The position numbers and the translations under genes are program-made. Of a stretch of DNA of 64,000 bases, positions 1 through 64,000 are shown piece after piece (the first letter of the stretch is position 1; every line of letters begins with the position of its first letter). The stretch lies in NCBI RefSeq assembly GCF_000764655.1, contig NZ_JRGL01000005.1, forward strand, positions 1 to 64,000, read 5' to 3'. Origin of the DNA: Aeromonas aquatica (GTDB lineage Bacteria; Pseudomonadota; Gammaproteobacteria; Enterobacterales; Aeromonadaceae). Below the pieces are notes generated by a model. The model did not search any database. It was not told the DNA's origin and saw nothing but the letters and a program-made list of their open reading frames with translations.

Positions 1-251
1 ACACCGACCGCATCGGTTCTGACGCTTACAACCAGAAGCTGTCCGAAGCCCGTGCCCGTACCGTTGCCAACTTCCTGGTCAGCAAGGGTATGGCTGCCAG
101 CAAGGTTGCCATCGAAGGTCGTGGCGAAGCCAACCCTGTCACCGGCACCAAGTGCAACGGCGTCAAGGCCAAGAACGAGCTGATCTCCTGCCTGGCCCCG
201 GACCGTCGTGTAGAAGTCCGCATCTCCGGCGTACAGGAAGTTCAGCAGTAA
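1..251 (+). CDS. ompA: OmpA-family outer membrane protein, C-terminal part (cut by window edge)
   Basis: The first complete codon begins at base 3 and the reading frame ends at TAA 249-251. The visible 82 codons are the end of an OmpA_C peptidoglycan-binding domain ([10 protein letters not shown] start, then a [10 protein letters not shown] ending). They are nearly identical to the C-terminus of the next gene. The product would be an outer-membrane beta-barrel tethered to peptidoglycan. It is the first of three tandem paralogues. The barrel half lies outside the window. Confidence 0.93.
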
Positions 252-274
252 TCTGACTCGGTTCAGATAATGCG

Positions 275-304
275 AAAAGGGGGATGCCACGGCATCCCCC
301 TTTT
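275..304 (+). terminator. Rho-independent terminator after the first ompA
   Basis: An inverted repeat (AAAAGGGGGATGCC, two-base loop, GGCATCCCCCTTTT) starts 24 bases after the stop codon and ends in a short T run. Confidence 0.85.
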
Positions 305-681
305 GTTGTCTGCTCTTTGCGATCTGCTGGCCCCACTGGCGTCATCTTCTGTCTCACCGCCTCCTTTTCATCTTCCCGCCCCCGACACTCTCCCCCTCAG
401 GCCCCAGGCCCGTCGCTGCTTATCTGTGCAGAAACTTGATCAAGCTGAGTCAAAAGAATACAGTAGCCACGCTTGTAAGACATTGGATGAACTATTAAAA
501 GTGCTTAATTGCCCGGTTAGTTGTCCATGAAGCAACGGCTTCATGAGAATCCAGGTTACCATCCATTTTTTATTCAAGCCGCCCGTGACTCACTCACGGA
601 CTCGCAACATGAAATGTCATCTGCGATCGGTATAACAAGAGAGTGCAGTACGCCCTAGCACGGCAACTCAACGAGGATAAA
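305..681. other. Intergenic leader region upstream of the second ompA
   Basis: There is no convincing gene here. One weak promoter-like pair is visible: TTGATC at 436-441 and TACAGT at 459-464, 17 bases apart. It would give an mRNA leader of about 200 bases. Long leaders are common in porin mRNAs, but I cannot identify a small-RNA pairing site. Confidence 0.4.
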
Positions 682-1683
682 ATGATGAAAATGAAAATGG
701 CACCAACCCTGATTGCTCTGGCTATTGCAGCCATGGGAACTTCCACCGCCCAGGCGGCCGACGACTGGTACACAGGTATGGGTGCCGGTTGGGCATATGG
801 CCATGATCTGGACTCCTTCGGTCTGGATGCCGACAAGGATGCCACCGCGCTGTCCCTGTTCGGTGGTTACAACTTCACCGAAAACTTCGCCGCCGAGCTG
901 GGTTACCTCTACGCCGGCAAAGGCGGCGTCGACGGGGTCGACTTCAAGACCCAGGGTGCGACCCTGTCCGGTATCGCCCGTCTGCCGCTGGGTGACATCT
1001 TCTCCGTGTTTGCCGAAGGTGGCGCCTATTTCAACCACGTCAACGGCAACGGCGACAGCGACAACGGCACCTCGCCGCTGGCCGGCCTGGGTCTGACCGC
1101 CAAGCTCTCCGACCTCATCGATGTACAGGCCCGTTACCGCTATATGTGGGATCTGGGTGATGATCAGAAGACTTGGCAAACCGACATGAGCGTCGCGACC
1201 CTGGAACTGGTGATGCACCCGAACCGCACCTCCTATGTCGCACCGGTCGTCGCCCCCGTGGTCGCCGAACCGGCTCCCGTCGTGGTCGACAAGAACTTCT
1301 CCCTGAGCTCGGACGTGCTGTTTGCCTTCGGCAAATCTACCCTGAAGCCGGAAGGGACCGCCGCCCTCAACACCCTGTATCAGCAGATTGTTGACGTTCA
1401 GCCGAAAGATGGCAGCGCCGTGGTGGTGGGTTACACCGACCGCATCGGTTCCGACGCCTACAACCTGAAGCTATCCGAAGCGCGTGCCCGCACCGTGGCC
1501 GACTTCCTGGTCGGCAAAGGCCTGCCGGCTGGCAAGGTCGCCATCGAGGGTCGTGGCGAAGCCAATCCTGTCACCGGCACCCAGTGTGATGGCGTCAAGG
1601 GCAAGGCTCAGCTGATCTCCTGCCTGGCCCCGGATCGTCGCGTCGAAGTACGCGTCACCGGTGTACAGGAAGTCCAGCAATAA
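682..1683 (+). CDS. ompA: OmpA-family porin, second tandem copy
   Basis: Complete OmpA-like outer membrane protein of 333 residues. I chose the start at 682 because it follows an ACGAGGA ribosome-binding site at 671-677 and opens directly into a signal peptide ending in AQA (cleavage near residue 25). An upstream in-frame ATG at 643 would put charged residues before the signal. Residues about 26-190 form the 8-strand barrel (GGYNFTENFAAELGY and similar strands). A Pro/Val/Ala hinge (VAPVVAPVVAEPAPVVV) follows, then the OmpA_C domain with the NLKLSEARA peptidoglycan-binding segment. Role: envelope integrity, adhesion and phage reception by family knowledge. Confidence 0.95.
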   Translation: MMKMKMAPTLIALAIAAMGTSTAQAADDWYTGMGAGWAYGHDLDSFGLDADKDATALSLFGGYNFTENFAAELGYLYAGKGGVDGVDFKTQGATLSGIARLPLGDIFSVFAEGGAYFNHVNGNGDSDNGTSPLAGLGLTAKLSDLIDVQARYRYMWDLGDDQKTWQTDMSVATLELVMHPNRTSYVAPVVAPVVAEPAPVVVDKNFSLSSDVLFAFGKSTLKPEGTAALNTLYQQIVDVQPKDGSAVVVGYTDRIGSDAYNLKLSEARARTVADFLVGKGLPAGKVAIEGRGEANPVTGTQCDGVKGKAQLISCLAPDRRVEVRVTGVQEVQQ

Positions 1684-1704
1684 GCTGATCAACTCGCATC
1701 CAAC

Positions 1705-1731
1705 AAAGGGGCCACTCGGCCCCTTTTTTTA
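1705..1731 (+). terminator. Rho-independent terminator after the second ompA
   Basis: GGGGCC / GGCCCC stem flanked by A and T runs, 22 bases after the stop codon, ending in seven T. Confidence 0.88.
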
Positions 1732-1822
1732 TCGCCCTTTTTCCCCGCCATCCGCACAGGCCAGGATGTCATCTTTGCCTGCTTCCTCACAAATTCCCTA
1801 TATGCCCTCGTCACTTAAGTGG

Positions 1823-1851
1823 TTAAACCTCTTATATCGCCTATACATAAT
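1823..1851 (+). promoter_or_regulatory. Likely sigma-70 promoter for the third ompA
   Basis: TTAAAC at 1823-1828 and CATAAT at 1846-1851 are separated by 17 bases, giving a leader of about 55 bases. It sits between a terminator and the gene, so the third copy can be transcribed independently. Confidence 0.55.
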
Positions 1852-1913
1852 GGTGGCTATACATAGCAAAGGGCTGGGAGCCCTATAACACCCAACATCG
1901 ACGAGGAAACGCG

Positions 1914-2981
1914 ATGAACATAAGACTGAAACCCGTGTGGATTGCATTGGCATTGGCGACGACCGCCACCCAGGCGGCGCCCGTTCACGACTGGTATGTC
2001 GGGGCAGGGGCGGGCTGGGCATGGGCCCACGACCTCGATGACTTCAGCAAGGACGCCAGCAACGATGACACCGCCTACAACGCCTTCGCTGGCTATAACT
2101 TCACCGAAAACCTGGGCGCCGAACTGGGCTATCTGTCCGGCGGCGAATGGGATATCAATGGGGACAAATTCAGCAACCAGGGGGCAACCCTGTCGATCCT
2201 GGGCCGACTGCCCTTGAACGACATCTTCTCGGTGTTCGCCGAGGGTGGCGGCTATCTCTACCACGTCAAGTCAATCAACGGCAGCGAGGACAACCTGGCG
2301 CCGCTGGCCGGGCTTGGCATGACCGCCAGGCTGACCGACTGGATCGACATCCAGGCCCGCTATCGCTATATGGTGCGGGTGGGCGATGACTCGGACAACG
2401 ACAAGGTGGGCAGCGGCACCCAGCGCTGGGTCAGCGACATCAGCACCGCCACCTTAGAGCTGGTGCTGCACCCCAACCGCACCGTCGCCGCGGCCGTGGT
2501 CGCCGCCCCCATAGTGGTGCCGCCCCCGGCTCCGGCACCCGTGGATCAGACCTTCAACCTGAGTTCGGACGTGCTGTTTGCCTTCGGCAAGGCGGAGCTC
2601 AAGCCGGAGGGTATGGCCGCGCTGGAGGATCTGTATCAACAGATCGCCGACGTCAAACCCAAGGATGGCAACGCCGTGGTGATGGGTTACACCGACCGCA
2701 TCGGCTCGGATACCAACAACCAGGCACTGTCCGAGGCCCGTGCCAGCACGGTCGCGAACTTCCTGATTGGCAAGGGGCTGCCCGCCGACAAGGTCAGCAT
2801 CGAGGGGCATGGCGAGAGCAACCCTGTGACCGGCAACCAGTGTGACGCCGTTAAGGCGAAAGCCGCCCTCATCGACTGCCTGGCTCCGGATCGCCGGGTC
2901 GAGGTACGGGTCACGGGTGTCCACGCCCCCGCCGCCGAACCCGCGGCCACGGAGCCGGCGGCCGAACAACCGGCACAATAA
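1914..2981 (+). CDS. ompA: OmpA-family porin, third tandem copy
   Basis: Complete 355-residue OmpA paralogue. GAGGA lies about ten bases before the ATG. A signal peptide ends near ATQA (residue 21). The barrel follows, then a Pro/Ala/Val hinge (VVVPPPAPAPV) and OmpA_C. It differs from its neighbour in surface-loop residues, in a longer fourth loop (about GDDSDNDKVGSGTQ), and in an added tail rich in Ala, Glu and Pro after the domain end. The three copies probably arose by tandem duplication, with divergence concentrated in the loops. They are separated by terminators and so probably form single-gene units. Confidence 0.95.
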   Translation: MNIRLKPVWIALALATTATQAAPVHDWYVGAGAGWAWAHDLDDFSKDASNDDTAYNAFAGYNFTENLGAELGYLSGGEWDINGDKFSNQGATLSILGRLPLNDIFSVFAEGGGYLYHVKSINGSEDNLAPLAGLGMTARLTDWIDIQARYRYMVRVGDDSDNDKVGSGTQRWVSDISTATLELVLHPNRTVAAAVVAAPIVVPPPAPAPVDQTFNLSSDVLFAFGKAELKPEGMAALEDLYQQIADVKPKDGNAVVMGYTDRIGSDTNNQALSEARASTVANFLIGKGLPADKVSIEGHGESNPVTGNQCDAVKAKAALIDCLAPDRRVEVRVTGVHAPAAEPAATEPAAEQPAQ

Positions 2982-3016
2982 GGGCCACACCGGCCTCACC
3001 CACTTCTGCCGTGCAC

Positions 3017-3044
3017 AAAAAAGGGATGCCTGCGCATCCCTTTT
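3017..3044. terminator. Bidirectional terminator between ompA and maeA
   Basis: AAGGGATGC / GCATCCCTT stem with A run on one side and T run on the other, lying between two convergent genes. Confidence 0.85.
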
Positions 3045-3063
3045 GCTTTTTGTCTCTGCCCTC

Positions 3064-4761
3064 TTAGAAGGAGGTGCGACGATAGCGCCGGTATTCCGGC
3101 CGCCAGAAGTTCGCCTCTATGGCCTGATCGATCACCTCATCCGGCGTCTGAACTGCCTTGCCCTGCAGCATGGCGGTCTTGGCCACCATCTTGGCGATGT
3201 AGCGGGAGACCTGATGGATATCCGCCAGATCCGGCAGCAAGGAGCCATCCTCCCCCTTCACTAGCGGCGAGCACTCCGCCAGCGCCCGGCTGGCCGACAT
3301 CAGCATGGCATCGGTCACCCGGGTAGCGCCGGAGGCGATGACGCCGAGCCCGATCCCCGGGAAGATGAAGGAGTTGTTGCACTGGGCGATGACGTAGCGC
3401 TTGCCCTTGTGCTCCACCGGCGCGAAGGGGCTGCCGGTCGCGACCAGCACCTGGCCGTCGGTCCAGCGAATGAGATCCGCCGGGGTGGCCTCCACCCGGG
3501 AGGTGGGGTTGGAGAGCGGGAAGATGATGGGACGAGCACAGTGTTTGTGCATGGTCTTGACCACCTCTTCGGTGAACAGACCCGGTTGGCCCGACACGCC
3601 GATCAGGATATCGGGACGACCGTGCTCCATCACCTCCAGCAGGGAGATGTTGTCCCCTACCGGCCAGTCGGCAATGCGCTCCACCGGTTGGGAGAGCTTG
3701 CGCTGGAACGGGAGCTGGTTCGGGATCTTGTCGGTGATGAGGCCGAACCTGTCCACCATGAACACCCGGCCACGGGCCTCGGCGTCCGTCAGCCCTTCGG
3801 CCTTCATCTGCGCCACTATCTGCTCGGCGATGCCACAACCGGCGCTACCGGCGCCGAGGAAGGCGACCCGTTTCTCGGAGAGCTTGGCGCCGGAGGCCTT
3901 GCAGGCGGCGATGAGGCTGCCGAGGGTGACCGCGGCCGTGCCCTGGATGTCGTCGTTGAAGCAGCACAGCTCGTTCTTGTAGCGGTTGAGCAGCGGCGTG
4001 GCGTTGCCCTGGGCGAAGTCCTCGAACTGCAACAGAATATCGGGCCAGCGGCGCTTGACCGCCTGGATGAAGGCGTCGACGAAGTCGTCATACTCCTCCC
4101 CCGAGATACGCGGATTGCGCCAGCCCATGTAGAAGGGATCGCTCAGCAACTGCTGGTTGTTGGTGCCCACATCCAGCACCACCGGCAGGCAGTAGGCGGG
4201 GGAGATGCCGCCACAGGCGGTGTAGAGCGACAGCTTGCCGATGGGGATACCCATGCCGCCGATGCCCTGATCGCCCAGGCCCAAAATCCGCTCGCCGTCG
4301 GTCACGACGATGACCTTGACGTTCTGCTTGGTGGCGTTTTGCAGCATGTCATCGATCCTGTCCTTGTCCGGATAGGAGATGAACAGGCCGCGGGCACGGC
4401 GGTAGATGTTGGAGAACTCCTCGCACGCCTTGCCGACGGTCGGGGTGTAGATGACCGGCAGCATCTCGGTCAGGTGGTTGGTCAGCAGACGGTAGAACAG
4501 GGTTTCGTTGGTATCCTGGATGTTGCGCAGATAGATGTGTCTGTCCATGTCGTTGCCAAACGCCATGAACTGGCGGTAGGCCCGCACGGCCTGCTCTTCG
4601 ATGGTCTCGATATTCTGGGGCAACAGGCCTTCCAGATTGAAGCTGCTGCGCTCCTCGCTGGTGAAGGCGCTGCCCTTGTTGAGCAGGGGCGTCTCCAGCA
4701 GGGCCGGGCCGGCGTAGGGAATGTAGAGAGGACGTTTCTGATTATTATCTTCTTCAAACAT
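3064..4761 (-). CDS. maeA: NAD-dependent malic enzyme
   Basis: 565 residues, the same length as Escherichia coli MaeA (SfcA). It oxidatively decarboxylates malate to pyruvate with NAD. Visible family features are [14 protein letters not shown] (catalytic Tyr region), the [19 protein letters not shown] malate/metal segment, FEDFAQGNA, and the Rossmann motif [12 protein letters not shown]. The C-terminus [10 protein letters not shown] is typical of the family. A second, shorter malic enzyme is encoded at 42267-43817 next to a carrier and a two-component system, so this copy is probably the housekeeping one. It converges with ompA across a shared terminator. Confidence 0.96.
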
Positions 4762-4816
4762 GGATCTGTACCTTGACTGTGTGGCCCGCCGATCCTATGG
4801 GCTTGGGCCATTAATT

Positions 4817-5674
4817 TCAAAGAGTTTGCACATCCGTTGCAAAAGGTTTGCGACCCAGGCGACGAAAGGTGCCGGGGGTCTGACCAGTGAGGCGGCGAAA
4901 ACGGTTCGCAAAGTTCGCCCCATCGCTGTAACCGACCCGGCTGGCGAGCTCGCTCAAGGGCCAGTTGGTGTAGAGCAGGAGTTGGCGCGCCTTGTTCATC
5001 CGAAGCCCGGTGAGCCAGGCCATGGGACCCATGCCGAATGCCTGCCGGCAGAGGCGATGCAGATGCGGCACCGAGCAGGCCATCTGGTCGGCCAGCAGGG
5101 CCGCGCTCCAGGGCTCGTCCAGGCGCGCCTCCACCCGTCGAAACAGCGCCTGCAGCCGCAGCTCCGGGGTGCCGCGTGCCTCCCCCTGCAAGGTTCTGTC
5201 CAGCAGCGCCAGCAGCAGGCTGAGCAGTTGGGGCTGCAGCGGGGAGCGTACGCCCTCCCCCTGCATCAGGCTGAGCAGATGATAGAGCTGCTCCCCCTCC
5301 TCCCCCTGCCAGATGCGGTGGCCAAGCCGGTGCAGATGGCGCCAGCGCGGCACGTCGTCCAGCAGGATCCAGCTGGTCTGCCAATGCTCCCCGGCGAGGC
5401 GCAACCCGCCCGGCACGGCGGCGGGCAGGAACACCAGGGCCCCCGCCGGTATGAGCTGCTCCCCTTCGTCGGTGAGCAGGACGCCGCCCTCGTCGTGGCT
5501 CACCATCAGGATGTGAAACTCGGGTCTGTTGCGGCGGATCAGGTAGTGATCCCGGATCTGGGAGAGACCGGTCAGGAAGATGCCCGCCTCGCCGAGCAGG
5601 GGCAGCCCCTCGCGCCCCAGCATCCGCTCATCGCAGCCGGGGGCGATTTCCAAACATTCGCTGGTAAAGCTCAT
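4817..5674 (-). CDS. AraC-family transcriptional regulator
   Basis: 285 residues. The N-terminal half is a cupin-like sensor (around HILMVSHDEGGVLL and IPAGALVFLPA). The C-terminal 100 residues hold two helix-turn-helix motifs: AALLADQMACSVPHLHRLC and the second with ELASRVGYSDGANFANRFRR. That last signature is diagnostic of AraC/XylS DNA-binding domains. The ligand and regulon are unknown. It lies between maeA (same strand, 55 bases away) and a divergent MATE transporter, which is the most obvious candidate target. Confidence 0.85.
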   Translation of the reverse strand: MSFTSECLEIAPGCDERMLGREGLPLLGEAGIFLTGLSQIRDHYLIRRNRPEFHILMVSHDEGGVLLTDEGEQLIPAGALVFLPAAVPGGLRLAGEHWQTSWILLDDVPRWRHLHRLGHRIWQGEEGEQLYHLLSLMQGEGVRSPLQPQLLSLLLALLDRTLQGEARGTPELRLQALFRRVEARLDEPWSAALLADQMACSVPHLHRLCRQAFGMGPMAWLTGLRMNKARQLLLYTNWPLSELASRVGYSDGANFANRFRRLTGQTPGTFRRLGRKPFATDVQTL

Positions 5675-5794
5675 GGCTCCTCAACAGGATAGTTTTGCAC
5701 AATAAAGCCGAGAGTCGCTCACAGTGGGTCAGCCCGGGCTCACGCCTATCATACCCTCGAAATGTGTCATCTTTTACCAACCCGGTTAACAGAT

Positions 5795-7174
5795 ATGAAT
5801 TATTGGCAAGCGATTTTAAAACAAACCACCGACCGCGAGTTCATGACCCGGTTGTGGCGGCTGGCCCTGCCGGTCTCGCTGCAATCCATGATGTTCTCCC
5901 TGCTCGGTCTCATCGACATCATGATGGTGAGCCAGCTTGGTACCACTGAGGTGGCGGCGGTCGGCTTGGGTAACCGGGTCTTCTTCTTCAACCTGCTGGT
6001 GATAGCGGGGCTCTCGGGCGGGGTCTCGGTGTTGGCGGCGCAATTTTACGGCCGGGGGGATCTGGCCGGGGTGCGCCGCTCCCTGGCGCTGGCGCTGGTG
6101 GGCGCCCTGCTGGTGAGCCTGCCCTTTGCGCTCATCTATGTGTTCTCGCCGGGCAGCGTGCTGGGCTTTGCCAGCCAGGATCCTGTGTTGCGCCCGCTTG
6201 CCGACGAGTTTTTGATGATCACCGGCGCTACCATCCTCTGCACCGCCGTGGTGGTGCCGCTGGAGGCGGCCCTGCGCTCCGTGGGCAACGCCGTGGCGCC
6301 GACCCGGATCGGCATCATTGCCATCATCGCCAACGTCATCCTCAACTATGCCCTCATCTTCGGCAACCTGGGCTTCGAGGCCATGGGGGTCGCGGGCTCG
6401 GCCTGGGGCACTACTCTGGCCCGCCTGCTGCAGACCGCGCTCTTGTTGCTCTATGTGCTGCGCCAGGAGCCCCGGCTGGTGCCGCGCAGGCTGGACTGGC
6501 TGGCGGCCTTCAAACGCAAGGAGGTGGTGCGCTTCACCCTGATCGCCCTGCCGCTGCTGTTGCACGACGGGCTCTGGGCCTTCGGCATGCTGCTCTACGG
6601 CTTCCTCTACGCCCATCTCGGCACCGATTCCCTGGCCATCATGACCACGCTCGGCACCCTGGAGAGCATCCTCATCTCCCTGTTCTTCGGGCTGGCGGTG
6701 GCCTGCTCCACCCTGCTCGGTCACCGGCTCGGGGCCGAGGAATATGATGCCGCCTGGCAACACTCCCAGCTGTTCCTGCTGCTCGCCCCGGTCGGCGCCA
6801 TGCTGGTGGGGCTGGTGGTCTGGTTGCTGCAGGCCAATCTGCTGCAGTGGGTGGGCAACCTGCCCCCCGAGCTGATGGGGGAGGCGGGTCAGGTGCTTGC
6901 CATCATGTGCCTCGGCATGTTGCTCAAGGTGTTCAACATGGTGGGCATAGTCGGGGTACTGCGCTCAGGGGGGGACGTGAACTACAGCATCTTCATCGAC
7001 ATAGTCGCTATGTGGTGCATAGGCCTGCCGCTCGCCTGGGCGGCGGTCAGCCTGCTGGGCTGGCCCCTCTCCTGGGTGGTGGCGGTGGTGTTGCTGGAGG
7101 AGCTGTGCAAGGTGCTGCTGGTGCAGCGCCGCATTCGCCAGCGCCGCTGGCTCAAAAATCTGGTGATGGGCTGA
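5795..7174 (+). CDS. MATE-family multidrug efflux transporter
   Basis: About 459 residues with twelve predicted membrane segments and two MatE repeats (LALPVSLQSMMF opening the first; LIALPLLLHDGLWAFGMLLYG opening the second). Family role: Na+- or H+-driven export of cationic drugs. The start is uncertain. The ATG at 5795 gives a short cytoplasmic tail, an upstream ATG lies at 5762, and a third lies at 5843; none has a good ribosome-binding site. It is divergent from the AraC regulator. No clear terminator follows. Confidence 0.88.
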   Translation: MNYWQAILKQTTDREFMTRLWRLALPVSLQSMMFSLLGLIDIMMVSQLGTTEVAAVGLGNRVFFFNLLVIAGLSGGVSVLAAQFYGRGDLAGVRRSLALALVGALLVSLPFALIYVFSPGSVLGFASQDPVLRPLADEFLMITGATILCTAVVVPLEAALRSVGNAVAPTRIGIIAIIANVILNYALIFGNLGFEAMGVAGSAWGTTLARLLQTALLLLYVLRQEPRLVPRRLDWLAAFKRKEVVRFTLIALPLLLHDGLWAFGMLLYGFLYAHLGTDSLAIMTTLGTLESILISLFFGLAVACSTLLGHRLGAEEYDAAWQHSQLFLLLAPVGAMLVGLVVWLLQANLLQWVGNLPPELMGEAGQVLAIMCLGMLLKVFNMVGIVGVLRSGGDVNYSIFIDIVAMWCIGLPLAWAAVSLLGWPLSWVVAVVLLEELCKVLLVQRRIRQRRWLKNLVMG

Positions 7175-7294
7175 TGGGATGGGGCAAAAAACGGGGTCAT
7201 ATCAATGACAGAAAATCCCCCTTTGCAGTATGCTTGGCCCCTCTTCAATCAGCGACGGGGGCATCCCTGTCAGTAGTCGTTTAAGGAGACGAGC

Positions 7295-7543
7295 ATGCAA
7301 CCAGAAAAAGAGCTGATCACCGAGACTGCCCTGCTGGAGATGGCCAACAAGATCATCAAGGAGCACGAGGACTTCATCCACGGCATGCGTGCCGACGCCG
7401 TGGAGCAGAAGGGGGAGATCCTGGTGTTCAAGGGGGAATACTTCCTCGGCGAAGACGGTACCCCGACCGGCAAGACCATGGCGGTGTTCAACATGTTCAA
7501 GCTGCTGGCCCAGCAGCTGTCAGGCAAGTATCGTCTGGCGTAA
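7295..7543 (+). CDS. yciN: YciN-family protein (DUF2498)
   Basis: 82 residues with AAGGAG seven bases before the start. The pattern ANKIIKEHEDF, VFKGEYFLGEDG.PT and AVFNMFKLLA.QLS.KY matches E. coli YciN across its whole length. Function is unknown in the family. It is a small soluble protein with no signal or membrane segment. It appears to be a single gene with its own terminator. Confidence 0.9.
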   Translation: MQPEKELITETALLEMANKIIKEHEDFIHGMRADAVEQKGEILVFKGEYFLGEDGTPTGKTMAVFNMFKLLAQQLSGKYRLA

Positions 7544-7562
7544 ACGCCAGCACTGCTTGCCA

Positions 7563-7593
7563 AGATGCCACCCCTGAGGTGGCATCTCTCTTT
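7563..7593 (+). terminator. Terminator after yciN
   Basis: AGATGCCACC / GGTGGCATCT stem followed by a pyrimidine-rich TCTCTTT tract. The stem sequence resembles the 3' end of the convergent diguanylate cyclase gene 64 bases away; see findings. Confidence 0.75.
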
Positions 7594-7637
7594 CTGGCTG
7601 CGAGCAGGCGGCGAGCCGCCCATCAGGATGCCGCCCC

Positions 7638-8768
7638 TCAGGCAGCGTCGGTGTTGGCCGGCTTGGGCGGGAGCTCGTTGTCCCCCGCCACGCAGTTGCG
7701 CCCCGCCATCTTGGCCAGGTAGAGACACTCGTCGGCCCGATTGAACAGATCCTCTATGCTCTCGCCGCGCCGGGCCAGGGTCAGGCCTATGCTCACCGTC
7801 ACCTCCAGCAGCTCATCAGAGGTGGGACTCTTCACCAGCCGCGCCTCCACCGCGATGCGCAGCCGCTCGGCGACCCGTTTCGCCTTGTTCAACTCGCCGC
7901 AGTTGGGCAGCAGGACGGCAAACTCTTCTCCGCCGTAGCGCCCGAGCACCATGCCGGGCTCCAGCTGCTCCGCCAGGGTCGCCGCCACCTCCTTGAGCAC
8001 CGCATCCCCCGCCAGATGGCCGAAGTTATCGTTGATCCGCTTGAAGCGGTCCAGATCCAGCAACAAGACCGCAAAGGGTGCCTGCTTGCGGATCATGGTG
8101 ACCCTGGCTTTTTCCAGCCGCTTCATCAGCAGGCGGCGGTTCATCATGCCTGTCAGCTCGTCGGTGGTGGACTCCCGATAGAGCTGCAACAGCATGTTGA
8201 GCTGACCGCACTGCACCCAGGCGCTGGCCACGGTGAACAACGCCAGCAGCCAGATCTGGTTGAGGGTCTGCAGGCTCCACAGTGACTGATCCTGCACCCA
8301 CCAGTTGCCCGCCAGCATGGTGACCAAAATGCCGCCTGCCAGTTGCAGACTAAGTGAGAGCGGGATGGGGAAGATGGCAAACAGGCTGATGAGCAGATAG
8401 GGGAAGGCCAGATAACCCGCCTGCGGCTCCTGCTCCGCCCCGAAACTGCCCAGGCAGACGAGGGAGAACAGCACCATCACCGCCATCAGATAGCCGAGCG
8501 CCAGCTTCATCCGTTCGCGCTTGAAGTGGATGAGATAGGAGAAGGGGATAAGCGGGGAGAGAGCCAGCAAACAGAAAATGCGCGCCTTGAGCAGGACGTC
8601 AAATTGGGCGCCGGGCAGGGTCAGCCAATCGACCAGCGCCCAGGCGGGGAGGCCTATCATCAGCAGACAGGTCAGCAGCCGCAGCCGCACCGTCATGAAA
8701 CCCATGCGGGTCAGGGTAAAATCTTCGGAGTGAGCCCTGGCACTCCAAAACTCCGACAGCTTCAGCAT
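7638..8768 (-). CDS. Membrane-bound GGDEF diguanylate cyclase
   Basis: 376 residues. The start at 8768 has GGAG seven bases upstream; an in-frame ATG at 8783 has none. Five or six hydrophobic segments fill the first 190 residues and probably form a membrane sensor. A C-terminal GGDEF domain follows: DELTGMMNRR, LLDLDRFKRINDNFGHLAGD, and the active-site loop RYGGEEFAVLLPN. The loop is intact GGEEF, so cyclic-di-GMP synthesis is expected. An RxxD inhibitory site is not evident before the loop. The signal sensed is unknown. Confidence 0.92.
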   Translation of the reverse strand: MLKLSEFWSARAHSEDFTLTRMGFMTVRLRLLTCLLMIGLPAWALVDWLTLPGAQFDVLLKARIFCLLALSPLIPFSYLIHFKRERMKLALGYLMAVMVLFSLVCLGSFGAEQEPQAGYLAFPYLLISLFAIFPIPLSLSLQLAGGILVTMLAGNWWVQDQSLWSLQTLNQIWLLALFTVASAWVQCGQLNMLLQLYRESTTDELTGMMNRRLLMKRLEKARVTMIRKQAPFAVLLLDLDRFKRINDNFGHLAGDAVLKEVAATLAEQLEPGMVLGRYGGEEFAVLLPNCGELNKAKRVAERLRIAVEARLVKSPTSDELLEVTVSIGLTLARRGESIEDLFNRADECLYLAKMAGRNCVAGDNELPPKPANTDAA

Positions 8769-8888
8769 CCAGAGTCTCCACATAACAATTGAGGGCTCAT
8801 TCTACACCGCCACTACAGAGATGCATCAGCACTCGCCCCATTAAAAACGAGAAGGGCCTCACACAAACCGGCGGATCATAATCGCCAC

Positions 8889-8904
8889 ACGCAAACGTTT
8901 CAAC
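8889..8904 (+). promoter_or_regulatory. PurR-like operator upstream of the xanthine permease
   Basis: ACGCAAACGTTTCAAC: the first twelve bases match the PurR consensus (ACGCAAACGTTTGCGT) exactly and the last four deviate. It lies 110 bases before a purine permease start, where purine repression is expected. This is a sequence match only. Confidence 0.6.
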
Positions 8905-9013
8905 CCATCGAGAAATAAACATGATCCTGCTCAATTAGCGCTGGTCAGCCTCATTTCAGCCACTACAATAGCGCCCAATTTTCTCCCCCTCCCCTACAAA
9001 ACTTGAGGTATCT

Positions 9014-10414
9014 ATGGAACAGGCAGCCGTCGCGCGCCCCCCCGTCGCAGAGGCACATCCCCCGAGGCGACCCCACAGCGAACTGGTCTACGGCATAGAA
9101 GAGGTCCCGCCCCTGCCCCAGACTCTGTTCGCCGCCCTGCAGCATATGCTCGCCATGTTTGTCGCCATCATCACCCCGCCCCTCATCATCGCCAATGCCC
9201 TCGGCCTCCCCGCCGCCGACACCCGCTATATCGTCTCCATGTCCCTGGTCATGTCCGGCATCGCCTCCTTCATCCAGACCCGCCGCTTCGGCCCGCTCGG
9301 TTCCGGCCTGCTGTCGGTGCAGGGCACCAGCTTCAACTTCCTCGGTCCCATCATCGCCTCAGGCCTCGCCCTCAAGCAGGCGGCCATGCCCACCGAGGAT
9401 CTGCTGGGTACCCTGTTCGGCACCATGCTGGCGGCGGCCCTCACCATCGTCGTGATGAGCCGCTTCCTGCACCTGGTCAAACGGATCATCACCCCGCTGG
9501 TGACCGGCATAGTGGTGCTGCTGATCGGCCTGACTCTGATCAAGGTCGGTCTCATCAGCATGGGAGGCGGCTACGGGGCGCTGGCCGACGGCAGCTTCGC
9601 GAGCCACAGCAACCTCTTCCTCTCCCTGCTGGTGCTCGGCCTCATCGTGTTGCTGCAGCGCAGCCGCAACCCTTGGCTGCGCCTCTCCGCCATCATGCTC
9701 GCCATGCTGGTGGGCTATGGCGCCGCCCTGCTGCTGGGCAAGGTGAGCGCACCGACCTTCGAGGGCCCGCTGGTGATGGTGCCCATCCCGCTGCACTACG
9801 GCCTCGGCTTCGACTGGCAGCTGTTCGTGCCGCTGGCCATCATCTTCGTGGTGACGGCGCTGGAAGCCATCGGCGACATGACCGCCACCTCGGACATCTC
9901 CGGCGAGCCGCTGGACGGGCCCGTCTACATGGCGCGGATCAAGGGGGGCGTGCTGGCCGACGGCGTCAACTCCATGCTGGCGGCGGTCTTCTCCACCTTC
10001 CCCATGTCCACCTTCGCCCAGAACAACGGCGTCATCCAGCTGACCGGGGTGGCCAGCCGCCACGTCGGCCTCTTCATCGCCGCCATGCTGGCCCTGCTCG
10101 GCCTGTTCCCGGCGGTGGCGAGCCTGGTGCAGCAAATACCCGAGCCCGTGCTCGGCGGCGCGACTATCGTCATGTTCGGCACCATAGCCGCCGCCGGGGT
10201 GCGCATCATCTCCCGCGAGGAGCTCGACCGCCGCGCCCTGATGATACTGGCGGTGTCGCTCGCCATGGGACTGGGGGTGGCGCAGGTGCCAGAGGTGCTG
10301 CAACACCTGCCGGAGCTCGCCCGAAGCGTGCTCTCCTACGGCGTCGCCACCGGCGGCCTCACCGCCATCATCATGAATCTGCTGCTGCCCAAGCGCAGCC
10401 AGGCCCACGACTAA
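9014..10414 (+). CDS. xanP: NCS2-family xanthine/purine permease
   Basis: 466 residues with about 12-14 membrane segments. GAGG lies six bases before the ATG. NCS2 hallmarks are the QHMLAMFVAIITPPLI opening, SVQGTSFNFLGP (TM3), the TALEAIGDMTATSD segment (substrate-binding Glu) and the family signature starting QNNGVIQLTGVASRHVG. Similarity is to XanP/YicE proton-linked xanthine uptake rather than to the shorter uracil permease UraA. A PurR-like box upstream fits purine salvage. A terminator follows the gene. Confidence 0.88.
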   Translation: MEQAAVARPPVAEAHPPRRPHSELVYGIEEVPPLPQTLFAALQHMLAMFVAIITPPLIIANALGLPAADTRYIVSMSLVMSGIASFIQTRRFGPLGSGLLSVQGTSFNFLGPIIASGLALKQAAMPTEDLLGTLFGTMLAAALTIVVMSRFLHLVKRIITPLVTGIVVLLIGLTLIKVGLISMGGGYGALADGSFASHSNLFLSLLVLGLIVLLQRSRNPWLRLSAIMLAMLVGYGAALLLGKVSAPTFEGPLVMVPIPLHYGLGFDWQLFVPLAIIFVVTALEAIGDMTATSDISGEPLDGPVYMARIKGGVLADGVNSMLAAVFSTFPMSTFAQNNGVIQLTGVASRHVGLFIAAMLALLGLFPAVASLVQQIPEPVLGGATIVMFGTIAAAGVRIISREELDRRALMILAVSLAMGLGVAQVPEVLQHLPELARSVLSYGVATGGLTAIIMNLLLPKRSQAHD

Positions 10415-10425
10415 CCTGCCCAACC

Positions 10426-10448
10426 AAAGCCCCGCCGTGCGGGGCTTT
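10426..10448 (+). terminator. Hairpin after the xanthine permease
   Basis: AAAGCCCCGC / GCGGGGCTTT stem with a three-base loop, twelve bases after the stop. The T run is short, so termination may be partial. Confidence 0.65.
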
Positions 10449-10504
10449 ACCTCGCCTCCTGCCGCGAGTACTGTGCTTGGCAGCCTCTGCCCAAGGATGC
10501 CCTC

Positions 10505-11200
10505 ATGCCCTATCGCCTGCTTTCCTCCCCCTCAGACACGCCCGATCAGACACTGGCCCAGGAGCAGCAGTGGCTGCGGGACTGTACCCGTGACGGTCTG
10601 GCCCGCGCCCACCTCTGGCAGGCGCCCCAGTGCCTCATCGTCACCCGCAAGGACATGCGGCTGCCCCGCTATCAGGCCGCCTGCGAGCAACTCGCCGCCG
10701 AGGGCTGGCCCGTCCATGTGCGCGACAGCGGCGGCACCGCCGTGCCCCACGGCGCCGGCATCCTCAATCTGTCGCTTATCCTGCCGCGCACCACCACGGA
10801 TCTTGGCCACTACTACCAATTGCTGGGGGAGCCGCTGCTGACCCTGCTGGCGGATTATGGCCTGCAGGGCGGCTACGACTTCGTGCCCGGTTCGTTTTGC
10901 GACGGCCAGTACAATCTGGTGATCGGGGGTCGCAAGGTAACCGGTACCGCCCAGCGCTGGCTGGCGCCGGGCCAGGATCATCAGGGCGCCGTACTGGCCC
11001 AGGCCATGCTGCTGGTGGCGGGCGATGTAGATGAGGGCACCAGGATGGCGAGCCGCTTCTATGAGCTGGCGGGCGGAGAGCTGCGCTTCCTGCCCGGCAC
11101 CTCCACCACGCTGGCACAGCAGATCGGTTGGCAGGGCAGTCCCGAGGAGCTGGTGGCGCAGGTCCGGCGGCGGCTGCAGGTGCTGCTGATCGGCGGCTAG
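10505..11200 (+). CDS. Lipoate-protein ligase A / BPL-LplA catalytic-domain protein
   Basis: 231 residues. The fold signatures are VRDSGGTAVPHGAGILNLSL (equivalent of the RRxSGGGxVxH lipoyl-AMP loop) and VIGGRKVTGTAQRW, which carries the conserved catalytic Lys. Family role: attach lipoate or octanoate to apo-proteins. It is much shorter than E. coli LplA (about 338 residues) because it lacks the accessory C-terminal domain. It could therefore be a transferase of the LipM type. Exact substrate not established. Terminator at 11252. Confidence 0.78.
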   Translation: MPYRLLSSPSDTPDQTLAQEQQWLRDCTRDGLARAHLWQAPQCLIVTRKDMRLPRYQAACEQLAAEGWPVHVRDSGGTAVPHGAGILNLSLILPRTTTDLGHYYQLLGEPLLTLLADYGLQGGYDFVPGSFCDGQYNLVIGGRKVTGTAQRWLAPGQDHQGAVLAQAMLLVAGDVDEGTRMASRFYELAGGELRFLPGTSTTLAQQIGWQGSPEELVAQVRRRLQVLLIGG

Positions 11201-11251
11201 GCCCCTGCCCTTCTCCAACGGGCAGGAGAGCTAACCACTAGGACGCCAACG

Positions 11252-11285
11252 AAAAAGCCACGACCGGGGTCGTGGCTTTGTCATT
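11252..11285 (+). terminator. Terminator after the lipoate-ligase-like gene
   Basis: Strong AAAGCCACGACC / GGTCGTGGCTTT stem with a GG loop, then TCATTT. Confidence 0.78.
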
Positions 11286-11308
11286 TCCTGCACGGAGCAA
11301 AGACAGGC

Positions 11309-11386
11309 TCAGGCCGTCTGCGGCTCGGGTTCTGACTCTGTATCCTGGTCCCGGCTGAAGCAATAGACCAGGGTCTCGGCTGTCAC
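11309..11386 (-). pseudogene. Echo of the AGCS symporter 3' end
   Basis: On the minus strand this stretch encodes VTAETLVYCFSRDQDTESEP, a short remainder and a stop. The real gene ends VIAETRAYFSRDLDAESEP and stop. The two stop codons are exactly 100 bases apart. The copy is diverged and has two in-frame insertions. It has no start and is not expected to make protein. Confidence 0.8.
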
Positions 11387-11408
11387 AGCATGGGATCCCA
11401 ACAGAGAC

Positions 11409-12779
11409 TCATGCCGTCTGGGGCTCGGACTCCGCATCCAGATCCCGGCTGAAGTAGGCGCGGGTCTCGGCGATCACCACGTGGCGCAGGCCGATGAGGC
11501 CAATGAGGTTCGGCACCGCCATCAGGCCGTTGACGATGTCGGCCAGCAGCCAAATCATGTCCAGATGGAGGAAGGCGCCACTCGCCACCAGCACCAGATA
11601 GATGAGGCGGTAGGGCTTGATGGCCTTGACCCCGAACAGGTACTCGGTGCAGCGCTCGCCGTAGTAGTTCCAGCCGAGAATGGTGGTGAAGGCGAAGAAC
11701 AGCAGCCCTATGCTCACCAGATACTGGCCTATCTGCGCATCCAGTCCCTGGGCGAAGGCGGCGCTGGTCATGGCGGCACCGCTCAGGTCCCCGCTCCACA
11801 CCCCTGTCACCACCAGGGTCAGGCCCGTCATGGTGCAGATGATAATGGTGTCGATGAAGGTGCCCGTCATGGAGACCAGCCCCTGCTCCACGCAGGAATC
11901 CGTCTTGGCCGCCGCCGCGGCTATGGGGGCCGAGCCCAGCCCCGACTCGTTGGAGAAGACACCGCGCGCCACCCCGGACTGGATCGCCAGCATGATACCG
12001 GCCCCGACGAAGCCGCCGGTGGCGGCATGGCCGGTAAAGGCGCTATTGATGACCAACATCACCGCCTCCGGCAAGGCGCCGGCGTTGTTCACCAGCACAC
12101 CGCCACAGGCGAGGATGTAGAAGATGGCCATGAAGGGCACCACCTTGCTCGACACGCTGGAGATGGACTGAATGCCCCCCAGGGTCACCAGCGCCACGAT
12201 CAGCGTCAGCACCACGGCGGTCGCCTCGCGGGGCACCGAGAAGGAGAGGCTCATGGCGTCGGAGATGGCGTTGACCTGGGGGAAGGTACCAATACCGAAG
12301 AAGGCCACCCCTATGCCGAACAGGGCGAACAGCTTGGCCAGCGGCTTGGAGCCGAGCCCCTTCTCCAGATAGTACATGGGGCCGCCCGCCATCTGGCCGT
12401 TGGCATCCTGCTCGCGATATTTGACCGCCAGCAGGCACTCGGCGTACTTGGTCGCCATGCCGAACAGGGCCGCCATCCACATCCAGAACAGGGCACCCGG
12501 GCCGCCGAGCTTGATGGCGGTGGCAACCCCGACGATGTTGCCGGTGCCTATGGTGGCGGAGAGCGCGGTGCAGAGCGCGGCGAAGCTGGAGACATCCCCC
12601 TGCTTGCCCTGGCCCTGATCGCGACCAAATACCAGTCGCAGGGCGAGCGGCAAGCGCACGACCTGAAGCAAACCCAGACGCAGGGTGAGATAGACACCGG
12701 TCCCGACCAGCAGGATCAGCAGGGGCGGACCCCAGATAAAGCTATCGATGGCGGTTAACGCCGATTGAATTGATGACAT
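11409..12779 (-). CDS. AGCS-family sodium:alanine/glycine symporter
   Basis: 456 residues with about ten to eleven membrane segments. AGCS signatures: the N-terminal FIWGPPLLILLVGTGVYLT, then ALCTALSATIGTGNIVGVA (TM3, substrate and Na+ contacts), GGPMYYLEKGLG, and VFSNESGLGSAPIAAAAAKT. It imports glycine or alanine with Na+. It lies downstream of a tandem glycine riboswitch, which indicates that glycine is the physiological substrate or inducer. A consensus AAGGAGGA site precedes the ATG and can be sequestered in a hairpin. Confidence 0.95.
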   Translation of the reverse strand: MSSIQSALTAIDSFIWGPPLLILLVGTGVYLTLRLGLLQVVRLPLALRLVFGRDQGQGKQGDVSSFAALCTALSATIGTGNIVGVATAIKLGGPGALFWMWMAALFGMATKYAECLLAVKYREQDANGQMAGGPMYYLEKGLGSKPLAKLFALFGIGVAFFGIGTFPQVNAISDAMSLSFSVPREATAVVLTLIVALVTLGGIQSISSVSSKVVPFMAIFYILACGGVLVNNAGALPEAVMLVINSAFTGHAATGGFVGAGIMLAIQSGVARGVFSNESGLGSAPIAAAAAKTDSCVEQGLVSMTGTFIDTIIICTMTGLTLVVTGVWSGDLSGAAMTSAAFAQGLDAQIGQYLVSIGLLFFAFTTILGWNYYGERCTEYLFGVKAIKPYRLIYLVLVASGAFLHLDMIWLLADIVNGLMAVPNLIGLIGLRHVVIAETRAYFSRDLDAESEPQTA

Positions 12780-12780
12780 G

Positions 12781-12817
12781 CATCCTCCTTAAAAAACAAC
12801 AATTAAGGAGGAGAAGG
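12781..12817 (-). promoter_or_regulatory. Hairpin that can sequester the symporter ribosome-binding site
   Basis: On the plus strand ATCCTCCTTAA at 12782-12792 is followed by a ten-base spacer and the complementary TTAAGGAGGA at 12803-12812, plus GAAGGAT. In the minus-strand mRNA the AAGGAGGAT ribosome-binding site pairs with an upstream CTCCTTAA segment. This could be the translational output switch for the glycine riboswitch, 215 bases further upstream. Confidence 0.65.
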
Positions 12818-13031
12818 ATGATCTTCCCATAGGTGTCGCGATCGCCAGAGGTGATCGGATGCGGGCCAAGAACGTGTTCACACTCTTACTGCGAGGCCGT
12901 GATCAAGGCTCATGCGCTGCTCGGAATCCTCACGTATGTCTATACGCTCCGGTTCCTGCGCTGCTCTTTACCTTGCTGACGACCTCTCGTTACAGATCGT
13001 GAACAGTTTCAAGCTCAGGTACAACCATCCC

Positions 13032-13226
13032 ATCCCCTCTGTCCTTTTGCCTGAGAGTTTCCGACACCTGCCTGCGATGCAGTCATAGTGCCTTGCTCCT
13101 TCGGCGCCCGATCTAACGGGTCTCTCCAGAGTATCGTCCAGTAGCAGTCCACACCGGTTGCCCGGTACCTGAAAGATTCACTTCTTCGGTGGATGGTCCC
13201 CCATCGCTCTCCTGCTACCTTCATCC
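13032..13226 (-). promoter_or_regulatory. Tandem glycine riboswitch (gcvT element)
   Basis: Read on the minus strand, aptamer 1 shows GCAGGAGAGCGATG, CACCGAAGAAG and TCTTTCAGGTACC. A short linker leads to aptamer 2, with ACTCTGGAGAGACCCG, GCGCCGAAGGAGCAAG and AAACTCTCAGGCAAAAGG. These are the conserved cores of both glycine-binding domains in the usual order. In Vibrio cholerae the analogous tandem element precedes an AGCS symporter, as here. Confidence 0.93.
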
Positions 13227-13236
13227 GAACTAGTTT

Positions 13237-13284
13237 GGATTAGGAAGCGGGCATATTAATCAAAAAACTGTGAGCTGTCTCGCA
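13237..13284 (-). promoter_or_regulatory. Candidate promoter and CRP-like site for the riboswitch mRNA
   Basis: On the minus strand TTTTGA (13265-13260) and TAATCC (13242-13237) are 17 bases apart and lie just upstream of aptamer 1. A near-consensus CRP site, TGTGAGCTGTCTCGCA (13269-13284, written on the plus strand), adjoins the -35. It matches 9 of 10 conserved bases. Confidence 0.42.
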
Positions 13285-13537
13285 CTCACCCCCTAGGTGC
13301 GCGCACTTTTTTCCAGGCAGCTCCTTTCCTGACATAATGTTAAATGTTCGTTATGCGTCAATGAGTTAGAGCACCTTTCCCGGCGCACTCCAATCGGGGC
13401 CCCGATGGTGGCTTTTATATCGACAGCACCTTTCGTCTCGACCAGAAAAACTTGCCAACATATCCAATCAAAATGCTTGCACAGAAACGCAATAAGAAGA
13501 TAATTCCGCGCATAACTAAGCACTTTGCACCGAAGTT
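13285..13537. other. Intergenic region between the riboswitch and the decarboxylase
   Basis: There is no recognisable gene. A perfect 14-base palindrome ATCGGGGCCCCGAT lies at 13393-13406. No clear -35/-10 pair was found for the decarboxylase. Confidence 0.4.
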
Positions 13538-13651
13538 ATGCACTGTGCCTGGTGGGTCCCTCCGGACCACTCGCCTGAGCCGGCCGTCGCCGGTTCAATC
13601 GCATATGGCTTGGGCCTATCACGCCCCCTAAGGATCTTCAAAAGAGAATGA
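13538..13651 (+). CDS. Possible 37-residue leader ORF overlapping the decarboxylase start
   Basis: The ATG at 13538 opens a reading frame beginning MHCAWWVPPDH and ending IFKRE. Its TGA stop overlaps the decarboxylase ATG as ATGA. Only GAAG precedes the start, so translation is uncertain. Position and size recall leader peptides that control ornithine decarboxylase genes, but the sequence is not similar to SpeFL. It may be chance. Confidence 0.3.
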   Translation: MHCAWWVPPDHSPEPAVAGSIAYGLGLSRPLRIFKRE

Positions 13652-14796
13652 ACGAGACTCTGGTCGCACAAGATTACCGTCAGTTGGTTGAACAATTTGG
13701 CTCTCCCCTGCTGCTGCTCGACAAGGCAGCCGTCCGCAAACAGTATCGGGCCCTGGCAGCCGCCCTGCCCGATGTGCGCTTGCACTATGCACTCAAGCCC
13801 CTGCCTCACGAGGCGGTGGTCTCTGTATTGAAGGAAGAGGGGGCCTGTTTCGATCTGGCCACCAATGGCGAAGTGGATCTGGTGCGCAGCCAAGGGGTTC
13901 GCCCGGGCCGTTGCATTCACACTCACCCCATCAAGCGCGACAGCGACATCCGCTATGCGCTGGAATTCGGTTGCACCGTCTTTGTCTATGACAACCCGCT
14001 GGAGCTGGAGAAGTTCATTCCCTACAAGGACGAGGTGAAGCTGCTGCTGCGAGTCAGCTTCCCGAACCCGGAGACCAAGGTCGATCTCTCCAAGAAGTTT
14101 GGCTGCACCCCGGAGCAGGCGCTGCCGCTGCTGCAACTGGCTCAGGCCAAGGGGATCAAGGTGATGGGGCTGTCGTTCCACGTCGGCTCCCAGGTGCCCC
14201 ACTCCCGTCGCCACGTGCAGGCCATCGACGCCTGCCGCGAGATCATGGAGCAGGCCTGGGATCTCGGGCTCAAGCCCTGGGTGCTGGATATCGGTGGCGG
14301 TTTCCCGGTGGACTATGAGGGTGGCGAGTTCGACATCGACGGCTTCTGCGCCCCGATCCGCGCGGCGCTGGCCAAGCTGCCCGCCACAGTGCAGAAGATC
14401 GCCGAGCCGGGCCGCTTCATCAGCGCGCCGGCCATGACCTCGGTGTCCAGCGTGATGGGCAAGGCCCACCGCGGTGACAAGATCTGGTACTACCTGGATG
14501 ACGGCCTCTACGGCAGCTACAACGGTCAGCTCTATGACCATGTCACCTACCCGGTGAGCACTCCCTATGCCCACGGCGAGCTGCACAATGCGGTGCTCTC
14601 CGGCCCCACCTGCGACAGCGTGGACGTGATCCGCGACGGCATCATGCTGCCGGATCTGGCGATCGGCGAGCTGGTCATCGGTCGGGTGATGGGGGCCTAC
14701 ACCTGGGCCTCGGCCTCCACCTTCAACTTCTTCCCCAAGGCGAGCATCCTCATACTGGACAGCGCCCAGAAGCAGAAACTGGTGGCCGTGGCCTGA
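13648..14796 (+). CDS. Ornithine/lysine-type PLP-dependent decarboxylase (alanine-racemase fold)
   Basis: 382 residues. It belongs to the eukaryotic-type ornithine decarboxylase family, which also includes bacterial L/ODC. PLP Lys50 lies in HYALKPLP. His and Gly-rich phosphate contacts follow in SFHVGSQ and DIGGGFPVDY, with EPGRFISAPA next. The active-site Cys sits in GPTCDSVDVI, supplied across the dimer. Product: putrescine (or cadaverine). Length matches the family (about 380-395). A possible leader ORF overlaps the start. The ribosome-binding site is weak (AAGAGA), consistent with coupled translation. Confidence 0.9.
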   Translation: MNETLVAQDYRQLVEQFGSPLLLLDKAAVRKQYRALAAALPDVRLHYALKPLPHEAVVSVLKEEGACFDLATNGEVDLVRSQGVRPGRCIHTHPIKRDSDIRYALEFGCTVFVYDNPLELEKFIPYKDEVKLLLRVSFPNPETKVDLSKKFGCTPEQALPLLQLAQAKGIKVMGLSFHVGSQVPHSRRHVQAIDACREIMEQAWDLGLKPWVLDIGGGFPVDYEGGEFDIDGFCAPIRAALAKLPATVQKIAEPGRFISAPAMTSVSSVMGKAHRGDKIWYYLDDGLYGSYNGQLYDHVTYPVSTPYAHGELHNAVLSGPTCDSVDVIRDGIMLPDLAIGELVIGRVMGAYTWASASTFNFFPKASILILDSAQKQKLVAVA

Positions 14797-14817
14797 GCCA
14801 CCATCGAGCGCGCCAAT

Positions 14818-14849
14818 AAGAAGGGGGAAGCCGATGCTTCCCCCTTCTT
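14818..14849 (+). terminator. Terminator after the decarboxylase gene
   Basis: AAGAAGGGGGAAGC / GCTTCCCCCTTCTT perfect stem with a four-base loop. Confidence 0.85.
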
Positions 14850-14946
14850 CATGTCAATCCGCTGATCGATAAGGTCGGCGACCCTCTCTCAATAGTGGCA
14901 AAATCTGCCCACTCCACAGCATAAACGACCACCGATAAATACACTT

Positions 14947-15915
14947 TTAGATAAATTGACTACCCAGCAGCCAGGAGGTGTAAGCCACGAAGATGGCGAG
15001 CAGCAGGCCCCCTTCCCAGCGGTTGATCCGCCCCTGCCCCTTGCGGCCAAGACACATGATCAGCAGCAACAGGGTCAGCCCCATCATCACCGACCAGTCA
15101 CGGGAGAGCACCATGGAGTCCACCTCCAGCGGCGCTATGCCGGCGGCGATGCCGACCACCGCCAGGGTGTTGAACAGGTTGGAGCCGAGCACGTTGCCGA
15201 GGGCCAGATCGTGCTCCTTCTTGCGAATGGCGATGAGGGAGGAGGCGAGCTCCGGCAATGAGGTGCCCACCGCCACGATCGTCAGGCCAATCACCAGATC
15301 ACTGATGCCGAGCGCCTGGGCTATGGTGACGGCGCCCCACACCAGCAGGCGGGAGGCCAGGACCAGCAGCACCAGACCGACCACCAGCCAGATCAGCGCC
15401 CGCTTGCGTGACATGCCTTCGCTGCTGATGTCGTCCTCGGTGTCAGCGTCGAGCGCATCCCCCTTGCCGCGCATGCCCGCCCAGATGGACCAGCCCATCA
15501 GCCCCAGGAACACGGCCCCCAGGATCAGGGCGTCCGTGCCCCCCAGATGACCGTCAATCAGCAGGGCACCGGAGAGCAGGGTGATGCCGAGCAGTATGGG
15601 GATCTCCTTGCGCACCACCTGGGAGGAGACGGCGATGGGGCTGATGAGGGCGGTCAGCCCCAGGATCAGGGCGATGTTGGTGATGTTGGAGCCATAGGCG
15701 TTGCCCAGCGCCAGCCCGGGGTTGCCCTGGGCGGCTGCCAGCGCGGAGACCACCATCTCCGGGGCCGAGGTACCAAAGCCGATAATCACCATGCCGATGA
15801 GCAAGGGCGGCATGCCGGCGTAACGGGCGGTCGCGGCGGCGCCATCCACAAATTTATCCGCACTCCAGACCAGCAGCGCCAGTCCGGCAATCAGGGCAAC
15901 AAAAGCCAGGGTCAT
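14947..15915 (-). CDS. yrbG: Calcium/sodium antiporter of the CaCA family
   Basis: 322 residues with about ten membrane segments arranged as two inverted Na_Ca_ex repeats. The paired alpha-repeat motifs are GFGTSAPEMVVSALAA near residue 47 and AVGTSLPELASSLIA near residue 217; both keep the ion-binding Glu. A short acidic linker (DALDADTEDDISSE) joins the halves. The length matches E. coli YrbG (325). Expected role is Ca2+ efflux or Na+/Ca2+ exchange at the inner membrane. Single gene. Confidence 0.92.
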   Translation of the reverse strand: MTLAFVALIAGLALLVWSADKFVDGAAATARYAGMPPLLIGMVIIGFGTSAPEMVVSALAAAQGNPGLALGNAYGSNITNIALILGLTALISPIAVSSQVVRKEIPILLGITLLSGALLIDGHLGGTDALILGAVFLGLMGWSIWAGMRGKGDALDADTEDDISSEGMSRKRALIWLVVGLVLLVLASRLLVWGAVTIAQALGISDLVIGLTIVAVGTSLPELASSLIAIRKKEHDLALGNVLGSNLFNTLAVVGIAAGIAPLEVDSMVLSRDWSVMMGLTLLLLIMCLGRKGQGRINRWEGGLLLAIFVAYTSWLLGSQFI

Positions 15916-16038
15916 AATCGTCTATCCCATCCACTCAAACACGAGAGCCAGGCTGCAAACCTGGCTCCACCCAAAAGCGGGCTCAGTGTAGCGGGCCGCC
16001 TTGCTATTTCAAGATGAAATCAAACAATGATTAACATT

Positions 16039-16512
16039 TTATAGCGCGGCCAGCAGGCTCTGGGCATCGGACACCTCGAACTTGCCGGGCGCCTCCACAA
16101 ACAGCCGCTGCACCACGCCGTCCCGGGCGATCAGGGCGAAGCGCTGGGCGCGCAGGCCGCCAAAAGACCCGGTCTCCTTGGCCAGGCCGAGCGCCTGGGT
16201 CCAACTGCCGTCCCCGTCCGCCAGCATGGTGATGGCCTCGGCATTTTGCGCCTCGCGCCACGCCTTCATCACGAAGGCGTCGTTCACCGACAGGCAATAA
16301 ATGGCATCGACGCCCTTGGCCTTGAACTCGTCCGCCAGCACCACATAACCGGGCAAGTGAGCGTTGGAGCAGGTGGGGGTAAAGGCGCCGGGTACCGCAA
16401 ACAGCACCACCTTCTTGCCCGCAAACAGGGCCTGGGTGTCCTGGACTTGCTTGCCCTCGCCGGTGATAAAGGTAAATTCGCCCGCGGGCAGGGATTGGCC
16501 GACTGTGATCAT
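16039..16512 (-). CDS. Peroxiredoxin of the Prx5 family
   Basis: 157 residues. The peroxidatic Cys48 lies in PGAFTPTCSNAHLPGY, the diagnostic PxxxTxxC motif of Prx5/AhpE-type enzymes. A second Cys near residue 73 (IYCLSVNDAFV) is at the usual position for family members that are reduced by glutaredoxin or glutathione. The C-terminus lacks a fused glutaredoxin domain, unlike the Haemophilus enzyme. Role: reduction of hydrogen and alkyl peroxides in the cytoplasm. Confidence 0.92.
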   Translation of the reverse strand: MITVGQSLPAGEFTFITGEGKQVQDTQALFAGKKVVLFAVPGAFTPTCSNAHLPGYVVLADEFKAKGVDAIYCLSVNDAFVMKAWREAQNAEAITMLADGDGSWTQALGLAKETGSFGGLRAQRFALIARDGVVQRLFVEAPGKFEVSDAQSLLAAL

Positions 16513-16604
16513 GATGTCTCGTCCTTAAGTGGATGAAAGAAGCCCAGTCTACGCCAAGTCAGAAAGGGGTGACACCGGCTCAAGAGTACCTGCGCCCCTG
16601 ACCG

Positions 16605-16639
16605 ATTTGGATGGCGAGCCGGGAGACAGACCTGAATCA
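16605..16639 (-). pseudogene. Probable echo of the yfcD 3' end
   Basis: GATGGCGAGCCGGGAGAC followed by CTGAATCAT repeats the coding bases GATGGCGAGCAGGGAATC and GTGAACTCAT of yfcD about 65 bases away. The copy abuts the yfcD stop codon. It is short and diverged; an alignment score is needed. Confidence 0.45.
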
Positions 16640-17146
16640 TTATGCTCGATCGGATCGCCGAGCCAGCCAGGTCGCGATGGCGAGCAGGGAATCCGGGGTG
16701 AACTCATGGGCCCGCAACCCTATCTCGGCGAGGCTCATCCAGTGCACGGCGCTCACCTCTTCCGCCTGCAGTTGCAAGGGACCCTGATAGCGGCAACTGA
16801 ACAGGCCTCCCCAGACCCGGTAGCCCTTTCCGTCCAGCTCTCCTTCGGCGTAGAAGGTGCCAAAGCTTTGCAGGGGCACACCGTGGATCCCCAACTCCTC
16901 CGCCAGCTCGCGCCGGGCTGAGGGCTCCATCGCCTCACCCTGGGTCACCACGCCACCGGCGCAGGCGTCCAGCATACCGGGACAGAAGTCCTTGCCGAGG
17001 GTGCGGCGCTGCACCAGCACGCGCCCGGCGTCATCGAGCACCAGGATATAGCTGGCACGATGACGCAGATTCTCCCGCCGAACCCTGGCCCGCTCGGCGA
17101 CCCCGATCACTCGGTCCTGCTCATCCACTACGTCTACCCACTCCAC
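16640..17146 (-). CDS. yfcD: Nudix hydrolase YfcD
   Basis: 168 residues. The start codon is GTG; GGGGT lies about six bases upstream and no in-frame ATG is better placed. It matches E. coli YfcD through EWVDVVDEQDRVIG, LRHRASYILV, VQRRTLGKDFCPGMLDA and WGGLFSCRYQGPL. The Nudix box runs GGVVTQGEAMEPSARRELAE plus ELG, with the REUxEExGU core intact. The family is related to isopentenyl-diphosphate isomerase. The physiological substrate is unknown. Confidence 0.92.
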   Translation of the reverse strand: MEWVDVVDEQDRVIGVAERARVRRENLRHRASYILVLDDAGRVLVQRRTLGKDFCPGMLDACAGGVVTQGEAMEPSARRELAEELGIHGVPLQSFGTFYAEGELDGKGYRVWGGLFSCRYQGPLQLQAEEVSAVHWMSLAEIGLRAHEFTPDSLLAIATWLARRSDRA

Positions 17147-17376
17147 GCACGCTACCCCGTTGAAACCCTCGATGAGCAGCAGTATATCGAGGCCAGGGCC
17201 CGGCGCGGCACTACTTTTTCAACACACGGGGAGAAGGTTTTCAATCCTAGGTGGAAGCCCACGCCGAGGCAGGCTGCAAGGAAAAAATGGATTCATACAA
17301 CCCTCCATAAAATGTCACACTGGTGTCACGCAAGGGCGGCATAGTGTGCCCTGTCCAAGCAACAGGGTGTTTTGCC

Positions 17377-17592
17377 ATGAAGGTGTTCAAGCAGTTGTCT
17401 CCTCGCCAGATTGCCCGCCATATCAAGAGCTTTCATCAGGGGAGCTTCATGGTAGAAGCGCTGGGGCGATTCGAATTTCAGGGTGGGGCCATCGACTTGA
17501 GGACACTGAGCTGCCATCAGGCGCTACGCCTGGCCCGGCAGATCAATCTGGCGGTGCGCGATCTGCGCACCACGACCCTGTTGCCGGGCTGA
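17377..17592 (+). CDS. Small conserved-looking protein of unknown function
   Basis: 71 residues from the ATG at 17377. Composition is basic in the first half (FKQLSPRQIARHIKSFHQG) with a hydrophobic middle. It has no signal peptide, no membrane segment and no Cys cluster, and I do not recognise the family. Codon usage resembles neighbouring genes and a hairpin terminator follows at 17630, which supports a real gene. A longer in-frame start at 17323 is possible. Confidence 0.6.
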   Translation: MKVFKQLSPRQIARHIKSFHQGSFMVEALGRFEFQGGAIDLRTLSCHQALRLARQINLAVRDLRTTTLLPG

Positions 17593-17629
17593 CATACTCC
17601 GTCTGTAGTCTGCTTCCATGCATGTCTTT

Positions 17630-17659
17630 GCCCGCCGCTCATCGAGCGAGCGGGCTATT
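17630..17659. terminator. Hairpin between the small gene and aapP
   Basis: GCCCGCCGCTC / GAGCGAGCGGGC stem with one bulge, followed on the plus strand by TATTTT. It lies between convergent genes. Confidence 0.7.
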
Positions 17660-17680
17660 TTCATCCCACGAGGCCTGCGC

Positions 17681-18424
17681 TCAATGCTGCAGGATCTGGG
17701 AGAGGAACAGCTTGGTGCGCTCCGACTGGGGATGGTCGAAGAACTGATCCGGCACGTTCTCTTCGATGATCTGACCACGGTCCATAAATATAACCCGATC
17801 CGCCACCTGCTTGGCAAAGCCCATCTCGTGAGTGACGCAGAGCATGGTCATCCCCTCATGGGCCAGCTCCACCATGACATCCAGCACCTCCCGCACCATC
17901 TCGGGATCCAGCGCCGAGGTCGGCTCGTCGAACAGCATCACCTGCGGGTTCATGCAGAGGCTGCGGGCAATGGCCACCCGCTGTTGCTGGCCGCCGGAGA
18001 GCTGGCCCGGGTACTTGAGGGCCTGCTCCGGGATCCTGACCCGGCGCAGGAAGGTCATGGCGATCTCCTCGGCCTCCTTGCGCGGCAACTGCTTGACCCA
18101 GATGGGGGCCAGGCAGCAGTTTTCCAGCACCGTCAGATGGGGGAAGAGGTTGAAGTGCTGGAACACCATGCCCACCTCGCGGCGCACCATCTCAATGTTC
18201 TTGAGATCCGAGGTGAGCGCCGTGCCCTTAACCAGTATGTCGCCACTCTGGTGCTCCTCCAGCCGGTTGATGCAGCGGATCATGGTGGACTTGCCCGAGC
18301 CGGATGGCCCGCAGATGACGATCTTCTCGCCCTTGCCCACCTGCAGGTTGATGTTACGCAGCACATGAAACTCGCCGTACCACTTATTGACAGATTTAAG
18401 TTCTACTACAGCGTCTGTTTTCAT
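17681..18424 (-). CDS. aapP: Amino-acid ABC transporter ATP-binding protein
   Basis: 247 residues, polar amino-acid uptake family. Walker A is GPSGSGKST, the Q-loop is in [11 protein letters not shown], the ABC signature is [15 protein letters not shown] and Walker B is [14 protein letters not shown]. The H-loop is in VTHEMGF. It is the last gene of the aapJQMP operon and energises the two permeases. The ribosome-binding GGAG precedes TCGAGATG. The gene is preceded by a 38-codon echo of its own 5' end whose stop overlaps this start. Confidence 0.95.
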
Positions 18425-18537
18425 CTCGAAACAACTCCTGCTCTCTTGCTCACCCGCACATTGATGTTGTGCAACTCAAAAAAACCGCCATATCGCTTGT
18501 TAACTGACCTGAGTGCCATCACAGGGTCTCTTCTCAT
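18421..18537 (-). pseudogene. Echo ORF of the aapP 5' end, coupled to aapP
   Basis: Thirty-eight codons starting MRRDPVMALRSVNKRYGGFF and continuing ELHNINVRV. The real aapP starts [20 protein letters not shown]. Both are preceded by GGAG and TCGAGATG; the starts are 113 bases apart. The echo reads through to a TGA that overlaps the aapP ATG (ATGA), so it may act as a translationally coupled leader. Confidence 0.75.
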
Positions 18538-18549
18538 CTCGAACTACTC

Positions 18550-19644
18550 CTAATGCTTGTGACCCGTGCTGAGTTTGTGCTCCAGATAGATGGAGTAGCG
18601 GGACATGCCAAAACAGAACATCCAGAAGATCATGGCGATAAACACATAGGCCTCGGTGGAAAAACCCAGCCAGGCCGGATCCGCCAGCGCCACCTTGGAG
18701 ATGGCGAGCAAGTCGAACAGGCCGATGATCAGCACCAGGCTGGTGTCCTTGAACAGAGAGATAAAGGTGTTCACCAGGGAGGGGATGGTGATCTTGAGGG
18801 CCTGGGGCATGATGATGAGCCCCATCAGCTTCCAGTAGGAGAGCCCCAGCGCCTCCCCCGCCTCGTACTGCCCCCTGGGGATCGCCTGCAAGCCGCCGCG
18901 CACCACTTCCGCCACATAGGCCGCCTGGAACAAGATGATGCCGATCAGCGCCCGCAGCAGCTTGTCGAGCTCCACCTCGCTGGTCATGAACAGCGGCAGC
19001 ATGACGGACGCCATGAACAGCACCGTGATGAGCGGTACCGCGCGCCAGAACTCGATATAGACGGTGGAGAGACTGGAGATCACCGGCATGTGGGAGCGAC
19101 GCCCCAACGCCAGCAAGATCCCGAATGGCAGCGCGACCGCTATCCCCACCACCGCCAGCACCAGGGTCAGCATCAGCCCGCCCCAACGGTTGGTATCTAT
19201 CACCTCCAGCCCGGCGCCGCCGTGGATCAGCAAGAAGGCGATGACCGGAAATACCAGCAGGGTAAATAACGCCAGCCAGCCCTTGCGCGGTGTGCGTGGC
19301 CAGATGAGCAACGCCAGCAGCGCCGCCAGCCCGACGAAGGTCAGATTGATGCGCCAATACTGATCCGCCGGGTAGAAACCGTAGAGGTATTGCCCCAGCC
19401 GGCTCTCGATAAAGATCCAGCAAGCCCCGCCCGCAACACAGTCGGCGCGGCCGCTCCCCTGCCAGGTGGCCGAGAACAGCGCCCAGTCCAGCGCGGACCA
19501 GATGAGGGGCAACAGCAGGTAAGCCAGCACCAGGGTCAGCAGCCCATTCCACCAGTTGGGGAACAAGTTCTGCCTGCACCAGGCCAGTACACCGCGCCTG
19601 TTGTCGGGAGGTGGCAGCGCCTCTTGTAGATCGTTCACGAACAT
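18550..19644 (-). CDS. aapM: Amino-acid ABC transporter permease AapM type
   Basis: 364 residues. A long N-terminal segment with several membrane helices precedes the HisM-type permease domain, as in AapM/YhdY. The EAA-type loop QYEAGEALGLSYWKLMGLII is the ATPase-docking motif. It forms the inner-membrane channel with AapQ. Nine bases separate it from aapQ, while 125 bases holding the aapP echo separate it from aapP. Confidence 0.93.
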   Translation of the reverse strand: MFVNDLQEALPPPDNRRGVLAWCRQNLFPNWWNGLLTLVLAYLLLPLIWSALDWALFSATWQGSGRADCVAGGACWIFIESRLGQYLYGFYPADQYWRINLTFVGLAALLALLIWPRTPRKGWLALFTLLVFPVIAFLLIHGGAGLEVIDTNRWGGLMLTLVLAVVGIAVALPFGILLALGRRSHMPVISSLSTVYIEFWRAVPLITVLFMASVMLPLFMTSEVELDKLLRALIGIILFQAAYVAEVVRGGLQAIPRGQYEAGEALGLSYWKLMGLIIMPQALKITIPSLVNTFISLFKDTSLVLIIGLFDLLAISKVALADPAWLGFSTEAYVFIAMIFWMFCFGMSRYSIYLEHKLSTGHKH

Positions 19645-19653
19645 GGAAGCTCC

Positions 19654-20841
19654 CTAGCGCTCAACCAGCGTCATCTTGCGGTTGTAGATGTTCATCAGGA
19701 CTGAGGTGGTGATGCTGATGAGGAGATAGACACCCATGGTCATGGCGATGACCTCGATCGCCTGCCCCGTCTGGTTGAGGGTGGTGCCCATGAACACCGA
19801 GACCAGATCCGGGTAGCCGATGGCAGTGGCCAGGGACGAGTTCTTGGTGAGGTTCAGATACTGGCTGGTGAGCGGCGGTATGATGACCCGCATCGCCTGG
19901 GGAATGACCACCAGCCGCAGGGTCTTGGTAGGTGACAGTCCCAGCGCGGAGGCCGCCTCCGTCTGGCCCTTGCTGATGGCGAGGATGCCGGATCGCACTA
20001 TCTCGGCGATGAAGGCCGCCGTATAGATGGTCAACGCCAGCAGCAGCGCCGCGAGCTCGGGCAATACCGTCAACCCGCCCCGGAAGTTGAAGCCTTGCAG
20101 GGTCGGGATGCTCCAGGCAAGCGGGCTCCCCGCCAGCAGGAAGGTGATGAGGGGCAGCAGGACGACAAGTCCCATGCTGCAGCTCCAGACCGGGAAGATC
20201 CTGCCGGTCAGTTCCTGGCGACGGCGAGCCCAGCGTCGCAGCCCCCAGCTGACCAGCACCGCCAGTAGCAAGGCCCAGAGCACATAACCAAATCCTGCTT
20301 CAAACAACGGCTTGGGCAGGTAGAAGCCCCGCACGTTGAGGAAGGCGATTCCCCCCATCTCCACGCTCTGGCGGGGCGATGGCAGGGTGCGTAGCACCGA
20401 GAAGTACCAGAAGAAGATCTGCAGCAGCAGTGGAATGTTGCGAAAGGTCTCGATATAGAGGGTGGCAATCTTGGCCACCAGCCAGTTGCTCGACAGGCGA
20501 GCAACCCCGAGCACGAAGCCCAGCAGGGTGGCAAACAGGATGCCGAGCACAGAGACCAGCAGGGTGTTGAGCAGCCCGACCACGAAGGTACGGCCAAAGG
20601 TATAGGTCTCGTCGTAGGGGATCAGGCTCTGCAGAATGCCGAACCCGGCCGCATTGCCCAGAAAATCGAAGCCGGTGGTGATACCACGGGTCGCCAGATT
20701 GGTCAGGGCATTGTTGATGATGTAGAACAGAAACGCGATAACGGCCGCGACGGCCAAGCACTGAAAGATCAGGGCCCGCACCTTAGCGTCATACCACCAG
20801 CGGCCCTGTTTCTTCCTATGGTTTGATGCATGTAACGCCAT
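19654..20841 (-). CDS. aapQ: Amino-acid ABC transporter permease AapQ type
   Basis: 395 residues, similar to AapQ/YhdX. The extended N-terminal membrane region (residues about 25-90) includes NNALTNLATRGITTGFDFLG, typical of this subfamily. The docking loop GQTEAASALGLSPTKTLRLV lies near residue 300. Partner of AapM in a heterodimeric channel for a broad range of L-amino acids. It is separated from aapJ by a GC-rich hairpin. Confidence 0.94.
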   Translation of the reverse strand: MALHASNHRKKQGRWWYDAKVRALIFQCLAVAAVIAFLFYIINNALTNLATRGITTGFDFLGNAAGFGILQSLIPYDETYTFGRTFVVGLLNTLLVSVLGILFATLLGFVLGVARLSSNWLVAKIATLYIETFRNIPLLLQIFFWYFSVLRTLPSPRQSVEMGGIAFLNVRGFYLPKPLFEAGFGYVLWALLLAVLVSWGLRRWARRRQELTGRIFPVWSCSMGLVVLLPLITFLLAGSPLAWSIPTLQGFNFRGGLTVLPELAALLLALTIYTAAFIAEIVRSGILAISKGQTEAASALGLSPTKTLRLVVIPQAMRVIIPPLTSQYLNLTKNSSLATAIGYPDLVSVFMGTTLNQTGQAIEVIAMTMGVYLLISITTSVLMNIYNRKMTLVER

Positions 20842-20878
20842 CAGGATGACTCCGACAAAGCCAAGGCAAGGGGAACAT

Positions 20879-20895
20879 GGGGGGCCAAGCCCCCC
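20879..20895 (-). terminator. Intra-operon hairpin between aapJ and aapQ
   Basis: GGGGGGC / GCCCCCC stem with a three-base loop and no T run. Such a hairpin after a binding-protein gene is commonly linked to higher expression of that gene than of the permeases. Confidence 0.6.
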
Positions 20896-20909
20896 AACAA
20901 CTCATCGAC

Positions 20910-21929
20910 TCAACGGATGGGCGGTGCGTACATCAGGCCGCCCTTGTTCCAGAGTGCGTTGATACCGCGATCGATCTTGAGGGGAGAACCGGCCCCCACG
21001 TTGCGATCGAAGGATTCACCATAGTTGCCGACCTGCTTGACGATGTTGTAGGCCCACTTGTCATCCAGTCCCAGCACATTGCCCTTGGGCTCTTCCAGCC
21101 CCAGCAGACGGCGGATGTCCGGATTGGTGGATTTCAGCATCTCGTCCACGTTGGCGCTGGTCACCCCAGCCTCTTCGGCGTTGAGCATGGCGTACAGGCT
21201 CCAGCGCACCACCTTGAACCACTGCTCATCCCCCTGACGCACCGCCGGGCCCAGCGGCTCCTTGGAGATGACTTCAGGTAATACCAGCGCCTCTTCCGGC
21301 TTGGTCAGCTTGATCCTGAGGGAGTAGAGCTGGGACTGATCCGAGGTCAGCACATCGCAGCGCCCCGCCTCGAACCCCTTGACGGTCTGATCCGAGGTAT
21401 CGAACACCACTGGGGTATATTTCATGCCGCCGTTGGCACGGAAGTAATCCGCCAGGTTGAGTTCGGTGGTGGTACCGGACTGGATGCACACCGCGGCGCC
21501 GTCCAGCTCCTTGGCGCCCTTGACCCCGAGGGATTGCTTGACCAAGAAACCCTGGCCGTCGTAGTAGTTCACCCCGGCGAAGGTCAGGCCCAGGGATCCA
21601 TCACGTGTCAGCGTCCAAGTGGTATTGCGAGAGAGCAGGTCCACTTCACCCGACTGCAAGGCGGTAAATCTCTCCTTGGCGGTGAGAGAGACGTATTTGA
21701 CCTTGGTGGCATCCCCCAGCACGGCGGCGGCCACGGCGCGGCAGACATCCACGTCCAGACCGGTCCAGGTGCCCTTGGCATCCGGGTTGGAGAAGCCGGG
21801 CAGCCCATCGCCGACCCCGCACTGCACGAACCCCTTCTTCTTGACCGCATCCAGGGTGCCGTCTGCCCAGACATTGGCTGCCGTCAGCGACAGCACTATC
21901 ACCATACCCGCCTTGTGTATCTGCTTCAT
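20910..21929 (-). CDS. aapJ: Periplasmic amino-acid-binding protein
   Basis: 339 residues from the ATG at 21929, which follows GGAAG and opens the signal peptide MKQIHKAGMVIVLSL to NVWA. An upstream in-frame start at 22055 has no signal logic. The mature domain is SBP_bac_3, with GVGDGLPGFSNPD, WTGLDVDVCRAVAAA, SGEVDLLSRNTTWTL and CIQSGTTTELN. This is the AapJ/YhdW group of general L-amino-acid receptors. First gene of aapJQMP. Confidence 0.95.
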   Translation of the reverse strand: MKQIHKAGMVIVLSLTAANVWADGTLDAVKKKGFVQCGVGDGLPGFSNPDAKGTWTGLDVDVCRAVAAAVLGDATKVKYVSLTAKERFTALQSGEVDLLSRNTTWTLTRDGSLGLTFAGVNYYDGQGFLVKQSLGVKGAKELDGAAVCIQSGTTTELNLADYFRANGGMKYTPVVFDTSDQTVKGFEAGRCDVLTSDQSQLYSLRIKLTKPEEALVLPEVISKEPLGPAVRQGDEQWFKVVRWSLYAMLNAEEAGVTSANVDEMLKSTNPDIRRLLGLEEPKGNVLGLDDKWAYNIVKQVGNYGESFDRNVGAGSPLKIDRGINALWNKGGLMYAPPIR

Positions 21930-22358
21930 GTCACTCTTCCCTGTGGTTTGATTCAAGATGGCACCAAAAATCCTGCAAGATGCCAGCGTTTTCCCTGCTT
22001 TTTTGCAGCTTATCCAGCCGGTCGAAAACCTGTCAATCGGTGCAATCGAGCCCAACTCTGGTGCAACAGCACAAAATGTTTGAGGGGACCGATATACGCC
22101 TTATGAATAAAAAATAGACCCTTATCGACAAAATAGCATACTGAAATATCCCCCTCGGACCAGGGAGATTATTTTTTCGGCAAAATGGATCTGCACAACA
22201 GTGGTGCACGGCATGAATTGTTAACTGACTCATTAATATTGAGTTTTAATTCTATGGCCCGCCCCTGGGCAAGATGCCCCGGGAGCTGGCGTCATGGCCA
22301 TGAGCCCTTGCTCGATAGGCGCCTGACCGGCGGGAAAGAGGTGGGGTGGAAAGGGGAT
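21930..22358. other. Upstream region of the aap operon
   Basis: 429 bases without a gene. An AT-rich stretch at about 22100-22145 could hold the aapJ promoter, but no box stands out. A candidate sigma-54 motif was tested and had the wrong spacing. A small GC hairpin (GGGCAAGATGCCC, around 22267) lies nearer the DUF2845 gene. Confidence 0.4.
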
Positions 22359-22661
22359 TCAACCGCCGCGCGGGCCGTCTTCGATCTCGGTGATGACACC
22401 GTTTTCGACGGTCACAAACTGCATGAACTCGCTCTTACCGAAGTTGTAGGTCCAGCGCTCGGCATACTTGACCGTCATCCGGGCGCCGAAGCCGTTCTCC
22501 TCGTAGCGGGTAAGATCTTCCTTGAGCATCGGCTGACCGCAGCGGATCAGCAGTTCGGCCGTGGTATCCCCCTCGGTCAGCAGGGCGCTCTTGCAACGCA
22601 GGGTGCCGGCGCTCACCGGCAGTGCGGCAGCCATCAGCAACAACCACAGAGTTGATTTCAT
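22359..22661 (-). CDS. DUF2845-type small exported protein
   Basis: 100 residues. A signal peptide (MKSTLWLLLMAAALPVSA) is followed by GTLRCKSALLTEGDTTAELL and IRCGQP. The two Cys and the RCGQP motif are typical of DUF2845 periplasmic proteins. A C-terminal WTYNFGKSEFMQFVTVENG follows. The ATG overlaps the stop of the ABC-2 permease as ATGA, so it is co-translated with the exporter. Function unknown. Confidence 0.8.
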   Translation of the reverse strand: MKSTLWLLLMAAALPVSAGTLRCKSALLTEGDTTAELLIRCGQPMLKEDLTRYEENGFGARMTVKYAERWTYNFGKSEFMQFVTVENGVITEIEDGPRGG

Positions 22662-23692
22662 TTGGCGCTCCATTTGAACAACATAGCGCCCAGTGCGACG
22701 CACACCAGCGCGAACAGCATCACCTGGGCCAGGGGCCCCGCCACCTGCTGCCAGCCCGCCCCCTCCAGCATCACGGCCCGAGCCGCCTCGATGATCTGGC
22801 TCAGCGGCAAGCGGGCCCCGATGCCCTGCAACCAGGGGGGAGCGCCTTCCAGCGAAAACCAGACGCCGGATAAGAACATCATGGGCAGGCTGATGAGATT
22901 GAGCAAACCGCTCGCCAGCTCTTCATTCTGGATGCGGGCGGCGATGAGCAGCCCGAGGGACGCCATGGCAGTGCCACCGACCAGGGCGATCAGCAGCAGC
23001 AGCCAGCCCGAGCCGAGCAGCGGCACCCCCAGCAGCCAGTAAGCCACCAGAAACACCAGCAGGCTCACCACCAGAGTGATCAGCACCCGTGACAGCAACT
23101 GGGCACAGAGAAACTCGGCGGCAGAAAGCGGCGTGGCCCGCAGCCGCTTGAGCACCCCGTTCTTGCGATAACGGACTATGACGAAGCCCACCCCGAACAG
23201 ACCGGAGAACATCAGGTTCATGCCGATGACGCCTGGCAGCAGCCAGTCGCCGTAGCGGATGGCCTGACCGCTCAGGGTCTCCTTGTGCAGTGACACTGGG
23301 ACAGCCTGGCGCAGCAGGTATTCCGCCATGGCGCCCTGAGGGGCATCCGGATTGACCCAGTAACGGCTCAGTGCCGGCGCGAGCAGCAGATCCAGCTGAT
23401 GATGGCGCACCTTGAGCTGGCCCCTCCCTTCGTCGTCATAGGGGATCAGCTTGAGCAGCGGAATGCGCTGCAGGGGTTGATAGGCCGCGGGCAGCACTCC
23501 CAACACCCCGATCTGCACCAGGGGTTTGGGGGGGCCGGAGAAGATGAGGGAGAAGCCTATTACCAGCAACAGCGGAAACACCAGGTTCCAGACCAGCGCC
23601 GCCCTGTCCCGCACGAATTCGAGGTTGCGGGCATAGAAGAGCGCACCGATGCGCTTGATGGATCCACTGGCACGCTGGATGGTATCGCTCAT
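22658..23692 (-). CDS. ABC-2 type transporter permease
   Basis: 344 residues. One N-terminal membrane helix (LVWNLVFPLLLVIGFSLIF) and a large extracytoplasmic region are followed by five helices. The ABC-2 segment KNGVLKRLRATPLSAAEFL connects to the ATPase. It forms an exporter with the upstream ATPase; their coding regions overlap by four bases. The substrate is unknown (drug, lipid or polysaccharide). Confidence 0.9.
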   Translation of the reverse strand: MSDTIQRASGSIKRIGALFYARNLEFVRDRAALVWNLVFPLLLVIGFSLIFSGPPKPLVQIGVLGVLPAAYQPLQRIPLLKLIPYDDEGRGQLKVRHHQLDLLLAPALSRYWVNPDAPQGAMAEYLLRQAVPVSLHKETLSGQAIRYGDWLLPGVIGMNLMFSGLFGVGFVIVRYRKNGVLKRLRATPLSAAEFLCAQLLSRVLITLVVSLLVFLVAYWLLGVPLLGSGWLLLLIALVGGTAMASLGLLIAARIQNEELASGLLNLISLPMMFLSGVWFSLEGAPPWLQGIGARLPLSQIIEAARAVMLEGAGWQQVAGPLAQVMLFALVCVALGAMLFKWSAK

Positions 23693-24570
23693 GCGCCACT
23701 CCTCAGGCTATGGCCGGTCAGATGCAAGAAGAGATCCTCCAGATTGGGAGATCGCACCTGCATGCCGGTGAGCGGCACCCCCAGAGCGAGCAGCTGTGGC
23801 AGCAGGGCGGCCACATCGGGGCAGCTCAACTCCACCAGCTCCCCGTGGCGCTGCAGCGGATGCCCCAGACTCGCGAGGGCCGGGTGATCCATCAGCCGCA
23901 CCAGCACACCGTCAAAGTGCTGGGCCAGCAGAGCCGCCGGTGTATCCAGGCTGAGCAGGTGGCCGTGATCGACGATGGCGATGCGATCGCACAGTTGCTG
24001 CGCCTCGTCCATGTAGTGGGTGGTGAGCACCACCGTCTTGCCCTGGGCCTTGACGGCCTCGATGCGCTGCCAGAAGTGGTGGCGCGCCTGGGGATCCAGC
24101 CCTGTGGTGGGTTCGTCCAGAAACAGCAGCTCGGGATCGCCGAGCAGGGCCAGCGCCAGCAGCAGCCGTTGACGCTGGCCGCCGGAGAGCTTGCGGCTGT
24201 CCCGGTCGATAAACTCGCCGAGGGCGCACAGCTCGATCAGCAGCTCCCGTGGCAAGGGGTTGGGGTAGAGGCTGGCGAACAGGCGCAGGGTGTCGCGTAC
24301 CGTCAGAAAATCCTGCAGCGCCGTGTGCTGAAACTGGATGCCGATGCGCGAGCGGTAATCGGGGCCACGGGGGGCGCCATGAAACAGGATCTGGCCGCCG
24401 TCCGGGGTGTGGATCCCCTCCAGCAGCTCAATGGTGGTGGTCTTGCCCGCCCCGTTCGGGCCGAGCAGGCCAAAACAGCTGCCGGCGGGGATGGCAAAGC
24501 TGAGCCCGTCCACCGCCTTCACATCGGGGAAATGCTTGATAAGGTCAACGACTTCGAGGATGGGCGTCAT
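23689..24570 (-). CDS. ABC-2 transporter ATP-binding protein
   Basis: 293 residues from the ATG at 24570, which follows GGGAGAGAG. An upstream in-frame start at 24651 lacks a site. Walker A GPNGAGKTTT, signature LSGGQRQRLLLALAL, Walker B LLFLDEPTTGLDPQ, H-loop TTHYMDEA. The C-terminal 70 residues are the regulatory extension of the CcmA/DrrA-type exporter ATPases. Operon: ATPase, permease, DUF2845. Confidence 0.92.
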   Translation of the reverse strand: MTPILEVVDLIKHFPDVKAVDGLSFAIPAGSCFGLLGPNGAGKTTTIELLEGIHTPDGGQILFHGAPRGPDYRSRIGIQFQHTALQDFLTVRDTLRLFASLYPNPLPRELLIELCALGEFIDRDSRKLSGGQRQRLLLALALLGDPELLFLDEPTTGLDPQARHHFWQRIEAVKAQGKTVVLTTHYMDEAQQLCDRIAIVDHGHLLSLDTPAALLAQHFDGVLVRLMDHPALASLGHPLQRHGELVELSCPDVAALLPQLLALGVPLTGMQVRSPNLEDLFLHLTGHSLRSGA

Positions 24571-24641
24571 GATCTCTCTCCCGGGAGCTGACCTGACTAT
24601 ATCCAAAAGCCCCACATCTGCCCATTGCTCGGCCCGAGAGC

Positions 24642-24676
24642 CCAAAAACAAACGGCGACCCTGGGGCCGCCGTTTG
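24642..24676 (-). terminator. Terminator of fklB
   Basis: CAAACGGCG / CGCCGTTTG stem on the minus strand followed by TTTTTGGG. Confidence 0.8.
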
Positions 24677-24692
24677 CATCAAGCCAGCCGGA

Positions 24693-25304
24693 TCACAGGA
24701 TGTCCAGCAGCTCCACTTCGAAGACCAGCGCGGAGTACGGCGGGATGGAGCCGGCACCACGGGCACCGTAGGCCAGATCGTGGGGGATGTAGAGCTTCCA
24801 CTTGGAGCCAACCGGCATCATCTGCAGCGCTTCCACCCAACCGGCGATGACGCCGGTCACCGGGAATTCGGCCGGCTCGCCACGGGCAACCGAGCTGTCG
24901 AACACGCCACCGTGGGTGAAGGTACCGTGGTAGTGCACGCGCACGGACTGACCGGCCACCGGCACGGCGCCATCGCCTTCGACCATGACTTCGTATTGCA
25001 GACCGGTGTCGGTCACTTTCACGTCGGCACGCTTGGCGTTGTCGGCCAGGAAGGCTTCGCCATCGGCGGCAGCGGCCTTGGCAACCGTTTCCTGCTCTTC
25101 CTGCATGCGGGCGGTGATGACCTGGAAGGCATCGTTGATATCATCACGGCTAACCGCGAACTCCAGACCATTCAGGGCATCTGCCAGGCCTTGTTGCAGG
25201 GCCGGGATATCCAGACCGGCGAAGGCTTGCTGCGCCAGCTGATCACCCATGTTGCGGCCGATGCCATAGCTGGCCTTCTGTTCGATAGAGTCGTATTGGG
25301 ACAT
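24693..25304 (-). CDS. fklB: FKBP-type peptidyl-prolyl isomerase FklB (FKBP22)
   Basis: 203 residues, close to E. coli FklB (206). An N-terminal helical dimerisation domain (KASYGIGRNMGDQLAQQAF) precedes the FKBP domain: VRVHYHGTFTHGGVFDSS, EFPVTGVIAGWVEALQMMPV, KWKLYIPHDLAYGARGAG, IPPYSALVFEVELLDI. There is no signal peptide, so it is cytoplasmic. Role: proline isomerisation and chaperone-like folding help. Own terminator. Confidence 0.95.
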   Translation of the reverse strand: MSQYDSIEQKASYGIGRNMGDQLAQQAFAGLDIPALQQGLADALNGLEFAVSRDDINDAFQVITARMQEEQETVAKAAAADGEAFLADNAKRADVKVTDTGLQYEVMVEGDGAVPVAGQSVRVHYHGTFTHGGVFDSSVARGEPAEFPVTGVIAGWVEALQMMPVGSKWKLYIPHDLAYGARGAGSIPPYSALVFEVELLDIL

Positions 25305-25489
25305 TGAGAGTTAGCTCCAGATCCAAGTAATGAGGCATTAAAAAAAGAGACGGGATGATATCAGACTTTTTCCCGAGGTGCTGCGGGTGGCCGCCCTGAT
25401 TTCCCCGCTCGTGGGAGAGAGTTCACACAAGTCAGGGATAAACGCCGCCCATCGACGGCGATCTGTTTACCGTGCTGTTCAGCGAGGCT

Positions 25490-25570
25490 CGCACCGTGGC
25501 CACCTTGGTGCCGTCGGTGATATTGACCCGGCCATCGTCCTATGGTCCCCATGTTGACACCGTGACAAGG
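25490..25570 (-). pseudogene. Echo of the cutC 3' end
   Basis: A stretch of more than 30 bases covering GTGCCGTCGGTGATATTGAC is identical to cutC codons near the C-terminus (HGVNMGTSDDGRVNITDGTK). Divergence and a frame-changing indel occur beside ATGGTCCCCATGTTGAC. The copy lies 134 bases from the homologous cutC bases and cannot be read as one frame. Confidence 0.85.
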
Positions 25571-25601
25571 AGAGACACCCGGCCACCGCACCAATGTCTT
25601 A

Positions 25602-26327
25602 TCAGGCGCGATCCAGCAAAGCCCTAACCGCGGCCACCTTGGTGCCGTCGGTGATATTGACCCGGCCGTCGTCCGAGGTGCCCATGTTCACTCCGTGGGG
25701 CACCATGCCACCACGCCAGCCCATGCCGGACATGTGCACCTCGTCCACGCCGGTGAACTCGAGGATGGTGCGCACGTTGTCGGCATTGACGCCGGCCCCC
25801 GGCATCAGGCTGGCCCGGCCCGCCAGGGTCTGCTGCATGGCTTGCAAGGTCTCCAGCCCCGCCAGGGCGGTCGGGGCATGACCGGAACTCAGGATCCGCT
25901 CACAACCGGCCGCCACTATGGTCTCCAGATCGGCACGCCAGTTGGAGCTGAGATCGATGGCGCGATGGAAGGTGACGCCGAGGGGGCCGGCCGCCTCCAC
26001 CAACTGCCGGAGCTGCCCGGCGGGCACCCGGCCGGTCTCGTCCAGCAGGCCTATCACCACCCCTTGCAGGCCAGCGGCGCGGGCGGCGGCGATATCCAGC
26101 AGCATGAGTTCAAATTCGGCGGCACTGAAACAGAAATCCCCGGCACGGGGGCGGATCATGGCGTATACGGGGATGGTCGCATGGCGCGCCACCTGCTGCA
26201 TGAAGCCATAGGAAGGGGTGAGGCCGCCGAGTCCCAGCGCAGAGCAGAGCTCGATGCGATCCGCGCCGGCTTGTTGGGCGGTAAACAGGGATTCCAGGTT
26301 GTCGATACAGATTTCAAGACGGGTCAT
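25602..26327 (-). CDS. cutC: CutC family protein
   Basis: 241 residues with a TIM-barrel sequence pattern: LEICIDNLESLFTAQQAGAD, IELCSALGLGGLTPSYG, MIRPRAGDFCFS, VTFHRAIDLS, ILSSGHAPTALAG and LMPGAGVNADN. These are the CutC hallmarks. The copper-homeostasis assignment is historical and the biochemical role is unsettled. It lies 41 bases downstream of nagK on the same strand, with a hairpin between. Its own 3' end is partly repeated just downstream. Confidence 0.93.
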   Translation of the reverse strand: MTRLEICIDNLESLFTAQQAGADRIELCSALGLGGLTPSYGFMQQVARHATIPVYAMIRPRAGDFCFSAAEFELMLLDIAAARAAGLQGVVIGLLDETGRVPAGQLRQLVEAAGPLGVTFHRAIDLSSNWRADLETIVAAGCERILSSGHAPTALAGLETLQAMQQTLAGRASLMPGAGVNADNVRTILEFTGVDEVHMSGMGWRGGMVPHGVNMGTSDDGRVNITDGTKVAAVRALLDRA

Positions 26328-26345
26328 GATGACTCCTTATCCGGG

Positions 26346-26370
26346 GAGATCAGACCCTGTGTCTGATCTC
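26346..26370 (-). promoter_or_regulatory. Hairpin in the nagK-cutC gap
   Basis: GAGATCAGAC / GTCTGATCTC perfect ten-base stem with a five-base loop. It includes part of the nagK stop codon. There is no T run, so it is more likely an mRNA-stability element than a terminator. Confidence 0.6.
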
Positions 26371-27271
26371 ATAAATTGAGCAGAGCCGCGCCGCGCACGC
26401 CGCCGGCACCGCCGAAACGGGCCTGACGAACGGCAGGCAGGGCGACCCCTGGCAGCAGGTGGCCGGGCAGACGCCGGGGCAGCTCTTCGTATAACACGGG
26501 CAGGCCGCTTAGCCCTCCTCCCAGCACCACCACCTCGGGATCGATCACCGAGATGGCGGTGGCGAGCCCGGCGGCCAGGATCTCCAGCCAGCAATCGAGG
26601 GTGGCCAGGGCACTCGCCTCACCGGCCTCAACACGGGCGACGATCTGGTGGCCGCTGGCGCGCTCGCCGTGAAAATGCAGATAGAGCCGCTCCAGGCCGG
26701 TGCCCGAGGCATAAGTTTCAAAACAGACCGGTCGGCCGCAACCACAACGGGGGCGGGGCAGCTCGGGATACATCATCAGGATGGTGGCCGGCAGCGGGTA
26801 GTGACCTATCTCCCCCGCCAGCCAGTTGCGCCCCTGGATGAGCTTGCCCGCCAGATAGACGGCGCCGCCGATGCCGGTGCCTATGGTCATCCCCAGCGCG
26901 CTCTCGGCGCCGGCCGCCGCCCCCTGATGCACTTCAGACCAGAGGAAGCAGTTCGCATCGTTGTCGACGCTGACGGGGCGACCGAGCAATGTGGCCAGAT
27001 CGGCCCCAAGATGACGGCCGTGGATGGCGGGCAGGTTCGCCGCCACTATGCTGCGATCCTGGCGATTGAGAATGCCGGGAAAGCCGATACCGACCGCCCC
27101 TCTGGTACCAAAACGGGCGTCAGACTCCATAACCCGGCTGTGAATGAGTCGTTGCAATCCTGGGTAGTCATCACCTGGGGTGCTCATGCGCTCCTCGTGA
27201 CAGAGGTTCAGAGCGCCGTCATAGACCGCAAACGCAATCTTGGTGCCACCAATATCAAAGCCGTAATACAT
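26369..27271 (-). CDS. nagK: ROK-family N-acetylglucosamine kinase
   Basis: 300 residues from the ATG at 27271, which follows AAGGGAG. ATP-binding motif YGFDIGGTKIAFAVYD; catalytic Asp in SVDNDANCFLWSE; second motif GTGIGGAVY; ROK zinc site in RPRCGCGRPVCFETYASG; adenosine motif LGGGLSGL. This matches NagK (303 residues), which phosphorylates GlcNAc from peptidoglycan recycling. It forms an operon with cutC. Confidence 0.93.
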   Translation of the reverse strand: MYYGFDIGGTKIAFAVYDGALNLCHEERMSTPGDDYPGLQRLIHSRVMESDARFGTRGAVGIGFPGILNRQDRSIVAANLPAIHGRHLGADLATLLGRPVSVDNDANCFLWSEVHQGAAAGAESALGMTIGTGIGGAVYLAGKLIQGRNWLAGEIGHYPLPATILMMYPELPRPRCGCGRPVCFETYASGTGLERLYLHFHGERASGHQIVARVEAGEASALATLDCWLEILAAGLATAISVIDPEVVVLGGGLSGLPVLYEELPRRLPGHLLPGVALPAVRQARFGGAGGVRGAALLNL

Positions 27272-27330
27272 GCCACACTCCCTTGCCGGTGAACCTGTCC
27301 ACCTCAGTCTGTCCAGAAGGGGCACATTGT

Positions 27331-27354
27331 ATTAATTCGCAAAAAAAATAAAGT
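27331..27354 (-). promoter_or_regulatory. Possible NagC-type operator upstream of nagK
   Basis: TATTAATTCGCAAAAAAAAT with AAAG: an AT-rich partly symmetric site with a CG step, resembling NagC boxes. It lies 60 bases before nagK. Sequence likeness only. Confidence 0.3.
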
Positions 27355-27381
27355 CACCATGGGGAAAAAATGGGAGCCAGC

Positions 27382-27888
27382 TCAAAGCAAACGGAACATT
27401 TGCCGCTGCAGGCAAGGTTGCCCCAGGCTCTGCAAGGTACGCTCCTCCCCATCGAACACGAAGCCACGGCGCAGGTAGAACCCCTCGCCGATCTCGTTGC
27501 CATCGAGCAGCCACAACCTGACACATTCACAGCCAGCCCGACGCATCTGCATCGCCACCGCCTGCCACAACCGCTTGCCATGGCCCTGGCGCCAATGACC
27601 GGGATGCAGATAGAGGGCACGGATGCGCGCCGTCATCAGTGTGCCCTCCAGCGCCGGCTGCCAGTAGAGCAGGCCGATGATGACCTCATCCAGGCAGAGC
27701 AGCATGGGAGTGGGGCCAGATTCTGCCAGCCGGCGATGCCAGATCTGCAGATGATCGGTGACGGCCAGCTGGGCCAGCAAATCTTCCCCCAGCATCTCGC
27801 CATAGGCCGCCAGCCAGCTGGCCCGCTGCATCACCGTCATGGCGGCGGCATCGGCGGGACGGGCCAGCCGCAGGCTTATGCCTTGCAC
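27382..27888 (-). CDS. GNAT-family N-acetyltransferase
   Basis: 168 residues. Motif A is present as IRALYLHPGHWRQGHGKRLW (Q/RxxGxG/A acetyl-CoA loop). Motif B is FYLRRGFVFDGEERTL. The start lies inside the preceding M48 protease gene (13-base overlap), so it is translationally linked. The acceptor substrate is unknown. Confidence 0.85.
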   Translation of the reverse strand: MQGISLRLARPADAAAMTVMQRASWLAAYGEMLGEDLLAQLAVTDHLQIWHRRLAESGPTPMLLCLDEVIIGLLYWQPALEGTLMTARIRALYLHPGHWRQGHGKRLWQAVAMQMRRAGCECVRLWLLDGNEIGEGFYLRRGFVFDGEERTLQSLGQPCLQRQMFRLL

Positions 27889-28685
27889 TGAGGAGTCAAA
27901 CCGGCTGCACGGGCCTGCTGATACAGGGGCTGCGCCTCGGCCTGCTGGGCTTGCAGCTCGGCGATGCGGTTCTGATCACTCGGGTGGGTGGAGAGCAGCT
28001 GCGGCGGCGCCTTGCCACCGGAGGCGGCACTCATGTTCTGCCACAGGGGAATGGCCTGGGCCGGGTCGAAGCCCGCACGGGCCATCAGATCCAGCCCAAG
28101 CCGATCGGCCTCGCTCTCCTGCTCACGGCCATAGGGCAGAGTAATGCCGACCTGAACCCCGAGGCCGAGCGCGGCCATGGTGGCACCGCCCCCCTGGCTG
28201 CTGCCGATGGCGGCATCGGCCACCGCCAGCCCGATGCCGGTCAGCTGCTCGCGAGAGAGCCGCTCGTTGGAGTGCTGGGCCAGCACGTGGGTCAGCTCGT
28301 GGCCGATGACGGTGGCGAGCTGATCCTGATTCTTGGCGACTTTGAGCAGGCCACTGTAGACCCCGATCTTGCCGCCGGGCAGGGCGAAGGCGTTCACCTC
28401 CTTGGAGTCGAACACCACCACCTCCCAGCTGGTGATGCCGTAGCTCGCCGGCACCTGGGCGGTGACCGCCTTGGCCACGCAAGAGACATAGGCATTTATC
28501 TTGGCATCGGTGCTTACCTTCTCCTGCTTCTTCATCTGTTCGAACGAGTCGGCCCCCAGCTGGTTCATCTGCTGGGGGGAGAAGAGCAGCATCTGGCTGC
28601 GGCCGGTCGGAGACTGGGCACAACCGGCCAGCAGGGCGCTGCACAGGGCAGCCAGGCCGAATTTGGACAGAGAAGAGGCACGCAT
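27876..28685 (-). CDS. M48-family metallopeptidase, lipoprotein
   Basis: 269 residues from the ATG at 28685 (AAGGA nine bases upstream). The lipoprotein signal ends LLAGC (Cys at about 22). The zinc site is VIGHELTHVLAQHSNER (HExxH) with the third ligand in QESEADRLGLDLM. This matches the YggG/LoiP and YcaL class of outer-membrane-anchored proteases. Likely role: quality control of envelope proteins. Overlaps the GNAT gene. Confidence 0.9.
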   Translation of the reverse strand: MRASSLSKFGLAALCSALLAGCAQSPTGRSQMLLFSPQQMNQLGADSFEQMKKQEKVSTDAKINAYVSCVAKAVTAQVPASYGITSWEVVVFDSKEVNAFALPGGKIGVYSGLLKVAKNQDQLATVIGHELTHVLAQHSNERLSREQLTGIGLAVADAAIGSSQGGGATMAALGLGVQVGITLPYGREQESEADRLGLDLMARAGFDPAQAIPLWQNMSAASGGKAPPQLLSTHPSDQNRIAELQAQQAEAQPLYQQARAAGLTPQCKA

Positions 28686-28792
28686 GAAGGGATCCTTTAC
28701 CATGAGGTGATTGCCCTATTCTCGGAAATGCAGCCGTCCGGTGCAAGCAGGCTGCCATGTCCTGCGACCAAAAAGGTCCCGAAACACCAATA

Positions 28793-28820
28793 AAAACGAG
28801 CCCACATGGGGCTCGTTTGT
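28793..28820 (-). terminator. Terminator after pstS
   Basis: AAACGAGCCC / GGGCTCGTTT type stem followed on the minus strand by TTTTTATT. Confidence 0.82.
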
Positions 28821-28842
28821 CTGTCATGAGAAGACGGGAGTA

Positions 28843-29817
28843 TTACATCACGCCCAGCTTCTTCAGGTCGGCCTGGACCACCTTGGCCGGGACAGGTACA
28901 TAACCGTCCTTGGCCACGATGTTCTGACCGGCCTTGGACAGGATCATCTTCACAAACTCTTGCTCCATCGGGGAGAGCGGCTTGTTCGGGTGCTTGTTCA
29001 CGTAAACGTACAGGAAGCGCGACAGCGGGTACTTGCCGGTGATGGCGTTGTCCGAGGTGGCCTCGATGAAGGTCTTGCCATCCTTGGAGAGCGGCACGGC
29101 GCGCACACCCGAGGTGACATAACCGATACCCGAGTAGCCGATGCCGTTCAGGGAGGAGGAGACGGACTGCACCACGGAAGCCGAACCCGGCTGCTCGTTC
29201 ACGCCGCTCTTGAAGTCGCCGTTACACAGGGCGTGCTCCTTGAAGTAGCCATAGGTACCGGATACCGAGTTGCGCCCGAACAGTTGCAGATCCTTGGCGG
29301 ACCAGCTGCCATCCAGACCCAGATCAGACCACTTGGTGGCCGCCTTGGCTTCGCCGCACTTGAGGGTGCTGGAGAAGATGGCATCGATCTGCGGCATGGT
29401 CAGCCCCTTGATGGGGTTGTCCTTGTTGACGAACACCGCCAGAGCATCGACCGCGACGCGGATGGCGGTCGGCTTGTAGCCATAGCGCTTCTCAAATGCC
29501 TCTTCTTCACCGGCCTTCATGGCGCGGCTCATGGGGCCAAACTGGGCGACACCTTCGGTCAGCGCGGTCGGGGCGGTTGAAGAACCGGCGGCCTGGATCT
29601 GCACGTTGACGTTGGGGTACATGCGCTTAAATTCTTCGGCCCACAGGGTCATCATGTTGGCCAGGGTGTCCGAGCCGACAGAGGACAGGTTGCCCGAGAT
29701 GCCGCTGGTCGGGGTGTAATCCGGCAGGTCTTTATCCACACCGGCAGCCAGGGCGCTGACAGAAAACAGGGTTGCTGCGGTGAATCCGATCACACCGGCC
29801 AGTTTGTTGAGTTTCAT
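28843..29817 (-). CDS. pstS: Periplasmic phosphate-binding protein PstS
   Basis: 324 residues. The signal peptide ends SALA near residue 24. Phosphate-contacting segments are [24 protein letters not shown] and the SRAMKAGE segment; [15 protein letters not shown] follows. It is PstS of the PhoB regulon. pstCAB is not adjacent and must lie elsewhere. GGAGA precedes the ATG. Upstream lie two degenerate repeats of its own start region and Pho boxes. Confidence 0.95.
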
Positions 29818-29861
29818 CCAATCTCTCCAAAGTTACAAAAGGCGATTACCTTGAGTTTCAT
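29814..29861 (-). pseudogene. Echo 1 of the pstS start region, forming a 15-codon ORF
   Basis: TCTCCAAGGTGACAGAAGGC at 29880-29899 region repeats TCTCCAAAGTTACAAAAGGC before the real start, and GAGTTTCAT is present in both. The ORF encodes [15 protein letters not shown] and its TGA overlaps the pstS ATG as ATGA. The start codons are 44 bases apart. Confidence 0.75.
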
Positions 29862-29914
29862 TCTGTCTCCTCTCTCCAAGGTGACAGAAGGCTATTGCCA
29901 ATACATGGCGCCGA

Positions 29915-30014
29915 TTAACACTGTCTTGCTGTGGTCAACCCGACTGCATCAGTCAGATTGTTAAGTTTCATTCCGTACCCTCTCGTCTCCAGAGTGCCAG
30001 AAGGTCCGTTCTTA
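29915..30014 (-). pseudogene. Echo 2 of the pstS start region
   Basis: The ATG at 29971 encodes MKLNNLTDAVGLTTARQC and a stop. The real pstS begins [37 protein letters not shown] upstream repeats the real leader. It lies 110 bases before echo 1 and is more diverged. Confidence 0.8.
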
Positions 30015-30062
30015 AGACGGCGCCAGTATCTGACCTGGCAGTGACAAATTTATGGATTTAAT

Positions 30063-30080
30063 GTGACACTTTAATGACAT
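30063..30080 (-). promoter_or_regulatory. Pho box upstream of pstS
   Basis: ATGTCATTAAAGTGTCAC on the minus strand matches the PhoB consensus (CTGTCATAAATCTGTCAC) at most positions. Another TGTCATAA half-site lies at about 30090-30097. The neighbouring phoB promoter carries a similar box. Confidence 0.75.
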
Positions 30081-30102
30081 GGCGCAGGATTATGACAAAT
30101 GC

Positions 30103-30126
30103 AAAAAGGGCCGCGTGAGCGGCCCT
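30103..30126 (-). terminator. Terminator after phoR
   Basis: AGGGCCGC / GCGGCCCT stem followed on the minus strand by TTTTTGC, separating phoBR from pstS. Confidence 0.82.
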
Positions 30127-30157
30127 GATATTGAGACTAACCAATTGACTCAAATGG

Positions 30158-31453
30158 TTATTTAACCACCACCATGCGGCCGGGGATGAGGAAGCTGAAA
30201 CGGCTGCCGACACCGACCCGGCTCTCAATCTCGAGCTGGGCGTCGTGATGGCTCAGGGCGTGCTTGACGATGGCAAGGCCGAGCCCCGAGCCGCCGGTGT
30301 GGCGAGAGCGCGCCTTGTCGACCCGGTAGAAGCGCTCGGTGAGCCGCGTCAGATGTTCGGGGGCGATCCCCTCCCCCTCGTCCTGCACCAGGAACAGCGC
30401 CATGGCCCCCTGCTTGCGCCACTCCACGCTGATCTTGCGACCCGCCGGAGTGTAATGAATGGCGTTGTAGACCAGGTTGGAGACGGCGCTGCGCAGCTGG
30501 TCCCGATCGCCGCGCACGAACAGGTTGGACTGCACCTTGAACTCAAACTGATGCGCGCTCTCTCCCGACAGTGCCCGCGCCTCCTGCTCAAGCAGTCCCA
30601 GCATGGCGGGCATGTCCACCAGATGGGAGAGATCCACCGAGGGCGCCGCCTCGATACGCGACAGGGTGAGCAGCTGATTGACCAGATTATCCATGCGGAT
30701 GGTCTGCTCCATCATCACCCTGTGCGCCTTGGCCCACATGGCGGCGGGCGGCGGCTCCTCGGTCATCTCCAGATAGCCCTTGAGCACGGTGAGCGGGGTG
30801 CGCAACTCGTGGGATACGTTGGAGACGAAGTGCTTGCGGGTCTTCTCCAGACTGCGCAGCCGGGTCACGTCCCGCACCACCAGCATCGCCTGATCCTCGG
30901 CATAGGGCATGATCCGGAACTCGAGAAACTTCTCCTCATTGATGGGGGAGCTCATCTCGAAGGGCTCGTCATAGAGTCCCTTGTTCAGGTAGGCGACGAA
31001 GGCGGGATGCCGAATGAGGTTGCCGATGTGCTGACCGGCATCCTCCGGCCAGCGAAAGCCGAGCAGTTGCTCCGCCAGCCGGTTGCACCAGAGGATGCTG
31101 CCATCGGTGCGAAACACCACGGCCGCATCGGGTAGCGCCTCGGCCCCCTCCCGAAAGCGGCGGATGAGGCCCGCCAGCTCACGGCGACGGGCCCGGTGAC
31201 GCTGCTGCAGCTTGTAGATACCGTTGAAGATGTATTCCCAGCTGCCGCTGCCATTGGGGGGCACCAGGCTGCGATCGTGCCACAGCCAGTCTGACAGCCG
31301 CTTCTGGAAGCGGTAGTGCCAGCCCAGGTGCAGCAGCGTCGCCACCAGCAGGCAGAGGGCGAGGTGATCGACCAGCCAGCCGACCAGGGCGAAGGGGGCG
31401 TAGAAGAACGCCATTCGCCACAACTGTCGCCGCCAGGCGTAAGGTTGCAACAT
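30158..31453 (-). CDS. phoR: Phosphate-regulon sensor histidine kinase PhoR
   Basis: 431 residues, the E. coli PhoR length. Two N-terminal membrane helices are followed by the PhoR cytoplasmic linker (DRSLVPPNGSGSWEYIFNGI). A PAS domain comes next (ALPDAAVVFRTDGSILWCN). The H-box is FVSNVSHELRTPLTVLKGYL near residue 215, then N, G1, F and G2 boxes (VYNAIHY, DEGEGIAPEH, GGSGLGLAIVKH). It senses phosphate through PstSCAB-PhoU and phosphorylates PhoB. Eight bases after phoB. Confidence 0.96.
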   Translation of the reverse strand: MLQPYAWRRQLWRMAFFYAPFALVGWLVDHLALCLLVATLLHLGWHYRFQKRLSDWLWHDRSLVPPNGSGSWEYIFNGIYKLQQRHRARRRELAGLIRRFREGAEALPDAAVVFRTDGSILWCNRLAEQLLGFRWPEDAGQHIGNLIRHPAFVAYLNKGLYDEPFEMSSPINEEKFLEFRIMPYAEDQAMLVVRDVTRLRSLEKTRKHFVSNVSHELRTPLTVLKGYLEMTEEPPPAAMWAKAHRVMMEQTIRMDNLVNQLLTLSRIEAAPSVDLSHLVDMPAMLGLLEQEARALSGESAHQFEFKVQSNLFVRGDRDQLRSAVSNLVYNAIHYTPAGRKISVEWRKQGAMALFLVQDEGEGIAPEHLTRLTERFYRVDKARSRHTGGSGLGLAIVKHALSHHDAQLEIESRVGVGSRFSFLIPGRMVVVK

Positions 31454-31461
31454 ATCGTCCC

Positions 31462-32151
31462 CTAGAGGCGGATTGAGAAGCGGTATCCGGCTCCACGCAC
31501 CGTCTGGATCAACTTGTCGTGCCCCGTCTCTTCGATGGCCTTGCGCAGGCGACGGATGTGCACATCCACGGTTCTGTCTTCCACATAGACATTGGTGCCC
31601 CAGACGTTGTTGAGCAACTGCTCACGGCTGTAGACACGCTCCGGGTGAGTCATGAAGAAGTGCAGCAGCTTGAACTCGGTCGGCCCCATGTCCAACGCCT
31701 TGTCCTCGGCGCTGACGCGGTGGGACACCGGATCCAGCTTGAGCCCCTGCACCTCGATCACCTCGTCCACCGAGGTGGGGGAAACCCGGCGCATCACGGC
31801 GTGCAGGCGGGCGGTCAGTTCCTTGGGAGAGAACGGCTTGGTGATGTAGTCATCGGCACCCGCCTCCAGACCACGGACCTTGTCCTCCTCTTCACCACGG
31901 GCGGTCAGCATCACCACCGGGATCTGGCGGGTCAGCTCATCCTGCTTGAGCTGCTTGATGAACTGGATGCCACTGCCACCTGGCATCATCCAGTCCAGCA
32001 CGATGAGCTCGGGGTAGGGCTCGCGCACCTTCGCCAGTCCATCGGCATAGTCTTCCGCTTCAACCGTTTCATATCCTTTTTGCTCCAGCACGAAGCAGAG
32101 CATTTCGCGGATGGGTGCCTCGTCCTCGACCACCAGAATTCGCTTAGCCAT
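31462..32151 (-). CDS. phoB: Phosphate-regulon response regulator PhoB
   Basis: 229 residues. The receiver domain has phosphoacceptor Asp53 in [13 protein letters not shown] and Lys in [10 protein letters not shown]. The OmpR-type winged helix has [20 protein letters not shown] and [13 protein letters not shown]. It binds Pho boxes such as those before pstS and before its own gene. It is operonic with phoR. Confidence 0.97.
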
Positions 32152-32203
32152 ATCCCTTCTCTCTCCTCTGTGAAGATGGGTGCGCCAATTATTAGAACTT
32201 TCT

Positions 32204-32229
32204 GTGACACTTTTATGACTTTATGACAG
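32204..32229 (-). promoter_or_regulatory. Pho box upstream of phoB
   Basis: On the minus strand AAGTCATAAAAGTGTCAC matches 15 of 18 consensus positions, and CTGTCATA directly precedes it as a third half-site. This implies autoregulation of phoBR. Confidence 0.75.
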
Positions 32230-32253
32230 GCGAGATGATAAACGTTTTCAGTT

Positions 32254-32664
32254 TCAGTTGGCAGCGGTGCGTTGCAGCAGGTCCCAGCGATTGCCGCTGA
32301 GGTCCTCGAACACCACCACGGTGCCGTAAGACTCGAGGCGGGGCTGTTCACAAAAATGCACGCCATGGGCCTGCATCCGCTGGTAATCCCCCCAGAAGTC
32401 GTCGGTCTCGAGGAACAGGAAGACCCGGCCACCGCCCTGCTTGCCGATGGCGGCCGCTTGCTCGGGATTGGCGGCGCGGGCCAGCAGCAGGGCCGAACCT
32501 GGTGCGCCACGGGGGGCGACCCGCACCCAGCGCTTGCCCGGTTTGCCCGGCTCCTCGAGGAGACTGTCTTCGAGCAGCTCAAAGCCGAGTCCTTGGGTGA
32601 AGAAGGCGATGGCCGCGTCGTAGTCGGCCACCAGCAGAGTCAGAGCGCCAAGGTGTTGTGGCAT
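32254..32664 (-). CDS. VOC (glyoxalase/bleomycin-resistance) family protein
   Basis: 136 residues from the ATG at 32664 (GAGGA upstream). The beta-alpha-beta-beta-beta modules are visible: LGALTLLVADYDAAIAFFTQ with LGF, then VFLFLETDDFWGDYQRM, and FEDLSGNRWDLLQ at the end. The E/GN.WDL ending is typical of glyoxalase-like proteins with a metal-binding Glu. Substrate unknown. Confidence 0.87.
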   Translation of the reverse strand: MPQHLGALTLLVADYDAAIAFFTQGLGFELLEDSLLEEPGKPGKRWVRVAPRGAPGSALLLARAANPEQAAAIGKQGGGRVFLFLETDDFWGDYQRMQAHGVHFCEQPRLESYGTVVVFEDLSGNRWDLLQRTAAN

Positions 32665-32750
32665 GCAGAGGTTCCTCGTCAGATGAGTCACGGGCGCAGC
32701 ATAACGGCAACCCGGCCCTGTCACCAGCCCGACCCGCGCGGCAGCAGGAG

Positions 32751-34031
32751 TTATTCCACCTCGACCCGGTTGCGGCCCCGTTTCTTGGCCTGATAGAGCG
32801 CCTCGTCGGCCCGCTTGAGCGCTCTTTCCAGCGGATCGCCATGTCGCTCCGCCACCCCGAAGGAGGCGGTGATCTTCAGGCCCCTTGGCCAGTGCGGATA
32901 GGCGACCAGCGCGGCCCGCAGCCGTTCGGCCAGCGCCAGGGCCTTGTCCTGCTCATAGTGCAGGCAGACCAGCACAAACTCCTCTCCCCCCCAGCGCACC
33001 AGCCGGCACAGGCTGTCACAGTGACGCAACACCTCACTCACCATGTGCTTGAGCACCTCGTCCCCCATGGGGTGGCCGTGGTTGTCGTTGACCTGCTTGA
33101 AGTGATCGATGTCGATATAGATGAAGGAGAGCGGTATCTCGCCGAGCTCGCTGAGCAGCTTCTCGCCGCCGAACCGGTTGAGGGCCCCGGTCAGAGGATC
33201 GTAGCGGGCCTCCTCCTCGGTGCGCCTGTTCTGCTCGCTCAGGCTCTGACTGAGCTCCTCGGCCGCCAGCTTGGCCGCCCTGGCCTTGCGCAGCCGGTCC
33301 CGCATCAGCAAGTGCTGCACCAGAAACAGCGTGAGCCCGTAGGCCAGCCAGCTCAGCAGCAGGGGACGGTAGAAGGAGCCAGCCCGTCCCCAGCGGCCAT
33401 AAAACTCCATCTGCTCCAGCACCAGCCGGTAGTGGCCGGGCTTCATGCCGACACCGGAGGCGATCTCGATGGCATAGACATGGTGCAGATCCGGCCCCTG
33501 CTGGGAGAGCGGGATCTTGTACTGCTGCACCCACCAGGTGGCCGGGGTAAACACCTTGAGCGGCACGTCCTGGACACGGCCGTAATCGTCGGGGCGGAAG
33601 ATCACCTCGTTGAACTTGTGGGAGGTCTCATCCCCGGGCTTGGAGTAGGCGGGGTGATAGTTGCGCAGATAGAGTCGCCATACTTGCTCCCCCTCGCCCT
33701 CGACCCGCAACTTGATACGCACCCCGTCGAAATGGGAGAGATCGATTCCCTGCTCGGGCTTGGCCAGGGTCAGAGCCAGCTCACAGAAGGGAAATTCGTA
33801 GCCGGCGCGCAACTGGCAGTCGATGGCGGGTTGCTCCCGTGATGGGAGCAGGGAGGTGACCGAATGGCCCCCCAGCGGGCGATCATCATGCACGGTGACG
33901 GACAGTTCGGTATTCGCCACCATCTCCAGCCGTCGATCCGGCCCGAATTCAAACAGCAGGATCGCCAGCAGGCTCAATACCAGCAACACCCAGAACAGCA
34001 GGTTGGTCACGCGAGAATAGGAAGGAAGCAT
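32751..34031 (-). CDS. GGDEF diguanylate cyclase with a periplasmic sensor domain
   Basis: 426 residues from the ATG at 34031; an in-frame GTG lies three codons earlier. One N-terminal helix (LLFWVLLVLSLLAILLF), a periplasmic domain of about 200 residues resembling a carbohydrate-binding jelly roll, then a second helix (PLLLSWLAYGLTLFLVQHLL) and a short coiled coil. The GGDEF domain has YDPLTGALNRFGG, FIYIDIDHFKQVNDNHGHPM and active-site RWGGEEFVLV. Expected to make cyclic-di-GMP in response to a periplasmic ligand. Confidence 0.92.
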   Translation of the reverse strand: MLPSYSRVTNLLFWVLLVLSLLAILLFEFGPDRRLEMVANTELSVTVHDDRPLGGHSVTSLLPSREQPAIDCQLRAGYEFPFCELALTLAKPEQGIDLSHFDGVRIKLRVEGEGEQVWRLYLRNYHPAYSKPGDETSHKFNEVIFRPDDYGRVQDVPLKVFTPATWWVQQYKIPLSQQGPDLHHVYAIEIASGVGMKPGHYRLVLEQMEFYGRWGRAGSFYRPLLLSWLAYGLTLFLVQHLLMRDRLRKARAAKLAAEELSQSLSEQNRRTEEEARYDPLTGALNRFGGEKLLSELGEIPLSFIYIDIDHFKQVNDNHGHPMGDEVLKHMVSEVLRHCDSLCRLVRWGGEEFVLVCLHYEQDKALALAERLRAALVAYPHWPRGLKITASFGVAERHGDPLERALKRADEALYQAKKRGRNRVEVE

Positions 34032-34358
34032 ATGTATCACGCCTAAACAGGACTCTTACTCTACACCTTCCGATCCGGCTCCAACCTGATCCGGATCCGA
34101 AGGTTATTACACGCGCCGCCGCGGGCACCATGGGGCTAACGGACCGCTGACATGCCTAGGGGCATGCGGGGCCGCCGCTCCCAGACGCAGGGATAACCCT
34201 GCTTGAGTTCCGTTCGGAATCAGATCCATGCTCGGGGTGGGAGGGCGCGGGCCAACGTCTTGATATCTTTACCACAGAGCACTCCATGCTACGGAAAAAT
34301 AAAGAGAAATCGTCTTGCGCCCCATAGTACACAAGGCGGGCAGGAAGCGATAGCGCCC
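34032..34358. other. Intergenic region between the GGDEF gene and the sigma-54 activator
   Basis: No gene recognised. Three small inverted repeats: CATGCC/GGCATG at 34151-34166, GCAGGG/CCCTGC at 34187-34202 and TTCCG/CGGAA at about 34208-34219. They may terminate the activator mRNA. Part of the stretch weakly resembles the 3' end of the activator gene. Confidence 0.4.
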
Positions 34359-36008
34359 TCAGCCGCCCGTTCGCAACGTCCGGTAGAGGGTGGTACGGCT
34401 GATGCCGAGTCGGCGCGCCGCCTCGCTCACGTTGCCGTCGCACGCCGCCAGGGTCTGCTGCACCCGCAGCCGGTTTTGCTCCCTCAGGGTGGCGGCCTCC
34501 CCCACACACTGGGCTCGCGACAGCGTCTGCTCCTCGGGCAGATGCAGTTGCGAGGGCAGGATGTTGCCCAGCCCTTCCGCCAGCACGCAGGCCACCTCCA
34601 GCACCTGCTTGAGCTGGCGTACGTTGCCGGGCAGGGAGTGGGCCAGCAGCTGGCGCTCGGCGGCCTCATCGAGCCGCAACGCGGGATCCATCTCCCGCAG
34701 CAGGTGCAGGATCAGGGCCCTGCGCTCGGCCAGCGGTCGCGACCGCAGCGGCGCAAGCGACTGGCGCCAGCCGCAGATGCGGTAGTAGAGATCCTCGCGG
34801 AAGGTGCCGGCCTGCACCATGGCGGCCAGATCCCGGTGGCTGGCGCTGACCAGCCAGAAGTCCACCGGCTCGGGCCTGTGGCTGCCGACCGGGGTGACGG
34901 CGCGCTCCTGCAACACCCGCAACAACCGGGTCTGGGCCGACAGCGGCAGCTCGCCGATCTCGTCCAGCATCAGGATGCCGCCGTGGGCCGCCCGCAGGTA
35001 GCCCTGACTGCCCTGGCTGCGGGCGCCGCTGAAGGCCCCGCCCACGTAGCCGAACAGCTCGGCCTCCACCAACTCCGCCGGCAGGGCGCCGCAGTTGATG
35101 CACATCAGGGGTTGCCCTTGTCGACTCGACTGGCGATGCAGCGCCCGCACCAGGTGCTCCTTGCCGCTGCCGGTCTCCCCCTCGATGAGCAATGAGATAC
35201 CCCGCTCCAGCATCTTGAGGGGCACAGCCCCCTGATCTTGCGGCACTGAGACGGGTGTTGGCGTCGCACTGACCTCCAGTTTCAGACCACGGCGCTCGCG
35301 CAGCAATTGCCGACCATCGAAGGGGTATTGGTCGAGCCAGAGTCGTCCGGCCCGGTTGGCGCCGAGCAGTTCCCCCGCCTCCCCCAGCAGCAGCCGGGCA
35401 GACCAGAGGCTTTGGGGCTCCAGATCCACCAGCCAGCCCGGCTGGCGGGCCAGCAAGGCGTTCTCGAGGGTCATGGCCAGCAGCCGCACCGTGCCCAGCA
35501 TGTCACCGCCGTGATGGGCCGCATCGGTGGAGATGTCGAGCACCCCGAGCAGACGGCCATCGGGGCCGAGCAGCGGGCAGGCGCTGCAACTGAGGAAGCT
35601 GTGCTGGGCGAAGAAGTGCTGGGCCCCCAGCACCTGCACCTCGCTCTGCTCGGCGAGCGCGGTGCCGATGGCGTTGGTGCCCTTGCTCCCCTCCCCCCAG
35701 CGGGCGCCGCTGCGCAGGAAGATGCGCTCGGCGTGACGGGCGAAGCCGTCGTCGCCGCTGGCCGCCAGGATGGCCCCCTCGGCGTCGCACAGCAGCAGCC
35801 GGCAGGGCCGCCCGGCCAGCAGCTGGGCGAACAGCGGCAGCACGAAGCGCTGGAAACAGGCGAGGAGATCCCTGTGCTCCTCTTGCCTCGCCCTGAGCTC
35901 CCCCTGGGGCAGCAAATCCAGCTCGGCGCTCTGCTGGCGGCTGAGCCCCTGATGCAGGCAGCGCTGCCATGAGCGCTGGATGGGGCTGGATTGGGGAAGT
36001 TCGCTCAT
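34359..36008 (-). CDS. Sigma-54-dependent transcriptional activator, AcoR-like
   Basis: 549 residues. The N-terminus resembles AcoR/GAF regulators (IQRSWQRCLHQGL, KGTNAIGTAL, LSCSACPLLGPDGRLLGVLD). The AAA+ domain has Walker A GETGSGKE, the sigma-54 contact loop as GGAFSGA (Ser instead of the usual Thr in GAFTGA), and Walker B GILMLDEIGEL. A Fis-type helix-turn-helix closes the protein (NVSEAARRLGISRTTLYR). It diverges from the aldehyde dehydrogenase, whose promoter is of -24/-12 type, so that gene is the probable target. Confidence 0.9.
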   Translation of the reverse strand: MSELPQSSPIQRSWQRCLHQGLSRQQSAELDLLPQGELRARQEEHRDLLACFQRFVLPLFAQLLAGRPCRLLLCDAEGAILAASGDDGFARHAERIFLRSGARWGEGSKGTNAIGTALAEQSEVQVLGAQHFFAQHSFLSCSACPLLGPDGRLLGVLDISTDAAHHGGDMLGTVRLLAMTLENALLARQPGWLVDLEPQSLWSARLLLGEAGELLGANRAGRLWLDQYPFDGRQLLRERRGLKLEVSATPTPVSVPQDQGAVPLKMLERGISLLIEGETGSGKEHLVRALHRQSSRQGQPLMCINCGALPAELVEAELFGYVGGAFSGARSQGSQGYLRAAHGGILMLDEIGELPLSAQTRLLRVLQERAVTPVGSHRPEPVDFWLVSASHRDLAAMVQAGTFREDLYYRICGWRQSLAPLRSRPLAERRALILHLLREMDPALRLDEAAERQLLAHSLPGNVRQLKQVLEVACVLAEGLGNILPSQLHLPEEQTLSRAQCVGEAATLREQNRLRVQQTLAACDGNVSEAARRLGISRTTLYRTLRTGG

Positions 36009-36017
36009 CGGGCCTCC

Positions 36018-36067
36018 TGTTCACAAAGGGCACAGTGTCGCGGCCACTGTCCAGAAACGGCACAGTC
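36018..36067 (+). promoter_or_regulatory. Tandem upstream activator sites for the sigma-54 activator
   Basis: CTGTTCACAAAGGGCACAGT (36018-36037) and CTGTCCAGAAACGGCACAGT (36048-36067) are two copies of a TGTYC-N6-GGCACA element exactly 30 bases apart, so on the same face of the helix. They lie about 100 bases before the -24/-12 promoter and just upstream of the activator gene start, which also suggests autoregulation. Confidence 0.7.
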
Positions 36068-36162
36068 TCATCGCCACGACCGGGGTCATTGGTTAATCAA
36101 GATACGCCGCCACGCCCTTTTTGATAACGTTTTTGTAACTTTTGCACGCTGATCAGACCCTC

Positions 36163-36178
36163 TGGCACGCCCCTTGCG
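36163..36178 (+). promoter_or_regulatory. Sigma-54 (-24/-12) promoter of the aldehyde dehydrogenase gene
   Basis: TGGCACGCCCCTTGCG matches the RpoN consensus TGGCACG-N4-TTGC perfectly in both blocks and in spacing. Transcription would start near 36189, about 54 bases before the ATG. Confidence 0.88.
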
Positions 36179-36242
36179 ATAACGGATCGCAACCGACCCT
36201 CTCGATGGGGCCGGCCAGGACCACACACATAAGGATGATGAG

Positions 36243-37760
36243 ATGATCTACACCGCTCCCGGCCAGGCAGGCGCCCTGGTCAGCTTCAAGTCCCGTTACG
36301 ACAACTTCATCGGCGGCGACTGGGTGGCTCCCCGCGCCGGGCGCTATTTCGAAAACATCTCACCGGTGGATGGCCGGGTGTTCTGCGAGGTAGCCCGCTC
36401 CGATGCCGCCGACATCGAACTGGCGCTGGATGCCGCCCACAAGGCGTTCGCCAGCTGGAGCAAGACCAGCGTCACCGAGCGCAGCAACCTGCTGCTGCGC
36501 ATCGCCGATCGCATCGAGCAGAACATAGAGCGGCTCGCAGTCGCCGAGACCTGGGAGAATGGCAAGGCGGTGCGCGAGACTCTGGCCGCCGACTTGCCGC
36601 TGGTGGTGGATCACTTCCGCTACTTCGCCGGCTGCATCCGTGCCCAGGAGGGCTCGGCCGCCGAGCTGGATCAGAATACCGTCAGCTACCACTTCAAGGA
36701 GCCCATCGGGGTGGTCGGCCAGATCATCCCCTGGAACTTCCCGCTGCTGATGGCGGCCTGGAAGCTGGCGCCTGTACTGGCAGCCGGTTGCTGCAGCGTG
36801 CTCAAGCCCGCCGAGCAGACCCCTGTCACCATCATGCTGCTGATGGATCTCATCAAGGACATACTGCCCCCCGGCGTGGTCAACGTGGTCAACGGTTTTG
36901 GCAACGAGGCCGGTCAGGCGCTCGCCACCAGCGATCGGATCCAGAAGCTCGCCTTCACCGGCTCCACCGAGATAGGGGCCCACATACTGCGCTGCGCCGC
37001 CGACAAGATGATCCCCTCCACCGTCGAGCTCGGTGGCAAGTCCCCCAACATCTACTTCGCCGACGTGATGCACCACGAGAGCAGCTACATCGACAAGGCG
37101 GTGGAGGGCATGCTGATGACCTTCTTCAACCAGGGCGAGGTGTGCACCTGCCCCTCCCGCGCTTTGGTGCAGGAGAGTATCTACGACGACTTCATGGAGC
37201 GGGTGCTGGCCCGTGCCCGCACGATCGTGCAGGGCAACCCCCTCGACACCGCGACCCAGGTCGGGGCCCAGGTCTCCCGCGAGCAGTACGACAAGATCCT
37301 GAGCTACATGGAGATAGGCCGTGGCGAGGGGGCCAGGATGCTGATCGGCGGCAACGCCGCCAGGGTGAGCGGACTGGAGGGGGGCTTCTACATCCAGCCC
37401 ACCATCTTCCACGGTCAGAACAAGATGAGGGTGTTCCAGGAGGAGATCTTCGGCCCGGCGCTCGGGGTCACCACCTTCAAGAACGAGGCGGAGGCCCTGG
37501 CCATCGCCAACGACACCCAGTACGGGCTGGGAGCCGGTCTGTGGACCCGGGACAGCAACCTGGCCTGGCGCATGGGGCGCGGCATCCAGGCCGGTCGGGT
37601 CTGGGTCAACTGCTACCACGCCTACCCGGCCCACGCGGCCTTCGGCGGTTACAAGAAGTCGGGAATTGGCCGCGAGACCCACAAGATGATGCTGGATCAC
37701 TACCAGAACACCAAGAACCTGCTGGTGAGCCACGACATCAACCCCCTCGGCTTCTTCTAG
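36243..37760 (+). CDS. NAD(P)-dependent aldehyde dehydrogenase (AldB/ExaC type)
   Basis: 505 residues. AAGGA precedes the ATG. Catalytic features: [41 protein letters not shown] (general base Glu) and [13 protein letters not shown] (nucleophile Cys near residue 300), then [10 protein letters not shown]. The adjacent Cys-Thr-Cys is typical of AldB/ExaC acetaldehyde dehydrogenases. Expression is probably sigma-54 dependent through the divergent AcoR-like activator, pointing to oxidation of acetaldehyde or alcohol-derived aldehydes. Confidence 0.95.
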
Positions 37761-37787
37761 CCAGGCAGTCGCTCATCCCAACCGACA

Positions 37788-37812
37788 AGGGCGCCTTATG
37801 GCGCCTCTCTTT
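37788..37812 (+). terminator. Hairpin after the aldehyde dehydrogenase gene
   Basis: GGCGCC / GGCGCC stem with a TTAT loop followed by TCTCTTT. Confidence 0.65.
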
Positions 37813-37850
37813 GTCCGTCGATCTCATCCCGGCAGGCCGCCAGCCCGGGC

Positions 37851-38645
37851 TCAGCCCCCTGGCTGGGCCAGCTGCTGACGATAACGCTGGGGGGAGCAGC
37901 CCAGCTCCCGGTTGAACATGGCGATGAAGGCAGAGGTGGAGCCGTAGCCGAGCCGCCAGCCTATCTCCTGAATGGGCAGCTCCCCCTTGAGCCAGGCCAG
38001 CGCCTTGAGCAGCCGCAGCCGGGCCCGCCACTGGCCGAAGTTCATGCCGAGCTCGCGCACGCAGCGCCGGGCCAGGGTGCGCTCGGTGCTGTGCAGTTGC
38101 TCGGCCCACTGGGCCAGGGTGCGGGGATCGGCGGGATCACTGCGCAGGGCCGCCAGCATGGGGGCCAACAGCTTGTCCTGGCTCATCGGCAGGTAGCTCT
38201 CCTGGCAGCGGGTCCGGCTCAGTTTTTCTACCAGCAGCTCGGCCTGGCGCCTGTCCCACTCGTCCTCCATGTGGCCGAGCCGTCGCTCGCAAAAATCCGC
38301 CAGCATGGCCCGGATCAGCGGCGTCATCTCCAGCAGCCTGGGCTCGGTGGGTAGCCGGGCGGCCAGGCTGTCGTTGACGTAGATGGAGGTGTAGTCCAGC
38401 GCCTGCTGGTTGTAGGAGGCGTGCTCCAGCCCGGCCGGCACCCAGATGAGGTAGTCCGCCGGCGCCAGCAGCCGCTGCTCGTCCAACACTATCTCCATCA
38501 CCCCGAGGCTTATCATGCTGAGCTGGCCCCAGGGGTGGCTGTGGGAGGCGCAGGCGCTGTCGGCCTGGATCTGCTGATAGCGCAGGTAGAGCGGATTGGG
38601 CTCGGCCAGTTCGGCATCCTGGCGCTGATGGGGACGCGGCTGCAT
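37851..38645 (-). CDS. AraC-family transcriptional regulator
   Basis: 264 residues. An N-terminal cupin (SHSHPWGQLSMISLGVMEIV, APADYLIWVPAGLEH) precedes an AraC domain: LAQWAEQLHSTERTLARRC and the second motif IQEIGWRLGYGSTSAFIAMF. The HSHPWGQL pattern is seen in NimR/YdfF-type regulators that control an adjacent exporter. It diverges from an EamA transporter 95 bases away, its likely target. AAAGGA precedes the start. Confidence 0.88.
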   Translation of the reverse strand: MQPRPHQRQDAELAEPNPLYLRYQQIQADSACASHSHPWGQLSMISLGVMEIVLDEQRLLAPADYLIWVPAGLEHASYNQQALDYTSIYVNDSLAARLPTEPRLLEMTPLIRAMLADFCERRLGHMEDEWDRRQAELLVEKLSRTRCQESYLPMSQDKLLAPMLAALRSDPADPRTLAQWAEQLHSTERTLARRCVRELGMNFGQWRARLRLLKALAWLKGELPIQEIGWRLGYGSTSAFIAMFNRELGCSPQRYRQQLAQPGG

Positions 38646-38740
38646 GGGTTGTCCTTTCTGCGGGATAGATTGTCAGTTTTACGTTACTTGCCAACAAAAA
38701 GACAAGAGTAGACTGATGGCCTGATGCTAAGGAGTCTTTA

Positions 38741-39640
38741 ATGCGTATCTTCTCCCCCCTCCTGTTCCCCCTGATGGCGGTGCTGATCTGGGCCACCAAC
38801 ACCGTGGTCTCCAAGGCCGCGGCCGGTGTCGTCGATCCCGCCGCCATCTCGTTCTACCGCTGGGTGCTCGCCGCCCTGGCGCTCTCCCCCTTCTGCCTGC
38901 CGCAGCTGTGGCGCCGCCGCGCCGAGGTCCGCCTCTGGCTCGGCAAGCTGCTGGTGCTCTCCCTGCTCGGCATGGTGCTCTACCAGTGTCTGGCCTACTA
39001 CGCCGCCCACAGCACCTCGGCCACCAACATGGGGGTGATCGGCTCATTGCTGCCGCTGCTCACCCTGTTGATCGGCGCCTGCTTCTTCGGCCAGCGGCCC
39101 GGCAAGCAGGCGCTGGGGGGCATGAGCGTCTCCCTGTTCGGGGTGTTCTGGCTGCTGAGTCAGGGTCAGCCCCTGGCGCTGCTGCACAACGGCATCAACC
39201 CGGGGGATGGCATGATGCTGCTGGGAGCGGCGAGCTATGCGCTCTATGGCCTGCTGATCCGCCGCTGGCAGCTGCCGTTCGGCCCCTGGCTCAACCTCTA
39301 TGTGCAGATCCTGCTGGCGGTGCTGCTGCTCATCCCGGTCGCCCTCAGCGCCGACTCCCTGGCGGTGCCGCGGGAAGGCTGGAGCATGGTGCTGTTCGCC
39401 GGGCTGGCCTCCTCCCTGCTGGCGGCCTACTGCTGGATGCGCGGCCTGGCGAGCCTCGGCCCTGAGCGCACCTCGGTGTTCATGAACCTGATCCCGCTGT
39501 TCACCGCCATGATCGCGGTCAGCAGCCTGGGGGAGCCCATCCACGGCTATCACCTGCTCGGCGGCGGCCTGATCCTGGGAGGTGTCATGTGCTCCCAGCT
39601 CAAGGCACGGCGACGTACTCCACTGCTGGAAGAGGCCTAG
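38741..39640 (+). CDS. EamA/DMT-superfamily transporter
   Basis: 299 residues with ten membrane segments in two EamA repeats (PLMAVLIWATNTVVSKAAAG; second starts GMMLLGAASYALYGLLIRR). AAGGAG lies six bases before the ATG. Family members export amino acids or metabolites; the substrate here is not evident. It is probably controlled by the divergent AraC protein. A strong bidirectional terminator follows. Confidence 0.9.
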   Translation: MRIFSPLLFPLMAVLIWATNTVVSKAAAGVVDPAAISFYRWVLAALALSPFCLPQLWRRRAEVRLWLGKLLVLSLLGMVLYQCLAYYAAHSTSATNMGVIGSLLPLLTLLIGACFFGQRPGKQALGGMSVSLFGVFWLLSQGQPLALLHNGINPGDGMMLLGAASYALYGLLIRRWQLPFGPWLNLYVQILLAVLLLIPVALSADSLAVPREGWSMVLFAGLASSLLAAYCWMRGLASLGPERTSVFMNLIPLFTAMIAVSSLGEPIHGYHLLGGGLILGGVMCSQLKARRRTPLLEEA

Positions 39641-39700
39641 GCAGCGAGAAAGGCAGGAATTCCTGTAAATATCGACAGGCTATGCTGCAAAAAACACGCT

Positions 39701-39737
39701 AAAACAACGAGGGAGCCCAGGCTCCCTCGTTGTTTTT
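39701..39737. terminator. Bidirectional terminator after the EamA gene
   Basis: AACAACGAGGGAGC / GCTCCCTCGTTGTT stem with a four-base loop, A run before and five T after. Confidence 0.9.
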
Positions 39738-39767
39738 ACTTATGTTGCCGCGACTCGCTTGCGCGTC

Positions 39768-39877
39768 TCAGCCGGTACGACGCCAGTCATAGCGCCGCTC
39801 CGGCCGGCCGCGCTGGCTGTAAATAGCTGAGATCCACGGCCAGCTTGTCCCCTGGCGCCAGCGTTTTCTCTGCGATC
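39768..39877 (-). repeat. Echo unit A of the dcuR 3' end (110 bp)
   Basis: It begins with a stop followed by codons for RGRPERRYDWRRTG in the gene's frame, then a four-base shift and a segment encoding TLAPGDKLAVDLSYLQ in a second frame. It is almost identical to unit B, with which it is in direct tandem. Confidence 0.88.
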
Positions 39878-39987
39878 CTAACCCACACGACGCCAGTGAT
39901 AGCGCCGCTCCGGCCGACCGCGCTGGCTGTAAATAGCTGAGATCCACGGCCAGTTTGTCCCCTGGCGCCAGCGTTTTCTCTGCGATC
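39878..39987 (-). repeat. Echo unit B of the dcuR 3' end (110 bp)
   Basis: Same content as unit A, ending RGRPERRYHWRRVG like the real gene. The stops of unit A, unit B and the real gene are at 39768, 39878 and 39988, exactly 110 bases apart. A and B differ from each other at only a few bases but clearly from the gene. So the A/B duplication is more recent than the original echo. Confidence 0.88.
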
Positions 39988-40680
39988 CTAACCCACACGG
40001 CGCCAGTGATAACGGCGCTCTGGGCGACCGCGCTGACCGTAGTTGAGATCCACGTCCAGCTTGTCTTCGGACTCCAGAAACTCCAGATAGCGGCGCGCCG
40101 TGGTGCGGCTCAGGGAGAGGCGCAGCGCCACCGTATCGGTGGAAAACGCGGTATCCGGCTCCCCCGCCAGCAGCTCCAGCACCTGGCGCAAGGTGATGGC
40201 GTCGATGCCCTTGGGGGTGTCGCGCACCTCCCTCGGCTGGATCCGCCCCTTGCCCATCAGCCGATCGAGATCGTTCTGCTCCAGCAGGCCGCGCTCGCAC
40301 AGGCGGCGATGCAGGGTCAGTATCTCGTCCAGGCTCTGCTGGATGCGAAACAACCGCAGCGGCTTGATGATGTAGTCCTGCACCCCCAGGTTCAGGGCCT
40401 GCTGTATGGTCTCCACGTCACAGGAGGCGGTGACCATGACCACGAACACCTCCCGATTGTGGTTGCGCAGCCGGTTCACCCACTCCAGCCCGGAGCCGTC
40501 GGGCAGAGAGATATCCACCACCAGCAGTTGGGGTTCGGTGGCGCGCATCATGAGATCGGCCTGGGCCAGGCTCTCGGCCCGTCCCAACAGGGAGTAACCC
40601 GGGGTAGAGGAAACCAGCTCGGCCAGGATGGCACCGATCCGATCGTCGTCCTCGATAATAAGCGTGAAGATTGGCTTCAT
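39988..40680 (-). CDS. DcuR/CitB-family response regulator
   Basis: 230 residues. The receiver has acidic pocket EDDDR, phosphoacceptor Asp56 in LLVVDISLPDGSG, and Lys in DYIIKPLRLFRI. The C-terminal helix-turn-helix (FSTDTVALRLSLSRTTARRY) is of CitB/DcuR type. It is paired with the kinase three bases upstream. Likely regulator of the malate carrier and malic enzyme in the same operon. Its 3' end is echoed twice downstream. Confidence 0.92.
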   Translation of the reverse strand: MKPIFTLIIEDDDRIGAILAELVSSTPGYSLLGRAESLAQADLMMRATEPQLLVVDISLPDGSGLEWVNRLRNHNREVFVVMVTASCDVETIQQALNLGVQDYIIKPLRLFRIQQSLDEILTLHRRLCERGLLEQNDLDRLMGKGRIQPREVRDTPKGIDAITLRQVLELLAGEPDTAFSTDTVALRLSLSRTTARRYLEFLESEDKLDVDLNYGQRGRPERRYHWRRVG

Positions 40681-40683
40681 GGC

Positions 40684-42249
40684 TCACACCAATTGGTTTT
40701 TATTCAAATAGATACCGAACAATGTTGTCTGTTCGGCGGTGCGTCGCCATTCTATCACACCGCCACGACGGGCCACGGTCTTCTTGACCAGAAAGAGACC
40801 TACGCCATGATCGCCGGTCTGGCGACTGATACCGTAGTCGAACAGATGATCCGCCAGCGCCTCGTCCACCCCCACCCCGCTGTCCTCCACCTCGATCACC
40901 AGCCGCCGGCCGAAGTCGTCGAGGGAGAGCAGCACCCTGGGAGGGCAGTGCTCGCGGTTCGCCCAGGCGGCGCGCAGGCCGTTGTCCAGCAAGTTGCCGA
41001 TACAGGTGATGAGATCCGCCGACACCTCGGCCGGGTACTCCCCGAGTGTCGAGCCCGGATCCAGCACCAGCTCGACCCCGAGCTCCCGCGCCCGACTGAA
41101 CTTGCCGAGGATGAGCCCGGCCACCGGCTTGTTCTCGATGGCTCGCAGCAGGTCTTGCAGCATGTTCTGGCAGGCCTCGTTCTCCTGCTGGATAAGCTCA
41201 ACCGCCTCGTCCACGTGACCGAGCTGCAACAGGCCGGAGAGACTGCCCAGCTTGTTGGCAAACTCGTGGGTCTGGATGCGCAGCATCTCGGCGTACTGGC
41301 GCAGGTGAGTCACCTGCATGCCGAGGCTGCCGGTGCCATCCGGTCGGCTGAAGATCAGCATGCGTCCGGGTTCGCGGCCGCTGAGCTCCTGCCAGTGGCC
41401 GACGAAGTCCTCCCCCTGTACGGTGAAGTGCACCCCGCCCTCCTGACTCAGGGCCGGCAGCAGGCTGGGGGCCAGCTCGGCCAGGGATTGCCCCAGCAGG
41501 GCATGGCGGCCGGTGCCCGGAAGGCGCAGCTGATAGAAGGCCGCGCTGTTGAGCATCTTGATCCTGTGTTGGCCATCGAGGGCCACTATCCCCTCCGAGA
41601 TGCCCTCCAGCACCAGATCCTGCTGGGCGAAGCGGTTGACTATGGTCTCCGGCTCCAGATCCAGCAGGGTGCGCTTCAGCCGGTGTTGCAGCCAGAACGC
41701 CAGCAGCAGGCCGCAGCCCAGCACGGCGCCGATGGCGCTGATGAGCAGGGCGATGCGCTCCAGATAGATGCCCTCCACCGTCTGCATCAGGTAACCGACC
41801 ACCACGGCGCCGATGGTGCGCCCATCCGCCCCGACCACCGGGGAGAAGCAGCGAATGGACGGCCCGAGGGTGCCCACATCCTTGGAGCAGTAGCTACGCC
41901 GCTCCTGAATGGCCGGCCAGATATCCTCCCCGCGGAAGGTCTGGCCCACCAGCTCCGGTGAGGGGTGACTGAGGCGCCTGGCATGCTCGTCGGTCACCAC
42001 CATGTAGGCGGCGTCGGTGCGCTTGCAGATCCCCTGCACATAGTCCCGCAAGCCTGGATCCTTGCCCAGCTGCAGAGCCTGCACCACCCGGGTATCTGCC
42101 GCCAGCACCCGCGCCAGATCGCTGCCCTTCTCCTCCAGGCTGTTCTCCAGCAGGTGACGAATGAAGAGGGCGAGCAGCCCGCCCAGGATCAGGACCAACA
42201 GCAGCGACATGCCAAGAGAGAGGGTGACCAGTTGATGGCGCAGTTTCAT
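40684..42249 (-). CDS. CitA/DcuS-family sensor histidine kinase
   Basis: 521 residues. TM1 at about 10-32 and TM2 at about 170-195 enclose a periplasmic PAS-like (sCache) domain with RLSHPSPELVGQTFRGED and GTLGPSIRCFSPVVGADG, the C4-dicarboxylate/citrate receptor pattern. A cytoplasmic PAS follows, then LRIQTHEFANKLGSLSGLLQ (phospho-His) and HATPase motifs (NLLDNGLRAAW, EDSGVGVDEAL, GDHGVGLFLVKK). Expected ligand: malate or citrate. Confidence 0.93.
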   Translation of the reverse strand: MKLRHQLVTLSLGMSLLLVLILGGLLALFIRHLLENSLEEKGSDLARVLAADTRVVQALQLGKDPGLRDYVQGICKRTDAAYMVVTDEHARRLSHPSPELVGQTFRGEDIWPAIQERRSYCSKDVGTLGPSIRCFSPVVGADGRTIGAVVVGYLMQTVEGIYLERIALLISAIGAVLGCGLLLAFWLQHRLKRTLLDLEPETIVNRFAQQDLVLEGISEGIVALDGQHRIKMLNSAAFYQLRLPGTGRHALLGQSLAELAPSLLPALSQEGGVHFTVQGEDFVGHWQELSGREPGRMLIFSRPDGTGSLGMQVTHLRQYAEMLRIQTHEFANKLGSLSGLLQLGHVDEAVELIQQENEACQNMLQDLLRAIENKPVAGLILGKFSRARELGVELVLDPGSTLGEYPAEVSADLITCIGNLLDNGLRAAWANREHCPPRVLLSLDDFGRRLVIEVEDSGVGVDEALADHLFDYGISRQTGDHGVGLFLVKKTVARRGGVIEWRRTAEQTTLFGIYLNKNQLV

Positions 42250-42266
42250 CGATTAACCTTGCAGAC

Positions 42267-43817
42267 TCAGGGGACGGACCAATAGTGAGGGCGCCACCAG
42301 GTCTGGTCAATCAGCGGGGCGGGATCCCCCATAAATTCGGCCAAGCCTTCCTCGCGAGCGCAGAGCGCCACCGCCCTCGCCACGGCGCGGGCCACCTCCC
42401 CCACCTGCTCGATGGGAGGCAGTAACCGACCGGTTGCCAGCGGATAGGCTCCCACCGCCCGCACCGCCGCCTGCAACATGCCATCGCTGATGCGGCGCGC
42501 CTTGACCGCGCAGGCGCCGAGGCCGATACCGGGGAAGACGTAGACGTTGTTGCACTGGGAGACCACCCGCGCCTCCCCCGCGACAACCACCGGGGCAAAA
42601 GGGCTGCCGGTGGCGAGCAGGGCACGCCCGCCCGTAGCCTGCCACACTTCGGCCGGGGTCGCCTCGGCGCTGCGGGTCGGGTTGGAGAGCGGCAGGATCA
42701 CCGGTCGCTCGCACACCTCCCCCATAGCGTTGAGTACCGTGTCGGTGAAGAGGCCACCCTGGCCGCTTACCCCGACCAGCACCCCTGGCCGCAGTCGCTG
42801 AATAAGCTCTGGCAGGGATAGGCACGCCTCCTCCGGCGCCCTGGCGAAGGGCTGCTGGGAGGGGGTCAGATTGAGGCGATCCCGGCAGACCAGCCCGTCC
42901 TGATCAAACAGCTGAACCCCCTCAGGGCTACCCGCCAGCTGAGCCAACATGGCGGCGATGCCGCAGCCCGCCGAACCCGCGCCGACGATCAGCACCGGTG
43001 TCTCGGCAAGCGTGCTGCCCGCCTGCTGCAAACCTGCCAGCACGCAGGCCGAGGCGACGGCCGCCGTACCCTGGATGTCGTCGTTGAACATACAGAGCTG
43101 GTCCCGGTAGCGGGCCAAGAGGTTCGCGGCGTGCTTGCCGGCGAAGTCTTCGAACTGCAGCACCACCTGGGGCCAGCGTTTGTGAATGGCGGCCACCACC
43201 TTGTCCATGAAGCGGTAGTAGGGCTCACCGTCCACTCGAGGCGCCTGCCAGCCGAGGTAGGAATCATCCTCCAAGAGTTCCGGGTTGTTGGTGCCCACGT
43301 CCACGCACAGGGGCAGGGTGCGCGCCGGGTTGATGCCACCGGCGGCGGAGTAGAGCGCCAGCTTGCCGATGCAGATCCCCATGCCGCCGATGCCGAGATC
43401 GCCGAGCCCCAGCACCCGTTCACCGTCGGAGATGACGATGACGTCCACCTCCTGCTCCACCGCGGCGAAGATGTCGTCGAGATCGTCCCTGTCGTGCCAG
43501 GAGAGGTAGAGACCGTGGCTGCGCAGGTAGAGATCGCTGTGCCGCTGGCAGGCCTCACCCACCACGGGGGTGTAGATGATGGGCAGCAGCTCGGGCAGGT
43601 GGTGGCGCACCAGATCGTAGAACAGCACCGGGTTGTCCTCCTGCAGCTGGCGCAGCAGCAGGTGCTGATCGAAGGGGCTCTGCATGGCCGAGACCAGGCG
43701 GTAGATGCGGCGGCGCTGCTGGGAGAGTGACTCCTCCTTGTGGGGCATGCGCCCCATCAGGCCCTGTCGCTTGCGTTCGGCATAGGGCAGGCTGGTGCCC
43801 ATCATGATGTCGTTCAT
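42267..43817 (-). CDS. Second NAD-type malic enzyme, carrier-linked
   Basis: 516 residues, about 50 shorter than MaeA at 3064-4761. Motifs retained: [60 protein letters not shown] and LSNPTRSAEATPAEVW. It lies twelve bases after a 2HCT carrier and seventeen before a CitA-type kinase. That arrangement matches malate-utilisation loci such as maePEKR of lactic acid bacteria. Product: pyruvate and CO2 from imported malate. Confidence 0.92.
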   Translation of the reverse strand: MNDIMMGTSLPYAERKRQGLMGRMPHKEESLSQQRRRIYRLVSAMQSPFDQHLLLRQLQEDNPVLFYDLVRHHLPELLPIIYTPVVGEACQRHSDLYLRSHGLYLSWHDRDDLDDIFAAVEQEVDVIVISDGERVLGLGDLGIGGMGICIGKLALYSAAGGINPARTLPLCVDVGTNNPELLEDDSYLGWQAPRVDGEPYYRFMDKVVAAIHKRWPQVVLQFEDFAGKHAANLLARYRDQLCMFNDDIQGTAAVASACVLAGLQQAGSTLAETPVLIVGAGSAGCGIAAMLAQLAGSPEGVQLFDQDGLVCRDRLNLTPSQQPFARAPEEACLSLPELIQRLRPGVLVGVSGQGGLFTDTVLNAMGEVCERPVILPLSNPTRSAEATPAEVWQATGGRALLATGSPFAPVVVAGEARVVSQCNNVYVFPGIGLGACAVKARRISDGMLQAAVRAVGAYPLATGRLLPPIEQVGEVARAVARAVALCAREEGLAEFMGDPAPLIDQTWWRPHYWSVP

Positions 43818-43829
43818 TGTCGATTCCTT

Positions 43830-45140
43830 TTATGCCAGCAGCGAGATGAGCAGGGTGGCCAGGATCAACATCACGGCCCCCCCGAGACGGGAAGAGATCT
43901 GGGCGAACGGCATCAGCTTCATGCGCTGGGCCGCCGACAGCACGGCCACGTCGCCGGTGCCTCCCATGTTGGCCATGCACAGGCCGCCGGTGATGGCCGC
44001 CTCTATGGGATAGAAGCCGATCATCCGCCCCACGATGGCCGCCCCCAGGGCCCCACCGACGACGGTGACCAGCACCATGATGAAGTAGTTGACCGAGAAG
44101 GCACCGATAAGCTCGGGGATGCTGGTGTAGGCGACGCCTATGCCCACCAGCAGGGAAGGGGTGAGGTTGCTCACCACGAACTGGTACCAGTCGGCGGCCG
44201 CCTGCTCGTAGCGACGGGGCAGCACGCCGCTCACCTTGATGATGGCCACCGCCAGGATCATCAGGGCGAAGGGGTGCATGGGGATGAAGTTGCCGAGCAG
44301 GGAGCCCAGCACAAACATGCTGGAACTGATGAAGAGCCCGAGCCCCAGGCTCTCCAGGGTCGGGGCCTGGACCTTCTCGTCGGCCACGCTCTCGCCGCTC
44401 TCCTTGATCATCAGCTTGCCGTTGCCGGTCAGTGAGGGATAACGACGGCCGAGGCGGGCCAGCAGGGTGCCCACCAGGATGGCCAGGGTGTTGGCGATCA
44501 CCACCGCCGGCACCATGCGTGACAGCAGATCGGCGCTGGACATCTGCAAGGGGCCCGAGAGGATCTCCACCAGCGGCACGGCGCCGGCCCCCATGCCGCC
44601 ACCCATGATGGGCAGGCCGATGAGCAGCACCGCATTCTTGAAGCCGTAACCCAGCAATGAGCCGACCAGGCCGACGCTGAGCAGCGCCAGGGCCACGCCC
44701 CCCAGGATCACCGGCAGGTAACGCATGGCGGCGTTTTTCAGCAGGGCGCCGCTCATGCCAAATACAGATCCGGTCACCAGGCTGGCGATGAAGAAGTTGA
44801 GGAAGCCCCCCTCCTTCATGAAGCCGATGATCACCTGGCCCGCCTCGACCGGCAGGACCCGGTACTCAAACAGCGCGGCGCCACCGAAGATGGCGAGTAT
44901 GGTGCCGCCCCCCAGGTATTCGCGGATGGGAGTGATGCGCTCGCCGAGCTCGGTCAGCAGGGTGCCGAGCACGAACATCAGCGCCAGGGCGCCGACCATG
45001 CCGAGCGGCAGGGAGCCGTTCCAGCCGGAGAAGAGGACGCAGGTGGCCAGCCCGAGGAAGATCATCATGGGCATGCCGGCGATCTGTTGGTCGCTCCAGG
45101 CGACCTTGGCTTGTGCTTGGGGGGTAGAGAGGTTTTTCAT
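43830..45140 (-). CDS. 2-hydroxycarboxylate transporter (malate/citrate:Na+ symporter)
   Basis: 436 residues with about eleven membrane segments. The 2HCT hallmarks are the two GGxG reentrant-loop motifs: MGGGMGAGAVPL near residue 195 and CMANMGGTGDVAVLSAA near residue 400. This is the CitS/MaeN/CimH family. GGAG precedes the ATG. First gene of the operon carrier, malic enzyme, kinase, regulator, which points to malate as substrate. A CRP site lies about 195 bases upstream. Confidence 0.93.
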   Translation of the reverse strand: MKNLSTPQAQAKVAWSDQQIAGMPMMIFLGLATCVLFSGWNGSLPLGMVGALALMFVLGTLLTELGERITPIREYLGGGTILAIFGGAALFEYRVLPVEAGQVIIGFMKEGGFLNFFIASLVTGSVFGMSGALLKNAAMRYLPVILGGVALALLSVGLVGSLLGYGFKNAVLLIGLPIMGGGMGAGAVPLVEILSGPLQMSSADLLSRMVPAVVIANTLAILVGTLLARLGRRYPSLTGNGKLMIKESGESVADEKVQAPTLESLGLGLFISSSMFVLGSLLGNFIPMHPFALMILAVAIIKVSGVLPRRYEQAAADWYQFVVSNLTPSLLVGIGVAYTSIPELIGAFSVNYFIMVLVTVVGGALGAAIVGRMIGFYPIEAAITGGLCMANMGGTGDVAVLSAAQRMKLMPFAQISSRLGGAVMLILATLLISLLA

Positions 45141-45334
45141 TGTTATGCTCCAGCGTGTGGTGTGGCGCTACTCTAGTGATCCCCCCCGGCGCTGTCGGTT
45201 AGCAGGCTTGCAAAGCCATATAAAAACATTGAAACCTTAAGCACCATTCAGCACCGGACACCGGCCCGGCCCCGCCGAATGCCCCTGCCCCCGTCACCGC
45301 CTCTTTCTTGCGCCTCTCGTCGCCGCAACCTTAA

Positions 45335-45350
45335 TGTGAGCTGAATCACG
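45335..45350. promoter_or_regulatory. CRP-binding site between the malate operon and the marR operon
   Basis: TGTGAGCTGAATCACG matches nine of ten conserved CRP bases (TGTGA-N6-TCACA). It lies between divergent units and immediately upstream of the -35 of the marR promoter. Catabolite control of the carrier is the likelier purpose. Confidence 0.65.
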
Positions 45351-45351
45351 C

Positions 45352-45396
45352 TTTACTTAGCCTGCGAAATAAATATAATGCTTAGCAGGCTAAGTA
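45352..45396 (+). promoter_or_regulatory. marR promoter with palindromic MarR operator
   Basis: A TATAAT -10 at 45374-45379 has a weak -35 (TTTACT, 45352-45357). CTTAGCAGGCTAAG at 45381-45394 is a perfect palindrome around the start of transcription. A second half, CTTAGCCTGC, at 45356-45365 lies between -35 and -10; together TACTTAGCCTGC and GCAGGCTAAGTA form an inverted pair. This fits autorepression by the downstream MarR protein. Confidence 0.72.
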
Positions 45397-45411
45397 TATG
45401 AGGTGTCTGCC

Positions 45412-45885
45412 ATGAAAAAGGATCTGGAGATGTTGCGCGAGCTCTCCCTCGCCGAACAACTGGGGCGACTGCACCGGCTGTGGCGTACCGTGGCCGATAT
45501 CGAGCTGGCCCCACTTGGGCTCACCCATCCGCGCTGGACGGCGCTGTGGAAACTCAGCCAGCTCGGCGGTCACCTCAGCCAGAAGACCCTGGCCGAGGCG
45601 CTGGAGATAGAGCTGCCCTCCCTGATGCGCACCCTGGGCCAGCTGGAAGAGCAGGCCCTGATCGAGCGCCACTGCTGCAGCCAGGACAAGCGCGCCCGCA
45701 TCGTCACCCTGACCGAGGCCGGCAAGGCGCTGCTCGATCAGATCGAGGATCGCATCATAGGGGTGCGTCGGGAGCTGCTCGCCGGCATCAGTCAGCAGGA
45801 GCTGACGCAATTTGAAGAAATCGTGCACCGCATCAGCGCCAACGCCCTTGGCAAGATCGGCGCCCAGCATAAAGAGAGAGAATAA
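45412..45885 (+). CDS. MarR/SlyA-family transcriptional regulator
   Basis: 157 residues from the ATG at 45412 (GAGGT eight bases upstream; an in-frame GTG lies at 45403). Winged-helix motif: LAEALEIELPSLMRTLGQLE followed by LIERHCCSQDKRARIVTLTE, the DxRxxxxxLT wing typical of the family. It likely represses its own operon (HlyD and FUSC exporter genes) through the palindrome, with release by an aromatic or drug ligand. The stop lies one base before the next ATG. Confidence 0.92.
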   Translation: MKKDLEMLRELSLAEQLGRLHRLWRTVADIELAPLGLTHPRWTALWKLSQLGGHLSQKTLAEALEIELPSLMRTLGQLEEQALIERHCCSQDKRARIVTLTEAGKALLDQIEDRIIGVRRELLAGISQQELTQFEEIVHRISANALGKIGAQHKERE

Positions 45886-45886
45886 G

Positions 45887-46942
45887 ATGACCCCGGATCA
45901 ACAATTCAAGCGCTGGATCAAGTGGGCCATGGCATGCTTCATCCTGGTGTTCGGCTACTTCCTGCTGGCCGATCTCAAGATGCCGCTCACCCCGCAGGCC
46001 ATGGCGACCCGGGTCGTCACCAAGATGGCCCCCCAGGTCAGCGGCAAGGTGGTCGAGGTCGCGGTGGCGAACAACCAGCACGTCAGGCAGGGGGATCTGC
46101 TGTTCACGCTGGATCCCGTCCCCTTTGAGCTCGCAGTCGAACAGGCTCGCCTCGCCCTGGCTCAGGCCGGGCAACAGAATCGCCAGCTGGACGCGACCCT
46201 GAGCGCCTCCCTCGCCGAATATAGCGCGCTGCAAACCTTGGGTGCCCAGAAACAGCGGGAGGCGGCGCGCATTGATGCGCTCTATCGCCGCCACATGGTG
46301 TCCGAGCAGCAGAAAGATGACGCGGACAGCGCCGCCCGCACCGCCCGGGCCAACCTGCTGGCCAGCCAGGCCCGCATGGAGCAGGCCAGGGTCAATCGTG
46401 GCCTGGCCGGTGACGACAACCTGCTGCTGCGCCAGGCGCGCAACCGCCTTGCCCAGGCCGAGCTCAACCTCACCTACAGCCAGGTCCATGCGAGCCAGGA
46501 TGGCATCATCACCAACCTGCAGCTCAAGCCGGGCAGCGTGGCCAGCGCGGGGGCGCCCCTGCTGGCCCTGGTCTCGGAGCAGGTAGACGTGATCGCCGAT
46601 TTTCGCGAGAAGAGCCTGCGCCATGTCAGCCCCGGCAGCCAGGCCCTGATCGCCTTCGACGGCGAGCCCGGCCGCCTCTATGCCGCCCGGGTCGCCAGCC
46701 TGGATGCCGGGGTCAGCGCCGGCCAGTTCGATGCCAACGGCCTCTTGGCCAACCCCATCGAATCGGATCGCTGGGTGCGCGATGCCCAGCGCCTGCGCCT
46801 GCATCTGGCCCTCGAGCAGCTGCCCGAGCATCTGCCGGCCGGGGCTCGCGCCACCGTCCAGCTGCTGCCGGACAACGCCCTCACCGCCTTGCTGGCACGC
46901 GGCCAAATCCGCCTGCTCAGCCTGCTGCACTACATCTACTGA
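45887..46942 (+). CDS. HlyD-family periplasmic adaptor (EmrA/YibH type)
   Basis: 351 residues from the ATG at 45887. One N-terminal membrane anchor (WAMACFILVFGYFLLADL). A lipoyl half-motif pair follows: APQVSGKVVEVAVANNQHVR and SQDGIITNLQLKPGSVASAG. Between them lies a coiled-coil hairpin (about residues 85-190, rich in Ala, Gln, Arg). It would link the FUSC-type inner-membrane protein to the outer membrane. Confidence 0.92.
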   Translation: MTPDQQFKRWIKWAMACFILVFGYFLLADLKMPLTPQAMATRVVTKMAPQVSGKVVEVAVANNQHVRQGDLLFTLDPVPFELAVEQARLALAQAGQQNRQLDATLSASLAEYSALQTLGAQKQREAARIDALYRRHMVSEQQKDDADSAARTARANLLASQARMEQARVNRGLAGDDNLLLRQARNRLAQAELNLTYSQVHASQDGIITNLQLKPGSVASAGAPLLALVSEQVDVIADFREKSLRHVSPGSQALIAFDGEPGRLYAARVASLDAGVSAGQFDANGLLANPIESDRWVRDAQRLRLHLALEQLPEHLPAGARATVQLLPDNALTALLARGQIRLLSLLHYIY

Positions 46943-46943
46943 G

Positions 46944-47981
46944 ATGACGACCATGAACCTGTGGCACAGGCCCCTCACCGCCAACGAGCTGCGCCAGTGC
47001 CTGCGCATCGCCTTTGGCTGCACCCTGGGGTTCTTGCTCTGCAAGACCTTCGGCTGGAGCAACGGGGTCTTCTTCACCGTCACCCCTGTGTTGCTGCTGG
47101 GGATGATACCGGTGATGAACGGTCACGCCGCGCGCCAGCTCATCGCGTCCGCCGCGTCGTGCGGGCTGGAGGTCGGCCTGCTCGGCGGCCTGTTCGGTGG
47201 CCATCCCGGCCTGATGACCCCCATCGTCTTCCTGCTGTTCCTCTACCGTTTCGCCGCCATGTCCCGCGGCAGCCTGTTCCTGTTCGGCGCCAACGGCGTG
47301 CTGAGCCTCAGCATCATGCTGCACTTTGCCAGCTACCCCCAGACCGATCTGAACGATCTGATCTTCAGCAACCTGTGGGCCAGCGTCCTGTCGGTGCTCA
47401 TCGCCTACCTGATGACGGCCCTGATCCCGGATGTGGAGGAGCGGCCCAAACCCGCCGCCTCCCCCAAGGCCCCGCACCGGATGCGGCACGAGGCGCTGCT
47501 CGGCGCCAGCATCGCTACCTTGTCGTTCCTGGTATTCCAGCTGTTCGATCTGCGCGACTCCATGTCCGCCCAGGCCACCACCCTGCTGGTGCTGTTCCCC
47601 ATGCATTGGGACGGGGCGCTGAGCTACGCCCGCAAGCGCGCCATGGGCACCCTGCTGGGGGTGAGTTTCGGCATCCTGGGCCAGCTGGTGCTGTACGACT
47701 GGTCCGGTTTGCTGCTGCTGGTCACCCCCCTGCTCTGGCTCGGCGCCATGCTGTTCAGCCATGCCCACGTGAAGGAGGCCAGCGGCTCGGGGGTCGGCTT
47801 CGGCGCCCTCACCACCCTCGGCATTCTGTTTGGCCAGTACCTGACCCCGGGCAACGATCTGGTGTTCAGCGCCCTGTACCGGGTGAGCAGCATCCTGTTC
47901 GCCATCGTCGCCACCCTGCTGGCCTGTTATCTCATCCACCGTCTGCTCAACCGCTTCGAGGCGACCCGATTCGGTTATTGA
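46944..47981 (+). CDS. FUSC/DUF2955-type inner-membrane exporter subunit
   Basis: 345 residues; alternative ATG at 46953. About ten membrane segments in two halves, each followed by a cytoplasmic stretch (ALIPDVEERPKPAASPKAPH between halves). The pattern matches DUF2955 proteins, which pair with HlyD adaptors and resemble AaeB aromatic-acid efflux pumps. It is the last gene of a marR-hlyD-fusC operon, one base after the adaptor stop. Substrate unknown. Confidence 0.85.
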   Translation: MTTMNLWHRPLTANELRQCLRIAFGCTLGFLLCKTFGWSNGVFFTVTPVLLLGMIPVMNGHAARQLIASAASCGLEVGLLGGLFGGHPGLMTPIVFLLFLYRFAAMSRGSLFLFGANGVLSLSIMLHFASYPQTDLNDLIFSNLWASVLSVLIAYLMTALIPDVEERPKPAASPKAPHRMRHEALLGASIATLSFLVFQLFDLRDSMSAQATTLLVLFPMHWDGALSYARKRAMGTLLGVSFGILGQLVLYDWSGLLLLVTPLLWLGAMLFSHAHVKEASGSGVGFGALTTLGILFGQYLTPGNDLVFSALYRVSSILFAIVATLLACYLIHRLLNRFEATRFGY

Positions 47982-48015
47982 ACCCTTTTCCAATAGCAAA
48001 GGATCTGCTGCCTTT

Positions 48016-48046
48016 CGCCCCGCCACGTCTGCGGGGCGTTTTTTTG
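48016..48046 (+). terminator. Terminator of the marR operon
   Basis: CGCCCCGC / GCGGGGCG stem with seven T following. Confidence 0.92.
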
Positions 48047-48357
48047 CTCGCGTGTTGCAGATCGACCCTTCTTGTCTGACGACAACGATAACGATGCTGG
48101 TAAGGGCTGGTATGGGACGTCGAAGCCAGACTTGGACTCCATTGAATGGTTTTTCTGCGGCACCGGCGATATATGACGACGCTGGCCCGAACCGTGCTAC
48201 TGTGGCCCCTCACTCACCGGCCGATTGCGCTCTGCACCTGATGACAGGCTTGTCATGCAAAAGAGTCGCCAGCCAGGGCAGCCCTTGCCCACCTCTCACC
48301 CTCAACCCGACGTCGCCGGACCCGCTGTATTGACCCGATGCCATAAGGCGCATCCCT

Positions 48358-48440
48358 CCCTGCCGCAGCCTGTTCTCACTGTTGTTATCTGCTATCCACT
48401 CTTTTTTACTGCGACAGCGGCCATCCCGACGGGAACCAGC
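48358..48440 (+). pseudogene. Echo of the GT14 gene 5' end
   Basis: CTGCC, CCT, CTCA, GTT and ATC align in order with the real start region, followed by GCTATCC in both. After a 27-base deletion TTTACTGCGACAGCGGCCA matches the gene's TTTACCACGACAGCAACCA. It lies about 140 bases upstream of the gene. The remainder of 47982-48506 shows no gene. Confidence 0.65.
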
Positions 48441-48506
48441 TTCAAGCCATCCGCCTGAGGCACTTTCTGTTTGGCGCAGCCCTGCCGCCAACACAGGACA
48501 ACTGCC

Positions 48507-49379
48507 ATGATTGCCTACCTCATTCTGGTTCATCGCTATCCCGGTCAGTTCAAGCGTCTGTTCAAGGCGATTTACCACGACAGCAACCACTACCTGATCC
48601 ACGTGGACAAGCGCTCGGGCCCGGCTCTGCAGCAGGAGATAGCCCGCTTTCTGGCCGATTACCCCAACGCCGGCCTGCTACCCAGCAAGAATGCGCTCTG
48701 GGGCGGCTACAGCCTGGTGGATGTGGAGCTGCGCGGCATTGCGGCGCTGCTGGAGCAAAAAAAGGAGTGGGAGTTCTTCATCAATCTGAGCGCCCAGGAC
48801 TTCCCGCTGCGCTCCCAGCGCGACATTCACGACTTCCTGCGCGCTCACAAGGGCAAGGATTTTCTCAAAGTCGCGGATCAGCGTCAGCACAGACCGGACA
48901 CCCTGCACCGCATCGATCACTATGTGACCGAAACCGCGACGGAGCTGGTGTGTGAACCGGTGAAGACCCGCCCCTACCTGGCAGGCGTGACCCCCTACAT
49001 TGGCAACCAGTGGATGATCCTGAGCCGGGCCTTCTGTGAATTCGTCAGCCACAGCCCCGAGGTCGATCGTTTCAAGGATTTCTACCGCCACACCCTGATC
49101 GCCGACGAGGGCTTCTTCCAGACGGTGATCATGAACACCAGCTATCAGGGGCAGATAGTCAACGATGACAAGCGTGCCATCGACTGGATCCCCATGGGTG
49201 ACATCAAGCTGCGCCCGCGCGATTACACGGTGCAGGATGCCGACGCCCTGCAGCAAAGCGAGCACCTGTTCGCCCGCAAGTTTGATGAGACCATCGACAG
49301 CGACATCCTGGATATCCTGGAGCGCGCCATGAGATGCCCCTTCGACACACCTGTCATCCGACAGGCTGCGTTGGTCTGA
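48507..49379 (+). CDS. GT14 (core-2/I-branching, Branch family) glycosyltransferase
   Basis: 290 residues. Family pattern: MIAYLILVHRYPGQFKRLF, YLIHVDKRSG, ALWGGYSLVDVELRGIAALL, FFINLSAQDFPLRSQRDIHD and IADEGFFQTVIMNT. The DEGFFQ block is the catalytic-acid region. There is no signal peptide or membrane anchor. Bacterial members transfer GlcNAc or xylose-type sugars to surface glycans; acceptor unknown. It stands outside any polysaccharide cluster. Confidence 0.87.
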   Translation: MIAYLILVHRYPGQFKRLFKAIYHDSNHYLIHVDKRSGPALQQEIARFLADYPNAGLLPSKNALWGGYSLVDVELRGIAALLEQKKEWEFFINLSAQDFPLRSQRDIHDFLRAHKGKDFLKVADQRQHRPDTLHRIDHYVTETATELVCEPVKTRPYLAGVTPYIGNQWMILSRAFCEFVSHSPEVDRFKDFYRHTLIADEGFFQTVIMNTSYQGQIVNDDKRAIDWIPMGDIKLRPRDYTVQDADALQQSEHLFARKFDETIDSDILDILERAMRCPFDTPVIRQAALV

Positions 49380-49488
49380 TGATGTGATTCATCCGGACAC
49401 TTATCGACGCAATCCACCCCCGGGAAGATTGCGACTTGGGAACAAGCTGGTAGGCTCAAGCCCGGATGACACCGATGGAGAACCCAAG

Positions 49489-49848
49489 ATGAAACACGCC
49501 AATATTCTGTTGCTGGGCATCACGGCTCTGACCCTGCTGAGCGGCTGCGAACGCGGGGCCACCACCTTGAGCGTGACCGGCGGCGACCCCATCACCTACC
49601 TCTGTGAGCAGAACAATAAGGTACAGGTGCGCTACTTCGCTCTCTCGGACGACAGCCTGAACTTCATCAAACTGTCCCTGCCCGATGGCAAGGACTACAC
49701 CCTGCCGCAAGCGGTCTCAGCGTCCGGCGCCCGCTATACCGACGATCACGAGGTGGTCTGGTGGAACAAGGGGAAGGAGGGCTTCGTGGAGATGCGCGAC
49801 AAGGATGGCGAGTGGCAGAGCCTCTATAACGACTGCAAAGAGCAGTGA
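49489..49848 (+). CDS. mliC: MliC/PliC-family lysozyme-inhibitor lipoprotein
   Basis: 119 residues from the ATG at 49489 (GGAG upstream). The lipobox is LLSGC (Cys about 20). The MliC domain shows ITYLCEQNNKVQVRYF and the SASGARYTDD signature with Ser and Arg that enter the lysozyme active site; a second Cys is in YNDCKEQ. It protects the cell wall from c-type lysozyme. Single gene with terminator. Confidence 0.87.
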   Translation: MKHANILLLGITALTLLSGCERGATTLSVTGGDPITYLCEQNNKVQVRYFALSDDSLNFIKLSLPDGKDYTLPQAVSASGARYTDDHEVVWWNKGKEGFVEMRDKDGEWQSLYNDCKEQ

Positions 49849-49884
49849 TCGGCAGCCAGCGGCGCTGCACTTCCCCTAAACGAC

Positions 49885-49912
49885 ACACCCCGGCCAGGCC
49901 GGGGTGTTTGTT
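49885..49912. terminator. Terminator between mliC and yqaE
   Basis: ACACCCCGGCC / GGCCGGGGTGT stem followed by TTGTTATT. Confidence 0.85.
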
Positions 49913-49946
49913 ATTGAAAGGCCGGCCTTCTTGCGCACCTGATGGC

Positions 49947-50117
49947 TCAGGCACGCTTGTCGGTGACTACCAGCCAGAGCGCATGGACCATGCCGGGCAG
50001 ACCGCCGAGCAGGGTCAGCACTATGTTGATAAAGAAATGGAGGCTCAACCCCACCTGGATAAAAGCACACACGGGGGGCAGGAAGATGGCCAGCAGGATC
50101 TTGAGCAGATTGTTCAT
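49947..50117 (-). CDS. yqaE: Pmp3/YqaE-family small membrane protein
   Basis: 56 residues from the ATG at 50117 (GAGGA eight bases upstream). Two membrane helices: LLKILLAIFLPPVCAFIQVG and FFINIVLTLLGGLPGMVHAL. The LPP...INI.LT.LG..PG..HA pattern is that of Pmp3 (UPF0057) proteolipids, linked to membrane potential and stress responses. Confidence 0.92.
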   Translation of the reverse strand: MNNLLKILLAIFLPPVCAFIQVGLSLHFFINIVLTLLGGLPGMVHALWLVVTDKRA

Positions 50118-50189
50118 CTCATGGTTCCTCATGAAAGATGTCGCGTGATTCGGATGGGCTAACCATAAACAGCCTTGCCTGCAACTGCA

Positions 50190-50240
50190 AACCCGACAGG
50201 GATCCTTTCCCTCGTTTCTCGCCTGGCATTGAGCCAGGGT
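50190..50240 (-). repeat. Outer echo of the nrdG 3' end
   Basis: GACAGGGATCCTTTCCCTCG and TCTCGCCTGGCATTGAG repeat the pattern of the nrdG end (CAGGGGATCCGTTCTTCCAT, then TCTCACGCCAGGCGTTGAG). More diverged than the inner copy; GGGATCC positions are 84 bases apart. Confidence 0.65.
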
Positions 50241-50254
50241 TCAGCTGGCTGCGG

Positions 50255-50330
50255 TCAGCGCACCCGCACTGGAGCCACACAAGGGATCCGTTCTCCCGTT
50301 CCCTCTCGCCAGACATCGAAATAGGGGTCA
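50255..50330 (-). repeat. Inner echo of the nrdG 3' end
   Basis: TCAGCGCACCCGCA, AAGGGATCCGTTCTCCCGTT and CTCTCGCCAGACATCGA align with TCAGCGCACCAGCG, GGGGATCCGTTCTTCCAT and TCTCACGCCAGGCGTTGA of the nrdG 3' end. The stop codons are 87 bases apart. Confidence 0.8.
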
Positions 50331-50341
50331 GATAATCCCAG

Positions 50342-50857
50342 TCAGCGCACCAGCGTCACGCAGGGGATCCGTTCTTCCATACTCTCACGCCAGGCGTTGA
50401 GATCGTGGATCTGCTGGTTGCTGCTGCCACGCCAGAGCAGGCCGGGATCCGCCAGCCCCCGCACGAACTTGCCGTCGACCAGCACATCCAGCAGGGCCAC
50501 CAGCTCACGCTGGGCTGCCGACAGCTCGCCGAGCAGATAGCCGGTCCAGCACCAGATGTCCTTGCCCGGGCACTCGGCCCGCACCCGTTTCACCAGCATC
50601 AGCACATGGGGGACGTTGGCAGGGTGGAGCGGATCGCCGCCGGAGAGCGACAGGCCACGGCGCTTGATGCGGCTGTCGTTGAGATCGTTGATGATGCGAT
50701 CGCTCATGACCTGGTCGAACGGCTTGCCCCCATCGAGCCGCCAGGTGGCCTGGTTGTAGCAACCGGGGCACTGATGCTCGCAGCCCGACACGAACAGGGT
50801 GGCACGAGTGCCTGGCCCGTTGATGACATCGACCGGGTAGTACTGGTGGTAGTGCAT
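50342..50857 (-). CDS. nrdG: Anaerobic ribonucleotide reductase activase
   Basis: 171 residues. The radical-SAM CxxxCxxC motif is Cys26, Cys30, Cys33 (SGCEHQCPGCYNQ). LSLSGGDPLHPAN is the SAM-binding GGD block. It loads the glycyl radical on NrdD. Slightly longer than E. coli NrdG (154) at the C-terminus, the end that is echoed downstream. It follows nrdD by 86 bases on the same strand. Confidence 0.96.
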   Translation of the reverse strand: MHYHQYYPVDVINGPGTRATLFVSGCEHQCPGCYNQATWRLDGGKPFDQVMSDRIINDLNDSRIKRRGLSLSGGDPLHPANVPHVLMLVKRVRAECPGKDIWCWTGYLLGELSAAQRELVALLDVLVDGKFVRGLADPGLLWRGSSNQQIHDLNAWRESMEERIPCVTLVR

Positions 50858-50943
50858 CTTTTCTCCTCAACCCGTCACGGACATCACGCCCGCCAATAAA
50901 AATGGCTCCTCAGCAGGAGCCATCTCACCGCCAGCAACCGGCC

Positions 50944-53061
50944 TTACATGTGCTTGACGCGGCGCTTGACCTCTTCCTGCTTGCCCGCGTTAAAGGGGCG
51001 CGCATCCGGGCTGCCGAGGTAGCCGCACACCCGGCGGGTCACCGACACCTTGGCGGGATCGTGATTGCCGCAACGGGGGCAGGTGAAGCCCTTGGAGGTG
51101 CACTCGAACTCGCCGGTGAAGCCGCAGTCGTAGCACTCGTCGATGGGGGTGTTGGTGCCGTAGTAGGGCACCTTGTCATAGCTGTAGTCCCAGACGTTCT
51201 CCAACGCCTCCAGGTTGTGCTGGATGTTGGGGTACTCGCCGTAACAGATGAAGCCGCCGCTGGCGATGGGCGGATAGGGTGCCTCGAAGTCCAGCTTGTC
51301 ATAAGGATTCACCTGCTTCTCCACATCGAGGTGGAAGCTGTTGGTGTAGTAACCCTTGTCGGTCACCCCGGGCACCACGCCGAACTCCTTGGCGTCGATG
51401 CGGCAGAAGCGGGTGCAGAGATTCTCGCTCGGGGTGGAGTAGAGGCTGAAACCGTAGCCGGTCTCCTCCTTCCACTCGTCGGTCGCCGCCTTGAGCCGCG
51501 CTATGATGGCGATGGCCTTCTGGCGCAGCGCCTCGCTGTCAAACAGATGGGTGTCGGTGCCGAACAGCGCATTGATGGTCTCGTGCACCCCGATATAGCC
51601 GAGCGAGATGGAGGCGCGGCCATGTTTGAAGATCTCGCTGACGTTGTCGTCGGCCTTGAGCCGCACGCCACAGGCGCCCTCCATGTAGAGGATGGGGGCG
51701 ACCCGCGCCTTGACGCCGTCGAGCCGCTCGATGCGATACATGAGCGCCGTCTTGGCGACCGCCAGCGCTGCATCCAGCTTGTCCCAGAAATCCGCCTCGT
51801 CACGGGATTTCAGGGCGATGCGCGGCAGGTTGAGGCTCACCACCCCTATGTTGTTGCGTCCTTCATGGATCAGCTCGCCATTCTCCTCATAAGCGCCGAG
51901 GAAGGAGCGGCAGCCCATGGGGGTCTTGAAGGAGCCGGTCACCTTCACTACCTGGTCATGGTTGAGGATGTCCGGGTACATGCGCTTGGAGGCACACTCC
52001 AGCGCCAGCCGCTTGATGTCGTAGTTGGGATCCCCCGGCTTGTGGTTGAGGCCATCCTTGATGGCGAACACCAGCTTCGGGAACACCGCCGTTTTCCTGT
52101 TCTTGCCAAGGCCCGCGATGCGGTTGCCGAGGATGGCACGCTGGATGAGGCGGGACTCCCAGCTGTCGCCGAGGCCAAAGCCGAAGGTGACGAAGGGGGT
52201 CTGGCCGTTGGCGGTGTGCAGGGTGTTCACCTCGTATTCCAACGACTGGAAGGCGTCGTGGCACTCCTTCTCGGTGCGGGCCATGGCATAGGCGTCCACG
52301 TCCGCTATGCCCCACTCCTCGGCCACTTCTCTGTGCTTCTGCCAGCTGATGGTCACATAGGGCGCCAGCACCTCGTCGATGCGGTTGATGGTGGTGCCGC
52401 CATAGATGTGGCTCGCCACCTGGGCGATGATCTGGGCAGTCACCGCGGTGGCGGTGCTGATGGATTTCGGGGTGTCGATCTCCGCATTGCCCATCTTGAA
52501 GCCATGGGTCAGCATGCCCTGCAGGTCGATCAGCATGCAGTTGAACATGGGGAAGAAGGGGGAGTAGTCGAGATCGTGGAAATGCAGATCGCCGCTCTCG
52601 TGGGCCTGCACCACGTCACGGGGCAGCATGTGGCTGATGGCGTAGTGCTTGGCGACGATGCCGGCCAGCAGATCGCGCTGGGTCGGTATCACCTTGGAAT
52701 CCTTGTTGGCGTTCTCGTTGAGCAGGGCCGCATTGGTCTGCTCCACCAGGCCACGGATCTCCTGGGCCAGGCGGCCACGGGCCTCGCGGGCCTGATCCCG
52801 GTCGTGACGGTATTCGATATAGGCACGGGCAATGGCCTTGTCGTCGGACGCCATCAGATGGTTCTCGACCCGGTTCTGGATCTCGTGGATGTCCACCTCA
52901 CCGCGCCCTTCCAGCTCCTGACTGACGGCGGTGGCAACCCGCTCACCCAGCGCCGGATTGGCCTGGCCGACCGCCTCTGCCGCTCGGCCCACCGCCTCGG
53001 CAATCAGCTGGGCATCGAATGGTGCGCGACATCCATCACGTTTGATCACAACCGGTTTCAT
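50944..53061 (-). CDS. nrdD: Anaerobic ribonucleoside-triphosphate reductase
   Basis: 705 residues. An N-terminal ATP cone (VVIKRDGCRAPFDAQLIAEA) comes first. Class III core motifs include HFHDLDYSPFFPMFNCMLID. Zinc cysteines lie in ECYDCGFTGEFECTSKGFTC and CPRCGN. The glycyl-radical region near the C-terminus is RRVCGYLGSPDARPFNAGKQ. It makes dNTPs without oxygen and is activated by NrdG. Two NrdR boxes lie 155-190 bases upstream. Confidence 0.97.
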   Translation of the reverse strand: MKPVVIKRDGCRAPFDAQLIAEAVGRAAEAVGQANPALGERVATAVSQELEGRGEVDIHEIQNRVENHLMASDDKAIARAYIEYRHDRDQAREARGRLAQEIRGLVEQTNAALLNENANKDSKVIPTQRDLLAGIVAKHYAISHMLPRDVVQAHESGDLHFHDLDYSPFFPMFNCMLIDLQGMLTHGFKMGNAEIDTPKSISTATAVTAQIIAQVASHIYGGTTINRIDEVLAPYVTISWQKHREVAEEWGIADVDAYAMARTEKECHDAFQSLEYEVNTLHTANGQTPFVTFGFGLGDSWESRLIQRAILGNRIAGLGKNRKTAVFPKLVFAIKDGLNHKPGDPNYDIKRLALECASKRMYPDILNHDQVVKVTGSFKTPMGCRSFLGAYEENGELIHEGRNNIGVVSLNLPRIALKSRDEADFWDKLDAALAVAKTALMYRIERLDGVKARVAPILYMEGACGVRLKADDNVSEIFKHGRASISLGYIGVHETINALFGTDTHLFDSEALRQKAIAIIARLKAATDEWKEETGYGFSLYSTPSENLCTRFCRIDAKEFGVVPGVTDKGYYTNSFHLDVEKQVNPYDKLDFEAPYPPIASGGFICYGEYPNIQHNLEALENVWDYSYDKVPYYGTNTPIDECYDCGFTGEFECTSKGFTCPRCGNHDPAKVSVTRRVCGYLGSPDARPFNAGKQEEVKRRVKHM

Positions 53062-53216
53062 GCGTTTTCCCCGTTTTAAAGGCCAGGCTATCGCCCTCGG
53101 CTTACCCTTGTTGGGTCCCCTCCTCCACGCCCGGTCCCCGGCGCAAATAAATTCAGCCGAGACTTGACAAGCCTGGGCTGACGATGAGAAGGAAACAGCT
53201 TATACACAGCTTAACA
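53062..53216. other. Leader region of nrdD
   Basis: No gene. It holds the 5' leader between the NrdR boxes and nrdD; no clear hairpin terminator. Confidence 0.4.
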
Positions 53217-53263
53217 ACACAATATATGGGTGTTTTTTTTGAATGCAACCCTATATGTGGTGT
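53217..53263 (-). promoter_or_regulatory. Two NrdR boxes upstream of nrdDG
   Basis: ACACAATATATGGGTG (53217-53232) and ACCCTATATGTGGTGT (53248-53263) each approximate the NrdR consensus ACACWATATATWGTGT. They are 31 bases apart, i.e. three helical turns, the arrangement usual for NrdR repression. Confidence 0.82.
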
Positions 53264-53292
53264 CTATTAGGCACCAAAGCGATACCGCATTT

Positions 53293-53306
53293 CTTGATCC
53301 AGAACA
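53293..53306. promoter_or_regulatory. Possible FNR-like site upstream of nrdDG
   Basis: TTGATCCAGAACAG has a perfect left half of the FNR box (TTGAT-N4-ATCAA) and a poor right half. nrdDG is oxygen-regulated in relatives. Confidence 0.28.
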
Positions 53307-53417
53307 GGTTTTGAGAGGAGTGGAACAGTTCACGACCAGTCAAAAAAACGCCCCTTCGAGGCGATCCCAGACGGGGTGCGGGCTGGCGTCCGATCGGGCT
53401 GCCGACGTCACCGCGTT

Positions 53418-53450
53418 GTCATCCGACAACAATTGACCAAGGCAGGTTTG
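53418..53450 (+). pseudogene. Probable echo of the 5' end of the next gene
   Basis: GTCATCCGACAAC then TTGACCAAG repeats GTCTTCCGCCAAC and GTGACCAAG around the real start, 58 bases downstream. The part containing the start codon is missing. Confidence 0.5.
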
Positions 53451-53493
53451 GCACAAAACACACATAATGGGGGCAGTCTTCCGCCAACGGAGA

Positions 53494-54471
53494 ATGAATG
53501 TGACCAAGCTGTGGCTACTGCTAGTACTTCTGCTGCCTTTCCCGCTCCAGGCCGCCCAGATCCTGGTGATCAGCAGCTACCATCCCGCCAATCTGTGGGA
53601 TCAGAGCTATAGCGCCAGCCTGAAGGAGCATCTCAAGGGGGACCATCAGCTCAGTTACTTTTACATGGACACCAAGCGCCAGCCCCGTCAGGAGCTGGCC
53701 CAGATCGCCGAGCGGGCGATGAACGCCTACCGGCAGCTCAAACCGGATCTGGTGGTGCTCGGCGACGACAATGCCATCAATGCCCTCGCCCGCAGGATCG
53801 CGGCCCAGGGCACCCCTGTGGTGTTCCTCGGCATGAACGAGAACCCCCGCCACAAGGGGCTGGTCGGTCACCCCAACATCACCGGCGTGCTGGAGCGACC
53901 GCTGCTCAAACGCAACATCAGCGAGATGAGCCAGCTGATGGGGGGGCTCGACAAGGCGCTTGTCCTGTTCGATAAAAGCGAGGTCTCGCGCACCGCCATC
54001 GAAGATGAATTCAACGGCAGCACGGATCAACGGGTTGGTCATACCCTGGTCAGCAACCAGCAAATCGACGACTACAAACGCTGGCAAGAGATAGTGCTCA
54101 CCAGCAGGGAGCGCGGCTACGGGGCGCTCTTCATCGGCCTCTACCACACCCTGGTGGACGAGCAGGGGGCCCATGTGAGCGAGCAGCAGGTGATCGAATG
54201 GACCAACCAGCACAGCCCGGTCCCGCTGTTCTCCTTCTGGGAGTTCTCGGTCGGCAAGGGCAGGGCCATTGGCGGCCTGGTGCTCAACGGCCACGCGCAG
54301 GGGGAAAAGGCGGCGGAGCTGGTCAATACCATACTGGCGGGCACCACCCCCGGCGCCCTGTCACCGCGCGCCGCCCTGCGCGGTGAGTACGTGTTCAGCC
54401 GGGACGAGCTGGCACGCTGGCGGCTCGAGGTGCCGCCGAAGTGGCAGACGAAGATCCAATGGCACAACTGA
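53494..54471 (+). CDS. ABC-type substrate-binding protein (PF04392-like)
   Basis: 325 residues from the ATG at 53494 (ACGGAG upstream). The signal peptide ends PLQA near residue 23. The mature part (ILVISSYHPANLWDQSY, LKPDLVVLGDDNAINALARR, TPVVFLGMNENP, GALFIGLYHTLVD) fits periplasmic-binding-like sensors of the ABC_sub_bind type. No permease or ATPase gene is adjacent, so it may serve a signalling partner elsewhere. Terminator follows. Confidence 0.75.
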   Translation: MNVTKLWLLLVLLLPFPLQAAQILVISSYHPANLWDQSYSASLKEHLKGDHQLSYFYMDTKRQPRQELAQIAERAMNAYRQLKPDLVVLGDDNAINALARRIAAQGTPVVFLGMNENPRHKGLVGHPNITGVLERPLLKRNISEMSQLMGGLDKALVLFDKSEVSRTAIEDEFNGSTDQRVGHTLVSNQQIDDYKRWQEIVLTSRERGYGALFIGLYHTLVDEQGAHVSEQQVIEWTNQHSPVPLFSFWEFSVGKGRAIGGLVLNGHAQGEKAAELVNTILAGTTPGALSPRAALRGEYVFSRDELARWRLEVPPKWQTKIQWHN

Positions 54472-54484
54472 TCCCTGAAAATGA

Positions 54485-54514
54485 CAAACCCGGCCATGAG
54501 CCGGGTTTGTTTTT
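54485..54514. terminator. Bidirectional terminator between the binding protein and ligA
   Basis: CAAACCCGGC / GCCGGGTTTG stem followed by TTTTT. Confidence 0.88.
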
Positions 54515-54532
54515 GGCGCTATCCACAACCCA

Positions 54533-56754
<2,222 letters not shown>

Positions 56755-56778
56755 ACTCTCATCGACCCGCAGGACGCC

Positions 56779-57912
56779 TTAGTCGCGGCTCGCCTCGTAG
56801 GCCGCCAGCTCGTGACGGCAACGGGCGATGTCGTCGTCGCTCAGGGGGCTGCGGCTGGCATCGGTCAGCATGGCGTCGAGATCGCTCGCCAGCTGGTCCG
56901 CCGCCTGCAGCATGTGCTCGAAGGCGAAGGCCGCGTTGCTGCGCAGGGGCAGTTGCATGAACAGGGAGACACCCGGGGTGCTGAACTGCTCCATGCGGTA
57001 AGGGTTGAAGGTACCCGGCTTGACCATGTTGATCATGGAGAAGAGCACTTCACCCTTGCCACCCAGATCCTCGTGACGGTGGAAGATATCCATCTCGCCA
57101 AACTTGAAGCCAAGCGCCAGCAGGGAAGAGAGCAGGGTCGCGCCTTGCAGATCGTGACCTGGGCGTGCCATCAGGTTGATGACATAGACATCCTGCCAGA
57201 TCTTCTCGACCGGCGGCTGTTCAAAGCGGGGCTCGGCCACGACGGGGGCATCATAGGCCGGCTCGTCGTCGTAGGCTGGCTCTTCATAAGCGGGAACCGG
57301 CGCCGCCTGACGGGGCTGCTGTACGGGGGCAGATTCGCGTGCGCCGAAGGTTGGCGCCTGGGCGTAGGCTGGCTCCACCAGCGGCTCTTCATCGAGCGGC
57401 TGCATCATGGGTTCGCGCTGGGGACGGGAGCGATGCACCGGGGTACGGCGGATCACCTGGGCAGGCTTGCGTACCGGTGCGGCAGGCACTTCTTCCAGGG
57501 GGTCGGCCGTCGGCGCGTCATACTCCTCCTCGTCTTCTTCATAGACGGGGGGCGGCGCTACCGGGCGGGCAGCAGGCTTGCGAACCACGGGCGGCGGCAG
57601 CTCGTCGACCTCATCGTCTTCGTCATCGAAGGCGGGAACGGCGGCACGACGGCTGACGTCAGGCTGACGAGCCTCTTCGTTGTGCAGCTTGGGCTCGGCA
57701 CGACGCCCCCCGCTGACCACACGTACCTGACCGACGCCATCCTTGTCGAAGGAATCGTTGTCGCGTTCCCGTGACTTGGATTCCATCCGGCCCATTGGTT
57801 TCTCTTTGATCGGTGCCTGACGGTTTTTTCTGTTGCTCCACAACCCGTGAATGAGCAATGCCGCGATGGCAATTCCGCCCAGGGCAACCAAGATGTAACG
57901 CAATTCCTGCAT
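56779..57912 (-). CDS. zipA: Cell-division protein ZipA
   Basis: 377 residues. The N-terminal membrane anchor is MQELRYILVALGGIAIAALL. A long Pro/Glu/Ala-rich unstructured linker follows (about residues 40-235). The C-terminal FtsZ-binding ZipA domain begins near DVYVINLMARPGHDLQGATL. It tethers FtsZ to the membrane at the septum. It lies fifteen bases after smc, and with ligA keeps the conserved zipA-ligA order. Confidence 0.96.
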   Translation of the reverse strand: MQELRYILVALGGIAIAALLIHGLWSNRKNRQAPIKEKPMGRMESKSRERDNDSFDKDGVGQVRVVSGGRRAEPKLHNEEARQPDVSRRAAVPAFDDEDDEVDELPPPVVRKPAARPVAPPPVYEEDEEEYDAPTADPLEEVPAAPVRKPAQVIRRTPVHRSRPQREPMMQPLDEEPLVEPAYAQAPTFGARESAPVQQPRQAAPVPAYEEPAYDDEPAYDAPVVAEPRFEQPPVEKIWQDVYVINLMARPGHDLQGATLLSSLLALGFKFGEMDIFHRHEDLGGKGEVLFSMINMVKPGTFNPYRMEQFSTPGVSLFMQLPLRSNAAFAFEHMLQAADQLASDLDAMLTDASRSPLSDDDIARCRHELAAYEASRD

Positions 57913-57927
57913 TAGCTGCTTCTCTTT

Positions 57928-61299
<3,372 letters not shown>

Positions 61300-61511
61300 G
61301 AGGGCCTATCTGGGTAACAAAATAAAGGGAGAGGCGGGTTGCCGGCTTGACCCAATCCAACTCAGCGTCGGCTGGTCATCGGCTGGCACTTGTCCATCAA
61401 CGTCCGACATCCGAAGGCACCGGACAGGAAGAGGAATGGACAGGCGACTTTACCAAATCAAAGGCTTGTTTGTAATATGCAGGCAGTTTCCCGTTAACAG
61501 ATGGAGCTCCG

Positions 61512-62276
61512 ATGAGCCAATCCCCCCACATTGCCAAAGATTCGGTCAGCGGCGCAGACTACTTCCTGCGCGGCTTCACGCTCATCCGTCAACCCGGCAT
61601 CCGCACCTTCGTGCTGATCCCCCTGCTGGTCAACGTGGTGCTGTTTGCCGGCGCCTTCTATGCGCTCCTGCTGCAACTCGATGGCCTGTTTGCCTGGTTG
61701 CACCAGCAGATCCCGTCCTGGCTCAGCTGGCTCGACTATCTGCTGTGGCCCATCGCCCTGGTCACCATACTGGTGGTGTTCTCCTTCATCTTCAGTTCGG
61801 TGACGAACTGGATCGCGGCCCCCTTCAACGGCCTGCTGGCGGAGAAGGTGGAGCAGGTGCTCACCGGTGAGACGGTGAGCGATACCGGCATGCTGGACGT
61901 GGTCAAGGACGTGCCGCGCACCTTCGGCCGTGAGTGGACCAAGCTGAAATACTACCTGCCCAAGGCCATCGGCTGCCTGATCCTGTTCCTCATCCCGGTG
62001 GTCGGCCAGACGCTCGCCCCCGTGCTCTGGTTCCTGTTCAGCGCCTGGATGATGGCGATCCAGTATGTGGATTACCCGTTCGACAACCACAAGATCGACT
62101 TCATCACCATGCGAGACGCCCTCAAGCAGCGCCGCGGCAAGTGCCTGAGCTTCGGCGCCCTGGTCACCCTCTTCTCCGCCATTCCGGTGGTGAACCTGTT
62201 CGTGATGCCGGTCGCCATCTGTGGCGCTACCGCCATGTGGGTGGATCAATACCGGGCCGAGCAGCTGCGCCGCTAG
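61512..62276 (+). CDS. cysZ: Sulfate transporter CysZ
   Basis: 254 residues, as in E. coli (253). Four or more membrane segments with [40 protein letters not shown] and [18 protein letters not shown], all CysZ-specific. It imports sulfate for cysteine synthesis. It diverges from smc with a 212-base gap that shows no further gene. Terminator follows. Confidence 0.95.
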
Positions 62277-62296
62277 GCCGGCTCTGAGATAACAAA

Positions 62297-62320
62297 AAAC
62301 GGGGGCGAAAGCCCCCTTTT
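62297..62320 (+). terminator. Terminator after cysZ
   Basis: GGGGGC-GAAA-GCCCCC stem-loop with A run before and four T after. Confidence 0.88.
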
Positions 62321-62411
62321 CATTACTTAATCTAATGCCAATGTGAGAGTGCTTGTCCAGCCAGTACAGGCTTGTTAGGATGCGGGCCTTTCTCGCACCC
62401 TGGGATATCTC

Positions 62412-63026
62412 ATGTTACATGCACTCTTCTTGCTCGGCCTGGTGGCCGAAGGGATGACAGGCGCGCTGGCGGCGGGTCGGCGAAGGATGGATCTGTTTGG
62501 CGTGGTGATCATCGCCTCGGCGACCGCCATAGGTGGCGGCACCATCCGGGATGTGCTGCTGGGACACTATCCCCTACTCTGGGTGGAGCACCCCGAATAC
62601 GTACTATTGGTGGCTGGCGCCGCCATGGTGGGCGTCATTTCGGCACCGCTGATGCGTTATCTCGGCAAGCTGTTCATGGCCCTCGATGCCCTGGGGCTGG
62701 TGGTGTTTTCCATCTTCGGCGCGGCCCGGGCGCTGGAGATGGGTCACGGGGCCGGTATCGCCTGCATCATGGCGGTGGTGACCGGGGTCTTCGGCGGCGT
62801 GCTGCGGGATCTGCTGTGCCAGCGCATCCCCCTGGTGTTTCGGCGCGAGCTCTATGCCGCCGTCTCCCTGGTGACCGCCGCCCTCTACTGCCTCGCGCTG
62901 GATCAGGGGCTGCCCAATGATTGGGCCGCCTTCGGGGCCATCGGCGTCGGCTTCGTGCTGCGGCTGCTGGCGGTGCGCTTCAAGTGGGGGCTGCCCACCT
63001 TCAACTACCAATATGCCACTCACTGA
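62412..63026 (+). CDS. TRIC-family (UPF0126, YicG-like) membrane protein
   Basis: 204 residues with seven membrane segments in two repeats. Each repeat holds the glycine-rich TRIC motif: AIGGGTIRDVLLGHYP and VFGGVLRDLLCQRIP. Bacterial members are K+-permeable homotrimers; annotation as glycine transporter also exists for this Pfam. Function here unproven. A long hairpin terminator follows. Confidence 0.9.
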   Translation: MLHALFLLGLVAEGMTGALAAGRRRMDLFGVVIIASATAIGGGTIRDVLLGHYPLLWVEHPEYVLLVAGAAMVGVISAPLMRYLGKLFMALDALGLVVFSIFGAARALEMGHGAGIACIMAVVTGVFGGVLRDLLCQRIPLVFRRELYAAVSLVTAALYCLALDQGLPNDWAAFGAIGVGFVLRLLAVRFKWGLPTFNYQYATH

Positions 63027-63060
63027 GTGCGCCAGCTTCTGACCATACTGACCTTATTAT

Positions 63061-63100
63061 CACCAACAAAAAAGCGCCCGAAGGCGCTTTTTTGTTGGTG
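63061..63100. terminator. Long bidirectional terminator
   Basis: Perfect 18-base inverted repeat (CACCAACAAAAAAGCGCC and its complement) with a CGAA loop, between convergent genes. Confidence 0.93.
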
Positions 63101-63119
63101 ATGACAACACAAGACTAGC

Positions 63120-63371
63120 TCAGTTGATCCCTTCCGAACTGAAGAAGGTCGCCTTGTCGGCGATGAAACGGATCTTGATGTTCTTGTTATCCTTACCCCA
63201 GATGCAGCTGGTAGTCCCCAGCTTGTCCTCACAGCTCTCAGCCTTGCCGAGGATGCTGGCCGCCTCCGCATAGCTGATCCCCATCTTCAGCTTGTCATAG
63301 TTCTCCCGGTTCAGCTTGCTGCACCCGGTCAACAGCAGCGCGATCAACCCGCCGATCAGAATATGCTTCAT
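63120..63371 (-). CDS. Small lipoprotein, DUF3862-like
   Basis: 83 residues. The lipobox is LLTGC (Cys17). Mature part: SKLNRENYDKLKMGISYAEA, then ILGKAESCEDKLGTTSCIWG with two Cys that may form a disulfide. The pattern resembles DUF3862 and SmpA/BamE-like small lipoproteins. Function unknown. GGAGAGA precedes the start. Confidence 0.82.
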   Translation of the reverse strand: MKHILIGGLIALLLTGCSKLNRENYDKLKMGISYAEAASILGKAESCEDKLGTTSCIWGKDNKNIKIRFIADKATFFSSEGIN

Positions 63372-63422
63372 CTATCTCTCCTCTAGGTTAGTGCCCAGAG
63401 CCTAGCAGCTCGGCTCCCCCCT

Positions 63423-63470
63423 TTGCCAGCGACGACCTGTCAGGGATCGGGGTTGCCGTATCGAAAAACA
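63423..63470 (-). repeat. Outer echo of the mepK 3' end
   Basis: TTGCCAGCGACGACCTG then CGGGGTTGCCGTAT repeats TTACCAGCTGCGAACCG and CGGTATCGAGGTGC of the gene end. It lies 66 bases from the inner echo. Confidence 0.6.
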
Positions 63471-63488
63471 AGGCACAATAGACCCGTA

Positions 63489-63545
63489 TTGCCAGCGACC
63501 TGTACTAGGTCGGTATCACCGTATTTGGACAAGTGACGGGCTGCG
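63489..63545 (-). repeat. Inner echo of the mepK 3' end
   Basis: TTGCCAGCGACCTGTAC, TCGGTATCACCGTAT and GACGGGCTGCGGAC align in order with TTACCAGCTGCGAACC, CCGGTATCGAGGTGC and GACGGGTAGTAACCGAC of the gene. Offset to the gene is 72 bases. Confidence 0.68.
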
Positions 63546-63560
63546 GACCCTTACCGCAAC

Positions 63561-64000
63561 TTACCAGCTGCGAACCGGGCCGGTATCGAGGTGCACGAAG
63601 TTATCCGACGGGTAGTAACCGACACCGCCCACCTTGAGGTTCAGGGCCGCCTTGCGCAGGTGTGCCAACTGCACGCCGGGGATGCGCACATCCACCGCCT
63701 GTCCCAGGGTGTGATAGCTGTGCTTGGCGACGCCGCGACTGCGTTGACGCTTCTGGCGATTGGTTGCCGGAGAGCGGTAACCCGAGATGAGCTGGATCTC
63801 GCCCTGGCGACCCAGCTTGTGTTGCAACAGAAACAGCTGATCGAACAGCTTCTTGTCGATGTTAAACACCTCGTTGCGACGATAGTCGCGGAAGATATGA
63901 TTGAGCTCGGCCAGACCGTCGCTCAGGTAACGTCCATTCTCCCAATAGTTGGCCTGGACCCGCTCGCCGGTATTGAGGTTGAAGAAGCTGAGTTCACGCC
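63561..64000 (-). CDS. mepK: Murein endopeptidase MepK/YcbK family (cut by window edge)
   Basis: The last 145 codons are visible; the first complete codon in the window is at 63998. M15-type zinc-peptidase motifs: SGYRSPATNR, HSYHTLGQAVDVRI (His and Asp ligands) and DNFVHLDTGPVRSW (third His). This is DUF882/MepK, which cleaves peptidoglycan cross-links during growth. The N-terminus, with its expected signal sequence, lies outside the window. Confidence 0.9.
   Translation of the reverse strand, partial: RELSFFNLNTGERVQANYWENGRYLSDGLAELNHIFRDYRRNEVFNIDKKLFDQLFLLQHKLGRQGEIQLISGYRSPATNRQKRQRSRGVAKHSYHTLGQAVDVRIPGVQLAHLRKAALNLKVGGVGYYPSDNFVHLDTGPVRSW

Follow-up and report, generated by a model that had tools for sequence, protein, structure and literature searches.

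In the Aeromonas genomes sampled, roughly two to three of every 100 gene ends adjoin a worn copy, about 100 bases long, of the same end. We favour, with moderate confidence, the explanation that these copies (here termed echoes) are short tandem duplications across gene ends, whose copies were subsequently multiplied, lost and exchanged through homologous recombination. The cases in the window, a stretch of 64,000 nucleotides from Aeromonas aquatica (contig NZ_JRGL01000005.1, positions 1 to 64,000), are as follows, with related genomes given by G numbers:

11309..11393, minus strand: echo of the agcS 3' end (gene 11409-12779); score 202, 82% identity; also in G009
16578..16639, minus strand: probable 3'-end echo of yfcD (gene 16640-17110), decayed; score 91, p=0.009
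18433..18537, minus strand: 5'-end echo of the gene for an amino-acid ABC transporter ATPase (17681-18424; previously labelled aapP); score 220, 69% identity; also in G009 and G020
25472..25593, minus strand: 3'-end echo of cutC (gene 25602-26327), 8 nt past the stop codon; score 326, 83% identity
29904..29971, minus strand: echo of a pstS-family 5' end (gene 28843-29817); score 157, 72% identity; also in G011, G036 and G023
39777..39861, minus strand: second echo of the dcuR-like 3' end; 80% identity to the gene, 97% to the first echo, period 110
39878..39971, minus strand: first 3'-end echo of the dcuR-like gene (39988-40680); score 291, 83% identity
50181..50254, minus strand: older 3'-end echo of nrdG, in a more decayed state; score 115
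50255..50327, minus strand: first 3'-end echo of nrdG (gene 50342-50857); score 168, 78% identity
56523..56660, minus strand: N-terminal repeat of ligA, outer copy, reading in frame with the gene and containing the called start codon; inner copy 56385-56522

Echoes in the window

For every gene end, the 200 nt on the inner side were aligned in matching orientation with as much as 400 nt of the adjoining outward flank. Six of the 88 ends score above 141, the maximum of 4,400 shuffled flanks, although this count is biased by the selection of the window for its echoes; in descending order they are cutC 3', dcuR-like 3', ABC ATPase 5', agcS 3', nrdG 3' and pstS 5'. For each of these six, none of 1,000 shuffles reaches the observed score. 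A rerun with retrained gene calls gave 6/84 ends, with 0/1,680 shuffles and no reverse-complement hits; joint training gave 5/86, the ABC ATPase end being missing from that set. Two of the gene names hold at family level only: the 'dcuR' product reaches 136 bits where the cutoff is 262, and the ABC ATPase 317 where GlnQ requires 379.

The first-pass annotation had listed echoes at at least ten genes, roughly eleven being named. Seven are firm, namely the six above and ligA, where the N-terminus forms an in-frame tandem repeat of 138 bp (74% identity) that was not found in the six relatives compared. We add yfcD as a probable case, mainly on the strength of its orthologue in G009, which has an echo of 82%. 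The remainder do not rise above chance: mepK 3' (63561-63869; p=0.12), GT14 5' (p=0.29) and the 5' end of the SBP_bac_3 protein gene (p=0.15), each with 1,000 shuffles, and that of the ABC_sub_bind protein gene (p=0.58, 500 shuffles). Of the double echoes proposed there, that of dcuR is clear and that of nrdG is recognizable in a more decayed state. The outward polarity that had been read as a clue is uninformative: with the intact gene defined as the inner copy, every duplication that spans a gene end will appear to point outward.

Copy number and position vary among relatives. For cutC, the species compared have between zero and three echo units, and the echoes of many of them have in common a short insert near the inner border. 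In single genomes, the distance goes beyond the unit lengths compiled below: that of the ABC ATPase echo is 113 in the window and 158 in G009, and that of the pstS echo is 154 in the window, as against 104-105 in G036, G023 and G011. By eye, a stretch similar to the older nrdG echo lies 3' of nrdG in G009, G018, G022 and G023; this echo of the window is closer to the nrdG ends of other species than to its own, which ranks 22 (counting from 0) among 31. Despite its 80-83% identity to the gene, the dcuR echo exceeds a score of 145 in only one of 30 species; such rarity would call for frequent loss, rapid decay or a donor outside the sample.

Frequency within and outside the genus

The wider scan sampled 20-kb stretches of genomes, and in these it supports the excess of echoes over shuffled flanks anticipated by the first-pass annotation: shuffle hits number 2/8,320, 1/1,140 and 0/1,150. 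Strong echoes occur at 17/778 ends (2.2%) in three other Aeromonas genomes outside the region matching the window, and at 7/96 within it. Outside the genus, the count is 10/2,034 (p=1.3e-4 against 17/778), a total that excludes two single-locus sets with 0/28. Six of the 10 outside hits lie at what we take to be rnfC (5 in Vibrionaceae, 1 in Enterobacter) and are probably artefacts, that is, coding repeats split by the gene caller; three represent one echo, presumably at rnt, in three Photobacterium, and the last is in a GC-rich genome where shuffles match too (3/510).

Other samples bear on these figures. The pooled Aeromonas count of 35/1,088 includes the window and the named loci, at which two of five hits fall at the bait gene, and 17/778 is therefore the fairer figure. 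Outside this pool, the window-matching regions of five relatives give 10/522 (G011, 2/100; G009, 5/108; G017, 0/104; G032, 1/104; G036, 2/106), and loci fetched around the echo genes of the window, which are biased by choice, give 27/996. Gene interiors exceed the threshold in 8/321, 2/64, 1/176 and 0/165 cases, and in 14/325 in Vibrionaceae. Repeats with exactly one copy inside a gene number 24 per 0.8 Mb in Aeromonas versus 2 per 1.31 Mb in Vibrionaceae and Enterobacterales, in a count that took in 27 of 31 Vibrionaceae loci. Since the family samples are small (349 ends), and the gene caller covers 63-79% of outgroup sequence versus 78-85% in Aeromonas, more trust can be placed in the direction of the excess than in its magnitude.

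Size and arrangement of the units

The 27 unit lengths range from 57 to about 140 bp with a median of 98, even though units of 140-300 bp were detectable. These lengths were compiled by hand, with ligA excluded and two entries representing one gene in two species; loose alignments longer than 140 had chained units together, and the shorter unit from a stricter scan or from the repeat list was entered instead. Such lengths argue against the earlier suggestion that echoes are remains of whole-gene tandem duplications. The copies are direct and adjacent, with a spacer of 0-31 nt in 27 of 30 alignments, and form arrays of two to three units; arrays of two echoes are also found at genes that we take to be nth-like and lysR-like. 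In two intergenic regions of 94 bp (G009 L137 and G036 L211), there are echoes of both flanking genes, as a single duplication across the junction would leave; the window orthologues of the G009 L137 gene pair overlap by 4 bases.

The duplication events are old and the unit borders blurred, and among the genomes sampled, no birth event of an echo was caught. An association with REP-like palindromes was considered and is weak, with p=0.054 in one of four strata, the 3' flanks of at least 150 nt: hits occur in 5/16 of these with an echo versus 24/191 without, in 1/5 versus 18/271 shorter 3' flanks, and in 0/9 versus 46/474 5' flanks.

An imported end at a lysE-like locus

The clearest evidence for exchange comes from a presumed lysE-like gene. 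Compared with plain relatives, G030 has 57-60 matches in every 60 nt along the gene, but only 44 in the last 60 nt; plain relatives match one another at 48-60 of 60 along the gene and at 55-59 in the last 60 nt. Within the last 33 codons, G030 and G002 differ by 16 synonymous changes and one non-synonymous change. The echo and flank of G030 are identical at 155/165 positions to the working end and flank of G002, whereas this echo matches the end of its own gene at only 82/104. On this alignment evidence, about the last 60 coding bases of the G030 gene are foreign, and the echo with its flank is native. Moreover, G003 and the group of G012, G028 and G001 have in common the gene end and the next 27 nt, while gene body and flank differ by clade, which indicates import of the end in these four genomes too. 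At cutC, the last echoes of G003, G020, G001 and G028 resemble, by eye, the ends and flanks of echo-less relatives, suggesting a similar replacement in a few species.

Origin of the echoes

A plain neutral account, in which each echo arose by self-duplication within its lineage and decays in place, its likeness to other species being chance or old shared ancestry, appears rather unlikely to us as a complete explanation, although the site totals speak for it. A flank-matched, echo-less relative agrees with the gene at 318 sites and with the echo at 127 (totals resting on 35 of the 40 cases); at second positions the counts are 83 versus 2, and at third positions 136 versus 99, the latter fitting roughly equal rates in gene and echo. 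These totals favour a common lineage of the copies overall, with some loci, such as the lysE-like gene, speaking against it. Old echoes (below 75% identity) have 40% of their 318 changes at third positions, again as this account would have it, but younger ones (at least 85%) have 61% of 155, above the rough expectation of 46%; 10 of these 15 echoes are from cutC. The lysE-like locus in G030 and G003 also resists it, as does an asymmetry between the outer and inner parts of echoes. Over 27 gene families, the outer 45 nt hold 76 synonymous and 82 non-synonymous changed codons with 15 gaps, and the inner part 58 and 179 with 49 gaps (p=1.6e-6). At third positions, the flank-matched relative agrees with echo versus gene at 59 versus 42 sites in the outer part, and at 32 versus 87 in the inner (p=2.7e-6; 30 of 40 cases, two being dropped for want of downstream sequence and eight for a flank score below 200). 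The lysE-like locus gives 30 of the 59 outer sites, and cutC is even there at 18 versus 18; without lysE, the contrast is 29/39 versus 20/69 (p=0.009). All of these p-values are optimistic, as neither the sites of a single echo nor the species that share an event count as independent. Outer parts have a third-position share of 50%, which does not significantly exceed the roughly estimated neutral value of 46% (p=0.17). When 39 echoes were compared with the best other species, 13 were closer to that species, two to their own gene and 24 tied, a comparison biased by the many others competing against a single own gene.

The first-pass annotation had proposed homology-facilitated illegitimate recombination (HFIR), whereby an imported allele joins illegitimately just outside the gene and the old end is left behind as the echo. 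As a general cause we judge this improbable. Replacement of an end does fit the lysE-like locus, best in G030 and also in the G012/G028/G001 group, and the last cutC echoes described above look as HFIR would have them. Relatives, however, mostly agree with the gene instead of the echo, the gene ends of 29 echo-bearers show no significant excess of terminal divergence over 116 plain genes (p=0.18, with three species that have a shortened lysE echo entered as plain), and so narrow a unit size would be unexpected from illegitimate joins.

Selection to retain echoes as functional parts of 3' UTRs or leaders (decoys, terminators or stability elements) could be invoked for the short insert common to the cutC echoes of many species, but it seems to us most improbable: echo presence differs widely among species, the inner parts contain many gaps, and no motif common to different genes was apparent by eye. 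The echoes are presumably neutral.

The favoured explanation, tandem duplication followed by homologous recombination, would accommodate these observations as follows. A tandem duplication with a unit of about 60-140 bp, often about 100, born by slippage or an illegitimate join, would happen to span a start or stop codon; with the copy lying outside, the gene would stay functional, and the tandem pair would serve as a substrate for homologous recombination through which copies are gained and lost. During exchange between species, perhaps by natural transformation, an incoming allele may cross over within the echo rather than the gene. The outer stretch of the echo, which is continuous with the native flank, could then be a displaced and recently functional gene end, and the inner part, nearest the gene, would decay and travel with the imported end. 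An illegitimate step would be required only for the first birth; for later moves, ordinary homologous recombination could suffice, the echo providing an arm. Weighing against this explanation are the rarity of the dcuR echo among species, the 0/104 ends of G017, the non-significant comparison of terminal divergence and the fact that no birth event was caught. A bolder extension, possible but which we hold only tentatively, is that echoes form a genus-wide fossil record of replaced ends: each echo-bearing end would carry its own right-hand homology arm and could move from one species to another in tracts of about 100 bp, with no need for flank similarity, each time leaving the recipient's old end outside. 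Echoes would then directly mark very short recombination events between species at ordinary genes, and would have an inbuilt means of spreading.

Relation to known systems

As in HFIR of transformable bacteria, old sequence can stay next to new; the difference is that echo copies are mutually homologous, such that both crossovers can be homologous after birth, and that the units are short and narrow in size. In the Vibrio cholerae T6SS orphan immunity-gene arrays and Rhs 3' regions, a new module enters upstream, the displaced part persists in a downstream array, and such arrays may spread by homologous recombination (PMC5361080). Echoes share with these the retention of a displaced part, but are non-coding pieces of about 60-140 bp at ordinary genes, without a toxin or immunity role. 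They also resemble small, variable stretches of bacterial genomes outside the known classes of mobile element, for which homology-assisted illegitimate recombination is one model; the excerpted text of that paper does not mention gene-end copies (PMC2884548). Minisatellite-type duplications are likewise head-to-tail and variable in copy number, whereas echoes extend across start or stop codons and, at certain loci, have been exchanged with the functional ends of other species. No title or abstract among the matches listed from the open-access literature describes gene-end echoes.

If the favoured explanation is right, echoes expose replacement of the last or first hundred bases of a gene, which coarser recombination scans would miss, and account for part of the intergenic length variation in Aeromonas; the excess in this genus and the unit ceiling near 140 bp would become testable questions. 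Gene-end repeats can also mislead gene calling, as at the ligA start, and tests for imported alleles. Finally, the agcS and dcuR echoes sit between the stop codon and a terminator-like hairpin, and the 3' UTRs of both genes are therefore predicted to be longer.

Echoes at the gene ends of the window

Gene-end echoes, that is, degenerate direct copies of the 3' or 5' end of a gene lying just outside that same end, are real and extend beyond the window. The contig that carries the window is 69,774 bases long and belongs to a 4.58-Mb genome assembled in 171 contigs. A small self-trained gene finder called 55 genes in the window; every gene end was aligned to its own outward flank, with shuffled flanks as controls. 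Six of the 88 window ends score above all 4,400 shuffled flanks (6/84 and 5/86 with retrained gene calls): four are 3' ends (cutC, a dcuR-like regulator, agcS and nrdG) and two are 5' ends (pstS and an amino-acid ABC ATPase gene). The first-pass annotation had listed at least ten genes: these six ends and a copy within ligA are upheld, yfcD is borderline in the window and clear in one relative, and for mepK, GT14 and two binding-protein genes the end-flank match in the window is no better than chance against shuffled flanks. With the ligA duplication, the predicted LigA is 714 aa long and has its N-terminus twice; since the duplication is missing in six relatives, the ligA start-codon call is to be taken with caution. 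The window is ~95% identical to the relative G011 across 6 kb.

56385-56660, minus strand: in-frame 46-codon tandem duplication of the ligA N-terminus
12780-13647 (868 bp): long stretch without a called gene; when listed, just short ORFs besides the neighbouring genes
17111-17680 (570 bp): long stretch without a called gene

Occurrence within and outside Aeromonas

A scan of gene ends against shuffled flanks, as proposed in the first-pass annotation, revealed an excess of echoes in Aeromonas samples beyond the window. In 20-kb samples, echoes were seen at 14/416 ends in genome G009, 4/228 in G023 and 6/230 in G036; the fairer rate, which sets aside three sampled stretches matching the window region (7/96 ends), is 17/778 (2.2%), as against 10/2,034 outside the genus (p=1.3e-4). 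The latter comprises four genomes of the same family (0/349), three of the same class (1/312), Escherichia coli K-12 (0/168), Vibrionaceae (8/464) and Enterobacterales (1/741). Elsewhere in Aeromonas, eight named loci gave 5/130 ends, two of the five being at the bait gene, and the window-matching regions of five relatives gave 10/522, among them G017 with 0/104.

Six of the 10 matches outside the genus are coding repeats within one gene, which we take to be rnfC: in the rnfC-like genes of four loci (L305, L306, L322 and L340), repeats that presumably sit in the C-terminal part give false echo matches because the simple gene caller splits the gene. An echo outside Aeromonas is found at the 3' end of a gene that we assume to be rnt in three Photobacterium species (loci L342, L345 and L324), with a longer spacer of ~59-76 nt.

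A second search, for nearby direct repeats irrespective of gene ends, covered 0.8 Mb of Aeromonas and 1.31 Mb of Vibrionaceae plus Enterobacterales. Pairs with exactly one copy in a gene numbered 24 in Aeromonas versus 2, fully intergenic pairs 18 versus 17, and pairs inside a single gene 17 versus 69; a composition control using distant offsets gave 7 and 11 pairs, respectively, over all classes. No description of gene-end echoes was found in the open-access literature, among the matches listed.

Anatomy of the echoes

Echoes are in direct orientation and near the gene: 27 of 30 alignments have a spacer of 0-31 nt. Unit sizes, compiled by hand for 27 cases, run from 57 to ~140 bp (median 98); longer copy distances occur in one genome each for pstS (154, in the window) and the ABC ATPase gene (158, in G009). 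In simulation, the screen detects nearly all units of 100-300 bp, and the scarcity of long units is therefore real within this sample; it could stem from the birth process or from rapid deletion of longer repeats. For cutC, an above-threshold echo of one to three units is present in 15 of the 29 usable species. Echoes of both flanking genes are found in each of two 94-bp intergenic regions, a pattern that a single duplication spanning the gene junction would be expected to leave.

By eye, the echoes of agcS and dcuR follow the stop codon and precede a hairpin with trailing T's. A REP-like palindromic element (CCCTTCTCCC ... GGGAGAAGGG with GGGATGAGGG) recurs across Aeromonas; a number of echo loci, such as L246-L275 and L290-L295, have it on their downstream side. 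Its association with 3' echoes is weak.

Probable duplication, decay and exchange

The outward polarity of the echoes, advanced earlier as a clue to their origin, is not a valid argument, as any duplication across a gene end looks outward: across a stop codon, the first copy would remain in the gene and the second fall outside, and the reverse would hold across a start codon. A copy that disrupts its gene is lost, leaving outward echoes as the sole visible kind.

We file the echoes as short tandem duplications, partly reshaped by homologous exchange. For eight genes, echo and gene were compared with the end of the echo-free relative having the best-fitting flank; summed over the 35 of 40 cases used, this relative sides with the gene at 318 sites, with the echo at 127 and with neither at 37, and at second positions it equals the gene at 83 and the echo at 2. 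These counts favour duplication and decay, and contradict import as a rule. For nrdG and dcuR of the window genome, the same test fits gene plus decay and goes against exchange; the dcuR echoes are also more divergent than their occurrence in one of 30 species suggests, which again counts against exchange. Nor are the gene ends of echo-bearers significantly more divergent than those of species without an echo (mean drop 0.079 versus 0.065, n=29 versus 116, p=0.18); for cutC alone, the means are 0.089 and 0.025. The proposal that an imported allele left the old end outside holds for some cases, such as the lysE-like gene below, but is not general. When the outer 70 nt are compared, the gene of another species is closer by at least three sites for 13 of 39 echoes and the own gene for 2, with 24 ties; this comparison is biased towards other species.

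In the alignments, the outer part of an echo (next to its own stop or start) seemed to differ from the gene mostly at synonymous sites, while gaps and replacements marked the inner part (on the gene side). This asymmetry was tested on the same alignments that suggested it, from 27 gene families: changed codons in the outer 45 nt are 76 synonymous and 82 non-synonymous with 15 gaps, versus 58, 179 and 49 in the inner part (p=1.6e-6; this and the other asymmetry p-values are optimistic, as sites are non-independent). Third positions make up 50% of outer and 38% of inner changes; the outer share does not significantly exceed the 46% roughly expected under neutrality (p=0.17). When the comparison with echo-free relatives is split, the relative at third positions equals the echo at 59 and the gene at 42 sites in the outer part, versus 32 and 87 in the inner (p=2.7e-6; without lysE, 29 and 39 versus 20 and 69, p=0.009), indicating that the outer part often served as a functional gene end at a later date than the inner part.

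Exchange is most apparent at a gene that, from its sequence, we take to be lysE-like, and which has plain, echo-free ends in G013, G016, G002 and G035. Against the best of these plain genomes, their close relatives G030, G012, G028 and G001 match at 55-60 of 60 nt in the gene body and at just 44-50 of the last 60 nt; plain genomes match one another at 55-59 of the last 60 nt and 48-60 elsewhere. In G030, echo plus flank agrees with the functional G002 end and its flank at 155/165 positions, and with the G030 end itself at 82/104; over the last 33 codons, the G030 end differs from that of G002 by 16 synonymous and one other change. A similar new end is seen in G003, of another clade: this end and the next 27 nt are 91-93% and 89% identical to those of G012 and G028, versus 76-84% and 41-44% within its own clade, to which its gene body and flank belong. 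These comparisons show a short foreign tract set beside an intact native end, with a like tract in two clades. Were the donor already to carry an echo, two homologous crossovers would suffice, with the donor's echo pairing with the recipient's gene end in the right-hand one. Descent from an ancestral pair that was lost repeatedly in the plain species is less likely, as it must account for a non-coding echo that has remained coding-like. Even so, one genome blurs this picture somewhat: in G021, a plain member of the G003 clade, the last 45 nt are 89% identical to G012. In G020 (locus L266), the middle of the lysE-like gene shares 92% identity with G030 and G012, members of another clade, versus 87% with G003, and thus G020 itself looks mosaic.

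The cutC echoes of many species have a common insert of a few nucleotides, suggestive of one old echo, and are otherwise mostly like the species' own gene; by eye, the last cutC echoes in G003, G020, G001 and G028 resemble the ends of echo-free relatives. Similarly by eye, a presumed lysR-like gene, named from its sequence, has two end variants that are swapped between gene and echo in G022 and G023.
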